A DNA stretch of 64,000 bases from Blastomussa wellsi (taxonomy: Eukaryota > Cnidaria > Anthozoa > Scleractinia > Plerogyridae), in the NCBI GenBank assembly GCA_947652115.1, contig OX393564.1:2537121-2601120 (forward strand). The letters run 5' to 3'. A program made the position numbers and the translations under genes. This document shows positions 1 to 64,000 of the stretch, piece by piece. The notes under the pieces were generated by a model. The model did not search any database and was not told the origin of the DNA. It was given only the letters and a program-made list of their open reading frames with translations. The stretch's first letter is position 1; every line of letters starts with the position of its first letter.

Positions 1-1589
1 TGAGGTGGCTGACAACAATTTCCAGCCTGCTTTCTTGATGAAGTAATTAATAAAGACAAAGCCATAACTTCGCATTCGATAATACTAGCTAGTCTTTACC
101 CAATTCTCCTTATTTCAGATAATGCCGAAGGGAAATGTTCGGTTTTTTTGTATTCGCGCTGTTTTTTTAGTCTAGGTCTCGGTAAGCGTTATGTCCACTG
201 GTGTAAAGCAAGAATGAGCCAATGAGCGGGCGAGAATTTCTGCAGTTAAGGTAAAATTATAATTAGGCCTTGCACAGAAATTAATAATTTGCATGATCTT
301 CGTCGACATGGTAAATATGCTATTTGCCGGATAAGAGGTCCGTATTGTTAAAACCTGTGACCGAGGTCTTCCAATTTTAAAATCACAACTGGCGTGAAAA
401 TTTGTGCGAATGAACAAACAGCGATGGACGACAAACCACGGCCGTAATTCCGGCTGTCAATAAAGAAAATGAATACTCGGCTTTTAGAGAACTTCAAAGC
501 CTTTTTAATTCCACTGCTAATTTTCCTTTCGGCTACAGCGGTTGGTGAGCAACTGTATTGATTTTTTGAGAGCAAAATTATCACTGCCTAGCTTCTTCGT
601 CTCGCCGCAAGATTTTCGCATCAATTGCAGTTTACCTTGCCTGTGAACTGCTAAGGGAATTTTTGTAAACGGTTGACTGTGAACGACTACATAAATGTTG
701 ACCGCATATACACAGCTGTTAAAAGATTTTCAGGCATCATATATCTCAGTGATATCTCGCTCGTTATAGACTGCACTGCAGTTTGGAGTTGGTGACGCTT
801 TTCTCTCTGCAAGTAAAAAGGAACGCGTCCTCTTGGGACGAGAATATTGAATTCCATGTGCCGAGTATTTCTCGTTTATTTTAATGCAAAATTTCATGTC
901 AGCAACTATAAAAAGAGCAAGCACCAATTTCTCAGAACCCCTGCCCAGCCTTACACGGAAGAAGAAAACGACGGAGAACCAAAACAGAGAACAAAAACTG
1001 CGATTTAAAGTAGAAATGTAAATACTTCCAGGAAAAGAGTAGTATCAAGATTTGTTTGGGTTGAAGAGATCAATACTGTTTCAGTCGCGTGTTCGAAAAC
1101 TAGTTTCCAAAGAACTAAGTAGGCTTGATTAGCTATTACAACCCCAACGTATATAAAAATGCGGGTTTACACCGGTGTAAAAACCTTTTTCTTTGTTTTT
1201 GAGCTATTCTTTTATTGTTCTATATTGTTTCGAGGTTCTTTGCTGTCTTGTTTGTTCTCTTTTTTAAGTCACTTGTGAGTTCCACAGGTTTTTACACCGA
1301 GGATGAGCCTAAAATTCCCAAACGAATTTCTGGTATATAACTAAGCATGCTTCTACAACCGTATATCTTTGGTACCTGCGTAAAAGATTATTTCTGTCAA
1401 CGGTTTTATGGGAGGATTCGAAATTAAAAGTAACGATTCCATTACTTATTAACATGTGTTATAAATTTGTCTTTTTAAATGAGGGCGTTGTCGTGGTACC
1501 GTAACTATTTGTAGAAAATGCGACTGTGCCAAAAAGGGTAATAAAATTATTCACGTTATTTCTTTTCCATACGACATCGGCAAACGAAC
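1..1589 (+). repeat. Duplicated upstream module U, copy 1 (partial at window edge)
   Basis: This stretch is nearly identical to 32436-41575 (after removing insertions there) and to 44061-47570. It ends in the first exon of a cyclodipeptide synthase gene in every copy, so it is probably the promoter and 5' flank of that gene, duplicated with it. It holds the 16-bp palindrome at 1166-1181 and a conserved 5'-leader just before the ATG. A minus-strand open frame around 348-584 recurs in all three copies, but it resembles no family I recognise and its reading frame shifts between copies. I do not call it a gene. Confidence 0.75.
1166..1181. promoter_or_regulatory. Perfect 16-bp palindrome upstream of CDPS exon 1 (copy 1)
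   Basis: TTTACACCGGTGTAAA is a perfect palindrome about 410 bp upstream of the exon-1 ATG. The same site occurs at 39986-40001 and 45953-45968. A dimeric transcription-factor site is possible, but this is inference. Confidence 0.35.
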
Positions 1590-1676
1590 ATGGACGTTTA
1601 TCAAAGTCTTATAAACGGCGAGAGATTTGTGCAGAGCAGACGTCCTTTAATTCTAGGGATAAGCCCTAACAATCCG
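1590..1676 (+). pseudogene. Truncated CDPS exon 1 (orphan)
   Basis: The ATG at 1590 opens the same first exon as CDPS-B and CDPS-C and runs through the catalytic-serine motif GISPNN. It then breaks off after 1676. The next bases match sequence that lies about 0.9 kb further downstream in the other modules (near 41358 and 47355), so an internal deletion removed the rest of the exon and its splice donor. No second exon follows before the Penelope insertion. This is a dead copy and evidence of how often the locus duplicated. Confidence 0.8.
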
Positions 1677-1865
1677 AAGTGTACGAAGAGCTCCGCCGAA
1701 TATCACAGACAATGATTTTCAAATCAACAAGGAAATAGCGAGATTTTAGGATTAGAACTTTTAGAACTTTTTAGGATTAGATCATTAGAACTTTAAGCTA
1801 CTTTTTATTATTTTTTTTACACCTTTTCATATGTAAATGAAGATTAACGAAAATGCTAATCCAAG

Positions 1866-2044
1866 GCACCAGGCACCAGCCAATAGCGAAGCTCCATCTT
1901 TCTGTATATAAAAACACACAACGCACAATTCCTTGATTCGCTCCGACGAAGGGCTAACGCTCGAAACGTCAGCTCTTGAATCTCTTTACGGTGGCCAATT
2001 GACATTATAAACCCAGTTGATAAAACCAAATTATATTGTTATAC

Positions 2045-2089
<45 letters not shown>

Positions 2090-2184
2090 CCATTCATTTG
2101 TTGTTTATCGCTGCGACCACTAAGCTCTTGCACTAGTATTCTTTATTCCACAGATTTCAGGACCAGAAGACCGATAACAAGACG
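1866..2184 (+). mobile_element. 5' region of a Penelope-like element
   Basis: Leader of the Penelope-like element whose reverse transcriptase begins at 2185. It contains the ribozyme-like motif at 1935-1982 and a hairpin (TTATAAAC/GTTGATAA type) near 2005-2030. Pieces of the same leader are inserted elsewhere in the window at 41084-41242 (inverted) and 59800-59916. Confidence 0.65.
1935..1982 (+). ncRNA. Hammerhead-ribozyme-like motif of the Penelope element
   Basis: The stretch folds as a small type-I hammerhead. GATTC (1935-1939) pairs with GAATC (1978-1982), and GCT (1940-1942) with AGC (1971-1973). The core-like CCGACGA (1943-1949) is followed by a 4-bp stem GGGC/GCTC with loop TAAC, then GAAA (1963-1966) and CGTC. 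Penelope-like elements are known to carry minimal hammerheads. The core departs from CUGANGA by C in place of U, and helix III is nearly absent, so activity is doubtful. Confidence 0.4.
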
Positions 2185-4469
2185 ATGCCAAGCCTGAAGA
2201 AACTCACCAAGGAGCTACGCCAGGAAATCATAAGTTATCTTTTTCCTTTTCCCCCTATTAGTAATAATCTAGCTTTCCGTTTAGCCATTCTCATCTTCGC
2301 TAAAACCAGGTTTTGTAGTCACATCAACTTCATCGGCCGTTGCCTTCATTCCAAAGTTATTCCGAAGGGTTTTCGCTCCAATTTTCATGCATCTTCTCTC
2401 TCTCATTCCGATCAATATCGTCGCCAAATTCAGTGTGCTCAAAATTCGTTTTCACGTAACATTATGAGGATTACTATCAGAGCTACGTGCCAAAAACGCG
2501 ATGACCTCGACAAACAAATTCTACATTATCGCTCTGAACTGTCCAAAACCTGCCCAGCTATTTTAGTACCATCTATTCGCGCAAAAATTCAGGAGTTAAA
2601 CTCTAAACTTTTTAACCATTTACACCAAATTAAGGCCCAAAAACTTCAACAATTAATAGGTCCTCAAATTACTTGTGACTCATCACTTGAAAACCTTAAC
2701 ACCGTGGTTACTATTCCAGAAAATCTTCCGCTCTCCGACTCAGAGAAATCCGTCCTCAGTAAGGGCTTGAATTTTGTTCCTATATCCAAAAAACCGGACG
2801 AATTCTCAGTTAAGCAAGATGTTGAAAAATTCCTTCGCCGCGTTCAACTGAAAGCCTTTTTCCATGACAAAGAGGATGATTCTAACACCTCTGACAAAGA
2901 TACTTTCGAGACGCTTCAGACTCGAAAATCTAAGTGGACTCCCCCAGATGGCCAGTTTGCTTCTTTAGATTTTTTCATTAAAAAATGTCGTCACGACATC
3001 AACAAACTTAATTTCAATCGTAACACCAAATTTTCCAACCTTTCTTCGGAAGAGAGGACGGCGCTAAAAGACCTTAGTAAGCGCAAAGACATAATTATCA
3101 AAGCGGCCGACAAAGGCGGCGCTTTAGTTGTTTGGCGGGCCGACCTCTACCAAAAAGAAGCTTTGCGGCAACTTTCTGACACCTCTTTTTATGCTAAAGT
3201 CGATAAAGATCTCACCTCCACTAACCAACAAATTGTCAAGAGCACTATTAACGACCTTATAGTCAAACAAGAATTGCCGGCTACTGCTACCAACCTCATC
3301 ATTACCACTCCCAGAACCTCGTGTATTTACTTTTTACCTAAAATTCACAAACCTAACAACCCAGGTCGACCTATCGTGTCTGCCTGTAGTTGCCCTACCG
3401 AACTCATTTCCAGCTATTTAGACAAAATTATGGCACCTATTGTCAGATCTTTACCGTCATACGTTAAAGACAGTCAACACGCACTCCAAATTTTTCGCGA
3501 TTTCAATTTCCTGGGCGAAGACAAACTTATTTTCACTATGGATATTACATCTCTTTACACCGTCATCCCTTAATGGCGAAGGTCTTCTAGCCCTCAAACA
3601 TTTTTTTTGATTTACACACTGTTAAGGAACCAAGCTCGGAAACACTACTCCGCCTGGCTGAGTTAGTGTTAACACTCAACTGTTTTTCATTCGCGAACAA
3701 TTATTACAAACAAATCAATGGCGTGGCCATGGGTACCAAAATGGGACCCAGCTACGCCAATCTTTTCGTAGGCTACATTGAACACCAATTTTTCAATCAA
3801 TACAACGGCCCAAAACCTGAACTCTATCGTCGCTACATTGACGACTGTATCGGCGCTACCTCCTCTACCAGAGAGGATCTTAATCAATTTATAACCGCTG
3901 TTAATTCGTTTCATCCTGCCCTTAAATATACCTGGGAAATTTCCGATACTTCCTTAGCATTCCTGGATATCAAAGTTTCTATCGAAGGCAACAGTTTATG
4001 CACCAGTGTGCACTACAAACCCACAGATTCTCATACCTATTTGTTGTATTCTTCTTCACATCCATCACATGTCAAGAATTCCATTCCTTATTCTCAGTTT
4101 CTTAGACTTCGCCGTCTTTGTAGTGACGACTCTGATTTTTCCTTAAAATCAGAGGAAATGTGCAATTTCTTCGACAAACGCGGTTATCCTGCTTCTGTTG
4201 TTCAAGCGGGCCATCATCGCGCCCAGCAAATTGATCGACAGTCAGCACTACAAACGTCACAGAGAGAAAACAACGATAGAATTCCATTCACCCTCACATT
4301 TCACCCTCACAACCACGCAGTTAAATCCATCATTCTCAAAAACTTTAAATTACTTCAAAATGATCCCGACACTGGTAGAATCTTTTCGCAACCTCTATTA
4401 ATTTCATTTAAACGCGACAAAAACATAGGTAACTTTTTAGTCAGAAGTGCATTGAAAACTTCGGAATAA
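2185..4469 (+). pseudogene. Penelope-like element reverse transcriptase (frameshifted)
   Basis: Two adjacent open frames (2185-3573 and 3666-4469) are parts of one reverse transcriptase of the Penelope-like class, which copies element RNA into host DNA. The N-terminal 250 or so residues are basic and poorly conserved. RT motifs follow: KAADKGG, FLPKIHKP, the first catalytic Asp in MDITSLYT near the end of frame 1, GVAMGTKMGP at the start of frame 2, and the catalytic YIDD within YRRYIDDC. The HYKPTDSH and SSHPSHVKNSIPYSQ motifs are typical of this class. The gene is broken by single-base frameshifts near 3571 and in the T-run at 3601-3608. The C-terminal GIY-YIG endonuclease is missing after 4469, where an inverted fragment begins. 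Confidence 0.9.
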
Positions 4470-4470
4470 A

Positions 4471-4605
4471 TTAGTTGAATGAAAAGCGTTCGTTGATACC
4501 GTGAGGATTAAGAGTGCCGATTTGAACAATAAATTTTTGTTCTAGAGTTTTACGGCTTTCCGTGTTTCCTTGGTGAAGGGAAAGGCCGCAGACTGCCATA
4601 TGCTG
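4471..4605 (-). pseudogene. Inverted C-terminal fragment of a Penelope-like protein
   Basis: On the minus strand a 44-residue open stretch ends with the sequence TLNPHGINERFSFN and a stop at 4471-4473. From memory this is the extreme C-terminus, following the GIY-YIG domain, of cnidarian Penelope-like proteins. It abuts the truncated plus-strand RT head-to-head. Penelope-like elements often leave such partial inverted copies. Upstream on the minus strand the frame meets a stop at 4606-4608. Confidence 0.65.
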
Positions 4606-4639
4606 CTAGAGTAATTGTAAGAACTGACTTAAGTAAAGC

Positions 4640-5820
4640 CGGAATTGATCTCGAATAAAAGGCAAGAGAAAAACGCTGGTAATTTTTGGTGCTGTGCGAA
4701 AGGTCAATTGCATTCTTACACATCCTCTCATACCCTGTTTCCCAACATCATCGCGGCAACATCCACTCCTTCAACCCAAGCTTTTGGCAGGGTCCAGTTG
4801 CTCAAAGGGTGGATAACGCTATCCAACGGATAAATCACTATCCAGTGGGCAAAAGCACTACGCTATCCAATACACTTATGTCCAGGATTGAACGCAATCA
4901 GTACGTAAAACGATTTTAGTAATTTTTGCGGCCAGAGGTCTCGATTCCTTGCTGCTGACCAAACGAATCGCGGCCTCTGGGGACGAGAATGATATTGACT
5001 TTGAGTTCATTGTCTAGCCTGCGTCGCAGTCAGCCTAAATCACCAAGGATTATTCCCTCGTTTGAGGAAAAGACCGACTCTCGAAAGCTCCGTTAGAGAT
5101 TGATTTTGATTGGTTTTGAAGACAATGTAAATGGACGGAAGAAAAGTATTATGGAGTTCTTGAAAGCTAGCGATGGTTATTCTCAACCAGAGTCGCTCAG
5201 CTGGATGGGCCTGCGCACAAGGAACAACTGGCTCTCTGGACACATGATTTGATTGGCTAAGATCTAACAAAGGAAGTACAATCAAATCGACCCTTTTAAA
5301 CTTGCTTACGACAAAGGGATGTGATTGGTCTCCCTTTGTTAGATTCTAGCCAATGAAATCATGCGCCCCCAAAGCCACTTGTTCCTAGTGCACAGACCCA
5401 GCCGGCTAAGATCGACAAGCGGCTCTGGAGACGAGAATGAGCCATGGGCGTGGGCAGTGCAACTGGAAGTCCGTTATTTTCGGACTTCAAATTCCTTTCC
5501 AGGGTCGCTCGTTTCCCGATCGAGGGTGCGATTTCCCTCGACATGGTAAAGATTTTTATTCCAAACATCTTCCAGAATAACGAGTGAAGCAATCTCCCGG
5601 GAACAATATAAAAATAATTTTACCGATTATGCAAATAACGCCATAACTCTGAAATTCAAAATGTGCTGGTTTCCGAACGAAGGACGCTGTTGAGCTGAAA
5701 AGTTGTAAACAGATATAAATTCAGCACCTCTTATGCCTGATGAGTATAAAACGTTTGATGGCTTTTAGAGGGTCTCAATGGGGTTAACCATTAGCCGTAA
5801 AATGGGCAAAAATTTAGCCT
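4640..5820. other. Intergenic, dispersed short repeats only
   Basis: No gene seen. Near 4790-4880 there is a repeated phrase around TGGATAACGCTATCCA, of the kind found in dispersed MITE-like repeats. Around 4927-4990 and 5400-5450 two related GC-richer segments share CTCTGGAGACGAGAATG or CTCTGGGGACGAGAATG. The longest open frames are short, unconserved and without recognisable motifs. Confidence 0.5.
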
Positions 5821-5824
5821 TTAA

Positions 5825-6133
5825 GGTGGATTTATACTGTCGCGTAATTTTTTACGTGCGTTCACGTGCGTAAAAAAATTTAGAGACAATGTATGAACGA
5901 CTTGCGTAAGCGTGTACGCAAGCTTTCCATACATCGTTTCTAATTTTATTTACGCACGTAAAAAATTACGCGACAGGGACCACTGTCGCGTAATTTTTTA
6001 CGTGCGTAAATAAAATTAGAAACGATGTATGGAAAGCTTGCGTACACGCTTACGCAAGTCGTTCATACATTGTCTCTAAATTTTTTTACGCACGTGAACG
6101 CACGTAAAAAAATACGCACAGTGGAAATCCACC
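5825..6133. mobile_element. Near-perfect 309-bp palindromic MITE with TTAA target duplication
   Basis: Two arms of about 150 bp are nearly exact reverse complements, meeting at the centre near 5977-5982. TTAA flanks both sides (5821-5824 and 6134-6137). A TTAA duplication suggests mobilisation by a piggyBac- or Kolobok-type transposase. There is no coding capacity. Confidence 0.75.
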
Positions 6134-6139
6134 TTAAGG

Positions 6140-6590
6140 CGTAAAAATGAAAGAATTTTAACCGTTAGCCGTAAAAAATGTTAGCCGTAAAAAATGTTAA
6201 CCGTAAAAAATCTAAATACAAAAGTAAAGGCCTCGAGAACTTTTTTTGAGTCTGATGTGTTGTGAGTTTATGTGTTTAAGTGTCTGCATAATTTCCTTGT
6301 TAATTTAAACACTATCTTATTTTGGTATTCTTAATAAAGTCATAAGAGTTATATAGTTCACTGGGAGTGTACACACACACACACAAAAAATACTTTTTTA
6401 TCTCAAAATGGTCCAAAGACTTTCAGTATGTTTTACAACAATGGAAGTTAATATTTAACTTCTTAAAACAATAGCAATTATTTTTTAACTTCCCCTGTTA
6501 ACCATAATGGAACAAAATTAACCGTTAGCCGTAAAAAAGCCAAAAAGTTAACCGTTAACCGTAAACTCCTCTTTGGTTTGGTATTTTATA
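6140..6590. repeat. Imperfect repeats of a TTAGCCGTAAAA-type phrase
   Basis: Phrases of the type ACCGTTAGCCGTAAAA or GTTAACCGTAAAAAA recur between 5785 and 6570, around the palindromic MITE. A short (AC)n run lies at 6370-6385. No gene is seen. Confidence 0.5.
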
Positions 6591-6769
6591 ATTGACGACG
6601 TCACGTGAAAACTCTAAACTGTCGAAATGACAAAAACAAGCTGCCGATTCCCTCGAACGCTGGGCACAAGGGAGTGCTTTCCCTCGACATGCTAAAGTTT
6701 GTTATTCTAAAATATTCTCCAGAATAACGATTAGGCAAATGTTGGTTGTTTATTGTGTTATTACACTCT

Positions 6770-7235
6770 TTTTTTATATAAGAACGTCTAATTTTGTAGC
6801 TGAGGCTGAACATTCTTATATTTTTTTGCGATTTGAGGCTGAAAGCGTTCTTTAAATGTTCTTAGATTTACATGTTATAGTATTTCATGATGCGAACGTG
6901 AATAGGAAACCTATCAAAGTTCATTGCTGGCTGAGATGTAGTATGAAGTTTCTTGCACATTCTTAAGCGACTTGCTCTGATACCACGTGCGAGATCTCTC
7001 GTCAACCAACAATGGCTAAATTTGGCTTCAGAAAAAGCATTGAACATAGAGATTGACAACGGGACAGTACGCGCAGCAAACCATTCGTTAACCAACATTT
7101 AAAATATACAGTGAGCAAAATAAAAGCGTTCTTAATCGAGTCTCAGCCTGGGGAATGTTCTTAATACGTTCTTAAAATGTTGGTTTATTTCAGCCTCAAC
7201 GTTCTTATAAAGAAGGTTCTTATAAAAAAAATAGT
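6770..7235. mobile_element. Candidate MITE with AT-rich terminal inverted repeats
   Basis: A left end with TATAAGAACGT followed by GAGGCTGAA near 6775-6845 is mirrored by TTCAGCCTC followed by AACGTTCTTATA near 7190-7210. A further GTTCTTATAAAAAAAA lies near 7220. No coding potential is recognised inside, and the exact ends and target duplication are unclear. Confidence 0.4.
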
Positions 7236-7685
7236 GTACTGATACTACACGTAGATAATTCGTAGGTGAATAATGGTGAAACGGCTTAAATTACTATTCA
7301 GTTGTTTAAGTGTTTAAAAACATCTGTGTAATGAGCAGATGCACCACCGCTGGTTGATAGTCAAAACATTATTCCCGAACGAACTTCAGAACTAAATTAT
7401 TAAAAGAGTGAAATACCCAGATATACACCAAAGTTCTCTAGCTATTCTTATGCCGAGTAAAAAGGTAAGATTACTTCGGTCAATGTTTTGCTGTATAAAT
7501 GATTAATAAGAAATTCGCCAGGATTTGCTTCTGAAAAAATTAGAAATAAATGTGCTATAATTTCGTCTTTTCATATATCAAGACGTTGTCTTGGTATTCG
7601 GATATTTTTTTAAAAATGCGGCGGTGCAATAAAGGGTAGATGAAATTAGCCGCGTTATTGCTTTTTAACACATCGGCAAACGAAC

Positions 7686-10600
7686 ATGGAGCTTTCCCCA
7701 CGTTTTCTGAAAGGCGAGAAATTTGTCCAAAACGGACGTCCTTTAATTCTAGGTATAAGTCCTAACAATCCGTTCTATTACAAGCTGGATTCCCTCGAAC
7801 GGCTGTTTAATTTTGCTGCAAGAGCGAATTCAGATAAGGTTAGTATAACGGCCTACCTATAAGGAACTTATTTACTGATATTTGTAAATCCGGCATCCTC
7901 GATAATTGTACTCTTTGTAATCCAAATTGCACAAAACACTTACCTTTTACTTTTTTATGTTATCAGTAAAATCCAAGGGACTTTGCAACCAAATGTACAG
8001 ATAGATAGCTGAGATAAAATGAAAGATTCTACAGAACAAAATTAAACAACTATCTTGGGGTAGGAGTACATGATTCCAAGGAGAGAATTTATATTCGATC
8101 ATAGTTCATCAAATTGTTATATCACCATTCTGGTAAAATTGTGAATATTTTAGTTACTGTTCTCTATTTTTACTTGAAACTTCTTTGCTTTCACCATTTT
8201 TGACATGTTTCTTTCGATTTATAATATAGATAGGACTCTGCGCGCGCTCTGAGTGGTCAAAAATCCATGTTTTATCAGAGTATAAAACATAGAAAAATCT
8301 TGTTTTATTGTTTTTCGTCAGCTTTACTCTAGTGAAAATTCGCAAGGAATGGCGGCGAACATTTTCTATAAAGAAATTCCGGACAAAATTCTGAGTCAAG
8401 CTGCCGAGATTGACGAAGAAGCTTCTAAGTTCGAGATGAAAGTAGAAGAAGCGAAATTAAATTGCTTCATTGTTTATGGATCGTACCGGCGTGTTTTGGT
8501 GTTTTTACTCGCGACGTATAAATCTATATCATAAAACAAACGAAGAAGCCTAAGCCATGTACTATACTGTCATAAAACACTCCGGACATTTGAGAACACA
8601 ACTGCCCGTCGTGTTTTATGACAGTATAATACATGGCTTAGGCTTCTTTATTTGTTAATTAAAGATAATAAAGCAAGTCTTACAGAAGGCACAGGCCGCG
8701 GGATGGCCTCGGTGCAAACAAAGACTAGGATTTCTATCAGAAAACAATTATTGGCATGTCTTCAAGACGGGGAACCAGAAATCAAACGAAAACCATTTAA
8801 AGTAGAAATAACAAAAAAAAACAGGAGAAGTGTCAAACTAGGCTTGGGAAATTTAGGATCAAAACTACTTCAGTCGTGCGAAACAAGATCGGCTTGATAA
8901 TTAAATATTACAAACCCAAAATATATTACAATTCCCAAACCATTTTCACTTATGTTCAGAAATTCACGCAGTTAACGAATTTTAAAAAAATGCGATTTTC
9001 TTTGTTGCCTTGCGAAAACTACCAATTACTACGATTTCTATTGAATGCTTCTTGCATTGCCTTCCCTACTTACCGCGCGTTTGGAATTTTACAAAGTTTG
9101 CGACCATTCTTGTGTTACCATAACACAAGGACAGAGTGAGTTTCTTAAAGAAAAAATCGCATTTATCGACCACATTTTCAGTCGCCTATGACAGCCACAT
9201 GAAGGATGTCGCGTGGGCAGAAAACTTGAAAGTTGTTAAACTTCCCAACTTGATTTTTAATACATTTTTTTGGTAATCAGTTGAGAACTGTAAATAAAAT
9301 CAGCTCATGGAAAAAAGATATGGGTCACTGACCGATTAAGAGAGTAAACTACAAGCAAAGTTAATAAAACGACTTCTCGCCCTTTGTTCCCGCAGCGGCT
9401 CGATTTCCACCGCTCTCTCGAGTACGGTCTTCGTTTCGGGGAGGAGCGCGGGCTCCGGTTCCCGAACAGCGGCTGGTAATCGAGCCTAACAAAACATACA
9501 CCATGAGATAATTTGCAATAAGAAAACATGGCCCAATTATTTCCATCAAAAATTTCCCAGCGTGAAATATGCGAATAGGACATTTTATTATTTTTAAACC
9601 GACATGATGTTATTTTTTAGAGGGTCTCCAATAAGATTTTCGGGATCCGTGATTTGGCTTATTTGAAGGCCAAGATCCGGGATTTTAGAAGAAAATTGGC
9701 ATTGTGATTATGAACAAGACACGGGAATTGGCAATTTCACCAGGCGAGAATCGGAAAATGTCAGTTAAAAGAACCGAGATCTTGGAACAGCTGTAAATAG
9801 TCGAAAGAGGAATCATTTCCCAACAAAACCGACACCGCCGACAGTGGTATTGGTGAAATCCCATTTTTGGGACAATTTTCTTCTTGGAAGGGTTTCCAGG
9901 TTCAGTCGTGTTCAGTAGGCCCAGAAGCCGAACAAAGAAAAATTCTGAGTCCCCGACAGGAATCGAACACATGACCTCCAGAACACCGGGCGGGCGACTC
10001 CTGTCGGGGACTCAGACAGATCAGATCCCCCCATGCTCGTGTCATGTTGATAAAGTAATCTTTCACATTAAATTTACCGAGCTTAAAATTCACCATCACA
10101 AAGCACCATAAAGCACTTTTAAAAAGTGAATAAGCCCGTGTCTTACATGACCACTAATCTGTTTTATTTCCTCGTGCAGGTTTTAATTTTTATTGCTCCC
10201 GAAACTACTGAATATAACTACCGAGCAGTGGGCGTGAAAAACCCTCAAAAGAAAGCGCGAGCTCAAGGGAGACAGTTGCAGAACAAGTGCGATGAAGCCC
10301 TTCAAAACAGCGATCTTTGCAATGCTTCCTACAGCTTCGTCAGATGGGTAGAAGACGTGGAGAGCAGCCCCCAATACCAAAAAGCTTTAGCAGACATCAA
10401 AGAGCTGTACAAAGCAAATGATGAGTTCCGTAAAGATATTACAGAACCTACCGAGAGAGCCTTGAAGGGTCTGCAGAAGAGCCTTAGAAAAGGAAATGAA
10501 ACCGAGGAAGAGAAGGTGGATGTCGACGAAGGAGCTCTTTATCTGCTAACGGAGCTAGCGTTTTTCGTTGCGGTGCCAAGCATTTATGAGAAATGTGATG

Positions 10601-10710
10601 AGTATGTGTTCGTATATCACCGCGTTTCCCTCCCTCTCTTTGAGAGGTTCTTTGATGGTTGTTATGACGGCATCGAAAAGCCTTATATAGGTTTTTTCAT
10701 TTGTGAGTAA
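7686..10710 (+). CDS. tRNA-dependent cyclodipeptide synthase A (2 exons: 7686-7838, 10180-10710)
   Basis: CDPS enzymes take two aminoacyl-tRNAs and make a cyclic dipeptide (diketopiperazine). Exon 1 codes 51 residues and ends at AAG before the donor GTTAGT. Exon 2 starts after CTCGTGCAG and codes 176 residues, so the intron is phase 0 and the protein has 227 aa, a normal CDPS length. Exon 1 holds GISPNN, with the serine that carries the acyl group and the Asn three residues later. Exon 2 holds YLLTE (catalytic Tyr and Glu) and VFVYHR (Tyr-His). Together these mark the NYH subfamily. A basic helix (KKARAQGRQLQNK) fits tRNA contact. The ATG lies in a 5' leader, CATCGGCAAACGAACATGGA, shared with the other copies. 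The protein is clearly diverged from CDPS-B and C. The substrate amino acids cannot be read from sequence. Confidence 0.9.
8541..8650. repeat. Long hairpin in CDPS-A intron
   Basis: GAAGAAGCCTAAGCCATGTA and its near-exact reverse complement, with about 38-bp arms, flank a 30-bp loop. This looks like a small foldback or MITE remnant. Confidence 0.6.
9944..10016 (-). repeat. tRNA-like SINE remnant in a hairpin
   Basis: On the minus strand the phrase GTTCGATTCC matches a tRNA B-box. The whole stretch is bounded by the inverted arms GAGTCCCCGACAGG and CCTGTCGGGGACTC. It is probably a tRNA-derived repeat rather than a working tRNA, since no convincing A-box is seen. Confidence 0.35.
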
Positions 10711-11498
10711 GTGGAAAATACCGGGAATGCTCCGCCTACAAAGATATTCACAAATATTTAGTGAATAAAGATGAATGCATCTTAACTATTGTCTACTGTC
10801 GTTCTTGACTCAAAATAATGGCGCACTCACTTGCTATTTATTCAAAAGGAGTCCTAATGCTAAAATGGGCAAACACGGTACCCTTTTTAAAGAGTGAGAA
10901 CTTCAAAAACCCTACTTTATCTAACTCGCGGCACATAACAATGTATTGCGGTCTCCTTAAGGCAGAGACTCAGACTAGGCCCATTGATGCACATAAGAAT
11001 AACAACAAGGGACAGGCTGCAAGCCTGAAAAATCTCGGGCCTGAAAATCATCAACTCTTTTTCATCTTGCGCAGTTTTCGCCTTGGAAAGAAAAATGGCG
11101 ATACAAGTACAAAACATAAATACATGCAAGTGCGTGTCTAAAGTATGTATTTACTGCGGTTTTCAATGACATGCGAACTCTGAAGTTCAAAACCCAACCA
11201 ACGATTGCGTTTTTCGCTGCCGTCAATCATAATTACGGTAAAAGTTAATGAACCTTTAAAATCAGAAATAAACAAAATGGAAATAAAACCAAATTATAAA
11301 ATGGGTCGAAGTCTACCAATCACAACTGACAGACGTGACCTTTTGACCCTGTTGAAGTGTACCTCTGTTTTCTGAGAGGTCCGCTTGATGATTGACGGCA
11401 GCGAAAAACGTAACCGTCGACATGAGCAGAGTTCGCGTGTTAGTGAAAGGCGCTATAAATTGATAAAGCCCATCACACCTTATTGGCCGGGGTTTACC
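10711..11498. other. 3' flank of CDPS-A, no gene seen
   Basis: AT-rich non-coding sequence. The tail AATAAAG at 10762-10768 could serve as polyadenylation signal for CDPS-A. The short open frames here carry no recognised motif. Confidence 0.4.
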
Positions 11499-12995
11499 TC
11501 AGTTTAAATCAAACACGTATACATACCGCTTTTCTGTCAGCTTTTCATAGCATGAAAACACAAGGGGAACATCTCCTTCTAAGAAGTACGTAGCCTTGAC
11601 AAACTGTTCCCCAACATCAATGATCATGGCAAGCTCCAGCTTGAGGTTGACAAGGGACTCAGGATCTGATAGTAAGTCCTGTAGTTGAGGTACAATGTTT
11701 GGGGCGATTTTCTCTGCTGCGGCCTCCTGAAGAAATCTTGGAACGTCCCCAAACTGCTCCAGAAGCTGCTTGTAAACTTCCCATTTTGACTACCAGCGAG
11801 TTTCGCTGTAGGATTTCGGCTTTCGGCCGGTTAGATCTTTCCATTCTCTACTTGCACAAATCCCATAATACACCTCTTTTACCCCCCAAATTTTGCATAA
11901 TCATTGTTTGCAATTTCTCCTGGGACATGACGATGTCCTAAGGGAAATCTAAAACAATGCCTATGCAAATTTTTTTGTAGGGGTAGAAGCGGTGTATTAT
12001 GGGATTGTGCAATTAGAGACTGCAAGTTTTGCTCGGTAGCTGTGAAACAATCGGACCCACAGATGCCCAAACTCCTGAAGAGTTGGAATCATCAGATGGC
12101 TGCCCACATTATCGAGCGTGTGGGAAAAACACACAATATTCAACATCTTTGGAAAGAAAAATTGTATTCTGTTCAGCGCCGCTTGATTTACACTGGCTCC
12201 ATCCCTCTTGGTTGCTAGTAGAGAGTCAGCTCTAATCCCAAATTCGACACACAGGGCCTCGTTCAGGACTCTAGCTAGCTCATCAGCTTTCACTGACTTC
12301 GAGCAAACATCAATCCTTATTAAACGCTGCGTTATCGCCCATTGTTCGTCAATAAAGCGAACGATTATTGCAATGGCTTCACCTTGTCTGGTACTCCCGT
12401 CGAATATCACGGACACGTCTCTTGTCATATCTCATTGTCCTGGTTAAGACAGTTCCTTCTTTATCCTCTCCACTTCTTGCTTGAAAGTAAGGGTTATATA
12501 TTGCGCAAGATTAGAGCTACTGGTAAGGCGATGGCCATTTTTCTCTAGCAGAGAACGCAGCTTGTCGATTTTGCTGATGGGAATCCCTGCCTTTAGAAAT
12601 TCCTCTACTACTTCTTGTCTGTATGCTTGCTGAGCTAAAGATAGTGTGCTGTCTTGATGGGTTTTCTCTCGGCTATAGTTTTTCTTTCAACTTTGATTTC
12701 TTACTCCGTCCTCTTGTGATGCACAATGCAATTTAATGACGCTCTTCTTGGACGATAAAATCTCTTTGCAAGCATCACAGAAAATTTTCGTTCCTCTGAC
12801 GATCAAGAGCTGATCAGGAAACTGGTTAATGCGATCGTGTAAAGAGACATTCTTCGTCTCACTTATTCCTTTAATGTTGTACTTTCCTTTTGTTTTCTGC
12901 AGGGAACGGTCTCTGGCAATTTCTGCTGCTTCTGGCCTTCTCTGAGAGACCTGCAAGTTTTCGGCATGGCGTGGATCAGGCATGGCCGACGCCAT
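11499..12995 (-). pseudogene. hAT-like transposase-derived gene, decayed
   Basis: On the minus strand three blocks belong to one transposase-like protein of a type common in cnidarian genomes. An N-terminal block (12995-12690) has the phrase TKGKYNIKGISETKNVSL and a zinc-finger-like FCDAC...H. A middle block (12428-12010) has SVIFDGSTRQGEA and NIVCFSHTLDNVG. A C-terminal block (about 11840-11500) has SKWEVYKQLLEQFGDV and YFLEGDVPLVFSCYEKL. It is disrupted by stops between blocks, by an in-frame TAG in the C-terminal block near 11793, and by the MITE at 11852-12012. Assignment to hAT rests on remembered similarity only. Confidence 0.65.
11852..12012. mobile_element. 161-bp MITE inside the hAT-like pseudogene
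   Basis: The termini TTGCACAAATCCCATAATAC and its near-complement GTATTATGGGATTGTGCAA form inverted repeats. The element splits the middle and C-terminal blocks of the transposase pseudogene. It is too short to code for anything. Confidence 0.7.
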
Positions 12996-13307
12996 TTTAT
13001 AATTTGTAGCCTTGCCTGGTGAGAGGTACTGGGACCAACATGGCCTACAATGTGACTTCCGGTTCCGGTGCACCCCAGACCCGGGCTCAGACCGTTTCAG
13101 ACGCCGCTCAGTGATTCACAGTGAACTACAAATTCTACTACTTGAACTAAAACTTAAAACATCGAATAACGTCACCAAGTGCTTGGGACTAGAGATGAAC
13201 AATGATCAAATTGTAGCATCAAAAATGATCCGATAATTATCAAAATATGGACATTATGCTTGCATTGCTACTTGGCGGAAATTATGCCAGTTTGCTCAAA
13301 TTATGCC

Positions 13308-15870
13308 AAAAATTATGGTAGCATAATCTATAAAGGCCTACTCGAAAGCGGATAAAATGTTTTTTGTCCACATTATACCGTTTTCAAATTGTTTTGCCAT
13401 CGATTTTGAAACGCTGCCAAAAAAACGCTTAATACATGCAAGAACATGCCATTGTCCGAGCAACGTTATTCGATTGTTTTGATGTCAGCGTTTTCAAAAA
13501 GTTCCGTTTCCGCTGTCCACACTAACACACCTAGCCAGCGCTTTCAAATTTATCCACCTTGGAGAGCGTTTTCAAAAAGTTCCGTTCTGGGTGATTTATA
13601 TAAATCATGATAACATGCGATCAGGCGTTCCTTATTTTTCCCTCCCGCCGCGAAAACTAAATGTAAATAACGAATTAAACATTCGTTTGATTTTCTTCTG
13701 AAAAAGTAACAATTCAGCATGGTCATTATGTGTTAATATAAGGGACCGATCGTTTATTACGTCCCGGGGGGGGGGGCGCGGTGGTTTTTAAAAAAGTGTG
13801 GTGTTTCTAAACTGTACACCCCAAAATAATTACTTAAGAAAATTATAACCCCCCCTTCGCAATTCTAAGTTTTAAAAATGTACCCTTCCCCCCCCCCCCC
13901 CCACCCTTCTGACCATGTTTTAAATAATGGAAAATTCTTTTCTTCGTTCCTCACACATACACATTTTTATCCTAGTTTTAATATCTCTTTTATATTTTCT
14001 CTTGTTTATTGTTTGTATTTTCTACCTTGTTTGCAATAAGTTTAGCTGTTTGTGTGTGAATAAAATTGTCATCATTCTTTTTTCTAGTTTTATATACCTG
14101 TAGGTAATCTGGTGGGTTACGGTACATAATATGGTGCATGATAAAGCCCTGACACGGGTGTGCACATTTATTATGGCGACTGCCTAGTTAGGCGCAGGGG
14201 CACCAAACGAGTCTGTTCCTCATTTTATTTGTTCCCCAGCGCAAATGTTGCTGGCTGGCAAGCAAAGTGGTTTAGTACATGTTTTCTCATGGGAGTTGTC
14301 ACTGAAAAAAACACTACTTCTGCGCTGGCCGATTGAAACTTGGAGGGGCGACGGAAGAACTGCTTGACAAAGGCTTAAATCTCGTTGAGAAGAGCGGATT
14401 CTAACCGTTTTCAGTGCCATTTACGCACGTTTGTTGTTTGTTCTAATTGCTGACTGGGAAAAAATATGGATCATGTTCTGGCAAAAAGGTACCGATAAAT
14501 TTTTCCCAGCAACACTCAAAAACACCTGTAAATGTTTTAATATCATATATTTTCATTCACTTGGATAATAGAATGTATTTTCCCACAGTTTGTTCGTTGG
14601 GTTCCCCTGAAGGCAGAGATATCTCTGAATTGCAGAGCTACAGATTCCAACCCTTGAAACAGAAAAAAGCCGGTAGGTTTTTGAAGCGAGCACGAACGCA
14701 AAAGGCGCGAGTTTTTACAAATGTAGGCCTCTAAGATGCCATTTCCTGCATTCTAAAAGGTAACAAGGCTAGGATCGTCCCAGTTGTAAAACTTTTTAGA
14801 TTTCCATTGCTGTGTCATAAAATTTGACCCCCCTCACGTTTCTTTCAAGATAAAAATGTACCCCCCAAAATGGAGCTTGTTTCAAAATTGAACCCCCTCC
14901 AAAACCACCGCCCCCCACTTGGACGTAATAAACGATCGGTCCCTAATATATAACAAATACATAATGTATTATGGGTTTTAAATGTTTATCAATCCCATCT
15001 TGTTCCTTGGAAACTGAATTTTCTAACACAACAGGAATTATCATAGTTTTGAACACTTTTACCCTAAGCAATTTGACCTGAAAGCACTTTTTTAAATTTA
15101 TATTTTAAATATAGGTTTTGTTGGCTTTTGGGTTTTCTGTGTTGAACTATTCATTGAACTATTCATATATAACGCTTTTGCGAGAAACATTAAAATGAGT
15201 AGCCTCCTACGCAGGCGTTATTAGGGGATTGCGTTACCACTTGTCCGGGACAAGTGTATGTACTATACATATTTAAAAATAGTCAAAATATATTACATGT
15301 TAATTATAAAATGAAATTTCCAAACGAACCAATGAACCAAAGTGCTATAAGCATTCCTCAACTAACAAAACATTTACGGTTTCGACATAAATATATCCGC
15401 GCGTACTTTAACAAATACTTTATAAAGCAATAGAGAAAATGTTTCACATTTTCTGCTGAGGTTTGGAAAAATTCAAACCTTCGACTACGTTTGCAGTTAG
15501 CTTTTATTTGCTGGGTAGGCCAATTAAGCGGGTCAGCCTGGTAGTGTAGTGGTGAGATAGGGATGTTGGCGTTCAGGGTCGATTTTGGTCATTGACGAAC
15601 AATTTTTCTTTTTTTTGTGGGCAAAAAATTCGAGGATAGCCAAAAAAACTCTAAGTGCCGAAAAAATGGCATCGACCGAGGCGATTTTCGAACTGTGAAC
15701 ACCCATCGGTCAGCTTCCCAACTAAGCGTCAGCCGAGGAGAGCTTCAGAAATGTTTTCGTATCATTCAATCGATGATTTATCCAAACGGCCCAGTCCCGG
15801 TAGTGTATAGCAGCTCTCGTAAGCTTGGAATTCTACTGGTAGCAGTTGTTATTGTTTGAGGGGCTACGGG
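13308..15870 (+). repeat. Repeat block X, copy 1
   Basis: A stretch of about 2.56 kb is nearly identical to 41576-44005 (copy 2 lacks about 150 bp near 13930-14090). It begins with ATTATGGTAGCATAATC and ends with GAGGGGCTACGGG, immediately left of the Maverick. It contains the inverted-repeat element at 13741-14944 and poly-C tracts. Open frames at 14447-14734 and 15617-15859 recur in both copies only because the DNA is duplicated; neither has recognisable motifs. Confidence 0.8.
13741..14944. mobile_element. Non-autonomous element with 24-bp terminal inverted repeats (copy 1)
   Basis: The ends AGGGACCGATCGTTTATTAC and GTAATAAACGATCGGTCCCT are exact inverted repeats, continuing with poly-C/G-rich subterminal sequence. 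Flanks are AT-rich and similar on both sides, so the target duplication is uncertain. No transposase is encoded. A second copy lies at 42008-43093. Confidence 0.7.
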
Positions 15871-15872
15871 AG

Positions 15873-16290
15873 TTTCCGCCAGCTGATTTTGCTTACTTAT
15901 TCCACATTAAATCTTAGTATTGAATATTAGTCCTGTTGTTAAAACTGGGGAATTGAATGATATTATCTATACGAAGTATAGATAATGTTCCATTATATAT
16001 TGAATGATATTATCTACACGAAGTATAGATTTATCTGAACGAAGTATAGATAATGTTCCATTATATATTGAATGATATTATCTACACGAAGTATAGATAA
16101 TGTTCCATTACATAGTGTTAGATATATAATACTGAAATCCAGTATTAAATTTAAGTATTATATATAAGTATTAAATTTAAGTATTATATATAAGTATTAA
16201 ATTTCAGTATTATATATAAGTATTAAATTTCAGTATTATATATAAGTATTAAATCTCAGTATTGAATTATAGGCCTGTTGTTGAAAATGT
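15873..16290 (+). repeat. Left terminal inverted repeat of the Maverick
   Basis: A 418-bp repeat matching the complement of 31912-32376. It is built of subrepeats. One is about 48 bp around CTATACGAAGTATAGATAAT (three partial copies). The other is about 28 bp around AAGTATTAAATTTAAGTATT (five copies). Confidence 0.9.
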
Positions 16291-16308
16291 TTTTTGTAAG
16301 ACAATAAG

Positions 16309-16944
16309 ATGGAAAATAAAAAGGGATATAAAAATTTAGTATGTTATTATTATAATAAGATGTATTGTAACTCTATAATTCATAATGAACTAAGCAAAAC
16401 TGAAGTTATATGTCCTTTTTGTGATAAACAGTTAGTGTATTATAGTAATAATATAGAAAAGGAAAAATGTTGTGATAATCAAAATGTTATTGATTTAAAT
16501 GGAATGAATACATGTATAAGTTGTGGTTTAGTTGCTGGTTATAACTTCAAAACAAATAAGTTTGATTTCTATGAAAATATGTATAAAATAAAAAGGAAAT
16601 CTATATATCATCGCAAATACCATATTGAGAATTTGATTAATAAATTAAATTTTAATAATAATGTTCAATTAACTTATAATCAAAAGGAACGGATTTATAA
16701 AGCATTCAATGAGATTGATAATGTTATATATTTAGTTGATAATAGTCGTAAACGAATTATTAATATTAAATTTATAATCATAGAACTGTTTAAGATGATG
16801 AATATTCATTATGAAGATATCACTTCAACAAAATCAAAAAAGACACTAGCATCTTATAATAAATATTGGAATGAAATAATGAATCTAATTGGTGATAAAA
16901 TTAAATCTATTCTTCAGGACAAAATATCTGATCATATTTTATAA
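16309..16944 (+). CDS. Zinc-ribbon protein resembling viral late transcription factor 3 (VLTF3-like)
   Basis: A 211-aa protein, just inside the left inverted repeat. It has one Cys pair near residue 35 (CPFCDK) and a second cluster CC...CISC at residues 53-74. After these comes IYHRKYHIENLINKL, which resembles the conserved block after the zinc ribbon in poxvirus A2L/VLTF3-type proteins. The likely role is transcription of late element genes, but this is inference from a short similarity. Its leader ATGGAAAATAAAAAGGGA is shared with the polymerase gene at the other end of the element. Its 3' end overlaps the convergent ORF at 16907-17131 by 38 bp. The reading frame is intact. Confidence 0.55.
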   Translation: MENKKGYKNLVCYYYNKMYCNSIIHNELSKTEVICPFCDKQLVYYSNNIEKEKCCDNQNVIDLNGMNTCISCGLVAGYNFKTNKFDFYENMYKIKRKSIYHRKYHIENLINKLNFNNNVQLTYNQKERIYKAFNEIDNVIYLVDNSRKRIINIKFIIIELFKMMNIHYEDITSTKSKKTLASYNKYWNEIMNLIGDKIKSILQDKISDHIL

Positions 16945-17131
16945 AAAATTTATCAACAACAGGTCCAATATCAATAACATAACTATCAATATTATTCATT
17001 GAATTAATTAAACATTCTCTGTCAAATTCACCTAATCTCATTGCATATTTTATCATAATTAATAGATGATTATAACTTTGATAAGCATATGTTGAATTTT
17101 GTATTTTCAAATCAAGGTCTTTATGCTTCAT
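16907..17131 (-). CDS. Small Maverick protein of unknown function
   Basis: A 74-aa frame on the minus strand, overlapping the end of the fibre-like gene (17121) by 11 bp in an operon-like arrangement, and overlapping the zinc-ribbon gene tail-to-tail. It is helical and mixed-charge with no motif I recognise. Keeping a frame with short overlaps suggests it is real, but it may be small-ORF noise. Confidence 0.4.
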   Translation of the reverse strand: MKHKDLDLKIQNSTYAYQSYNHLLIMIKYAMRLGEFDRECLINSMNNIDSYVIDIGPVVDKFFIKYDQIFCPEE

Positions 17132-17899
17132 CCAACCTGAGTTTTACTGCAACTTGATTATCAACATATGATTTATTAGCACCATGACGTGCAGCAGAAG
17201 GATTAGACATACCAACAACTTTATTATTGTTCATGTCTAATACCCCAAAAATATCAAGAGCGCCATTGATGGAATCACCTGATTTGCTTACCTTTGTATT
17301 TAGTTGAGTGTTTATCCATTGTTTAGTAGCAGCGTCTTGATCATCAATGGGATCTTTTGGGTTTATTATCTTTTTTTGGTTCATGTCAAGATCTGCAAGC
17401 ATCTTATTCTCACCAAGAACTGACAATGAGATCAAATCAACATACGCTTTATTTGCTGCTTGTAACTTTGTGGAAGGACTACTGACGTTGTTTATGTGTT
17501 TGTTGTTCATGTCAAGATCACCAGTCATTTGTTTTAATCCATCAAGAGGTAATAAACTATTACTGGTCAGATCAACATATTTTTTGCTCACCAAATCATT
17601 GTCTCCAAAAAGCCCATCATGATATGGTTCTGTGTTTCTAATAACATATTGATTTAAATCAAAATAATTACCATCTTTACCTTTTTTGAGGAATTTACTA
17701 TTGAGATATCTGTTACGTAGTGATCATAACTATCATCCTCAGCGACATCTGGAGGGCATTCAAGATTCCTTATTAGTTTATAATCGAAATTATAATTTCC
17801 ATCATCTGTCAATTTAAAACCAATACCAGGCAGTCCCCGTTGTGAACTCATCATTGTTGTTGTTGTTGATGTTGGTAAAAGTCCATTTGAATAACTCAT
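17121..17899 (-). pseudogene. Fibre-like protein with YVD repeats (frameshifted)
   Basis: Two minus-strand frames (17899-17654 and 17594-17121) are one gene split by a frameshift near 17690. The second part holds repeated units of the kind LDMNNKxINN...AANKAYVD, the pattern of phage and viral tail-fibre or receptor-binding proteins in which each unit forms a turn of a trimeric spike. Its start lies 12 bp downstream of the ATPase stop, and the minus-strand group ATPase, fibre and small ORF looks co-transcribed. A surface fibre of the virus-like particle is the likely role, by inference from the repeat type. Confidence 0.6.
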
Positions 17900-17911
17900 T
17901 ATATAATTAGA

Positions 17912-18547
17912 TTATATTTTTTCATTGAAATTTTTAGCTGTGAATTTTCTTGGTTTATCAACGTATATGAAGCTGTATGGTTCTTCCGTTGCTTTCTCAT
18001 ATGATTCTTTTAGAATACTGTTTTCACGGCAAATTAAACTCTTCTCATTAGCACTTGGGAATTCATAAATGGAGAAGTGTGAACAGTTCAATCTTATGTC
18101 TTTTGGCGTCTTATAATAACTTTGACTCAGATAAATCACACTACAATTTTTATGTCGTCCTCGTATAAAATAGTCAACCAGTGGTTTTTGGTTCTTCTCA
18201 CATACAAAATCATCAAAGATAACAATTTTCTGTGAGTCACTATCAAGCTCTTGAACTGGAATAATATCATCATTACTTGCTTCAATAACATCATAACCAA
18301 CTTCATTACTGATAGCTTGGAAGACGTTCATAAGATTCTGGTACTTAGACTGTTCTAAGTTTTTCGCGTAGAGATAAATTTTATCAAAATATAGTAGATT
18401 GTAGATCATATGTAACAGTGTGTTTGTTTTTCCTGAACCACTTGGACCACAAATCAGCATCCGGAAACATTGATGAAGCATGAAATTGTATAGTTGTCTG
18501 AAGTTTGAGACTACATATTCTTCAACATCAAAATTTGGTATTTTCAT
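17912..18547 (-). CDS. Genome-packaging ATPase (A32/FtsK-HerA type)
   Basis: A 211-aa intact frame. Walker A is GPSGSGKT near residue 34 and Walker B is KIVIFDDF near residue 108; after it comes RGRHKNCSVIYLSQSYYKTP, a typical sensor region. This family pumps viral DNA into capsids. Length and motifs match Polinton ATPases. The ATG is immediately preceded by ATATAGTATA, a short motif repeated before other Maverick genes. It is divergent from the plus-strand capsid gene block that begins at 18670. Confidence 0.9.
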   Translation of the reverse strand: MKIPNFDVEEYVVSNFRQLYNFMLHQCFRMLICGPSGSGKTNTLLHMIYNLLYFDKIYLYAKNLEQSKYQNLMNVFQAISNEVGYDVIEASNDDIIPVQELDSDSQKIVIFDDFVCEKNQKPLVDYFIRGRHKNCSVIYLSQSYYKTPKDIRLNCSHFSIYEFPSANEKSLICRENSILKESYEKATEEPYSFIYVDKPRKFTAKNFNEKI

Positions 18548-18669
18548 TATACTATATTGGTATATTAATTCAATATAATATGGTGTACAACACGGTGTTC
18601 AACATAATGTTTAACGTTATTTTTATATACGATTTTCATTTTTTATGTAACATAATAATATAACAAAAA

Positions 18670-19689
18670 ATGAGTTTACTTAGATGGAAAGAACTCGCAA
18701 AAAGTAAATCTAAATTAGGGAATAAAATCAATTATGCCCATAATGTAATCAAAGAACATAATATCGGTCAGCAGACAAGCCAAGAGTCATTACAGAAGGT
18801 ATTCAAACCAGTGACAAGTAAATTAGATGATGTAATTACAACTAATTTGGTTTCAAATATGCTTCGAAAGAGAAAACAACCACTGAAGAAAGGGGAAGTT
18901 CCGGATTATGGTATTGAGGAAGATCCATATGAAGACATGGATGTAGAAGGTCTGATTGATTATGGTGATTATGTGCCACCACAGCAAGAAAAACAAATAG
19001 TACCAAAACCACCAACATATGAAGAATCTTTACAAGATATTATGGAAGGAAAGAAGGAGATTTATGTCGATCCCCAATATTTTCCCCAAGATCCTCAGGA
19101 GCTGCCACCTGAATATGATGATGATGATGAAGGAGTTGATTATGCAATAGATGATGAGGATAAAATCAAATTTATTTTAAATGATATTGGTATTCCGGAT
19201 TATGAAAATGTTGATATGGTTATTAATAAGCCAGAAATGACTGATAAAATAACCAAAAAATATCTCAAAAAAATAATAAAGGATGCAATCTATAAAAGAC
19301 ATCAATTGAAGGGTTTTAAAGCAAATGTTACAAAAAAATACAACGAAGGGGTTATAAAAGAAGCTGATAGGCAGGAGAAAAATAAAAGAATAGACGATGC
19401 AAGAAGTGCTTTAAATGAATACATAACACATTATAATAATAAACTGGAAACAATGAAAGGTTCAGGCATTAAAAGCCGAAGAAGACAGAGAGGTGGTAAT
19501 ATAATGTTTTTTAACGATGTAAAGCAGCTTCTCAAGAAATTAGAATTAATCATTGGTGAAGTTATTGCAGGTAACACATCAATTCAGATGAGAAATACAG
19601 GAGTCAATATATTGGACACATTATTGAAAATGGCAACAATTAATAGATCGCAGTATAATAAATTGTATAATAAGTATTTCAAAGTATAA
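18670..19689 (+). CDS. Maverick virion-associated protein with two PPxY motifs (unknown function)
   Basis: A 339-aa intact frame, first of the plus-strand structural block. Residues 70-160 are acidic and proline-rich and contain PPTYEES and PPEYDDD, both matching PPxY, the WW-domain-binding late motif found in adenovirus protein VI and in budding viruses. The middle is charged and helical (coiled-coil-like, about residues 190-255). The C-terminus is a basic RRRQRGG patch followed by a helical tail. I recognise no named family. The position next to the minor and major capsid genes suggests a particle component. Confidence 0.6.
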   Translation: MSLLRWKELAKSKSKLGNKINYAHNVIKEHNIGQQTSQESLQKVFKPVTSKLDDVITTNLVSNMLRKRKQPLKKGEVPDYGIEEDPYEDMDVEGLIDYGDYVPPQQEKQIVPKPPTYEESLQDIMEGKKEIYVDPQYFPQDPQELPPEYDDDDEGVDYAIDDEDKIKFILNDIGIPDYENVDMVINKPEMTDKITKKYLKKIIKDAIYKRHQLKGFKANVTKKYNEGVIKEADRQEKNKRIDDARSALNEYITHYNNKLETMKGSGIKSRRRQRGGNIMFFNDVKQLLKKLELIIGEVIAGNTSIQMRNTGVNILDTLLKMATINRSQYNKLYNKYFKV

Positions 19690-19698
19690 TTTATGTAA

Positions 19699-20628
19699 AT
19701 GTATTATATACACATGGATCGAGAGATTGTATTGTCATCATATAGTGTTAAAAATCGAGGAAACAACACTCCTCAGAATTTTACAACTAAATTCACAAAT
19801 CCCATAATATTGGGTAAAAATTCTGAATATGTGGTAGGCCTTAACCGAATCATTAACATGTCGTTCACATGGTTCAATGTAAATTCCTCATATAATAATC
19901 AATTAATAAAGTATAGCTCTGATAACGGCTCAACATTTCATGAAATTACTTTCCCAGCAGGAGTTTGGAATTATACAGATTTCGATACGTACATCAAGGA
20001 CATAACTAAGATTGAAAAAGTTGTACCAAATGGTCCAAATACTGTTGATTATCCCATCAGTCTTGAATAGACTGAATAATAGATAGTAAGACTGAATAGA
20101 TGATAGACTGAATAAACAGTCTATCTATATATCTATCTATCCATAACTAAGATTGAAAAAGTTGTACCAAATGGTCCAAATACTGTTGATTATCCCATCA
20201 GTCTTGAATTCAGCAATACAACATTCAGAGTCACAGTCATATTAGCTAAAAATTACCAACTTGATTTAACAGCAAGCAATTTCAATGAACTGATTGGGTT
20301 TGAAAAGGTATTGCTGAAAGATGAATTGAATTTAGGACCAAAAGTGCCTAATCTCAGTCAAGATACTGACGTACTCAATATTCATTGTGACCTTATCAAC
20401 GATTCACTTGTAGACGGTCAAGATACAGACATCATTTATTCCTTCTCAACCAGCGTGCTTCGACCTAGTTACTCCTTTACCATCGAACCGCGAAGAGTCA
20501 CATTTAGTCCCATCAATAAAATTAGTATAAGTAGTATCAGGATACATATCACAGATGGAAAAAGGAGATTAATCAACCTTAATGGAGCAGATACAGCTTT
20601 TTCACTGATTCTGAAAAGGGTAGAATAA
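19699..20628 (+). pseudogene. Minor capsid (penton-type) protein, broken by an internal duplication
   Basis: The N-terminal half (19699-20070; the start may be the second ATG at 19714) and the C-terminal half (through 20628) belong to one single-jelly-roll penton protein. The N-terminal half has REIVLSSY and the C-terminal half SVLRPSYSFTIEPRRV and LINLNGADTAFSLIL, phrases typical of Polinton minor capsids. The gene is split because 68 bp (20001-20068) are repeated at 20142-20209 with a 73-bp spacer of GACTGAATA/ATCTATCTAT-rich sequence, which brings a stop right after the first copy. Confidence 0.8.
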
Positions 20629-20647
20629 TGTAACATAATAGTATAAA

Positions 20648-20989
20648 ATGAAACCATATGAATTTAAGAGGTTTTATCATCCAAAGCTTGGTAAATTTGT
20701 ATATGCGCATAAAGGGTCTGGGATTATCATTGATAATATTTTCAAACCGATAAAGAGTATTATGTCGTCTGCTGCAAAAACGTTTGCTAAGAAAAATGTT
20801 GGTAAAAAGTTTGCCAAGAAAAATTTTGGTAAAAAGACACCCGAGAAGTCAGGAGACTTGATAATGAAAAAGCTTAGAAATATGTATGCAATTACCCCAC
20901 CCATTAAACAAAAACAGCAAAATGAAAGTACTGATATGTTCATCAATAGATTGATATCAGGTGATGGTGTAAAAAGAAGGTGGAAATAA
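20648..20989 (+). CDS. Small basic Maverick protein, possibly core or membrane-active
   Basis: A 113-aa frame between the penton and major capsid genes. It is very rich in lysine, with a tandem KKNVGKKFAKKNFGKK block (about residues 48-63) and a hydrophobic, possibly amphipathic stretch, SGIIIDNIFKPIKSI. The composition fits a DNA-condensing core protein or a capsid peptide. No homologous domain is recognised. The ATG is preceded by AACATAATAGTATAAA. Confidence 0.55.
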   Translation: MKPYEFKRFYHPKLGKFVYAHKGSGIIIDNIFKPIKSIMSSAAKTFAKKNVGKKFAKKNFGKKTPEKSGDLIMKKLRNMYAITPPIKQKQQNESTDMFINRLISGDGVKRRWK

Positions 20990-21017
20990 TTGCAAAATTA
21001 TCTAATATAATAGTATA

Positions 21018-22307
21018 ATGTCTTTCAGAACAAGTGAATATTTACAAAGATATGAGATGGTTCGATTTCAACTAGATGAAGTCATTCGGGCTCCAGCTAA
21101 TGGTCAGCACCAACAAAAAAATGGATATAAGTTTACAATTAATGACAGATCTACATTCTATGATTGGTATAATGCTTATTTCGAGGTGCAATTTCAGTTG
21201 CAAAAATTAGCTGATGGAGCTGGAATTCCAAATGCAACACGTACATCAATTATCAACGGATCCCATTCATTGATTGATCATATGATGATAAAGAGTGCTG
21301 GTAAGATTGTGTATGATACTGATAATCTCCATAAAGTTACTTTTATCAAGAACCTCCTTGAATATAGTGATGATTTCAGTCGTAGTGTTGGTAGAAATAG
21401 TCTATGGTATTTGGATACTGATGCAACTACAACCGCCAATAATAAAGGGTTTGATCTTAGACACTTTTTAACAAAAAGAATTGGTGAAGGTGGCGGAGCT
21501 GAAAATGCAGCCAAAGATGTTAATGTAGTAATACCACTCAATCGTTACAGTTTCTTTGAAGAGTTAGAAGGTCGAATGTTGGTTCCAATGCAACTTCAGT
21601 TTAATATAGAGTTGCAGAATGATGATGAATTAATTTTTAAACCAGCTGCTGACAATGCAAGTCGAGTGGTTATCAATAGATTTTTACTATGGGTCCCAAA
21701 AATGATACCGAAGGACAGCTTATATGATAAGTTCGTCAACTCATTTTTAACAAAAAATACTTGGAAGTATAACAGAGAAATGTATCAAGTTTCCGCACCA
21801 ACACAAAGCAGTGGATTTTTCCAGATTTCCTCCAGTATTGACAATGTTAATACTATCTTAGTGTATCTACAAAGAGCTAAAACAAACAATGCAAATGAGA
21901 ATCCATACATATTTGACACTTTTAAACTAAATGCAGATGATGGTAATTATAATTCTATTCTTACAAATTGCAGATTGGAATATGGGAATGGAGTATTTTA
22001 TCCAGAAACTGAATACGACTCAGAGTCAAAAGCAAGGATCTTCAATGATTTGATGTCCTATGCCATGAGAAAGAATGATTACAACACCGGCGCACAACTC
22101 AACATGGCTAATTACAACTCTCTTTATCCCATCATATATTTTGATCTCTCATATCAAACAGAGAAAGTAACAAGAGATCCAAAACAGTTGATATTTAGGT
22201 ATAAAATTAGCGCAAATAGTGAAACTCCTTTCAATGTGCACGCTATTGTCCTATATGAGGAAGAAGTTGTCATCGACAAGATTGGAAATGAATTAGTCAT
22301 AGTGTAA
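21018..22307 (+). CDS. Major capsid protein (double jelly-roll)
   Basis: A 429-aa intact frame. In Polintons the largest protein in the structural block is the double jelly-roll major capsid protein, and this one has the expected features: strand-rich sequence, NGSHSLIDHMMIKSAGKIVYD near residue 80, VIPLNRYSFFEELEGRMLVPMQ near 175, and a C-terminal strand set ending in HAIVLYEEEVVID. The ATG directly follows AATATAATAGTATA, the start-proximal motif shared with neighbours. This is the best-preserved structural gene of the element. Confidence 0.85.
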   Translation: MSFRTSEYLQRYEMVRFQLDEVIRAPANGQHQQKNGYKFTINDRSTFYDWYNAYFEVQFQLQKLADGAGIPNATRTSIINGSHSLIDHMMIKSAGKIVYDTDNLHKVTFIKNLLEYSDDFSRSVGRNSLWYLDTDATTTANNKGFDLRHFLTKRIGEGGGAENAAKDVNVVIPLNRYSFFEELEGRMLVPMQLQFNIELQNDDELIFKPAADNASRVVINRFLLWVPKMIPKDSLYDKFVNSFLTKNTWKYNREMYQVSAPTQSSGFFQISSSIDNVNTILVYLQRAKTNNANENPYIFDTFKLNADDGNYNSILTNCRLEYGNGVFYPETEYDSESKARIFNDLMSYAMRKNDYNTGAQLNMANYNSLYPIIYFDLSYQTEKVTRDPKQLIFRYKISANSETPFNVHAIVLYEEEVVIDKIGNELVIV

Positions 22308-22339
22308 AAAGTATTGACAGTAATCAGATATTCCTTATT

Positions 22340-23199
22340 TTGTATATATTATATAATCAAAAATTGTATAACATATATTATATACAAGAAATGACTCAAC
22401 TTTTTGAAATAAATGTAAAACTATCTGCAAATCAGAAGAAGAATCTGAGTGCCGCTTACCATAAAAGGGAAACGATTGTTATAAGGCTTACGAAGAACTC
22501 TCTTCGTGGGAATGATACTCTATATGTCCCAGCGATGGTAAAGAATAGATTGGAGAAAAATCGGGGATTGAAGAAGGGGATGGATATTAAGCTGGCTAAG
22601 ACTAATATTAGAAAACAAGTTGGTGGAAGTTTGTTAACTACCATTCTAACCCTTGGTCGTGCAGCTTTACCTACTATTGGAAAAACATTAGGATTGTCAG
22701 CTTTAGCAGGATTGGCTAGTGAAGGTGCAAGTCAAATTGTTAAAAAGATATCTGGTAAAGGACAAACAGGAGGTTTCTTAATTCCACAAAACAAGATTGA
22801 CACACTAATTGCAAACAAACACCTATTGTCTTCAAAACAAAAGAAAGACATATTATATGCTCTTCAATCAGGTTCAGGTGTTGTTGTGAAGCCAACTAAA
22901 ACACAATCTGGTGGTTTCCTTGGTACTTTACTCGCCAGTATTGGAATTCCCCTGGTATTGAAAGCTTTGACTGGAAGTGGTGCTCCTAAAATTGGACCTC
23001 CACCTTAACCCCCACAAGGAGGTAAAGGAGAACCAAGAATGGGTGCATGGCAACCACCACCATTCATTGGATCATGGCCTAAGACACAAGCTGATATGGG
23101 AAAAAAAAACAACAAAAAAAAAAGAGAAAGGGAAAAGGTCTACTATTAGGACCAAACAGCCCGTTCAATTCAATCCCACTCGTAGGGGCAATATTGTAA
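22340..23199 (+). pseudogene. pX-like capsid precursor with Gly-Gly processing motifs (broken)
   Basis: An open frame to 23008 (likely start ATG 22391) continues past a stop at 23006-23008, then changes frame in the A-run near 23100-23130, ending with the phrase NSIPLVGAIL at 23199. Three Gly-Gly sites (QVGGSL, QTGGFL, QSGGFL) each precede a hydrophobic segment. Such sites suit cleavage by the adenain-type protease encoded next door. Adenovirus pX and pVI are processed this way. The type is familiar from cnidarian Mavericks. Confidence 0.65.
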
Positions 23200-23225
23200 A
23201 ACCTAAATTTGAAAAAGACATTCCG

Positions 23226-23656
23226 ATGAGCAATCATGATCTAATAAGATGGTGTAGATATCTGAACATCCCAATCAATAATGTTCTATCAAGGGATGAA
23301 AGAGTTCCACATAATCATAGCAAAGCATTATTCATTTACAATCTTGAACCATCATATATGAGTGGAAGCCATTGGGTAGCAACTTTTGTAAAAGACAACA
23401 TTATCAATTATTTCGACAGTTTCGGTATGCCTCCTTTTCAAGAGCTTGTAAATCATGTGAAAAGAAAGAATTTGACTTTGCTTCACCAAAATAATCATAT
23501 TTAGAATATGAAAACAACCACATGCGGCTACTTCCGTTATACTTTTTAAATGAAATGAATAAGGGTAATTTATATCATGATTTATTAAAAGTGTTTGACA
23601 TTCATAATACAATGAAAAATGAGAAATTTATCAAACATTATTTCAAAAATATCTAA
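23226..23656 (+). pseudogene. Adenain/Ulp1-type cysteine protease (broken)
   Basis: A small viral maturation protease. The catalytic His lies in SHWVATF, the Asp in NYFDSFG, and the Cys in TTCGYF. Between the Asp and the Cys an in-frame TAG occurs at 23502-23504, and shortly after the Cys there is a frameshift near 23540, so the gene is dead. It follows the precursor whose Gly-Gly sites it would cleave. The size (about 143 codons) fits the compact Polinton proteases. Confidence 0.8.
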
Positions 23657-23669
23657 CATATATGTATAC

Positions 23670-23828
23670 ATGGTAAAATCATATTGCGTAAAAGAAAAAA
23701 AACAAACTGAATGTGTTCCAGGTAGTGAACGATATGTTAAAACCAAAAATGGTCGAACAATGATGAAATGTAAGTGTGCCAGTTGTGGTATCACAAAAGC
23801 TAAATTCGTCAAGAATCAGGGAAACTAA
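23670..23828 (+). CDS. Short zinc-ribbon protein (DUF5679-like)
   Basis: A 52-residue frame starting MVKSYCVKEKK. It has KNGRTMMKCKCASCG, a pattern like the small DUF5679 zinc ribbons of Mavericks and giant-virus relatives (YCVK...KNGR...C..CG). The first Cys pair is incomplete. The function is unknown. It ends 2 bp before the phospholipase frame, in another phase, so the two may once have been one protein. Confidence 0.5.
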   Translation: MVKSYCVKEKKQTECVPGSERYVKTKNGRTMMKCKCASCGITKAKFVKNQGN

Positions 23829-23830
23829 TT

Positions 23831-24610
23831 GTGCCTCCACAAGCTGGGGGCAACTTGTTTGACATTTATGATAGTCATTCTATTGGTGAGATTGCTTTAA
23901 AAGGTTTGGCTAATTCTGGGGCTTTGCTTGCTCGGCAGGGTGCTGCAAAGGCTATCAAATCAGATTATGCAAAGAAGAAAATAAAAAATGTTGCAAATAA
24001 ATATTTGGATCAAGTCCATGACAGCTTTACAAATGACTTGAGTAAAAAAATAAAAGGTGGTTCAATTGATATACACAAGGCTATATTAAAAGTAGCGCCA
24101 AAGAAAGGTTTTGTTATGCCTGGACATAGATATACAGGTCCTGGTAATCCTTTAGAGCAGCAGCTGAGATATGATCCAAACACTGGTCAAATACTTGAGA
24201 TATATCAACAACCAACTGGTAAAACAGACGCTGTAAGTATGCAACATGATGTTGATTATTCTGTATGTGGAAATAAGAAAAAAAGTGATCAAGTTAAATG
24301 TAAGAATGAGGCGGATAGAAAGATGGTAAAAGCTTTGGATGCTATTCCATGGAAAGACAGACAATGGGGACACGCAATTGCTAGAAATACTATAGCAGCT
24401 AAGTCAAAATTAGGTATGGGTGTAATGGATTCATTAAATGCGATTTCTGGTTATTCTGCAGCAAATAAAACTCTTTCTTCAGTCATACCAAAATTGATAA
24501 AAGAAGAAGGGGCAAAAGAATCATTTGATGATTTTGCAAGTGGAGACACTATCAAACGTGCTTGGGCTGGAATTACTGGACAACAGGGAAAATACAAAAA
24601 GAAAAGATGA
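23831..24610 (+). CDS. Parvovirus-like phospholipase A2 domain protein
   Basis: A 259-aa frame (upstream start uncertain: the frame begins with GTG at 23831 and may be joined to the previous ORF). Residues about 90-170 match the secreted-type PLA2 found in parvovirus VP1. The calcium loop is YTGPGNPL, then a catalytic His-Asp is found in MQHDVDYS, followed by CKNEADRKMV. In viruses this activity breaches endosomal membranes during entry. Presence in a Maverick implies the element once formed infectious particles. No break is seen inside the domain. Confidence 0.75.
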   Translation: MPPQAGGNLFDIYDSHSIGEIALKGLANSGALLARQGAAKAIKSDYAKKKIKNVANKYLDQVHDSFTNDLSKKIKGGSIDIHKAILKVAPKKGFVMPGHRYTGPGNPLEQQLRYDPNTGQILEIYQQPTGKTDAVSMQHDVDYSVCGNKKKSDQVKCKNEADRKMVKALDAIPWKDRQWGHAIARNTIAAKSKLGMGVMDSLNAISGYSAANKTLSSVIPKLIKEEGAKESFDDFASGDTIKRAWAGITGQQGKYKKKR

Positions 24611-25748
24611 GGAAGCAAGGATATGCACCTGTTGAGAAAAAGAGTCAGCAAGAGGTATTTAATACTATGGCGCGTGATTATGGACCAGATTGGTATATTG
24701 GTGGGCCATATGAGGATCATTGGAAATGGAATAGATTCATGTGGGATTTACAACATGGGAAACAGCTAGGTATGGGAGTTAAAAAAAACGTCAACAGCCG
24801 TCGAGTGAAGAAAACTGGCAAGTAAAATTAGCAGATGAATTACATACACCAATACATCGTAAATTTACTCGGCGGCGTGTGATTACAAATCATATCGATG
24901 AAATATGGGCAAGTGATTTGGTTGAAATGCAGCAGTTTAGTAAATGGAATAAAGGCTATCGATATCTTCTAATGGTTATTGATGTATTCAGTAAATATGG
25001 TTGGATTATTCCATTGAAGGATTAGAAAGGTGAATCTGTCACTAAAGCATTTAAATCAATATTCAAAGGAGGTAGAAAACCACAATATCTTTGGGTTGAT
25101 AAGGGAAAAGAATTCTATAACAAATATGTGAAAGATTTTTTAGAGAAAAATGGGATACATTTGTACTCAACTGAGAATGAAGAGAAGTCCTCAGTGGTTG
25201 AAAGATGGAATAGAACAATTAAATCCAAAATGTGGAAACAGTTCACTGTTCAAGGTAATACACAATATCTTGATATGTTACCAAAATTAGTAAATCAATA
25301 CAACAACACAAAACATTCAAGCATAAAAATGACTCCAGTTGATGCATCAAAGAAAAAGAATGAAGGAACTGTTTATTTCCATTTGTATGGTGATATGGAA
25401 ACATCAAAACAAAAACCGAAATTTGAAATAGGTGATAAGGTTAGAATGTCTAAGTATAAAAGAAAGGTATTTGATAAGGGTTATACACCAAATTGGACAG
25501 AAGAAGTTTTTACAGTTGATAAGATCCAATACACTAATCCAATAACTTATAAGGTAAAAGATCTCAGAGGTGAAGATATTCAAGGAAGTTTCTATGAGTC
25601 TGAGTTGTTGAAAGCTAAGCAGGATGTTTTTCGTATTGATAAAGTCATTCGCAGATATTATAAAAAGAAACAAGCTTTAGTGAAATGGAAGGGATATAGT
25701 GATGATTTCAATAGTTGGATTCCAATGAGGGATTTAGTTAATGTGTAA
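24607..25748 (+). pseudogene. Retroviral-type integrase with C-terminal chromodomain (broken)
   Basis: The integrase that inserts Polinton DNA. The DDE triad residues are in WASDLVEM, LWVDKGKEF and SSVVERWNR. A C-terminal chromodomain follows (RYYKKKQALVKWKGYSDDF, about residues 160-200 of the 25128-25748 frame), which could direct integration to modified chromatin. A frameshift in the A-run near 24781-24790 and a TAG at 25023-25025 break it. The first frame, 24607-24825, could instead be the C-terminus of the preceding phospholipase protein. Confidence 0.85.
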
Positions 25749-25787
25749 ATACTTAAAGATTTGATGTTTTAGAATAAATAGGAAGAA

Positions 25788-26581
25788 ATGGAATTACAAA
25801 AAACATTGTACAAAAATGAAAAATTGAATGTTGAAATCAATTGTTATATTGATAAGAAAAATGAGTTATGGTTTCGGGGTAAGGAGATAGCTCAGATATT
25901 GGATTACACTGATACGAAAAGAGCAATTCAGAAACATGTACATGCAATTCAGAAACATTACAAAATCCTTCAGGGGACAAAAAATCCCCCCAAGCTGACA
26001 GCAGAAATCCTTCAGGTGTCTCAAATACGCCCCAAGAAACAACTCGAAAATGTTATTTTATAAATGAATCCGGTTTGTACTCATTAATGCTTTCTTCTAA
26101 AAAACCACAAGCAAAAGAATTCAAACACTGGATAACAAGTAAAGTATTACCATCAATTAGAAAAAAAGGCTATTATAAAATTAACAGCAATAAATTAGTA
26201 ATTGAGAATGAAAATGATTTACATTTCAAAGTTGTTAATTTTATAAGAAAAAAATACCCACAAACTCTTATGATTGCTGGTTTGGGTGAATATCAAAGAA
26301 CGCAAAGTATTAGAATATCATCTTGGAAGAAAGGTTACATGTCTGGACAATGTGATCTCATGATAATGAATCCAACAAGTAAATATAATGCTCTTTGTTT
26401 AGAATTTAAAAGCCCTACTGGTTCATATCAAGTGAGTAAAAAACAGTTGGAAATGAAGGATATGTATATTAAAAACAAATGCAAATATTTGATTATTAAT
26501 TCTTATGATGATGCTATATTTGAAATAATGAAACATTTGGAAGAAAGTTATAAATATTTGAAACGTAGAAATAAACAGTAA
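25788..26581 (+). pseudogene. BRO-N domain fused to a VRR-NUC/PD-(D/E)XK nuclease (frameshifted)
   Basis: The first frame (25788-26063) is a BRO-N domain (LWFRGKEIAQILDYTDTKRA), a DNA-binding module of baculovirus, giant-virus and phage proteins. After a frameshift near 26000-26060 the second frame continues the BRO region and ends in a nuclease domain. This has GQCDLMI followed by LCLEFKSPTG and KKQLEMK, the D...ExK pattern of VRR-NUC/PD-(D/E)XK enzymes. The combination of DNA binding and nuclease suggests a repair, replication or host-DNA role. Confidence 0.65.
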
Positions 26582-29047
26582 AAATAATATAACATATATT
26601 TGTAGAGACTATACAATATATTTTATATTGTTTTTTGTTATCTTATTGATAGCCAAGAATATAATTATTGTTGTCTATCAATAGTTTTTATTTTAGAATC
26701 AAGACTAAAACCTGGGATATAGTCTGATACTAAAATATTCAGATATAGGGACTTAAAGATTTGACACATTATAAAAATAAAAAGATGGAAAATAAAAAGG
26801 GACTTAAAGATTTAGCACATTATAAAAATAATAAGATGGAGAAAAATATAGCGCATAATTATATGAATCGAAGTGATCTTGAAAAACTCAGTAAATCTGA
26901 ATTAATAAGACTTATACGTGAACAAAATAAATTGAAACAAAAGTCAATACCTGAACCAAATAAAAATGTAAAACAGAAGGTAAAAGAATATGAAGAAAAT
27001 ATCATTTCTCCACCACCAGAATTTAGAGATGATTACAAACCAGTTCCAGCTCTAAGGAAAAGTGTAAAACAGAAGGTAAAAGAATATGAAGAAAATATCA
27101 TTTCTCCACCACCAGAATTTAGAGATGATTACAAACCAGTTCCAGCTCCAAGGATAAGAATAACTGAAATTGATAAAGCTTTAAAAGGTTATACAAAATC
27201 TTATGAAATTAGTATAAAAAATGATAAAGACCCACTTATACAATTAGAGTCAACAAGACTAGCTCTTGAACGTTATATTAGAAATATTCACACAACTGAA
27301 AAGGGGTTAAAATTTGTTGAAACATTAAAAGTAACATTTAAAAAAATAGCGAATGATGGACAAATTAATAAAACTGCTTATTTTAATGGTACAGCACAAA
27401 CTATTATAAATGAAGCTGGAATAAAAGAATCATTTGATTTATCAAAACAACAAATATTAAATAAAACTGCTCAATGGGTGTCTGAAGGATCTGGCTGGAC
27501 TATTAAATCTATTGATAATCATTATCTTAATATTGTAATATATGAACCACTGAAGGCATCCTCTTATATTCCGCTACCATCAGAACTTAATCATCATATG
27601 AAGGGATTAATTAATTTGAAAAATAATGATAATGAATGTTTTAGATGGTGTCATATTAGGTATTTAAATCCGCAAGATACAAAACCACAAAGGATTAAAA
27701 AATTAGATATAAAATATATAAATAAGTTAGATTATTCTGGAATTGAATTTCCAGTGACTATTAAACAATATAATAAAATTGAAAAACAAAATCAGATTAA
27801 TGTTAATGTATTTGGATATGAAAATAAACAAACATATCCTATTTATATATCAAAAGAAAAAAATAATAATGAATTAAATTTGTTATTGATATCTGAAAAT
27901 GAGAAAAAACATTATGTTTTAATAAAAGATTTTAATAGATTTATGTGTAATAAAACAAAACATAATGAAAAGAAACACTTTTGCATGCACTGTCTTCAAT
28001 GTTTTAGTTCTGAAGAATTTTTAATAAAACATAAAGAAAACTGTTTACTTCTAAATGGTGAACACGCTATTGAAATGCCTGATAAAAATAATAATATATT
28101 AAAATTTAATAATCATCATCATGAAGAATTAGTACCTTTTGTTATATATGCCGACTTTGAAGCTATAACAGAAAAGATATCAGGCTGTCAGCAGAAAGAT
28201 TCCAAGTCATATACTGAACCATATCAAAAGCATACAGATTGTGGATTTGGTTATAAAATTGTATGTTGTTATAATGATAAATATAGCAAACCTCTTACAA
28301 TATATAGAGGTGAAAAAGCTGTTTATACATTTCTTGAGAAGATGTTAGATGAAGTCGAATATTGTAAAAAAGTTGTTACAAAAGAATTCAGCAACAAATT
28401 TAACTCAAAAGAATTAAAAATACCAGTCATATTTCACAACTTGAGAGGTTATGACAGCCATTTCATAATGCAAGAGATCGGAAATATTGTTAAGAAAAAT
28501 GAATACATAGATAAAAAAGGTCAAAAACGTCAAATGCATATTAATGCTATACCCAATAATATGGAAAAGTATATGGCTTTCATGTTAGGTAATCATTTAA
28601 CCTTTATTGATAGTTTTCAGTTTATGAGTTCTAGCTTAGAAAAACTTGTAAGTAATATACCAAAAGAAGCATTAAAATATACCTCAGAAATTTTTAAAGG
28701 TAAAAAGCTTGATTTAATGGCTAGGAAAGGTGTTTATCCTTATGATTATATGGATAGTTTTGATAAGTTCAATAAAAAGCTACCAACAAAAGAAGAGTTT
28801 TACAGCGTATTAAATGATGAACATATATCAGATGAAGACTATAAACATGCTCAAAATGTTTGGAATACATTTAATTTGAAAAATATGGGAGATTATCATG
28901 ATTTATACATTAAATCAGACATATTACTATTAGCTGATGTATTTGAAAACTTTAGAAAAACATGTTTACAATATTATAAGCTAGATCCTTGTCATTATTT
29001 TTCATCTCCTGGGTTATCATGGGATGCTATGTTGAAGATGACTGATA

Positions 29048-29940
29048 CAGTCGAAGCTCTCTTAACGGACACTCTCGTAAGCGGACAGCTCTACTTACGG
29101 CCACCTTGTCAAAAACCCCGTTTTAACTCCCATACAAACTCTGTATTTTTACATTCTCGTAAGCGGACATTCCCGTAAGCGGCCGCGGACACCTTCTGGG
29201 GGTTACGACTTAGACTTTTCCATTGTTCTTAAGCTCCCGTAAACGGACACCCACAAAAAATCCTATTTTTACCCACTGAATCTTGTTTTAATCAATCAAT
29301 CTCACATCTGGCATTAATCACATTACCATATTTCAGTGTTTGTTTTGTCTGTCATTACATCCGGTTACATTTCGAAACACAACTACAGTAGTAAATACTT
29401 GTAACTGGAACTAGTACGACGTTTTCAACACAACAGTGTAGCCAAGGAACTCAAGTTTCGATTTCAGCCAAGGAAGAGACATTTCATTATCCCCATAAAA
29501 AATATACTGGCAAGGAATTTCTAAGCCGTATCCTGCCCCTCTGTTCAGTCGCTTTCCTGTTACAACCGTCTTTCCTTTGTTTGTTCCCCGCTTTAAAAAC
29601 TTGCTAACAAACATGGCCATCCTTTTTTGGTTGCAGTGAGGCTGTTAATGTTTATGTTGGGGGCAATTATGATTTGTTTTTTAATCACTAAGGGTCAGTT
29701 AGTTATCGTCATTATCCTATCATTGGTATAGCGCGCAATAAAACAAACACATCATTTGAATACGGCGGTATTTTTTGCCTTCCCAATATTTATTGTTAGC
29801 TGGGCAAGCTCCCGTAAGCGGCCATCTATCCCCTACACCCTTAGTGGCCGCTTACGAGAACCATTCTCGTAAGCGGCCAGCTCCAGTTACGGACACTTTT
29901 TTCGCGTCCCGAGGGTGTCCGCTTACGAGAGCTTCGACTG
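29048..29940. mobile_element. Tc1/mariner (pogo-like) MITE inside the polymerase gene
   Basis: The ends CAGTCGAAGCTCTC and GAGAGCTTCGACTG are inverted repeats, flanked by TA on both sides (29046-29047 and 29941-29942). TA duplication and CAGT termini point to a Tc1/mariner-pogo relative. Subterminal GTAAGCGGACA phrases recur in both orientations. No transposase is present. Confidence 0.8.
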
Positions 29941-31311
29941 TATTAAACTTGAGCTTATGACTGATATTGATATGTTTCTATTTATTGAAAAAGGTCTTAG
30001 AGGTGGAATCAGCTATATTGCAAATAGATATGGTGAAGCAAATAATAAATACATGAAAGATTATAATAAAGATAAACCTTCGAAATATATTATGTACCTT
30101 GATGCTAATAATTTATATGGATGGGCTATGAGTCAATATCTTCCAGCTGGAGGATTTAGATGGCTTACAGAAAAACAGATTAATAAGTTTAATGTTAATA
30201 AGATCAGAGATGATAGTGAAAAAGGATATATATTAGAAGTCGATTTAGATTATCCAGAAAAACTTCATGATTTGCATAATGACTACCCAGCTGCTGCTGA
30301 AAAAATAACTGTTCAAAAAGATATGTTATCTAATTACTGTAAAACTATTGCTGATAAATATAATATATCAACTGGATTAGTACATAAATTAATACCTACA
30401 TTAAGCAAAAAAGAAAAATATGTATTACATTACAGAAACTTAAAATTATATTTAGATCTAGGTTTAAAACTAACTAAAGTACATCGTGTTTTAAAATTTA
30501 ATCAATCTCCTTGGTTAAAACAATATATTGATTACAATACAGAAAAAAGAAAGAATGCAAAAAATTCATTTGAAAAAGATTTCTTCAAATTAATGAATAA
30601 CAGCGTATTTGGTAAAACTATGGAAAACCTTAGAAAGAGAGTTGATGTAAGACTTGTAACTGATGAAAAAAAACTATTAAAATTAGCTAGTAAACCCACT
30701 TATGTTAGTAGTAAAATATTTAATGAAAATCTAGTAGCTGTTCATAAGATAAAAGAAACACTTACATTAAACAGACCTGCTTATGTTGATATGTGTATAT
30801 TAGATCTAAGTAAAACTCTCATGTATGATTTTCATTATAATTATATTAAAAAGAAGTATGGTGATAAAGCCAAACTATTATTCACAGATACTGATAGTTT
30901 AACTTATGAAATAGAGGCTAAAGATGTTTATAAAGATTTCTTCAAGGATAAAGATTTGTTTGACAATAGTGACTACGCTGAAAGATCACAATATTATGAT
31001 AATAAAAATAAGAAAGTCATTGGTAAGTTTAAGGATGAAGCAGCTGGAGTCCCTATTTATGAATTTGTTGGTCTACGATCAAAAATGTACAGCTATATGA
31101 AAGACGACCAAAAAGGAGGAAAGACTGCTAAAGGAATAAAAAAGAATATAATTAAAAAAGACATTAAACATGAAAACTATAAAGAAACACTATTCAATAA
31201 TCAACAGATGTATCATAAGATGAAAACAATCAGAAGCCAAAACCATGAACTCAGTAGTTATGAAATTAATAAAGTATCGCTCAGCTGTTTTGATGATAAA
31301 AGATATATACT

Positions 31312-31603
31312 TCTCAAACTCATTAATAATTCATCACGTTAAAACAAAGGAAATCAGAACCGTAACCGTGGTTTGGAAATGTGATCTTAATTAGCATAGA
31401 TTTTTACGATTTTATTTCTTCGTTTTCACCGTAGTTTTAGTTTCGATTGAGAAGATAGATCAAACACTCGAGACAGTGTTTCATCGGCTATCCAAACACC
31501 TCGAAGTTCATTAAAAATACTCCGCTGCGCGTCGTATTTTCAACTCTCTTCTCGGTGTTTGGATATCCCGATGAAACACTGTCTCTCGTGTTTGATCTAT
31601 TAC
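31312..31603. repeat. Dispersed 290-bp repeat truncating the polymerase C-terminus
   Basis: It begins TCTCAAACTCATTAATAATT and ends near GATCTATTAC. A second copy lies at 60814-61088 inside a P450 intron. Internally it has an inverted pair, GACAGTGTTTCATC and GATGAAACACTGTC. The flanks differ in the two copies, so this is a mobile repeat and not Maverick sequence. Confidence 0.75.
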
Positions 31604-31656
31604 ATGATAATGGACATACTAGTTATGCTTATGGACATTATAATATAAAACAATAA

Positions 31657-31911
31657 TTCCAATAATTTTCATAATTTTCATAATTCCAATAATTTTCATA
31701 ATTTTCATAATTTACTTAATTTTCATAATTTTCATAATTTTCATAATTTCAATAATTTTCATAATTTTTATAATTTCAATAATTTTCATAATTTTTATAA
31801 TTTTCATAATCCAATAATTTTCATAATTTTCATAATTTACTTAATTCTAATAATTTTCATAATTTTCATAATCCAATAATTTTCATAATTCCGCAGATAT
31901 AAATAATTAAC
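31657..31911 (+). repeat. ATAATTTTC minisatellite
   Basis: Irregular tandem copies of ATAATTTTC with variants (ATAATTCCA, ATTTACTTA), between the polymerase end and the right inverted repeat. Non-coding. Confidence 0.85.
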
Positions 31912-32376
31912 ACATTTTCAACAACAGGCCTATAATTCAATACTGAGATTTAATACTTATATATAATACTGAAATTTAATACTTATACATAATACTGAAA
32001 TTTAATACTTATATATAATACTTAAATTTAATACTTATATATAATACTTAAATTTAATACTTATATATAATACTTAAATTTAATACTGGATTTCAGTATT
32101 ATATATCTAACACTATGTAATGGAACATTATCTATACTTCGTGTAGATAAATCTATACTCCGTGTAGATAATATCATTCTATATATAATGGAACATTGTC
32201 TATACTTCGTTCAGATAAATCTATACTTCGTGTAGATAATATCATTCAATATATAATGGAACATTATCTATACTTCGTATAGATAATATCATTCAATTCC
32301 CCAGTTTTAACAACAGGACTAATATTCAATACTAAGATTTAATGTGGAATAAGTAAGCAAAATCAGCTGGCGGAAA
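31912..32376 (-). repeat. Right terminal inverted repeat of the Maverick
   Basis: Complement of the left repeat, 465 bp. It is longer than the left because it holds extra copies of the internal subrepeats. The outer end is at GCTGGCGGAAA. Confidence 0.9.
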
Positions 32377-32435
32377 ATGAGGGCAAAATCAGCTGATGGC
32401 AAAATGGCCCTATTCCCCCATCTACTATACTACTC

Positions 32436-33092
32436 GAGACCTTACGAGAGCTGCTACATCGCCCTCCAGTCCTCGTCCTCGAGTAAAAGCGAGAACGAAA
32501 ATTCCCGGCCACTTTTAGGTGGCTGACAACAATTTCCAGCCTGCTTTCTTGGTGAAGTAATTAATAAAGACGAAGCCATAACTTGGCATTCGATAATACT
32601 AGCTAGTCTTTACCCAATTCTCCTTATTTGCCGAATAAGGAGAATAATGCCGAAGGGAAATGTTCGGTTTTTTTGTATTCGCGCTTTTTTTAGGCTACTA
32701 GGTCTCGGTAAGCGTTATGTCCTCTGGTGTAAAGCAAGAATGAGCCAATGAGCGGGCGAGAATTTCTGCGGTTGAGGTAAAATTATAATTAGGCCTTGCA
32801 CAGAAATTAATAATTTGCATGATCTTCTTCGACATGGTAAATATGCTATTTGCCGGATAAGAGGTCCGTATTGTTAAAACCTGTGACCGAGGTCTTGAAA
32901 ACTTCCAATTTTAAAATCACAACTGGCGTGAAAATTTGTGCGAATGAACAAACAGCGATCGACGACAAACCACGGCCGTAATTCCGGCTGTCAATAAAGA
33001 AAATGAATACTCGGCTTTTAGAGAACTTCAAAGCCTTTTTAATTCCACTGCTAATTTTCCTTTCGGCTACAGCGGTTGGTGAGCAATTGTAT
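32436..33092 (+). repeat. Upstream module U, copy 2, first part
   Basis: Starts GAGACCTTACGAGAG, as at 44062, and is nearly identical to 44061-44680 and to the window start. It is interrupted at 33093 by the THAP element, resumes at 34587-34713, is interrupted again by the gypsy element, and resumes at 39437. Confidence 0.8.
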
Positions 33093-34586
33093 AGATCGTT
33101 TTCACTCACGTGACAAAAATCTTGACAACCGTTGCTACGCCGCCATATTGGTGTACAGAAATGTAAGCAAACCCAAGTCGAGTCCTCAAATAACAGTGGT
33201 GTTGTGCATGATTATTGGATGTGGAAACCGAAGCGGGCGCGAAAAAGGTACATATTTCGCTCGAGTACCTTCTGTGGTTACTAATCAAGGAGAAGAAACC
33301 GAGAAACTGTCACAGGAGAGGCGATCGCGCTGGATTTCTGGATGAAATTTTGAACAGCGATCACGTATGTGGTAGACATTTCGTTTCTGGACAACCGGCC
33401 AATGGCTGGGATAGATATAATGTTGATTGGGTGCCTACATTTAACCTTGGACACGAGAAGAAGCAAGACAAAACAAATTTCGAACAAGCTTCGCAGCGAG
33501 GGCAAAGGGCAAGCAAGAAAGAGAGAAAACGCAAGGAACAACATGAGCGACAGCGTGCACTTGCTGAAAAAATCGCGCCAAAAAAAATTGAGCTGAATGA
33601 ACCCAGAATAAGGAAAAGATAGGTCAAGGTACTTTTGGTTAAAATTATCAAATGGTAGGAATTGTGAGACTTTTAAGGACACAGCTGTCAGCATATGCAG
33701 GAATTAGGCTGAGTGCAATCGGTTTAATGTCACATTAGTTTAGTTCCGAATAAAATGCATCCATTTCCGCTTCCGTGGGTTCAGGAATTTTCTTTGTCGC
33801 AGCTTGTTGTGGAGGGGAATTATGAATCGGGATGTCAGAAAGGTTGTATATCTTTTCATCCAAGTCGGCTTTCATTTTCTTAGCCAAAATAAAGTTTATA
33901 TCTCGGACCCTTGCGTACTCCACGTGATCCGCATACGCGGGGAAAAGCCGCGAGCATTTAACTTGTGTACACGCGCGATAATTTTCCATTTATTTTCGTC
34001 CACGCTTCTAAGTAGGAAAGCACACTGGCTATGTGAGAACACGATTGTGCTAGCCCAGCCTTACAACCAAGAACAATGAGCGGACAAAATTGTCCCTTGT
34101 CTTTCCGTGATAATCCAAATTGGGATCAAAGAGTCACTCATACGCTGTGAATGTCGCACCTTCGCTAACACAACGCTAGCAATGACTCCTGACACCACCA
34201 GTTATACGCTTCAAGGCTTCGTAAAGCCTTAAACTGCTGTTGTGTGTAAAAACTTGTCTCTAAAACAAGGTAGAATAAGAGATCTGTAGATTCCACAGGA
34301 GGCAAGCAAAATGCTTGCCCTCGATAAGCACGGGATCGATTCCAATTGCAGAAATTTTCTCCAAATAACGCTGCTTAACAGAGGTTCTAGCTTTTTGGCA
34401 TAGTTAGAAATCGGAAGACGACTAAAATCTGGCTTTTCGTCTGAGTTTTGTTCACATTTGGAGAAATCCATATCAGAGAAAAGGCTAGAATTGTAGACCT
34501 GAGTCGTATTTGCATTAATTACGTTATTGAAAGCTGTACACCAATATGGCGGCAGAAATAACTGTGACGTCACGTGAAAACGATCT
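33093..34586 (+). mobile_element. THAP-containing DNA transposon with 2-bp AT target duplication
   Basis: A 1494-bp element ending in AGATCGTTTTCAC inverted repeats, with AT on both sides (33091-33092, 34587-34588). The uninterrupted paralogue near 44670 confirms the empty site. The inverted repeats extend imperfectly to CCGCCATATTGGTGTACAG. It contains a broken THAP-domain exon (33208-33622) and minus-strand open stretches at 33989-33735 and 34586-34229 that may be exons of a second gene. A 2-bp AT duplication with THAP resembles the ISL2EU superfamily, but I could not confirm its transposase. Confidence 0.7.
33208..33622 (+). pseudogene. THAP zinc-finger exon (frameshifted)
   Basis: The first frame starts with [10 protein letters not shown] and includes RVPSV and RRSRW. 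After a frameshift near 33330 the second frame gives [10 protein letters not shown], then [10 protein letters not shown]. This is the Cys-Cys...Cys-X2-His spacing with conserved Pro, Trp and Phe of THAP DNA-binding domains. A basic, glutamine/arginine-rich helical tail follows. It was likely the DNA-binding end of a transposase or its partner. Confidence 0.6.
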
Positions 34587-34713
34587 ATTGATTTTTTGAG
34601 AGCAAAATTATCACTGCCTAGCTTCTTCGTCTCGCCGCAAGATTTTCGCATCAATTGCGGTTACCTTGCCTGTAAACTGCTAAGCGAATTTTTTTAAACG
34701 GTTGACTGTGAAC

Positions 34714-34924
34714 TGTCATATTACGTGACTTAATTTGTTATGCCATGAGGCGTTAAGTTGTCACGTCACGTGACTTAGTTTGTTATGCCACGAGGCGTTC
34801 AGTTGTTGTTGCAGTGTTGCTGTCCGCCATATTGGACGTGCTAGTTTAGCTTACTGACAGTTAACAGTTATAAAACTCATTAACCATACTTCAAGACATC
34901 TTGTACAGTTGTGGACATATTACA
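34714..34924 (+). repeat. 5' LTR of the gypsy element
   Basis: 211 bp. Contains the nested palindromic GTCACGTCACGTGAC and a duplicated TTTGTTATGCCA phrase. Confidence 0.95.
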
Positions 34925-35084
34925 TGGTTGTCAGAAGCCGGATCTACGCATAGTTGCCTCGAAAGAGAGTCAATCTCGAAGCTGTCTACTTCAAATTGAA
35001 TCTTATCCACTTGATCGAAAGCCAGCAGGCACAGTCCCACGCCTATCCTTGAAAGTTTTTTTTTTCCCCGCCAAACCCACCAAG

Positions 35085-38000
35085 ATGAGCGACCTAGTCG
35101 GATTTGAACCTCCAAAAATGGATTGGACGACCGGGCCAGACCTGATGACCAGATTTAAGCGATTTCGACAGAAATGCGAGCTGTTATTTGAAGGTCCATT
35201 GAAGCCACGAGCACCCGAGCAAAAATGTAGCTATCTTCTGCTATGGGCTGGAGATTACGGCCTTGACCTATTCAACACTTGGAACCTAACGACAGACCAA
35301 AAGAAAGACATCAGCGAGTACTGGAAACGCTTCGAAGAACACGTCAAGCCCCAAGCAAACAAGATACTTAACCGATACTATCTTCGTAATCTCAAACAAA
35401 ATGGCCGACCATTGGACGCTTTCCTCACAGAGGCAAGACTTCTCATCCAAAACTGCGGGTACCCAGACGAGATGCAGGACGAAATAATGCGAGACACCCT
35501 CGTATTCGGCACAGACCACGAAGCCGTACGTAAGAAATGCATCACGAAGGGCAACGACCTCACATACGAGAAAGCACGGGACATAGCGCGCACTGAAGAA
35601 GCTACCCAAGCACAGCTTAGGGCCATGGATGCCCCTGTACCCCCAACCCAAGTTGATAGTCTCGGTGCAAGACAAAAGAATCCCATTAAAAGTGATATGC
35701 CTCCGAAAAGACCGCCTAGGGACTCAACCCGATGTCAACGATGCGGTAACAACCAGCATCCACGAGGCCAGCGATGCCCAGCCAGCGGTGTAGAGTGTTT
35801 TAATTGCCACAACCGGGGCCACTTTGGTAAAATGTGCAAAACTAGGAAAGCCAATGTCCATGAAGTACAAGGGGGCCATCACAACCAAGGTGAACAAGGC
35901 AGCGAAGACCCAGTAAACTTCCCCATTGATGATGCAACACATGGTTTCTTCTTAGGAGCGCTTAGCACAGAACAGCCCAAAAGCACAACCACTGCAGAAC
36001 AGATTGGCCGATCTAAGGTCATGACAAAGATCCAGCTCACAGCAGAACCATTTCACAAACCTACTACAACCATAGTCTGCAAGGTCGACACCGGCGCAGA
36101 GGTCAATGTAATATCAGAAGTAGACTACAATCAGATCTTCCCCAATCCAGCAGCCCGAAGCCTTGGCCCAGCCCAACTTCTCACAGCCTATGGGGGCCAC
36201 CAGATTAAAACTCTGGGCAGTTGCCAACTCTATGTGCACCACAATGGCAACATCAGGAAGGCAACCTTCACTGTGACAAATGCTCCAGGCCCAGCAATAC
36301 TTGGGTGTAAGACGTGCGAAGAACTTGGCCTAATCAAAGTAAACTGTAGCCTTGTGTCGAGTGACGAGGAACAGGTATACACCCCCCTCACTAAAGAGAA
36401 CCTCACCAGTGATTTCCCAGACTGCTTTGAAGGGCTCGGAACTTTTAACATGAAACCATACCACATAGTGTTAGACCCTAAAGCAGAACCAGTTGTTCAT
36501 GCACCTCGAGCAGTACCAGTTCACCTACATAAGATGTTTAAGGATGAACTTGACCAAATGGTGGAGCTTGGTGTCATAGTCCCCGTGAAAGAACCCACAA
36601 AATGGGTCAACAGTATCGTGTTGAGCAAGACGACAAATGATGATGGAATAGTTACTAAGCTGAGAGTTTGCCTAGACCCACGTGACCTCAACAAATGGGT
36701 CAAACGAGAACACTACTACACGAAAACCGTGGACGAAGTAGTAGCCCAGTTACATGATGCAAAGTTCTTCAGTATCATCGACGCGAAGAAAGGGTATTGG
36801 CATGTCCCACTGGACGAACAAAGCTCGCTACTGACGACATTCAACAGCCCCTTCGGCAGATATCGCTTTATGAGACTCCCCTTCGGTCTGATCGTGTCAC
36901 AAGACGTCTTCCAGAAGGAGCTAGACACCGCCCTGGAAGGCCTGCCGGGCGTCACAGGAATTGCAGACGACAACTTCGTCTATGGATCCACAGAGAAAGA
37001 ACACGATGAAAATCTACTGAGGCTGATGGAGAGGGCCAGAGAGAAAGGAATTAAGTTTAATGCTAACAAGCTACAGTTAAAGTGTGATGAAGCGAGTTTC
37101 TTTGGCCACACCTGGACATCGGAAGGTGTCAAGCCAGACAACAAGAAAGTGTCAGCCATACTTGCCATGAAACCCCCTGACAACGCCAAAGATCTACAAA
37201 GCTTCCTCGGCTTAGTGAATTACCTGGCGAGGTACTCAAGCCAGCTGTCAACAATCACTGCACCCCTTCGTGAGTTGACAAAGAAAGAAATTGCATTCGT
37301 GTGGGGCCCAGAGCATGACTATGCGTTCCAAGCAGTCAAACAGGAAATATCGTCTATGGGTGTGCTGAGATACTTCGACCCAAAGGCGGATACAACCATC
37401 CAGACCGACGCATCCCAAAAGGGGCTGGGAGCCGTCCTCCTACAACACGGACAGCCAATTTGCTACGCTTCAAGGGCACTTACTGAGACCGAACAGAATT
37501 ACAGCAATATAGAAAGAGAGACACTGGGAGTGGTGTGGGGGCTGGAGAAATTCAACTACTTCATCTATGGAAAACATTGCACCCTACACACAGACCACAA
37601 ACCCCTTGAGTCTATTTTTAAGAAGAAGCTTGTTAACTGCCCACCCAGATTGCAGAGGCTCCTCATTAGAGCCCTGAAGTATGACGTCACTGTGAAGTAT
37701 GTCAAGGGATCAGAAGTACCCATCGCAGATGCTCTATCCAGGGTCACCCCACAGCCCTGCACAAAAGCTGATCAGTCACGCCAAATCCATGTTCACCACA
37801 TTACAAGGACACTCCCAGCATCACCTATCAAGCTACAGCAAATCAGAGAGGAAACAGCAAAGGATAACACCCTGGCACTACTGAGAGATACCATCTACGA
37901 GGGCTGGCCAAACAGTAGAAGTGAATGTCCCCTGCCATTAAGTGACTTCTGGAACTTCAGAGAAGATCTCACAATCGAAGACGGGATTGTACTCAAATGT

Positions 38001-39188
38001 GACCGCATCGTAGTACCACCCACGCTAAGACCAGACATCCTGAAAACCATCCACCAGGGCCACCTCGGGGTGGAAAAATGCCTTCTCCGAGCCCGTTCTA
38101 CTGTGTATTGGCCAGGAATCACAAGTGACATTACCCAACTTGTCAGCCAGTGTGAGGCTTGCCAGAAACACCAGAAGAGAACGCGAAAGGAACCATTACT
38201 ACAACCAGAGCCGCCATGTAGACCGTGGGAAAGACTCAGCTCTGACTTGTTTGAACACAGAGGTCAACAGTATCTGTTACTATCTGACCATTATAGCAAG
38301 TTCCCTATCATTAGGAAACTAACTGGCACCAGTTCCCTTGTCATAGTAAATCACACGAAAAGCATCTTTTCGGAACATGGGATCCCCTCCCAGCTCATAA
38401 CGGACAATGGGCCACAGTACGACTCCCGAGAGTTTCGCCAGTTTACGGAGTCATATGGTATAGAACATATCACAAGCTCCCCACTATACCCGCAGTCGAA
38501 CGGATTTGCAGAGCGCATGGTGCAGACAGTCAAGAATACACTACGTAAGTGTGAAGAGGAAGGAGAGGACCCGTACCTTGGAATACTGTCCTACAGAACA
38601 ACACCAGTCGACCACCAATTAAAGTCACCCGCAGAGCTACTCAACAACAGAAAATTCCGAACCACCCTACCAACTGCAAAAAGAGCCCTTCTCACCGGTA
38701 TTGACAGAGATCACGTCAAAGAAAGCCTTTATCAGCGACAAAAACAACAGGCACAGTACTACAACCGGTCCGCAGGACCACCACTACCACCGTTGCACGA
38801 CGGTCAACACATCCGCCTGTACGACCGGCGCACTAAGACATGGCAGCCAGGGACAGTCAAGGGCCAGACTTGTGCACCTAGATCCTACACAGTTGAATCA
38901 AGCACAACTGGGGCCCTGTACCGCCGCACCAGAACCCAACTCAAACCTGATACTGCATTCCGCGACCACGCGAGCACACAAGGGCTGCCAGCGAACCACC
39001 CTATGCCTTGTGACCAAGAGAGAGGGCAACCTGTGGAACCGATCGATGATGTAGCCGTCACAAGGTGCTCGCCAGCGCCTGTCACGAGACCCCCAGAACC
39101 CACCACCATGACTACAGCAGGACATGAACATGGATATGTAACCCGATCAGGAAGGGTTGTAAAACCGAACCTTAAGCCTAGCATGTGA
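35085..39188 (+). CDS. Gag-Pol polyprotein of the gypsy element
   Basis: The frame is open from 34911, but the likely start is the ATG at 35085 (MSDLVGFEPP), giving 1367 aa. The order is gag capsid region (to about residue 200), zinc knuckles CQRCGNNQHPRGQRC and CFNCHNRGHFGKMC, aspartic protease with VDTGAEVN, and reverse transcriptase with IADDNFVYG as catalytic box. RNase H follows (TIQTDASQKGLG, HTDHKPLE), then an integrase with an HHCC finger (HQGHLGVEK...CEACQKH) and DDE residues in LSSDLFEH, LITDNGPQY and ERMVQTVKN. No stop or frameshift is seen. Absence of a chromodomain and a single gag-pol frame fit K02A2.6-like gypsy elements of cnidarians. Confidence 0.95.
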   Translation: MSDLVGFEPPKMDWTTGPDLMTRFKRFRQKCELLFEGPLKPRAPEQKCSYLLLWAGDYGLDLFNTWNLTTDQKKDISEYWKRFEEHVKPQANKILNRYYLRNLKQNGRPLDAFLTEARLLIQNCGYPDEMQDEIMRDTLVFGTDHEAVRKKCITKGNDLTYEKARDIARTEEATQAQLRAMDAPVPPTQVDSLGARQKNPIKSDMPPKRPPRDSTRCQRCGNNQHPRGQRCPASGVECFNCHNRGHFGKMCKTRKANVHEVQGGHHNQGEQGSEDPVNFPIDDATHGFFLGALSTEQPKSTTTAEQIGRSKVMTKIQLTAEPFHKPTTTIVCKVDTGAEVNVISEVDYNQIFPNPAARSLGPAQLLTAYGGHQIKTLGSCQLYVHHNGNIRKATFTVTNAPGPAILGCKTCEELGLIKVNCSLVSSDEEQVYTPLTKENLTSDFPDCFEGLGTFNMKPYHIVLDPKAEPVVHAPRAVPVHLHKMFKDELDQMVELGVIVPVKEPTKWVNSIVLSKTTNDDGIVTKLRVCLDPRDLNKWVKREHYYTKTVDEVVAQLHDAKFFSIIDAKKGYWHVPLDEQSSLLTTFNSPFGRYRFMRLPFGLIVSQDVFQKELDTALEGLPGVTGIADDNFVYGSTEKEHDENLLRLMERAREKGIKFNANKLQLKCDEASFFGHTWTSEGVKPDNKKVSAILAMKPPDNAKDLQSFLGLVNYLARYSSQLSTITAPLRELTKKEIAFVWGPEHDYAFQAVKQEISSMGVLRYFDPKADTTIQTDASQKGLGAVLLQHGQPICYASRALTETEQNYSNIERETLGVVWGLEKFNYFIYGKHCTLHTDHKPLESIFKKKLVNCPPRLQRLLIRALKYDVTVKYVKGSEVPIADALSRVTPQPCTKADQSRQIHVHHITRTLPASPIKLQQIREETAKDNTLALLRDTIYEGWPNSRSECPLPLSDFWNFREDLTIEDGIVLKCDRIVVPPTLRPDILKTIHQGHLGVEKCLLRARSTVYWPGITSDITQLVSQCEACQKHQKRTRKEPLLQPEPPCRPWERLSSDLFEHRGQQYLLLSDHYSKFPIIRKLTGTSSLVIVNHTKSIFSEHGIPSQLITDNGPQYDSREFRQFTESYGIEHITSSPLYPQSNGFAERMVQTVKNTLRKCEEEGEDPYLGILSYRTTPVDHQLKSPAELLNNRKFRTTLPTAKRALLTGIDRDHVKESLYQRQKQQAQYYNRSAGPPLPPLHDGQHIRLYDRRTKTWQPGTVKGQTCAPRSYTVESSTTGALYRRTRTQLKPDTAFRDHASTQGLPANHPMPCDQERGQPVEPIDDVAVTRCSPAPVTRPPEPTTMTTAGHEHGYVTRSGRVVKPNLKPSM

Positions 39189-39220
39189 AGATTTGTTAAG
39201 AACAGTGTTAGAGAGGGAGA

Positions 39221-39431
39221 TGTCATATTACGTGACTTAATTTGTTATGCCATGAGGCGTTCAGTTGTCACGTCACGTGACTTAGTTTGTTATGCCACGA
39301 GGCGTTCAGTTGTTGTTGCAGTGTTGCTGTCCGCCATATTGGACGTGCTAGTTTAGCTTACTGACAGTTAACAGTTATAAAACTCATTAACCATACTTCA
39401 AGACATCTTGTACAGTTGTGGACATATTACA
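39221..39431 (+). repeat. 3' LTR of the gypsy element
   Basis: 211 bp, near identical to the 5' LTR (A/C difference at 34754 against the matching base near 39261). Confidence 0.95.
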
Positions 39432-39985
39432 TGAACGACTACATCAATTTTGACCCGCATATACACAACTGTTAAAAGATTTTCAGGCATCATATATCTC
39501 AGTGATATCTCGCTCGTTATAGACTGCACTGCAGTTTGGAGTTGGTGACGCTTTTCTCTCTACAAGTAAAAAGGAACGTGTCCTCTTGGGACGAGAATAA
39601 TTCCATGTGCCGAGTATTTCTCGTTTATTTTAATGCAAAATTTCATGTCAGCAACTATAAAAAGAGCAAGCACCAATTTCTCAGAACCCCTGCCCAGCCT
39701 TAGACGGAAGAAGAAAACGACGGAGAACCAAAACAGAGAACAAAAACTGCAATTTAAAGTAGAAATGTAAATACTTCCAGGAAAAGACTAGTATCAAGAT
39801 TGGTTTGGGTTGAAGAGATCAAAACTGTTTCAGTCGCGTGTTCGAAAACTAGTTTCCAAGGAACTAAGTAGGCTTGATTAGCTATTACAACCCCAACGTA
39901 TATAAAAATAGGTCCGCAATGCGTACATGTGTGGCTTCGTGTGTCGCTTTTGTGTGGCTTCGTGTAAGCCACACAAAAATGCGGG

Positions 39986-40001
39986 TTTACACCGGTGTAA
40001 A
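39986..40001. promoter_or_regulatory. Perfect 16-bp palindrome upstream of orphan exon 1
   Basis: TTTACACCGGTGTAAA, same site as in copies 1 and 3. Here it follows a short hairpin, GTGTGGCTTCG...AAGCCACAC, absent from copy 1. Confidence 0.35.
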
Positions 40002-40409
40002 AACCTTTTTCTTTGTTTTTGAGCTATTCTTTTTTTGTTCTATATTTTTTCGAGGTTCTTTGCTGTCTTGTTTGTTCTCCTTTTAAAGTCACTTGTGAGT
40101 TCCACAGGTTTTTACACCGAGGATGAGCCTAAAATTCCCAAACGAATTTCTGGTATATAACTAAGCATGCTTCTACAACCGTATATCTTTGGTACCTGCG
40201 TAAAAGATTATTTCTGTCAACGGTTTTATGGGAGGATTCGAAATTAAAAGTAACGATTCCATTACTTATTAACAGGTGTTATAAATTTGTCGTTTTAAAT
40301 GAGGGCGTTGTCGTGGTACCGTTACTATTTGTAAAAAATGCGACTGTACCAAAAAGGGTAATAAAATTATTCACGTTATTTCTTTTCCATACGACATCGG
40401 CAAACGAAC

Positions 40410-40562
40410 ATGGACGTTTATCAAAGTCTTATAAACGGCGAGAGATTTGTGCAGAGCAGACGTCCTTTAATTCTAGGGATAAGCCCTAACAATCCGCACT
40501 ATTACAAGCTAGATTCCCTCACGCGTCTGTTTGATTTCGCTGCAAGAACAAATTCAGACAAG
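40410..40562 (+). CDS. CDPS exon 1, orphan or alternative first exon
   Basis: 51 codons identical in protein to exon 1 of CDPS-B and C, with the GISPNN serine motif, an intact ATG and an intact donor (AAG then GTTAGT). Its upstream region is as complete as that of CDPS-B. No exon 2 lies between it and CDPS-B exon 1 at 46558. It could be a relic of a duplicate that lost exon 2, or an alternative promoter and first exon spliced to the exon at 51707. Without splicing, the frame runs on into the intron and stops after 13 further residues. Confidence 0.7.
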
Positions 40563-41083
40563 GTTAGTATAACGGGCAAGGTAAAGGAGCTCGGTCGCGG
40601 ATAACACTGTTTGAAGGCAATTTTATAAACTGCCTACACTGCCAAAGTTGAATTTGTTCACGGTGACTATGCCCCTTTAAGGAACTTGTTGTATGATATT
40701 TGTAGATACATCCCCGATTATTCCTCGAAAATTCTCCAAATTGCGCGTTTTTCCATCAATGTTATCTTTCATGCATCGATGTTTTGTGAACTAAAAGATG
40801 CTCGATACAACTAAAAAATGCACGATACAACAAAAAGATGCTTGATACAACTAAAATATGTTCGATACAACTAAAAGCAGAACGAGACGCAAGCGTTAGA
40901 TACCGTGCCCTGTAAATCTATCGCCAGCATGAGACTGAGAAGAAGAGAATGTATTTAAGTCAGCTGGGTGCTAGCTAGCAGGCGAACAAGGCTCCTTTAC
41001 TCCATTCGTATTTACTACCACCAGAGGAATGGCTGATGAATGCAAGAAATATCACAGTACACTGGCTGAACTTTTATCAACCA

Positions 41084-41091
41084 ATGAATAG

Positions 41092-41136
<45 letters not shown>

Positions 41137-41242
41137 GTATAACAATATAATTTGGTTTTATCAACTGGGTTGATAATGTCAATTGGCCACCGTAAAGAGA
41201 TTCAAGTGCTGACGTTTCGAGCGTTAGCCCTTCGTCGGAGCG
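41084..41242 (-). mobile_element. Inserted Penelope leader fragment (inverted), ACCA duplication
   Basis: Minus-strand copy of 1938-2095 of the Penelope leader, including the ribozyme-like core CCGACGA and the GTTGATAA hairpin. ACCA flanks both sides (41080-41083 and 41243-41246). The uninterrupted paralogue at 47231-47250 shows the empty site. Confidence 0.8.
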
Positions 41243-41575
41243 ACCAAGAAGAAGAAGGGAGAGGGAGAGGATTATAATACTACAATGTCACGGATTCGAG
41301 TCAAAGTCTCATTCGCCCTCCTGACATCTGCGCTGCTATACCTGAGAGGCTCGCGCTGTGTACGAAGAGCTCCGCCGAATATCACAGACAATGATTTTCA
41401 AATTCACAAGGAAATAGCGAGATTTTAGGATTAGAACTTTTAGAACTTTTTAGGATTAGATCATAAGAACTTTTAGCTACTTTTTATTATTTTTTTTACA
41501 CCTTTTCATATGTAAATGAAGATTAACGAAAATGCTAATCCAAGCTTTTTAACAATTCTTTTATTTGTTTGCACA

Positions 41576-44005
41576 AAAATTATGGTAGCATAATCTATAA
41601 AGGCCTACTCGAAAGCGGATAAAATGTTTTTTGTCCACATTATACCGTTTTCAAATTGTTTTGCCATCGATTTTGAAACGCTGCCAAAAAAACGCGTAAT
41701 ACATGCAAGAACATGCCATTGTCCGAGCAACGTTATTCGATTGTTTTGATGTCAGCGTTTTCAAAAAGTTCCGTTTCCGCCGTCCACACTAACACACCTA
41801 GCCAGCGCTTTCAAATTTATCCACCTTGGAGAGCGTTTTCAAAAAGTTCCGTTCTGGGTGATTTATATAAATCATGATAACATGCGATCAGGCGTTCTTT
41901 ATTTTTCCCTCCCGCCGCGAAAAATAAATGTAAATAACGAATTAAACATTCGTTTGATTTTCTTCTGAAAAAGTAACAATTCAGCATGGTCATCATGTGT
42001 TAATCTAAGGGACCGATCGTTTATTACGTCCCGGGGGTTGCGCGGTGGTTTTTAAAAAAGTGTGGTGTTTCTAAACTGTACACCCCAAAATAATTACTTA
42101 AGAAAATTATAACCCCCCCCCCCCCCCTTCGCAATTCTAAGTTTTAAAAATGTACCCTTCCCCCCCCCCCCCAACCCTTCTGACCATGTTTTAAATAATG
42201 AAAAATTCTTTTCTTCTAGTTTTATATACCTGTAGGTAATCTGGTGGGTTACGGTGCATAATATGGTTACGGTACATAATATGGTGCATGATAAAGCCCT
42301 GACACGGGTGTGCACATTTATTATGGCGACTGCCTAGTTAGGCGCAGGGGCACCAAACGAGTCTGTTCCTCATTTTATTTGTTCCCCAGCGCAAATGTTG
42401 CTGGCTGGCAAGCAAAGTGGTTTAGTACATGTTTTCTCATGGGAGTTGTCACTGAAAAAAACACTACTTCTGCGCTGGCCGATTGAAACTTGGAGGGGCG
42501 ACGGAAGAACTGCTTGACAAAGGCTTAAATCTCGTTGAGAAGAGCGGATTCTAACCGTTTTCAGTGCCGTTTACGCACGTTTGTTGTTTGTTCTAATTGC
42601 TGACTGGGAAAAAATATGGATCATGTTCTGGCAAAAAGGTACCGATAAATTTTTCCCAGCAACACTCAAAAACACCTGTAAATGTTTTAATATCATATAT
42701 TTTCATTCACTTGGATAATAGAATGTATTTTCCCACAGTTTGTTCGTTGGGTTCCCCTGAAGGCAGAGATATCTCTGAATTGCAGAGCTACAGATTCCAA
42801 CCCTTGAAACAGAAAAAAGCCGGTAGGTTTTTGAAGCGAGCACGAACGCAAAAGGCGCGAGTTTTTACAAATGTAGGCCTCTAAGATGCCATTTCCTGCA
42901 TTCTAAAAGGTAACAAGGCTAGGATCGTCCCAGTTGTAAAACTTTTTAGATTTCCATTCCTGTGTCATAAAATTTGACCCCCCTCACGTTTCTTTCAAGA
43001 TAAAAATGTACCCCCAAAATGGAGCTTGTTTCAAAATTGAACCCCCTCCAAAACCACCGCCCCCCACTGGGACGTAATAAACGATCGGTCCCTAATATAT
43101 AACAAATACATAATGTATTATGGGTTTTAAATGTTTATCAATCCCATCTTGTTCCTTGGAAACTGAATTTTCTAACACAACAGGAATTATCATAGTTTTG
43201 AACACCCTCGGACCTGAAAGCACTTTTTTAAATTTCTATTTTAAATATAGGTTTTGTTGGCTTTTGGGTTTTCTGTGTTGAACTATTCATTGAACTATTC
43301 ATATATAACGCTTTTGCGAGAAACATTAAAATGAGTAGCCTCCTACGCAGGCGTTATTAGGGGATTGCGTTACCACTTGTCCGGGACAAGTGTATGTACT
43401 ATACATATTTAAAAATAATCAAAATATATTACATGTTAATTATAAAATGAAATTTCCAAACGAACCAATGAACCAAAGTGCTATAAGCATTCCTCAACTA
43501 ACAAAACATTTAAGGTTTCGACATAAATATATTCGCGCGTACTTTAACAAATACTTTATAAAGCAATAGAGAAATGTTTCACATTTTCTGCTGAGGTTTG
43601 GAAAAATTCAAACCTTCGACTACGTTTGCAGTTAGCTTTTATTTGCTGGGTAGGCCAATTAAGCGGGTCAGCCTGGTAGTGTAGTGGTGAGATAGGGATG
43701 TTGGCGTTCAGGGTCGATTTTGGTCATGGACGAACAACTTTTCTTTTTTTTGTGGGCAAAAAATTCGAGGATAGCCAAAAAAACTCTAAGTGCCGAAAAA
43801 ATGGCATCGACCGAGGCGATTTTCGAACTGTGAACACCCATCGGTCAGCTTCCCAACTATGCGTCAGCCGAGGAGAGCTTCAGAAATGTTTTCGTATCAT
43901 TCAATCGATGATTTATCCAAACGGCCCAGTCCCGGTAGTGTATAGCAGCTCTCGTAAGCTTGGAATTCTACTGGTAGCAGTTGTTATTGTTTGAGGGGCT
44001 ACGGG
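41576..44005 (+). repeat. Repeat block X, copy 2
   Basis: Near-identical to 13308-15870 with a small internal deletion. It contains the inverted-repeat element at 42008-43093 and poly-C tracts at 42112 and 42160. At its left edge it joins the CDPS intron sequence (GCACAAA, then AATTATGGTAGC), which in copy 3 continues uninterrupted near 47570. Confidence 0.8.
42008..43093. mobile_element. Non-autonomous inverted-repeat element (copy 2)
   Basis: Same termini as 13741-14944 (AGGGACCGATCG...CGATCGGTCCCT). About 120 bp shorter because of an internal deletion. Confidence 0.7.
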
Positions 44006-44887
44006 CATTATTCCTGTTGTTTGTTTTATTGTTTTCACGCAGGGTATCGAGCCATTCATGCGAGACCTTACGAGAGCAGCTACATCGCCCTCCAGTCCTC
44101 GTCCTCGAGTAAAAGCGAGAACGAAAATTCCCGGCCACTTTTAGGTGGCTGACAACAATTTCCAGCCTGCTTTCTTGGTGAAGTAATTAATAAAGACGAA
44201 GCCATAACTTGGCATTCGATAATACTAGCTAGTCTTTACCCAATTCTCCTTATTTGCCGAATAAGGAGAATAATGCCGAAGGGAAATGTTCGGTTTTTTT
44301 GTATTCGCGCTTTTTTTAGGCTACTAGGTCTCGGTAAGCGTTATGTCCTCTGGTGTAAAGCAAGAATGAGCCAATGAGCGGGCGAGAATTTCTGCGGTTG
44401 AGGTAAAATTATAATTAGGCCTTGCACAGAAATTAATAATTTGCATGATCTTCTTCGACATGGTAAATATGCTATTTGCCGGATAAGAGGTCCGTATTGT
44501 TAAAACCTGTGACCGAGGTCTTTGTGCGAATGAACAAACAGCGATCGACGACAAACCACGGCCGTAATTCCGGCTGTCAATAAAGAAAATGAATACTCGG
44601 CTTTTAGAGAACTTCAAAGTCTTTTTAATTCCACTGCTAATTTTCCTTTCGGCTACAGCGGTTGGTGAGCAACTGTATTGATTTTTTGAGAGCAAAATTA
44701 TCACTGCCTAGCTTCTTCGTCTCGCCGCAAGATTTTCGCATCAATTGCGGTTACCTTGCCTGTGAACTGCTAAGCGAATTTTTTTAAACGGTTGACTGTG
44801 AACGACTACATCAATTTTGACCCGCATATACACAACTGTTAAAAGATTTTCAGGCATCATATATCTCAGTGATATCTCGCTCGTTAT

Positions 44888-45485
44888 TGGTGGTTTTCAC
44901 GTCACGCAAATATCACGCAAGTTTCACGCACGCAAGAAATAAACTCACTTACCATTCAACAGATTGAGTCAAGAAATTGAAATATCGTAGAAGAGTAATA
45001 AATAAACAACGTGCCAACGTTGTACGATATTCCGAACTCGAGTTATTCGGCGAAGTGTGCCACTGAAAATTATAGTGTTTAGTATGGAGACGCCATGTTG
45101 GAGCCCATCTGAGGGACTCCAACATGGCGGCTGGAAACCAGTAGAAACATCTGGAGTTTAGTTTGGCACTCTCAAAACGTTTCTTCTCGCTGTTAAACTT
45201 GAAAGCATTCGCATAGACACTTCCTTCAACATATCGGTTACTTAGAACTCGAAAACATAAGGCGAATCGATATTTTCAAGCACGTAACATGTTACCTAGA
45301 AACAATGGCGATGTCACGAATTGTGAAAAATCTGAAATTCAAACTGTTCTGTATTGAAAACAAAGCCGTCTACCGAACTGAAAACAGGCCAGCAGATATA
45401 TGTTTAAAAATGACTTTTACCTGATGGAGTTGAAAACTCAAAATTTTTAATTTTAGTTTTTTCTGACGTCACGTGAAAACCAAGA
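44888..45485. mobile_element. 598-bp MITE with AT duplication
   Basis: The ends TGGTGGTTTTCACG and CGTGAAAACCAAGA are imperfect inverted repeats flanked by AT (44886-44887, 45486-45487). The paralogue near 39510 shows the empty site. The GGTTTTCACGTGACGTCA-type end and AT duplication match the THAP element at 33093, so it is probably its non-autonomous relative. Internally there is an inverted pair GCCATGTTGGAG...CTCCAACATGGC near 45090-45125. Confidence 0.75.
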
Positions 45486-45952
45486 ATAGACTGCACTGCA
45501 GTTTGGAGTTGGTGACGCTTTTCTCTCTACAAGTAAAAAGGAACGTGTCCTCTTGGGACGAGAATAATTCCATGTGCCGAGTATTTCTCGTTTATTTTAA
45601 TGCAAAATTTCATGTCAGCAACTATAAAAAGAGCAAGCACCAATTTCTCAGAACCCCTGCCCAGCCTTAGACGGAAGAAGAAAACGACGGAGAACCAAAA
45701 CAGAGAACAAAAACTGCCATTTAAAGTAGAAATGTAAATACTTCCAGGAAAAGAGTAGTATCAAGATTGGTTTGGGTTGAAGAGATCAAAACTGTTTCAG
45801 TCGCGTGTTCGAAAACTAGTTTCCAAGGAACTAAGTAGGCTTGATTAGCTATTACAACCCCAACGTATATAAAAATAGCTCCGCAATGCGTACATGTGTG
45901 GCTTCGTGTGTCGCTTATGTGTGGCTTCGTGTAAGCCACACAAAAATGCGGG

Positions 45953-45968
45953 TTTACACCGGTGTAAA
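45953..45968. promoter_or_regulatory. Perfect 16-bp palindrome upstream of CDPS-B
   Basis: TTTACACCGGTGTAAA, third occurrence, about 605 bp before the ATG (430 bp if the Penelope-type insertion is removed). Confidence 0.35.
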
Positions 45969-46195
45969 AACCTTTTTCTTTGTTTTTGAGCTATTCTTTT
46001 TTTGTTCTATATTTTTTCGAGGTTCTTTGCTGTCTTGTTTGTTCTCCTTTTAAAGTCACTTGTGAGTTCCACAGGTTTTTACACCGAGGATGAGCCTAAA
46101 ATTCCCAAACGAATTTCTGGTATATAACTAAGCATGCTTCTACAACCGTATATCTTTGGTACCTGCGTAAAAGATTATTTCTGTCAACGGTTTAT

Positions 46196-46373
46196 CTTTT
46201 TATCTCTTAATCATATGCACGGAGACCTTCACACTTACATTGACTATATAATGAACACACGAAATGTACTTTATTTGAATTTGAAAATGATGGCATGGAG
46301 CTGTCGAAACGTCATTCTTTGATATCGCTAGTTTTTATCCTTAATTGCTTATCGAAAACTTTAGTTATTAGGT
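46196..46373 (+). mobile_element. Penelope-type fragment with ribozyme-like motif, TTTAT duplication
   Basis: An insertion relative to the paralogue near 40220, flanked by TTTAT. It contains ATGATGGCATGGAGCTG followed by TCGAAACGTC. This is a leader motif of a second Penelope family resembling a minimal hammerhead, with a 4-bp stem TGGC/GCTG and the GAAACGTC arm. Confidence 0.5.
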
Positions 46374-46557
46374 TTTATGGGAGGATTCGAAATTAAAAGT
46401 AACGATTCCATTACTTATTAACAGGTGTTATAAATTTGTCGTTTTAAATGAGGGCGTTGTCGTGGTACCGTTACTATTTGTAAAAATGCGATTGTACCAA
46501 AAAGGGTAATAAAATTATTCACGTTATTTCTTTTCCATACGACATCGGCAAACGAAC

Positions 46558-49500
46558 ATGGACGTTTATCAAAGTCTTATAAACGGCGAGAGATTTGTGC
46601 AGAGCAGACGTCCTTTAATTCTAGGGATAAGCCCTAACAATCCGCACTATTACAAGCTAGATTCCCTCACGCGTCTGTTTGATTTCGCTGCAAGAACAAA
46701 TTCAGACAAGGTTAGTATAACGGGCAAGGTAAAGGAGCTCGGTCGCGGATAACACTGTTTGAAGGCAATTTTATAAACTGCCTACACTGCCAAAGTTGAA
46801 TTTGTTCACGGTGACTATGCCCCTTTAAGGAACTTGTTGTATGATATTTGTAGATACATCCCCGATTATTCCTCGAAAATTGTAAGGCTTTTTTTTTCTC
46901 CAAATTGCGCGTTTTTCCATCAATGTTATCTTTCATGCATCGATGTTTTGTGAACTAAAAGATGCTCGATACAACTAAAAGATGCACGATACAACAAAAA
47001 GATGCTTGATACAACTAAAATATGTTCGATACAACTAAAAGCAGAACGAGACGCAAGCGTTAGATACCGTGCCCTGTAAATCTATCGCCAGCATGAGACT
47101 GAGAAGAAGAGAATGTATTTAAGTCAGCTGGGTGCTAGCTAGCAGGCGAACAAGGCTCCTTTACTCTATTCGTATTTACTACCACCAGAGGAATGGCTGA
47201 TGAATGCAAGAAATATCACAGTACACTGGCTGAGCTTTTATCAACCAAGAAGAAGAAGGGAGAGGATTATAATACTACAATGTCACGGATTCGAGTCAAA
47301 GTCTCATTCGCCCTCCTGACATCTGCGCTGCTATGCCTGAGAGGCTCGCGCTGTGTACGAAGAGCTCCGCCGAATATCACAGACAATGATTTTCAAATTC
47401 ACAAGGAAATAGCGAGATTTTAGGATTAGAACTTTTAGAACTTTTTAGGATTAGATCATAAGAACTTTTAGCTACTTTTTATTATTTTTTTTACACCTTT
47501 TCATATGTAAATGAAGATTAACGAAAATGCTAATCCAAGCTTTTTAACAATTCTTTTATTTGTTTGCACAAAGGATATAATTTTCCGAAAGAATACTTTG
47601 AAAGCCATGAATTATTTAGAATATCTGACACCGTTTATTTTAAATGAAAATACAAAGAGAAATATAAACTCGGAAAAAATCCGAGTCCCGGATGGGATTT
47701 GAACCCACGGCCTCCGTGATCAGTAGTCGGGTACTCTGACCACTGAGCTACTGGAGACTCTGTGGAAAGCAAGGGTCAAATGTGGGCCTTGATTGGAACC
47801 GCATCGTGCGACTGTACAGCCAAGTAATGACTAGCAAATGTGAACTCACTGACAGCATCACGCTGTCACATTAAGGAGTAGTATAGAGCGCACCAAATTA
47901 ACCCCCGTTTTTTCGAAGGCTTCTCATTAGCGTGGGGAGGAATAAATTAACTTGATCTAAAATTGCTGTGGTATCTCATGATCTGTTATGACAAAGGATT
48001 TTGGGGAGGATTTCATTAACATGGGTTCACCGTTACTGTTGTTGTTTCTCATTAACTGATTTATCCAATGAGTCTAACCAGTCCCAAAAACTGGTTTCTT
48101 CGTAGTTTTCCCAAAAGTTTCCCGTAGTTTTCACAAAACCTTCAACACTGGTCGGTTGTGTTTTCAAAATAAAAACGTGTTTCCATTCAGCAAGGCATTC
48201 TTGTCACAAAGAAGAAATCTACTAGTGGATGAAACTGAAATACATACACTACTCCTAAGGAATGAAATTGCAGACATGAGGTTCTCGGTCGCATACATTT
48301 TCTATTGCAGACATGTTTGATTTTTAAACAATGGTTTACACTGGACGTGCATTAGTGAACGCAATTATAAACCACGCATGACCAATCGAACTAATCCATT
48401 CACAAACGAAAAATAAGACTTTATGTTCTTGTGTGTGATCACTCCACAATCATTACATAGACGCAAACCTTCTTTCCCAAGTTCTAGGTTCAAAGCAATC
48501 TTGTAATCACATACTGGACAAATCCTGTAGTTATCGCGCCAAAAGCACTTTGGACATTTCATAACAGCAGTATCATAGACACTCGTGCCTTCGCAGTGTA
48601 TGTTGACACGGATCAGAGACTTAAGTCTGAATTGGTCGCGTTGAATCGCTATCATTATCGGCTTCTTCGCTGTTTTGGAACTCTTCAGCTCTGTTTCCTC
48701 CTCTTCATTACTCTCAGTCAAATCATCATCTCCATTGTCTGTATACGCTTTTTCTTTTTCTAACAAATCGCTTAGAAGTTTCTTATTCACCCCCAGCTCT
48801 GCCAGACCATACAGGAAGGTATTTCTCGGAGTGCACGAGGTTTGGGTAAATCCTCGTGATGTGGGAGTAATACATACTCGTCCAGATCGGCGATGTTTGT
48901 TACTGGTATTATGCGCTGATTTCGTAGCAACTGTCCGCGGGGTGTCCAGAACAAGATATCTTTGGAACTGGCCGTCCTATTAAACAGTTCAGACGCATAT
49001 TTTTCTTAAACTGCCTGAGAAAGATTATTCAAAACGTCTTTTATCCGTGGTTCGTCATCACGCTCATCAGAGGTTAGATCTTCCTGTTCACTATCATCCC
49101 AGGCGACCATTCTCTTCATATTGACCGCACTCATCATCGACTAGAACTAAATGATCATATACTATTTGAATACTAGTTTGTGATTTTTATATCATTAGAA
49201 GGCTTACACCACTTATGACAGGGGTCAATAAATCTTGTATAAAACCTCCTCCTTCTTGCACAAGAGTTTGCTTCTTTGTTTTGTAGGGTATATGAGGCTG
49301 GGCAAGATTGATAATAGCATCTTGTTTTGAAGTAATTTGTGCTTATCCTCTTCGGGAAATGGAATGTTTTTTCCTTGAGCACATTATGAAATATTTGCAC
49401 AGATGCATGCATCTGTTGTGGAGTGGCTGTCTTTAACAGGTGGTGGTGGTGGTGGTAAACAATAGAAATGTGGTGGAGGAGTTAAACAATAGAAATGTGG

Positions 49501-52252
49501 TGGAGGAGTTAAACAATAGAAATGTGGTGGATGGGTAAACAATAGAAATGTGGTGGTGGGGGTAAACAATAGAAATGTGGTGGTGGGGGTAAACAATAGA
49601 AATGTGGTGGTGGGGGTAAACAATAGAAATGTGGTGGTGGGGGTAAACAATAGAAATGTGGTGGAGGAGTTAAACAATAGAAATGTGGTGGTGGTGGTGG
49701 TGTAGTTAAACAATAGAAATGTGGTGGTGGTGGTGTAGTTAAACAATAGAAATGTGGTGGTGGTGGTGGTGTAGTTAAACAATAGAAATGTGGTGATGGT
49801 GGTGGAGGAGTTAAACAATAGAAATGTGGTAGTGGTGGTGGTGTAGTTAAACAATAGAAATGTGGTGGTGGTGGTGTAGTTAAACAATAGAAATGTGGTG
49901 GTGGTGGTGTAGTTAAACAATAGAAATGTGGTGGTGGTGGTGTAGTTAAACAATAGAAATGTGGTGGTGGTGGTGTAGTTAAACAATAGAAATGTGGTGG
50001 TGGTGGTGGTGTAGTTAAACAATAGAAATGTGGTGGTGGTGGTGGAGGAGTTAAACAATAGAAATGTGGTAGTGGTGGTGGTGTAGTTAAACAATAGAAA
50101 TGTGGTGGTGGTGGTGTAGTTAAACAATAGAAATGTGGTGGTGGTGGTGGTGTAGTTAAACAATAGAAATGTGGTGGTGGTGGTGGTGTAGTTAAACAAT
50201 AGAAATGTGGTGGTGGTGGTGGTGTAGTTAAACAATAGAAATGTGGTGGGAGTGGTGGTGTAGTTAAACAATAGAAATGTGGTGGTGGTGGTGGAGGAGT
50301 TAAACAATAGAAATGTGGTGGTGGTGGTGGTGTAGTTAAACAATAGAAATGTGGTAGTGGTGGTGTAGTTAAACAATAGAAATGTGGTGGTGGTGGTGGT
50401 GTAGTTAAACAATAGAAATGTGGTGGGAGTGGTGGTGTAGTTAAACAATAGAAATGTGGTGGTGGTGGTGGAGGAGTTAAACAATAGAAATGTGGTGGGA
50501 GTGGTGGTGTAGTTAAACAATAGAAATGTGGTGGGAGTGGTGGTGTAGTTAAACAATAGAAATGTGGTGGTGGTGGTGGTGTAGTTAAACAATAGAAATG
50601 TGGTGGGAGTGGTGGTGTAGTTAAACAATAGAAATGTGGTGGTGGTGGTGGAGGAGTTAAACAATAGAAATGTGGTGGTGGTGGTGGTGTAGTTAAACAA
50701 TAGAAATGTGGTAGTGGTGGTGTAGTTAAACAATAGAAATGTGGTGGTGGTGGTGGTGTAGTTAAACAATAGAAATGTGGTGGGAGTGGTGGTGTAGTTA
50801 AACAATAGAAATGTGGTGGTGGTGGTGGAGGAGTTAAACAATAGAAATGTGGTGGGAGTGGTGGTGTAGTTAAACAATAGAAATGTGGTGGGAGTGGTGG
50901 TGTAGTTAAACAATAGAAATGTGGTGGTGGTGGTGGTGTAGTTAAACAATAGAAATGTGGTGGTGGTGGTGGTGTAGTTAAACAATAGAAATGTGGTGGT
51001 GGTGGTGGAGGAGTTAAACAATAGAAATGTAGTGGTGGTGGTGTAGTTAAACAATAGAAATGTAGTGGTGGTGGTGTAGTTAAACAATAGAAATGTGGTG
51101 GTGGTGGTGTAGTTAAACAATAGAAATGTGGTAGTGGTGGTGGTGTAGTTAAACAATAGAAATGTGGTGGTGGTGGTGTAGTTAAACAATAGAAATGTGG
51201 TGGTGGTGGTGTAGTTAAACAATAGAAATGTGGTGGTGGTGGTGTAGTTAAACAATAGAAATGTGGTGGTGGTGGTGGTGTAGTTAAACAATAGAAATGT
51301 GGTAGTGGTGGTGGTGTAGTTAAACAATAGAAATGTGGTGGTGGTGGTGTAGTTAAACAATAGAAATGTGGTGGTGGTGGGTGAAAACGCTCTATTAGCT
51401 TATTGGTTTTGAATATTCGTTCCCAGTTCCCTCGGCGTTTAGATAATGGCTTATTCACTTATACGAAGCAGAATTCTTACATTTACGGAAAACCCCACAG
51501 TGCAAATCCTCGGGTTAGGTTCTAGACACGTGGACGATCAAAAATGCTTTTTTTTTTTTGTTTTTGTTGTTGTCGTCGTTGCCGTCGTTCAACTAGGCTG
51601 GCTTTGAGCAAATTCATTGTGTCTCTTTTGAGGTTTACCCCGTCGTTGTCCTAACGTTTATTCGCGTATACAACTAATAGCCATTTTATCTGTTTTCCTC
51701 GTACAGGTCTTGATTTTCATTGCTCCCGAGACTGCCGAGCATAATTACCGAGCAGTAGGCGTGAAAAACCCTGTGAAGTACGCGCGACTTGAAGGAAAGA
51801 GGTTGCAAAACAAATGCAATGAAGCCATTCAAAACAGCGATCTCCGCAATGCTTCCTACAGCTACGTCAAATGGGTAGAGGAGGTGGAAAGCTGCCCCAA
51901 ATACCACAAGGCTTTAGCAGACATCAAAGATCTGTACAACGCAAATGATGATTTCCGTAACGATGTTAGAGAAACCACCGAGGCAGCCTTGAAAAGTCTG
52001 CAAAAGAGCAGAGGAAAAGGAGCTTCCAGCAAAGGAAATGTAGCGGAGGAGGAGCAGGTGGATGTTGACGAAGGAGCTCTTTATCTGCTGACAGAGCTGG
52101 CGTTTTTCGTGGCGGTTCCAAGCATTTATGAGAAAAGTGATGAGTTTGTGTTCGTTTATCACCGCGTTTGGTCCCCCATGTTTGAAAAGTTCTGTGGTGG
52201 CTGTTACGACAACATCGAAAAGCCTTATATAGGTTTTTTCGTGGTTGAGTAA
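46558..52252 (+). CDS. tRNA-dependent cyclodipeptide synthase B (2 exons: 46558-46710, 51707-52252)
   Basis: Exon 1 codes 51 residues and ends at AAG before GTTAGT. Exon 2 starts after CCTCGTACAG and codes 181 residues. The intron is phase 0 and the product has 232 aa. Catalytic features of the NYH-type CDPS are all present: GISPNN in exon 1, then YLLTE and VFVYHR in exon 2. The tRNA-contact-like basic helix is KYARLEGKRLQNK. The charged loop GKGASSKGNVAEEEQ is longer than in CDPS-A. The intron (about 5 kb) contains a tRNA-like repeat, viral gene remnants and a large minisatellite. Exon 2 and its 3' flank are almost identical to CDPS-C; I see two protein differences. The substrate is not predictable here. 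Confidence 0.9.
47691..47760 (-). tRNA. tRNA-like sequence in CDPS-B intron (probably pseudo or SINE-derived)
   Basis: On the minus strand, TAGCTCAGTGG is a good A-box and GGTTCAAATCC a good B-box, with a T-stem GTGGG/CCCAT. The outer arms GAGTCTC and GGGACTC could pair, but spacing to the D-arm is off by two and the anticodon stem is poor. I assign no isotype. A second copy lies at 54963-55037. Confidence 0.4.
47761..48364. other. CDPS-B intron sequence, duplicated in CDPS-C
   Basis: Matches 55038-55657 closely. A minus-strand frame in the second copy (55591-55310, with phrases SSTSRFLLCDTEECLAEW and KTQPTSVEGFVKTTGQ) looks protein-like and lies next to the viral zinc-ribbon remnant, so it may be another gene piece of the same element. 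In the first copy it is disrupted. Confidence 0.35.
48365..49134 (-). pseudogene. Zinc-ribbon gene of a second virus-like element, decayed
   Basis: From an ATG at 49134 the minus strand reads MSAVNMKRMVAWDDSE and later ILFWTPRGQLLRNQRIIPV and YVLLPHHEDLPKPRALRE. A stop occurs near 49007 and a frameshift near 48800. The continuing frame (48790-48365) has KLLSDLLEKEKAY, an acidic stretch, and paired cysteines CPKC...CPVC...CNDC. I recall this protein type in cnidarian genomes next to a packaging ATPase like the one at 56392, in Maverick-like or adintovirus-like elements. It is not related in sequence to the Maverick at 15873. Function unknown. Confidence 0.55.
49187..49303 (-). pseudogene. Possible capsid-precursor fragment of the second virus-like element
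   Basis: A short minus-strand frame, HIPYKTKKQTLVQEGGGFI then a hydrophobic stretch and stop. A Gly-Gly site before a hydrophobic segment recalls pX-type precursors. It lies beside the zinc-ribbon remnant. Low confidence because of its length. Confidence 0.3.
49440..51382. repeat. 1.9-kb minisatellite, TGG-rich, in CDPS-B intron
   Basis: More than 50 tandem units of about 30-39 bp. Each joins a variable (TGG)n run to the constant phrase TTAAACAATAGAAATGTGG. Variants include GGAGG, AGTGG and GATGG triplets. Higher-order blocks of several units repeat around 50220-50900. Frames of about 650 codons exist on the minus strand in two phases, because unit lengths are multiples of three; I consider them non-coding. 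A short array of the same repeat is at 56103-56325. Confidence 0.95.
51383..51706. other. End of CDPS-B intron
   Basis: Unique sequence, then (from about 51588) a stretch shared with 58185-58300, leading to the polypyrimidine tract and acceptor CCTCGTACAG. A poly-T run lies at 51550-51560. Confidence 0.6.
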
Positions 52253-54068
52253 TAATTTAAAGAACTGTTTACTCTTTCGATCGGAAATTAAATCTTGAGT
52301 GCAAGAATTTGTCAGTTATCAGTCTTCATTGTCCGCCCTGTCCGAGGGAAGTGTGCTTAATCCGCCGATACATTTGCCTTTACCAATGCTTTGCGCGCGA
52401 AAACCCTAAAGCGTTTATAAAAACTCAAAGAAAAGCGCTAAAGCATTCAAACTCGGCAAGAGCAATGTTGTTGGTACAAGAACGATTTCCGTTAAACCAT
52501 ACCTTTCTATATTGCCAGTGGGTTTAGGTTGGTTTATGGCAAAATTTACGGCCGCCATCTTTTTTTCATACGGTGGATTGGACCTCAAATTTAAAGGGAG
52601 TTTAAGGCAGTCCTTAGCACACAAAAAACAAACGAATTGCTACCGCTACACCTAACAAGTTTTAGCGACTTACAACTGTCGTTTCGAGAGCGTCTAATTA
52701 GTGACTGACAAGTTTTGCTTTTCATCCCAGTAAAAAGTGACTCGTCCTTCAATGCGCTTTTTCTTTGAACGCAGTGCAAAAAGGGCATTGAAAACACAAG
52801 AAAGATACCACAACACACCATTTTCAAGTGAGTTCAAAACTACTTTAGCAGTCACTAAAGTGAAATTAACAGTTTACTTAAGGGGACATTTCGGTTGGTT
52901 CATGGTAAGATTCTGGCAGCTTAGTTAAAAAATCATATTTAATCAACAATTCACTCAAATTAACTTAGACTTAGTAAGAAGTATACCAAGGCCATTGCTT
53001 ACCACGTGACATATTCAATGTTTACCAATTGTTTATTTTCGGATCATTCACAGTTAAACGTTCCAAGTGTTTTTAACGAAAAGAAAGAGCAGCCGATTTC
53101 TAATTTTTTAAGCTCTGTATTTAATAACAGAAGCAATTAACAATCGCTCAGAATATCGCCTGATACTTAATTAGCTGACGAGAGAGAAGGCCAACTCAGC
53201 TAAAATCAGATAAAACGTGTTATGTCCGGATGACGGATAAATAATAAATTTCTGATCATAAATGGGCATTATTGTAGAAAGATACCTCCTAAAAGTATAA
53301 CTGTTCTCACACAGTCCGCGTTGTACCAATCCGATTGTTCCATAAATTAGGGGCCGCAGATGAAAAAGCACGATCCCCTAGTCTATTGTGACAAAATCGC
53401 TCTCAACACGGTCGCTAAGCTGGCAGTTTGAATTTGGCGGCCAAGTCAGCTGGATGCGACTCCAACTAAAGCAGAATTTGAAATTTAGAGTCTGAATAGT
53501 AGTGTTTTTCGAAAGGTTAGGATAAAACTTGAAATCCGAGGCAAAGCTTGTAGGAAGAAATATTATCAGCGGCTTCTGTGAAGCAGTTTTTGGCGAGATT
53601 AGGCCATTTTCGTGGGATTTATGGAGCTTTGAGGGTGCACCGTTGGCGGATTAGGTTGCCAGCCTTTCGCTTCGCTTTACTCGTAGGAAAAACATCAGAA
53701 GGTAAACTCGCCTAAATGTCTCTAAATCGACTCCAGGACCGTTGTATTTATTAATCACTATTTAGACGGCAAAATCCAGTTGGAAATGAATGCAGTAAAT
53801 CAAGCTTTATAAGGACAATTATGACCAACTAGAACGGAGTTTGTGATGACGATTCGGTCGAAAATCTATCAAAAGCCACCAAAAAATTAACCAAAACACT
53901 CCTTTCCACGCCTTCGCCCGCCATTTTGAAATCATGCATGTTGGTTACTAGATCCCAGTGCCACACACAGCCAGTATATGATGCATATCTGATCAGTGTG
54001 ATATCTGGTGTGTGATATCTGGTGCGTGATAATTTAGGGGTGGAGGACATGTTCCGGCAGACGTGAAC
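52253..54068. other. 3' flank of CDPS-B and 5' flank of CDPS-C
   Basis: 52253-53340 is near-identical to 58847-60055, part of the duplicated unit. Short open frames there recur in both copies but have no recognised motif. 53345-54060 is unique and must hold the promoter of CDPS-C, which therefore differs from those of the other copies: it lacks the palindrome module. Repeated GTGTGATATCTGGTG phrases occur at 53997-54030. Confidence 0.5.
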
Positions 54069-57000
54069 ATGGACGTTTATCAAAGTCTTATAAACGGCGA
54101 GAGATTTGTGCAGAGCAGACGTCCTTTAATTCTAGGGATAAGCCCTAACAATCCGCACTATTACAAGCTAGATTCCCTCACGCGTCTGTTTGATTTCGCT
54201 GCAAGAACAAATTCAGACAAGGTTAGTATAACGGGCAAGGTAAAGGAGCTCGGTCGCGGATAACACTGTTTGAAGGCTATTTTATAAACTGCCTACGCCG
54301 CCAAAGTTGAATTTGTTCACGGTGACTGTGCCATTTTTAAGGAACTTGTTGTATGATATTTGTAGATAAATCCCCGATTATTCCTCGAAAATTGTAAGGC
54401 TTTTTTTTCTCCAAATTGCACGAAACACTAATCTATGGCGGCTTTAAAAGGACAAAATATCGAATGTCCATACATCAATGTTATCTTGCATGCATCGATG
54501 TTGTGTGAACTAAAAGATGCACGATACAACCAAAAGATGCACAATGCAACAAAAAGATGCTTGATACAACTAAAAGATGTTCGATACAACGAGACGCAAG
54601 CGTTAGATATACTTACTTACTTAACCAAGAAGGGAGAGGATTATAATACTACAATGTCATGGATCATCTGATTCGCCCTCCTGAGGTCTGCGCTGCTATG
54701 CCTGAGAGTCTCACGCTGTGAACGAAGAGCTCCGCCGAATATCACAGACAATGATTTTCAAATCAACAAGGAAATAGCGAGATTTTAGGATTAGAACTTT
54801 TAGAACTTTTTAGGATTAGATCATTAGAACTTTTAGCTACCTTTTACTATTTTTTTTTACACCTTTTCATATGTAAATGAGGATTAACGAAAATGCTAAT
54901 CCAAGCTTTTTAACAATTCTTTTATTTGTTTGCACAAAGGATATCATTTTCCGAAAGAATACTCCCGGAGGGGATTTGAACCCACGGCCTCCGTGATCAG
55001 TAGTCGGGTACTCTGACCACTGAGCTACTGGAGACTCTGTGGAAAGCAAGGGTCAAATGTGGGCCTTGATTGGAACCGCATCGTGCGACTGTACAGCCAA
55101 GTAATGACTAGCAAATGTGAACTCACTGACAGCATCACGCTGTCACATTAAGGAGTAGTATAGAGCCCACCAAATTAACCCCCGTTTTTTCGGAGGATTC
55201 TCATTAGCGTGGGGAGGAATAAATTAACTTGATCTACAATTGCTGTGGTATCTCATGATCTATTATGACAAAGGATTTTGGGGAGGATTTCATTAACATG
55301 GGTTCACCGTTATTGTTTTTGTTTCTCATTAACTGATTTATCCAGTGAGTCTAACCAGTCCCAAAACCTGGTTTCATCACAATGCCATATTGAACTCACC
55401 TGGACTTGCCCCGTAGTTTTCACAAAACCTTCAACACTGGTCGGTTGTGTTTTCAAAATAAAAGCGTGTTGCCATTCAGCAAGGCATTCTTCAGTGTCAC
55501 AAAGAAGAAATCTACTAGTGGATGAAACTGAAATACAAACACTACTTCTAATGAATGAAATTGCAGACATGAGGTTCTCGGTCGCATACAATTTCTACTG
55601 CAGAAATGTTTGATTTTTAAACAATGGTTTAGACTGGACGTGCATTAGTGAACTCAATTATAAACCACGCATGACCAATCGAACTAATCCATTCACAAAC
55701 GAAAAATAAGACTTTATGTTCTTGTGTGTGATCACTCCACAATCATTACATAGACGCAAACCTTCTTTCCCAAGTTCTAGGTTCAAAGCAATCTCGTCAA
55801 TCTCGTAATCACATACTGGACAAATCCTGTAGTTATCGCGCCAAAAGTACTTTGGACATTTCATAACAGCAGTATCATAGACATTCGTGCCTTCGCAGTG
55901 TATGCTGACACGGATCAGAGACTTAAGTCTGAATTGGTCGCGTTGAATCGCTATCATTATCGGCTTCTTCGCTGTTTTGGAACTCTTCAGCTCTGTTTCC
56001 TCCTCTTCATTACTCTCAGTCAAATCATCATCTCCATTGTCTGTATACGCTTTTTCTTTTTCTAACAAATCGCTTAGAAGTTTCTTATTCACCCCCAGCT
56101 CTGTGGTGGTGGTGGTTGTGTAGTTAAACAATAGAAATGTGGTGGTGGTGTAGTTAAACAATAGAAATGTGGTGGTGGTGGTGGTGTAGTTAAACAATAG
56201 AAATGTGGTGGTGGTGGTGGTGTAGTTAAACAATAGAAATGTGGTGGTGGTGGTGGAGTTAAACAATGAAAATGTGGTGGTGGTGGTGGTGGTGCAGTTA
56301 AACAATAGAAATGCGGTGGTGCGCGGCCTGCAATTTGAATGTGAGAGATTACACATTTGGTCAGTTCTCCTTAAGGTTCGAAAGAGTTGACATGAGTTGG
56401 TCCTGCCCTGTTTGTCAAAGGGATTTTTCTAGGAAAGATAGTATGCAGCGCCACATAAGTAAACACAGTAAAAACGGTTTTGCTCAGTTTATGTCGTTAT
56501 CTCAAGAAAACTGTCAGCGTTTTCAAATGATTCATCCATTTACTTGCATGGTTGCTGGAATGGCCGGGTCAGGAAAAACCATCTGGGTGCAGTCACTGTT
56601 ACAACAAACTCAAAACGTGATCAATCAACCACCGGAGAGAATAATCTGATGTTATTCACAGTGGCAACCTGCTTACACCCAGTTATTGACGATAATACCG
56701 AGAATCAAATTTGTCAAATTCCTTCTGCACTGGAACAAGATTTCTATTTGGATACCAACCTACGCAACTTGCTTGTCATTGATGACCAGATGATTGAAGC
56801 CGAAAGGGATAATCGGATCGTGAAACTGTTTATAAAAGGATCACACCATCGAAACCTGTCTGTTATTTACATTGTAAAAACTCTAAAGGCAACCGAAGTA
56901 TCAGCTTAACCAGCCACTACTTGGTCCTTTTCAAGAATCCACGGGACAAACTACAGATTTTGACTCTAGCCAAGCAAGTGTATCCTGGGCAGACTTCTTG

Positions 57001-58846
57001 GTTTATAAAGCAGTACGAAGAAGCGCTGCGAAGGCCGTTTGGTTATCTTTTTGTTGACCTTAAAGCCGACTACTGAGGACAGTTGCAGATTGCGCACAAA
57101 TGTATTATCTGGTAAAGAACGATTCGACAGCTATTGTGAATAAGGCGTGTGACTAAAAACAGGAATCGATCCGAGACTTGGGCGACAAAGAAATTATATT
57201 TGTCATGCACAGTCTGCGGTTCTCGAAACTTTGTTATTTGTGAATTGCGGTGTCACGCAATGCAAAAAACTCCAAACATTGTATTTGTATGAATAAATCG
57301 GAAAAATCATGTTCATCATCATCATGTTGATTTCAGTATTAAAGAAAGCTTGAATTTCTGGAAACCAAATCAAAATGAAGCCAAGTGAATCGAAATCGTC
57401 GAACGCACTTCGAATCTTTGATTACTTCTAGTAAGAATTTATCGTGTTACCCTTACAATTCTTAAGACGCTAACCGCAAACGGGCTAACCGCAGTGCTCA
57501 GTAGCATAACCGGAGTGCTATAGTAGGCTAACCGGAGTGCTCAGTAGGCTAACCTGAGTGCTTAGTAGGCTAACCGCAGTGCTATAGTAGGCTAACCTGG
57601 GTGATTTTGTAGTCTAATTTAGCTAACCATACTCATTCCCAGTACATTAGGAGCTCGGATCGATTCCTGTATTTAGTCGCTGCCGTGAATAAGGTCCATA
57701 TAGAGCGTTTTCACGTAACGTCATAAAATTCTAAAACCCAAAACCAAAGAGCCACCAGACTTTTTATACTCATCAGGCATAAGAGGTGCTAAATTTATAT
57801 CTGTTTACAACTTTTCAGCTCAACAGCGTCCTTCGCTTGGAAACTAGCGCAATTTGAATTTCAGTGTTATGGCGGTGTGTTACGATCACGTGTGTCGAAA
57901 AACACATACTTATCTCACGAGATTTAGCCATTTTAGAAGTTTAAGTATTAGGAAAAGTGTTTATATGAACATTTGCTTGTTCAAAACAGGTAACCAGACG
58001 CCTAGATAACCAAAGTAAACTCTAGATGTTTACACTATTTTCGGCCGCCATGTTGGTGTTCCACTGATGTACATCAATATGGCGGCTCCTTACTGGGCTC
58101 TGTAAATTTGTGCGAGACATTTCGACCAATATCTGAAGTTTGGAACAACACACACGCCTGAAACTTGGAGAAGTGTTTTCTTTCAACTAGGCTGGCTTTG
58201 AGCAAATTCGTTGTGTTTCTTTTGAGGTTTACCCCTTCGTTGTCCTAACGTTTATTCGCGTATACAACTAATAGCCATTTTATCTGTTTTCCTCGTACAG
58301 GTCTTGATTTTCATTGCTCCCGAGACTGCCGAGCATAATTACCGAGCAGTAGGCGTGAAAAACCCTGTGAAGTACGCGCGACTTGAAGGAAAGAGATTGC
58401 AAAACAAATGCAATGAAGCCATTCAAAACAGCGATCTCCGCAATGCTTCCTACAGCTACGTCAAATGGGTAGAGGAGGTGGAAAGCTGCCCCAAATACCA
58501 CAAGGCTTTAGCAGACATCAAAGATCTGTACAACGCAAATGATGATTTCCGTAACGATGTTAGAGAAACCACCGAGGCAGCCTTGAAAAGTCTGCAAAAG
58601 AGCAGAGGAAAAGGAGCTTCAAACAAAGGAAATGTAGCGGAGGAGGAGCAGGTGGATGTTGACGAAGGAGCTCTTTATCTGCTGACAGAGCTGGCGTTTT
58701 TCGTGGCGGTTCCAAGCATTTATGAGAAAAGTGATGAGTTCGTGTTCGTTTATCACCGCGTTTGGTCCCCCATGTTTGAAAAGTTCTGTGGTGGCTGTTA
58801 CGACGGCATCGAAAAGCCTTATATAGGTTTTTTCGTGGTTGAGTAA
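54069..58846 (+). CDS. tRNA-dependent cyclodipeptide synthase C (2 exons: 54069-54221, 58301-58846)
   Basis: Same structure as CDPS-B: exon 1 of 51 codons ending AAG before GTTAGT, exon 2 of 181 codons after CCTCGTACAG, phase-0 intron, 232 aa. GISPNN, YLLTE and VFVYHR are conserved, so it is expected to be active as an NYH-type CDPS. It differs from CDPS-B at two positions I can see (Asn for Ser in the charged loop, Gly for Asn in CYDGIEKP). The Gly is shared with CDPS-A. The ATG sits in a new 5' context (GACGTGAACATGG), so expression may differ from B. The 4-kb intron holds a tRNA-like repeat, viral remnants and a decayed ATPase. The P450 gene lies 1.3 kb downstream in the opposite direction. 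Confidence 0.9.
54963..55037 (-). tRNA. tRNA-like sequence in CDPS-C intron
   Basis: Copy of 47691-47760 with a changed 3' arm. A- and B-boxes are intact. Likely a duplicated pseudo-tRNA or SINE piece. Confidence 0.4.
55658..56100 (-). pseudogene. Second copy of the viral zinc-ribbon gene remnant
   Basis: Near-identical to 48365-48800, with the same KLLSDLLEKEKAY, acidic stretch and Cys pairs. It keeps a few extra residues (YEIDEIALN), absent from the first copy. Its upstream part has been replaced by the minisatellite at 56103, so the open frame that runs on into the repeat is a chance fusion. Confidence 0.55.
56103..56325. repeat. Short array of the TGG-rich minisatellite
   Basis: About six units of the repeat seen at 49440-51382. 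It joins the viral zinc-ribbon remnant on the left to the region before the ATPase remnant on the right. Confidence 0.9.
56392..57143 (+). pseudogene. Packaging ATPase of a second virus-like lineage, decayed
   Basis: It begins with a C2H2 finger (CPVCQRDFSRKDSMQRHISKH), then MIHPFTCMVAGMAGSGKT with a Walker A motif. Further phrases in other frames are LLVIDDQMIEAE (Walker B region), LFIKGSHHRNLSVIYIV, and LAKQVYPGQTSWFIKQYEEA. This is an A32-like DNA-packaging ATPase, clearly different from the Maverick ATPase at 17912 (finger-bearing and longer). A TGA at 56647-56649 and frameshifts near 56720, 56880 and 57065 break it. It lies in the intron of CDPS-C, on the same strand. Confidence 0.7.
57144..58300. 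other. Last part of CDPS-C intron
   Basis: Apart from the tandem repeat, a MITE-like piece starts near 57706 (GAGCGTTTTCACGTAACGTCA) and holds inverted GCCGCCATGTTGG/TATGGCGGC phrases near 58030-58085. This resembles the AT-duplication family seen at 33093 and 44888. No gene is seen. Confidence 0.45.
57470..57612 (+). repeat. Short tandem repeat GCTAACCGGAGTGCT
   Basis: About six irregular units of 20-27 bp containing GGCTAACC and GAGTGCT. Non-coding. Confidence 0.75.
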
Positions 58847-60142
58847 TAATTTAAAGAACTGTTTACTCTTTCGATCAGAAATTAAATCTAAAGTGCAAGA
58901 ATCAGTTATCAGTCTTCATTGTCCGCCCTGTCCGAGGGAAGTGTGCTTAATCCGCCGATACATTTGCCTTTACCAATGCTTTGCGCGCGAAAACCCTAAA
59001 GCGCTTATAAAAACTCAAAGAAAAGCGCTAAAGCATTCAAACTCGGCAAGAGCAATGTTGTTGGATAAAAGAACGATTTCCGTTAAACCATACCTTTCTA
59101 TATTCCCAGTGGGTTTAGGTTGGTTTGTGGCAAAATTTACGGCCGCCATCTTTTTTCACACGGTGGATTGGACCTCAAATTTAAAGGGAGTTTAAGGCAG
59201 TCCTTAGCACACAAAAAACAAACGAATTGCTACCGCTACTCCTAACAAGTTTTAGCGGCTTGCAACTGTCGTTTCGAGAGCGTCTAATTAGTGACTGACA
59301 AGTTTTGCTTTTCATCCCAGTAAAAAGTGACTCGTCCTTCAATGCGCTTTGTCTTTGAACGCAGTGCAAAAAGGGCATTGAAAACACAAGAAAGATACCA
59401 CAACACACCATTTTCAAGTGAGTTCAAAACTACTTTAGCAGTCACTAAAGTGAAATTAACAGTTTACTTAAGGGGACATTACGGTTGGTTCATGGTAAGA
59501 TTTTGGCAGCTTAGTTAAAAAATCATATTTAATCAACAATTCACTCAAATTAACTCAGACTAATTGGTAAGAAGTATACCAAGGCCATTGCTTACCACGT
59601 GACATATTCAATGTTTACCTATTGTTTATTTCGGATCATTCACAGTTAAACGTTGCAAGTGTTTTTAACGAAAAGAAAGAGCAGCCGATTTCTAAGTTTT
59701 TAAGCTCTGTATTTAATAACAGAAGCAATTAACAATCGCTCAGAATATCGCCTGATACTTAATTAGCTGACGAGACAGAAGGCCAACTCAGCTAAAATCG
59801 CCAACCAACATCCAACTCTCTCCGACAAAGGGCTAACGCTCGAAACGTCAGCACTTGAATCTCTTTACGGTGGCCAATTGACATTATCAACCCAGTTGAT
59901 AAAACCAAATTATATTAAAATCAGATAAAACGTGTTATGTCCGGATGACGGATAAATAAGAAATATCTGATCATAAATGGGCATTATTGTAGAAAGATAC
60001 CTCCTAAAAACATAACTGTTCTCACACAGTCCGCGTTGTACCAATCCGACTACCCACCCATTTAGAGAGCTCGTTAAGAGTTCAAGTTTTATAGTTTCAT
60101 TTTTACATGCAAAGCGCGGATATGTTATTTTATTTTTAATAT
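58847..60142. other. 3' flank of CDPS-C
   Basis: Near-copy of 52253-53340, interrupted by the Penelope leader fragment at 59800-59916. No gene recognised. CDPS-C and the P450 converge across this stretch. Confidence 0.5.
59800..59916 (+). mobile_element. Inserted Penelope leader fragment, AAAATC duplication
   Basis: 117 bp matching the ribozyme and hairpin part of the Penelope leader, flanked by AAAATC (59794-59799, 59917-59922). The CDPS-B copy (near 53205) shows the empty site, so insertion followed the duplication. The core here reads CCGACAA, losing the invariant G. Confidence 0.8.
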
Positions 60143-63025
60143 TCAAGCACCGTTTTTGTGTCTCTTGTTAAATACTATCTCTGGGCAAAGGTAAGGCGTG
60201 AAGAAGCTCATTCCCTTGGTCTTCACTCGTGCTGTGGGGCTAGAGTGCGCCAGCTGAAGTGTGTATTTCTGCAAGACCGACGCTACAACTACACGACTGA
60301 TAGCCAGAGCGAATCGATAACCAAGGCATTTCCTCGGACCCATTCCGAAGCGGAAGAGTGAACCGGGCGTTGGTCGGGCTCCGTGGGCGAAGCGATCCGG
60401 GTCGAATTCCTCAGGATCTTTCCAGTACTTCTCAGAGAAGTTCAGTGAATGAGTGTCTACACAGACTGGTGTCTGTTAAACAAGAAGTAGAGATTATGAC
60501 ATGGAAAGTGCGCACGAACGAGTATTATTCACGAGTTGTTATGCATAAAAAACAACGAAAGAGTGAGCGGAGCGAACGAGTGAGTTTTTTGATGCATAGC
60601 AACGAGTGAATAAAAATCGTTCAAGTACCTTCCATGGTGTAATGTTTTTATTTCATACATACGGACAATGAAATCAAACTTAATAGCAACAGAATCAGTG
60701 TTGATTTCAGAGAAGGTATTAAGGGGCAGACATTTGATTTTGAGGGACACAGATTCCCAGAACTTTAAACTAGAGAACATTCAGCTTGACGGGACCCATG
60801 TTGGTGATACTTTTCTCAAACTCATTAATAATTCATCACGTTAAAACAAAGGAAATCAGAACCGTAACCGTGGTTTGGAAATGTGATCTTAATTAGCATA
60901 GATTTTTACGATTTTATTTCTTCGTTTTCTCCGTAGTTTTAGTTTCGATTGAGAAGATATATCAAAAACTCCAGACAGTGTTTCATCACATTTCCAAACA
61001 CCTCGAAGTTCGTCAAAAATACTTTTCAACTCTCTTCTCGGTGTTTGGAAATGTGATGAAACACTGTCTCTCGTTTTTGATATATTACTTGAAAAAATTG
61101 TGGCTATCAGCAAAACTTGTATTATGATTCGATTTAGCCACCGGAGTGATAATTTTGTTCAGACAGCTGGGTAAAACGAAAGAAAGCGTTTCTTACCCCT
61201 TGTGGTATCTGGTATCCGCCAATATCAGTTACGGGTTTCACCGTTCTCTCCGGAAGACTGAGTGCCAAAGCGGGGTTCATCCGGGCACTTTCTTTAAGAA
61301 CCATTTCCATATATGGCAAGGTCTTCTCCAGGTCCCGGCACGAGCTTGGATCAGTCCCTCGCAGTGTCTCATCCACTTCCTGCCGTACTTTCTCCTGTAC
61401 AGCTTGGTGTCGAGCGAGGTCGGCCAGAGCAAACGACGTGGCCGCAAAGCTGACGTCCACGTTCAGTAGGAGAATTTCGTCCACAGAATGCAAAAGCTGC
61501 GGAGACCACGAGAAAACAATTATAAAATTTGTATACTGTCGTAGCACCCCCCCCCCCCCCCCCTCCCCCATCCCCAGTTTTGATCATTTTCGACAGGATT
61601 CTAGCAACAGCAGTTGCAGTGTTGGGCAGTTGTTAAAGGGGCACTGTCACGATATTTTGGTATCAAATTTCCGTCCAAATTTCGAGCCTTGGAAAAGTAA
61701 GGAAAGCCTGCACCCTACCTCCTGTTCTTCTAGTTCGAGAGCGTGAGTCTTCAGCTGTTCCATCATGCCGAAGAACAATCCGTCACCAGAACTCAGGCGT
61801 CCTTCTTCGTATTCTTTAAATAGGAATCTGTTAAATGTCTCCCAGGCCTTGTTGAATGAGCGCGCTTGCTGATTCGCCTTGGTTGGAAGGTATGAATAAA
61901 ACGGTAACCTTGTTTCTGCGATGTTAAAATTGTTCACGGCGTCTTGAAGCAAATTATTGACATCCAAGATACGTTGAAAATGTTTTTCAAGCACCTCATC
62001 GCCGTACACTACTTTCACTAAAACTCGGAGTGTGACGTTCGCCAGACCTTTATCTTGAAGATCAACTGGTTTGCCGATTGGCAAGCCCTTCAGAAACACC
62101 GCGCATTCCCGTCCGATCGCCTGCAAACTGTTTGTAGCGGCGCTGGCGGAGAAGTATTTTTCAAACGGACCCCGGCATCTTCGTACTTCCTCGCGCCCGT
62201 AGCTCGTTGCTAGGCAACTTCCCAGTATGTCCTTGAACACAGAACCGAGGCAAGTGAAGTCGCGCTCACGCCGGTGAGAGTAGTGATCGGTGTAGAAGGT
62301 GCGAATAGCTTCAGCGTCTGCTAGTATCCTGGCGACGAATAGATCACGCTGCAAGGTTAGTATTTTATGGACACCAGTCCGGCCCTTGGGAGGTGGGCAA
62401 TGGAAAAGAGAAAAACGGAATCCAAATCTTTCCCTTCGCTTACGCTTTGACACCACGGCTAGCTTGTCTACTGCGTTCATGAAGCGTATCCTTGTTCTAA
62501 CGGAAGCAGTAACCATAATTTGAAACGTCTCGTTACTATTGGTAGTGTGTTGAAAGGAAATAAGACGTATACTGTCAATTTCGATTTCAGTTTTATAACA
62601 TTGCAAGTTCCTGCCGAGTTTTGATAGGAATTTAAAGCTCTCCTCAAGTGTTTATGCAAATTAAACTGAATCAATTCCTGATTAGGGTTTGGTCTAAAAT
62701 AAGATATCGATTTAGGGTAAGGGCTTCAAAAATCGCTAAGCACAGCCCCACCCAATTTTTGGTGGAGTACCTAACATCTTCCCTAACCCCACCCCCCCCC
62801 CCTCCCCACCCACCCACCACCAACAGGATGTTGTACAAACTGGCATACTCACACGACTGGAGTTAAGCAATGCCATATGTAGTAAATAGGGCCATGCGTC
62901 TTGGACAGCGTACGCCCAAAGAAGTTCACGTGGTGGAAGTGTCCGTAAGGTAGCTCGGGCAGCTCTCCGGGCATTCTCTCGCCTTTGGTATTTGTCAATG
63001 GCACGCGCCAATAAACCAGTGCAAG
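60143..63025 (-). CDS. Cytochrome P450 (4 exons visible, minus strand; 5' exon not found)
   Basis: P450s oxidise small molecules at a haem, usually on the ER membrane. Exons on the minus strand are about 63025-62855, 62348-61719, 61496-61197 and 60472-60143 (stop), about 476 aa. The first visible exon has RMPGELPELPYGHFHHVN and SKTHGPIYYIW, the usual P450 start of the fold. The third holds the ExxR motif (VLKESARMNP). The last holds WKDPEEFDPDRF and the haem loop FRFGMGPRKCLG with its Cys ligand. The last three exon joins are phase 0 with GT-AG ends. The first join is uncertain: the strong GTGAGT donor at 62852 breaks phase, while a GT two bases earlier keeps it. The I-helix reads SFAATS, lacking the usual acidic residue before Thr. 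The first visible exon seems to begin at an acceptor, so the membrane-anchor exon lies upstream and was not identified. It is tail-to-tail with CDPS-C. Confidence 0.88.
60814..61088. repeat. Dispersed 275-bp repeat in the last P450 intron
   Basis: Second copy of the repeat at 31312-31603 (TCTCAAACTCATTAATAATT...GATATATTAC), with the internal inverted pair GACAGTGTTTCATC/GATGAAACACTGTC. Confidence 0.75.
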
Positions 63026-63086
63026 CTACAAGTGCATGTCAACAAAGCATAATTGTAACTGAATTGTGTGGCATCGCTTGATGACG

Positions 63087-63239
63087 GCATGTACTAAAAC
63101 CAGGAACACCGGAACACCGGAACACCCCGAACACTAGAAATACAATAAAATGCCAATAAATTTCTGGTGTTCCGGGGTGTTCCGGTGTTCCGGTGTTCCG
63201 TGTTTTATGGTGTTCCGGTGTTCCTAGTTTTAGTACATG
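63087..63239. repeat. Foldback with GGAACACC repeats
   Basis: GCATGTACTAAAACCAGGAA and its near-complement lie at the two ends. The arms consist of GGAACACC units facing each other across a short AT-rich loop. It lies upstream of the P450 exons. Confidence 0.75.
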
Positions 63240-63640
63240 CCCTTACTTACCGCAGCCACGAAATCTTACTTTATTAATTAAAGAATGCTCTTCAGATAAC
63301 TTTGTAAAACATAAAGGAAAGCGTAATTACTTGTGGTAACTGCAGATTGGGCAAGAACGTTCGAATACGCTTCTCTCGGTGCCTATTAAATGAAGTTTTT
63401 ACTGAATTTAATAAGCTATTTTTCGGCTGTTCTGCTATACAGACCTATACACGTTCTCGATAATGTCCGCCATGTTGTTTTTTTTTTGCAGGACACTATT
63501 AGCAAAGTGCGAAGATTCCCAGAAAAGGTACTTATAAATTCAAAATGGTGCAGTAAAGAAAGACGACCCACCGCGATCGAAGGAACAGCGAAGCAACGAT
63601 CAAAAAATTATCGGCGATTGTAGTTCAGATATATATACTT
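63240..63640 (+). other. Non-coding or unassigned, upstream of the P450
   Basis: A plus-strand stretch, TTTTTTTTGCAG then an open frame to 63623 rich in Lys and Arg, could be the last exon of an unseen gene or the end of a retrotransposon frame. No motif is recognised. The missing first P450 exon should lie on the minus strand here or beyond the window. Confidence 0.3.
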
Positions 63641-63875
63641 TATACTTTTTTAATTTTAGTGCAAAGTTTACATATTATTTTTAAGTTTGCTGTTACGTAG
63701 CTAGATATATTTTAAACAATTTTAGAATCTATTTGTAATAATTCAATATTTTAAATAATTCTTATGTAAAATAGTTAAGATATATTTTTTAGATACTAAT
63801 AGCGTACGCAATTAGTTTGTATAAAGCTAAATACTCTGACACTTTAATAAAGTCTTCATCATCATCATCATCATC
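63641..63875 (+). mobile_element. Probable 3' end of a non-LTR retrotransposon with (ATC)n tail
   Basis: An AT-rich 3' untranslated-like region ends in TTTAATAAAGTCTTCATC and a short (ATC) run at about 63858-63875, a tail type common in L2/CR1-like LINEs of invertebrates. No reverse transcriptase is in view. Confidence 0.4.
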
Positions 63876-64000
63876 TCTAAGAAATTGACGAAACGGGAAG
63901 GCAAACCGACTTGGAAAGTTGACCGCTTTCTTACTCGGGGAGAAATGGACATGATATTTTGCTTTGTTTTAGTTACAAACCAAATAAAATGTAGCTAGGA

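Follow-up and report, generated by a model that had tools for sequence, protein, structure and literature searches.

The window analysed here is a 64-kb stretch of the Blastomussa wellsi genome (C5:2537121-2601120), with an N count of 0, and lies on a 29-Mb contig, C5, of the 368-Mb assembly. A six-frame motif scan of the window, allowing at most one mismatch, located GISPNN exactly at five places (1656, 7752, 40476, 46624 and 54135) and YLLTE/VFVYHR exactly at three (10540/10606, 52082/52148 and 58676/58742). These correspond to three cyclodipeptide synthase (CDPS) genes, A, B and C, and two further copies of exon 1; unless stated otherwise, the gene features come from the motif scan, splice joining and Pfam.

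1590..1676, plus strand: truncated exon 1 (pseudo-exon), from the motif scan and self-comparison
7552..7685, plus strand: 5' flank of A, about 79% alignable (exon 1 included) to the flanks of B and of the orphan exon at 40410; likely the promoter and 5'UTR of A
7686..7838, plus strand: gene A exon 1, 51 codons including the nucleophile motif GISPNN
10180..10710, plus strand: gene A exon 2, ending at the stop
40410..40562, plus strand: extra intact exon 1 with donor, a possible alternative first exon for B
46558..46710, plus strand: gene B exon 1
51707..52252, plus strand: gene B exon 2
54069..54221, plus strand: gene C exon 1, lacking the stretch that precedes the other copies, from self-comparison, motifs and Pfam
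58301..58846, plus strand: gene C exon 2

CDPS genes in the window and across the genome

Exon 1 measures 153 nt in each of A, B and C and is followed by a phase 0 intron, with the donor AAG/GTTAGT in all three and an acceptor ending in CGTGCAG (A) or CGTACAG (B, C). An earlier, sequence-only reading had proposed these as two-exon genes joined at 7838/10180, 46710/51707 and 54221/58301, each encoding GISPNN, YLLTE and VFVYHR. Joined at these sites, all three frames are open (A, 227 aa; B and C, 232 aa each), with exact matches to every motif, and the PF16715 search it had proposed as a check matched all three proteins with E-values of 2e-22 to 2e-19 (A, 80.8 bits; B, 71; C, 70.8; cutoff 27). 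Of the two orphan first exons in that reading, 40410-40562 stood, since every base is that of exon 1 of B and the donor is kept; the other, with its ATG at 1590, was only part of a broken exon, its homology ending after base 1676.

A six-frame census extended the family to five second exons and nine first exons within ~87 kb on C5, counts that may be minima, the census having covered all but one stretch of the cluster, and to one divergent gene, E, on C9. Seven matches in the genome exceeded the PF16715 cutoff, all on exons of Z, A, B, C, D and E. The C5 cluster encodes three protein types (Z/A, B/C and D), with E as a fourth. Z, D, E and the preponderance of first over second exons (9 to 5) are invisible from the 64-kb window alone.

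Aligned columns of A and B hold equivalents of the catalytic positions S37, N40, Y178, E182, Y202 and H203, and the same six were read from the translations of C, D, E and Z; we take these numbers to be those of AlbC. The active site expected of a CDPS, the Ser of GxSxx(N) together with Tyr, Glu and Tyr, is thus present, and A and B carry N, Y and H at the columns presumed to define the NYH subfamily (N40, Y202, H203). The nuclear genome of this coral carries an NYH-type CDPS gene family.

B and C are near-copies, with 2 aa and 6 nt setting them apart over 232 codons, whereas B departs from A at 57 and C at 56 of 227 codons. Self-comparison of the window placed the start of homology in C at 54055, 14 nt ahead of its ATG, and revealed that the upstream sequence common to A, B and both orphans is absent from C; the intronic repeat is also far shorter in C than in B. 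The earlier proposal that an animal CDPS family grew by local duplication is supported. That reading also predicted several related diketopiperazines; B and C, only 2 aa apart, probably make the same product.

Cytochrome P450 genes beside the CDPS loci

The window also contains a P450 gene on the minus strand, listed here in its direction of reading.

62862..63025, minus strand: candidate N-terminal exon, a proline-rich region followed by GHFHHVNFFGRTLSKTHGPIYYIW; read by eye, limits approximate
61716..62389, minus strand: internal exon, limits approximate; tblastn match to the C9 P450 (E 2e-7), without a Pfam match on its own
61194..61498, minus strand: exon with the I-helix and K-helix (KESAR) region; Pfam p450 E 5e-17 on the ORF 61134-61583
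60143..60475, minus strand: haem exon, FGMGPRKCLGYR, to the stop; Pfam p450 E 1e-16

This gene was absent from the sequence-only reading, and its pairing with the CDPS genes is, in our judgement, the more important point. A PDB search with the first P450 piece returned nothing useful and one with the second returned 22 diverse P450s; on this basis the P450 was given no CYP family.

Each of the two CDPS loci found in the genome (C5 and C9) has a P450 in head-to-head orientation to a CDPS gene, and Pfam p450 matches two exons of either P450. A P450 census that scored 92 of the 197 candidates from a first look gave 38-59 P450 exon loci in the genome, depending on the merging distance. Thirty-six P450 stretches were taken, representing 32 of the 36 other P450 clusters that result when the merging distance is 50 kb; after omission of two shorter than 60 aa, the remaining 34 and the two CDPS-adjacent genes made a 36-row tree. 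The C5 and C9 genes are sisters in this tree (98/92), in which ten rows fill less than half of the columns. Among 38 P450 stretches compared, only these two have the Y in CxGYR. The C9 haem exon finds the window P450 as its best match (131; next, 103). The C9 gene sits on a long branch (1.77), two of its four pieces lack a Pfam match, no exon was identified in 9992.7-9996.7 kb, and one intron contains a LINE-like insertion.

We lean, by a little, towards reading the CDPS family (D, Z, A, B, C; E) and the P450s of this private clade as a two-enzyme animal biosynthetic cluster. A rather doubtful but serious competitor holds that the CDPS family is real, having grown by ordinary tandem expansion and releasing its product unmodified, and that the P450s are bystanders. 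P450s are common in animals, and this genome has dozens of P450 exon loci to only two CDPS loci; moreover, with the window haem exon alone as the query, seven other coral P450s (134-152) outscore the C9 P450 (131). Chance neighbours would nevertheless have to account for a P450 at two of two CDPS loci in the same head-to-head layout and for the sisterhood of the two genes; random placement gives P450 proximity at both loci with a probability of ~1e-5, a figure for two loci and a pattern noticed post hoc.

Other neighbours were also considered. The introns of B and C contain tRNA-Ser calls (33.7 and 34.8 bits; cutoff 29), which as partners of a tRNA-using enzyme were set aside: their scores are low and they lie antisense inside the duplicated block, so they are probably tRNA-derived repeats. 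MFS-like pieces occur ~16-19 kb from E, one just above the Pfam cutoff and one below it. A multi-TM ORF downstream of D had no Pfam match, and we therefore claim no transporter common to both loci.

Relatives of the CDPS proteins and constraint on the copies

Trees of 108 and 63 rows were built from 159 retrieved proteins and the coral's own, with Bacillus and other near-identical rows thinned and short fragments dropped. These are trees of the kind that the sequence-only reading had suggested, with cnidarian and bacterial members; in that of 63 rows the window CDPSs sit near Desmophyllum and Oculina. All close relatives with names are anthozoan. Z, A, B and C group with one further row, P0003 (100/99; 63-row tree), and this derived group has a long stem branch in both trees; D groups with two Oculina rows and five others (99/94; 63-row tree). 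E, a hand-joined three-exon model, is joined in the 63-row tree by a single odd row, probably bacterial, on a long branch, although animal proteins are its best matches (35%) in the retrieved set of 159. Animal and bacterial-type rows, many of the latter without a species name, stand apart on long branches, and the odd rows P0099 and P0154 attach unstably; the naming of a donor bacterium was given up on these grounds.

The fold was approached through P0014, an Oculina relative with 59-61% identity to the window exon-2 rows. The first 46 PDB matches to its 58-row AlphaFold model (pLDDT 93) were all CDPS structures, with TyrRS next, which predicts, by way of this relative, a Rossmann fold akin to that of class I aminoacyl-tRNA synthetases.

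NG86 dN/dS ratios stayed below 1 for each of the ten pairings of Z, A, B, C and D (0.22-0.44), with 0.22-0.27 for D versus the others and 0.30-0.33 for the Z/A type versus the B/C type. YN00 ratios were 0.52 for A-B and 0.48 for A-C, compared with NG86 values of 0.32 and 0.30, so the derived type may be only weakly constrained. In addition, Z, A, B and C have N39 where G is usual and T181, just before the catalytic Glu, where K is usual; again, we assume AlbC numbering. Altered or weakened activity of the four is therefore possible. Across 102 anthozoan-type rows, G occupies position 39 in 21/21 with a letter there and K or R position 181 in 98/100 likewise with a letter, the sole T being that of P0003. 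Bacterial-type rows have F at 39 (45/45) and A at 181 (44/44 with a letter), so both positions tolerate change.

It is unlikely, though not negligibly so, that Z, A, B and C have lost CDPS activity through decay or repurposing and that D, perhaps with E, supplies the only enzymes. The two substitutions lie beside catalytic residues and are unusual among anthozoan-type rows, the stem branch is long, the YN00 ratios are near 0.5, C has lost the shared 5' flank and transposons surround the genes; yet four frames are open with all six catalytic positions kept, the NG86 ratios between the Z/A and B/C types stay at 0.30-0.33, and bacterial-type rows vary at 39 and 181 as well.

Scans with a coral profile yielded 20 pattern matches in genome contigs and 151 in viral contigs, none of which proved by tblastn to encode a relative. 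The reach of such scans is limited to relatives that have the short stretches selected, and there is no doubt that bacterial CDPSs exist. Although CDPSs are mainly bacterial and B and C differ at only 6 nt in 232 codons, bacterial contamination (against which the earlier reading had also argued) or an assembly artefact is highly improbable, given an intron site apparently common to other anthozoan-type records, the animal transposons around the genes, the anthozoan identity of the named close relatives, the contig scans, an N-free window in a 29-Mb contig, and the 5' breakpoint and shorter intronic repeat of C, by which C is not a simple duplicated haplotype.

A candidate diketopiperazine pathway and its known counterparts

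Work by Seguin et al. (2011) is reportedly tied to Nvec-CDPS2 of Nematostella vectensis. Animal CDPSs, including coral ones, have already been published (PMC2922099, PMC5816076). PMC5816076 describes NYH members from coral, sea anemone and marine worm and motifs of the P1 and P2 pockets in CDPSs, and PMC4159871 describes Trp-containing products made by Nvec-CDPS2. Compared with published descriptions of Nvec-CDPS2 and other marine-animal CDPSs, the coral proteins are likewise animal-encoded and of the NYH subfamily; they differ in the tandem cluster, the surplus first exons, the fast-changed subtype, the distant second paralogue with other introns and the paired P450. The excerpts of the CDPS literature examined mention none of these five features for animals. 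A literature search covering few subscription journals found no paper evidently on an animal CDPS-P450 pair; its most direct query led to work on Trichoderma and on a bacterium.

At the one locus examined out of 10 of Bacillus type, in Bacillus spizizenii, a CDPS gene adjoins a P450 gene; we take this pair to be yvmC-cypX. The coral arrangement resembles it in placing a CDPS beside a P450. In contrast, the Bacillus genes overlap, run in one direction and include a bacterial P450, while those of the coral are spliced, face head-to-head and lie kilobases from each other. In a five-sequence comparison, the coral P450 had 23% identity to the Bacillus P450 (E 6e-5) and matched four coral P450 stretches more closely (E 5e-28 to 5e-22).

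Returning to the two-enzyme cluster, each CDPS would take two aminoacyl-tRNAs, load one amino acid on the Ser of GISPNN, couple the second and release a cyclic dipeptide, which the paired P450 would, by analogy with the Bacillus pair, oxidise to yield oxidised diketopiperazines. On C5, D would be the one canonical gene and Z, A, B and C four tandem descendants that have changed faster, and E on C9 would be an older relative. Repeated copying of the promoter and exon 1 probably raises or diversifies transcription of the second exons, and the excess of first over second exons represents an uncommon kind of local gene amplification. The fuller history is, in our estimation, evenly poised: an ancient stony-coral cluster in which a CDPS acquired long ago and an animal P450 of a private clade were assembled independently of Bacillus, duplicated early to two unlinked sites with the head-to-head layout kept, and make oxidised diketopiperazines.

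Animals are rarely credited with small-molecule gene clusters of their own. A precedent is provided by the octocoral terpene cyclase-P450 clusters (PMC11784711), in which an anthozoan biosynthetic gene likewise lies beside P450s in an animal genome, albeit in soft corals rather than a stony coral and with another core enzyme and product class. If the pairing proposed here is true, it would parallel, in an animal, the CDPS-P450 pair of Bacillus and supply two defined enzymes, and some diketopiperazines attributed to coral microbes could originate in the coral animal.

Cyclodipeptide synthase genes and their relatives

The models of A, B and C are open frames of 227, 232 and 232 aa that start with ATG, each with a phase 0 GT-AG intron after codon 51. 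A six-frame scan confirmed the positions of the cyclodipeptide synthase (CDPS) motifs named in the sequence-only reading, and the profile search it proposed matched all three predicted proteins to PF16715 at 71–81 bits (cutoff 27). A sequence search of the PDB ranked bacterial CDPSs first (best E 2e-6). Chance is no issue for this family match.

A protein search with gene A retrieved 10 relatives, two of them named and both from Desmophyllum pertusum. The CDPS profile search retrieved 99, in which a named minority comprises Desmophyllum, Oculina, Montipora, Actinia, Exaiptasia, Dendronephthya, Xenia, and Paramuricea. Among 102 anthozoan-type rows, 20 are full length, 52 start near the exon 2 border (from ~5 residues inside exon 2 to ~38 upstream), and 30 start inside exon 2. 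This is the output expected of an ORF caller facing an intron at that border; thus, the intron is probably common to hexacorals and octocorals. Of the full-length rows, eight belong to records of <2 kb with both exons fused, consistent with spliced transcripts, the source type of the records being unstated. The proposed tree was built with 63 rows and placed A, B, C and the two cluster genes outside the window, Z and D, inside a 20-row set (branch support 100/96). All named members of this set come from Desmophyllum and Oculina, which makes a stony coral close to them the very probable host.

D represents the canonical type (GISPGN, PDKISEHN, YLLKE) and has a 136 bp intron, while Z/A and B/C have in common a derived type (GISPNN, IAPET, YLLTE). 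The position after SP is G in all 21 other rows having a letter there, and before the catalytic Glu 98 of 100 rows have K or R; the single T is in P0003, whose place in the tree is with Z/A. All types retain the catalytic residues S, N, Y, E, Y, and H. Substitution ratios show purifying selection on the C5 genes, probably weaker in the derived type: NG86 dN/dS was 0.22–0.27 for D versus Z/A/B/C, 0.30–0.33 for Z/A versus B/C, 0.26 for B–C, and 0.44 for Z–A (dS just 0.021 in both of the last pairs), and YN00 gave 0.52 for A–B and 0.48 for A–C.

The second CDPS locus found in this genome is on C9:

C9:9983372-9986093 (stretches L023-L024): divergent CDPS gene E, three exons

None of the introns of E lies where the C5 genes have theirs, and the best-matching of the 159 retrieved proteins is 35% identical to it.

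Duplications and mobile elements of the C5 cluster

Self-comparison of the window (pieces of at least 150 bp) disclosed the following blocks:

~680-1676, 39432-41577 and 45486-47572: upstream duplicated blocks, mostly 97–99% alike
51585-53207 (B) and 58179-59799 (C): exon 2 block, 97.5% alike

Intron pieces of B and C are 93–97% alike. A can be aligned with B only over exon 1 together with the 134 bp of flank 5' of it (79%) and around exon 2 (83%), which argues that this flank of A probably comprises promoter and 5'UTR. Homology of C starts 14 nt 5' of its ATG, so its 5' flank differs from those of the other copies. Promoter-plus-exon-1 units outnumber second exons, and this surplus is real; the extra units could act as alternative promoters for one second exon.

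Several repeats accompany the cluster. At ~800-7150 of the C5 stretch L019 (C5 ~2517920-2524270), three 2203-bp tandem repeats each carry the same CDPS exon 1 with its donor; 3 of 2203 positions distinguish the stretch around the second copy from that around the third. Between a truncated exon 1 and gene A, a reverse transcriptase, presumably Penelope-like, spans two ORFs (2137-4469), the second matching RVT_1 at E 1e-4, under the Pfam cutoff. The element at 15873-32376, which we take to be Polinton/Maverick-like, has ~400-bp terminal inverted repeats (93.7% alike with gaps, 98–99% in ungapped pieces) and ORFs for an A32-like packaging ATPase, a PLA2-like protein, and a chromodomain; its flanking block recurs without the element at 41.5–44.7 kb, with a junction near 44005-44061. 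The interval 34714-39433, presumably a Gypsy-type LTR retrotransposon, encodes RT, RNase H and integrase in one open frame of 1434 aa and is young because its 213-bp LTRs are 99.5% alike; its end is the start of the upstream block 39432-39909. Antisense tRNA-Ser-like sequences (anticodon act) in the introns of B (47683-47758, 33.7 bits) and C (54960-55035, 34.8 bits) are probably tRNA-derived repeats. The B intron also holds a large array (49509-51458; units mostly 33–36 bp apart, 51 register copies), whose C counterpart covers just ~220 bp (56102-56321).

P450 genes paired with the two CDPS loci

~60.1-63.0 kb, minus strand: multi-exon P450 gene between C and D (window P450); Pfam p450 matches two exons

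Searched alone against Pfam, the larger internal piece of this gene gave no match. About 4.5 kb separates its first recognisable exon from the start codon of D, a gene running in the opposite direction. The C9 P450 runs away from E, with its first homologous exon ~5.5 kb from the E ATG; of its four pieces searched against Pfam, two matched, and the remaining two align with the window P450. The two genes are 36% identical over 121 tree columns and have in common the haem motif FGxGPRxCxGYR; the Tyr of CxGYR is absent from all 36 other P450 stretches, one of which comes closest with GFR. The two genes are sisters in a 36-row tree (support 98/92), and in the haem exon no other stretch matches the C9 P450 as well as the window P450 does. 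Against the sister reading, seven other stretches outscore the C9 P450 in haem-exon comparison with the window P450, and the C9 row sits on a long branch (1.77).

Merged P450 matches gave 38–59 loci, and the regions up to 10 kb from any of the other P450 loci make up 0.31–0.33% of the genome. The chance of both CDPS loci having a nearby P450 is ~1e-5, a figure that could be several times larger, as scoring in the census covered 92 of 197 candidates, and for which P450 was chosen post hoc, after the pairing had been noticed. The two loci may also descend from one ancestral pair, the linkage having arisen once and then been kept. Despite the incomplete census, the post hoc choice and possible common ancestry, we consider the association more probably real than not.

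Comparison with known CDPS systems

The present analysis shows family membership, catalytic residues, gene structures and locus pairing. According to excerpts of the cited papers, catalysis by CDPSs consumes two aminoacyl-tRNAs and passes through a covalent seryl intermediate (PMC5816076), Nvec-CDPS2 products contain Trp (PMC4159871), and a Platynereis CDPS is described as immune-response induced (PMC2922099); it is not named in the excerpted text of PMC1939704. The CDPS gene of Bacillus spizizenii and a P450 gene overlap, and an MFS gene lies close by on the opposite strand. Compared with this Bacillus P450, the coral P450 shows 23% identity (E 6e-5), whereas the best match of the coral P450 among four coral P450 stretches reaches E 5e-28; judged by this similarity, the coral and Bacillus pairings were most likely assembled separately.

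This kind of CDPS family is already known; the novel aspect in this coral is the P450 pairing together with the exon 1 surplus, which is worth a direct test. The coral P450 would oxidise the cyclic dipeptide, and the oxidised product may perhaps have a role in defence.
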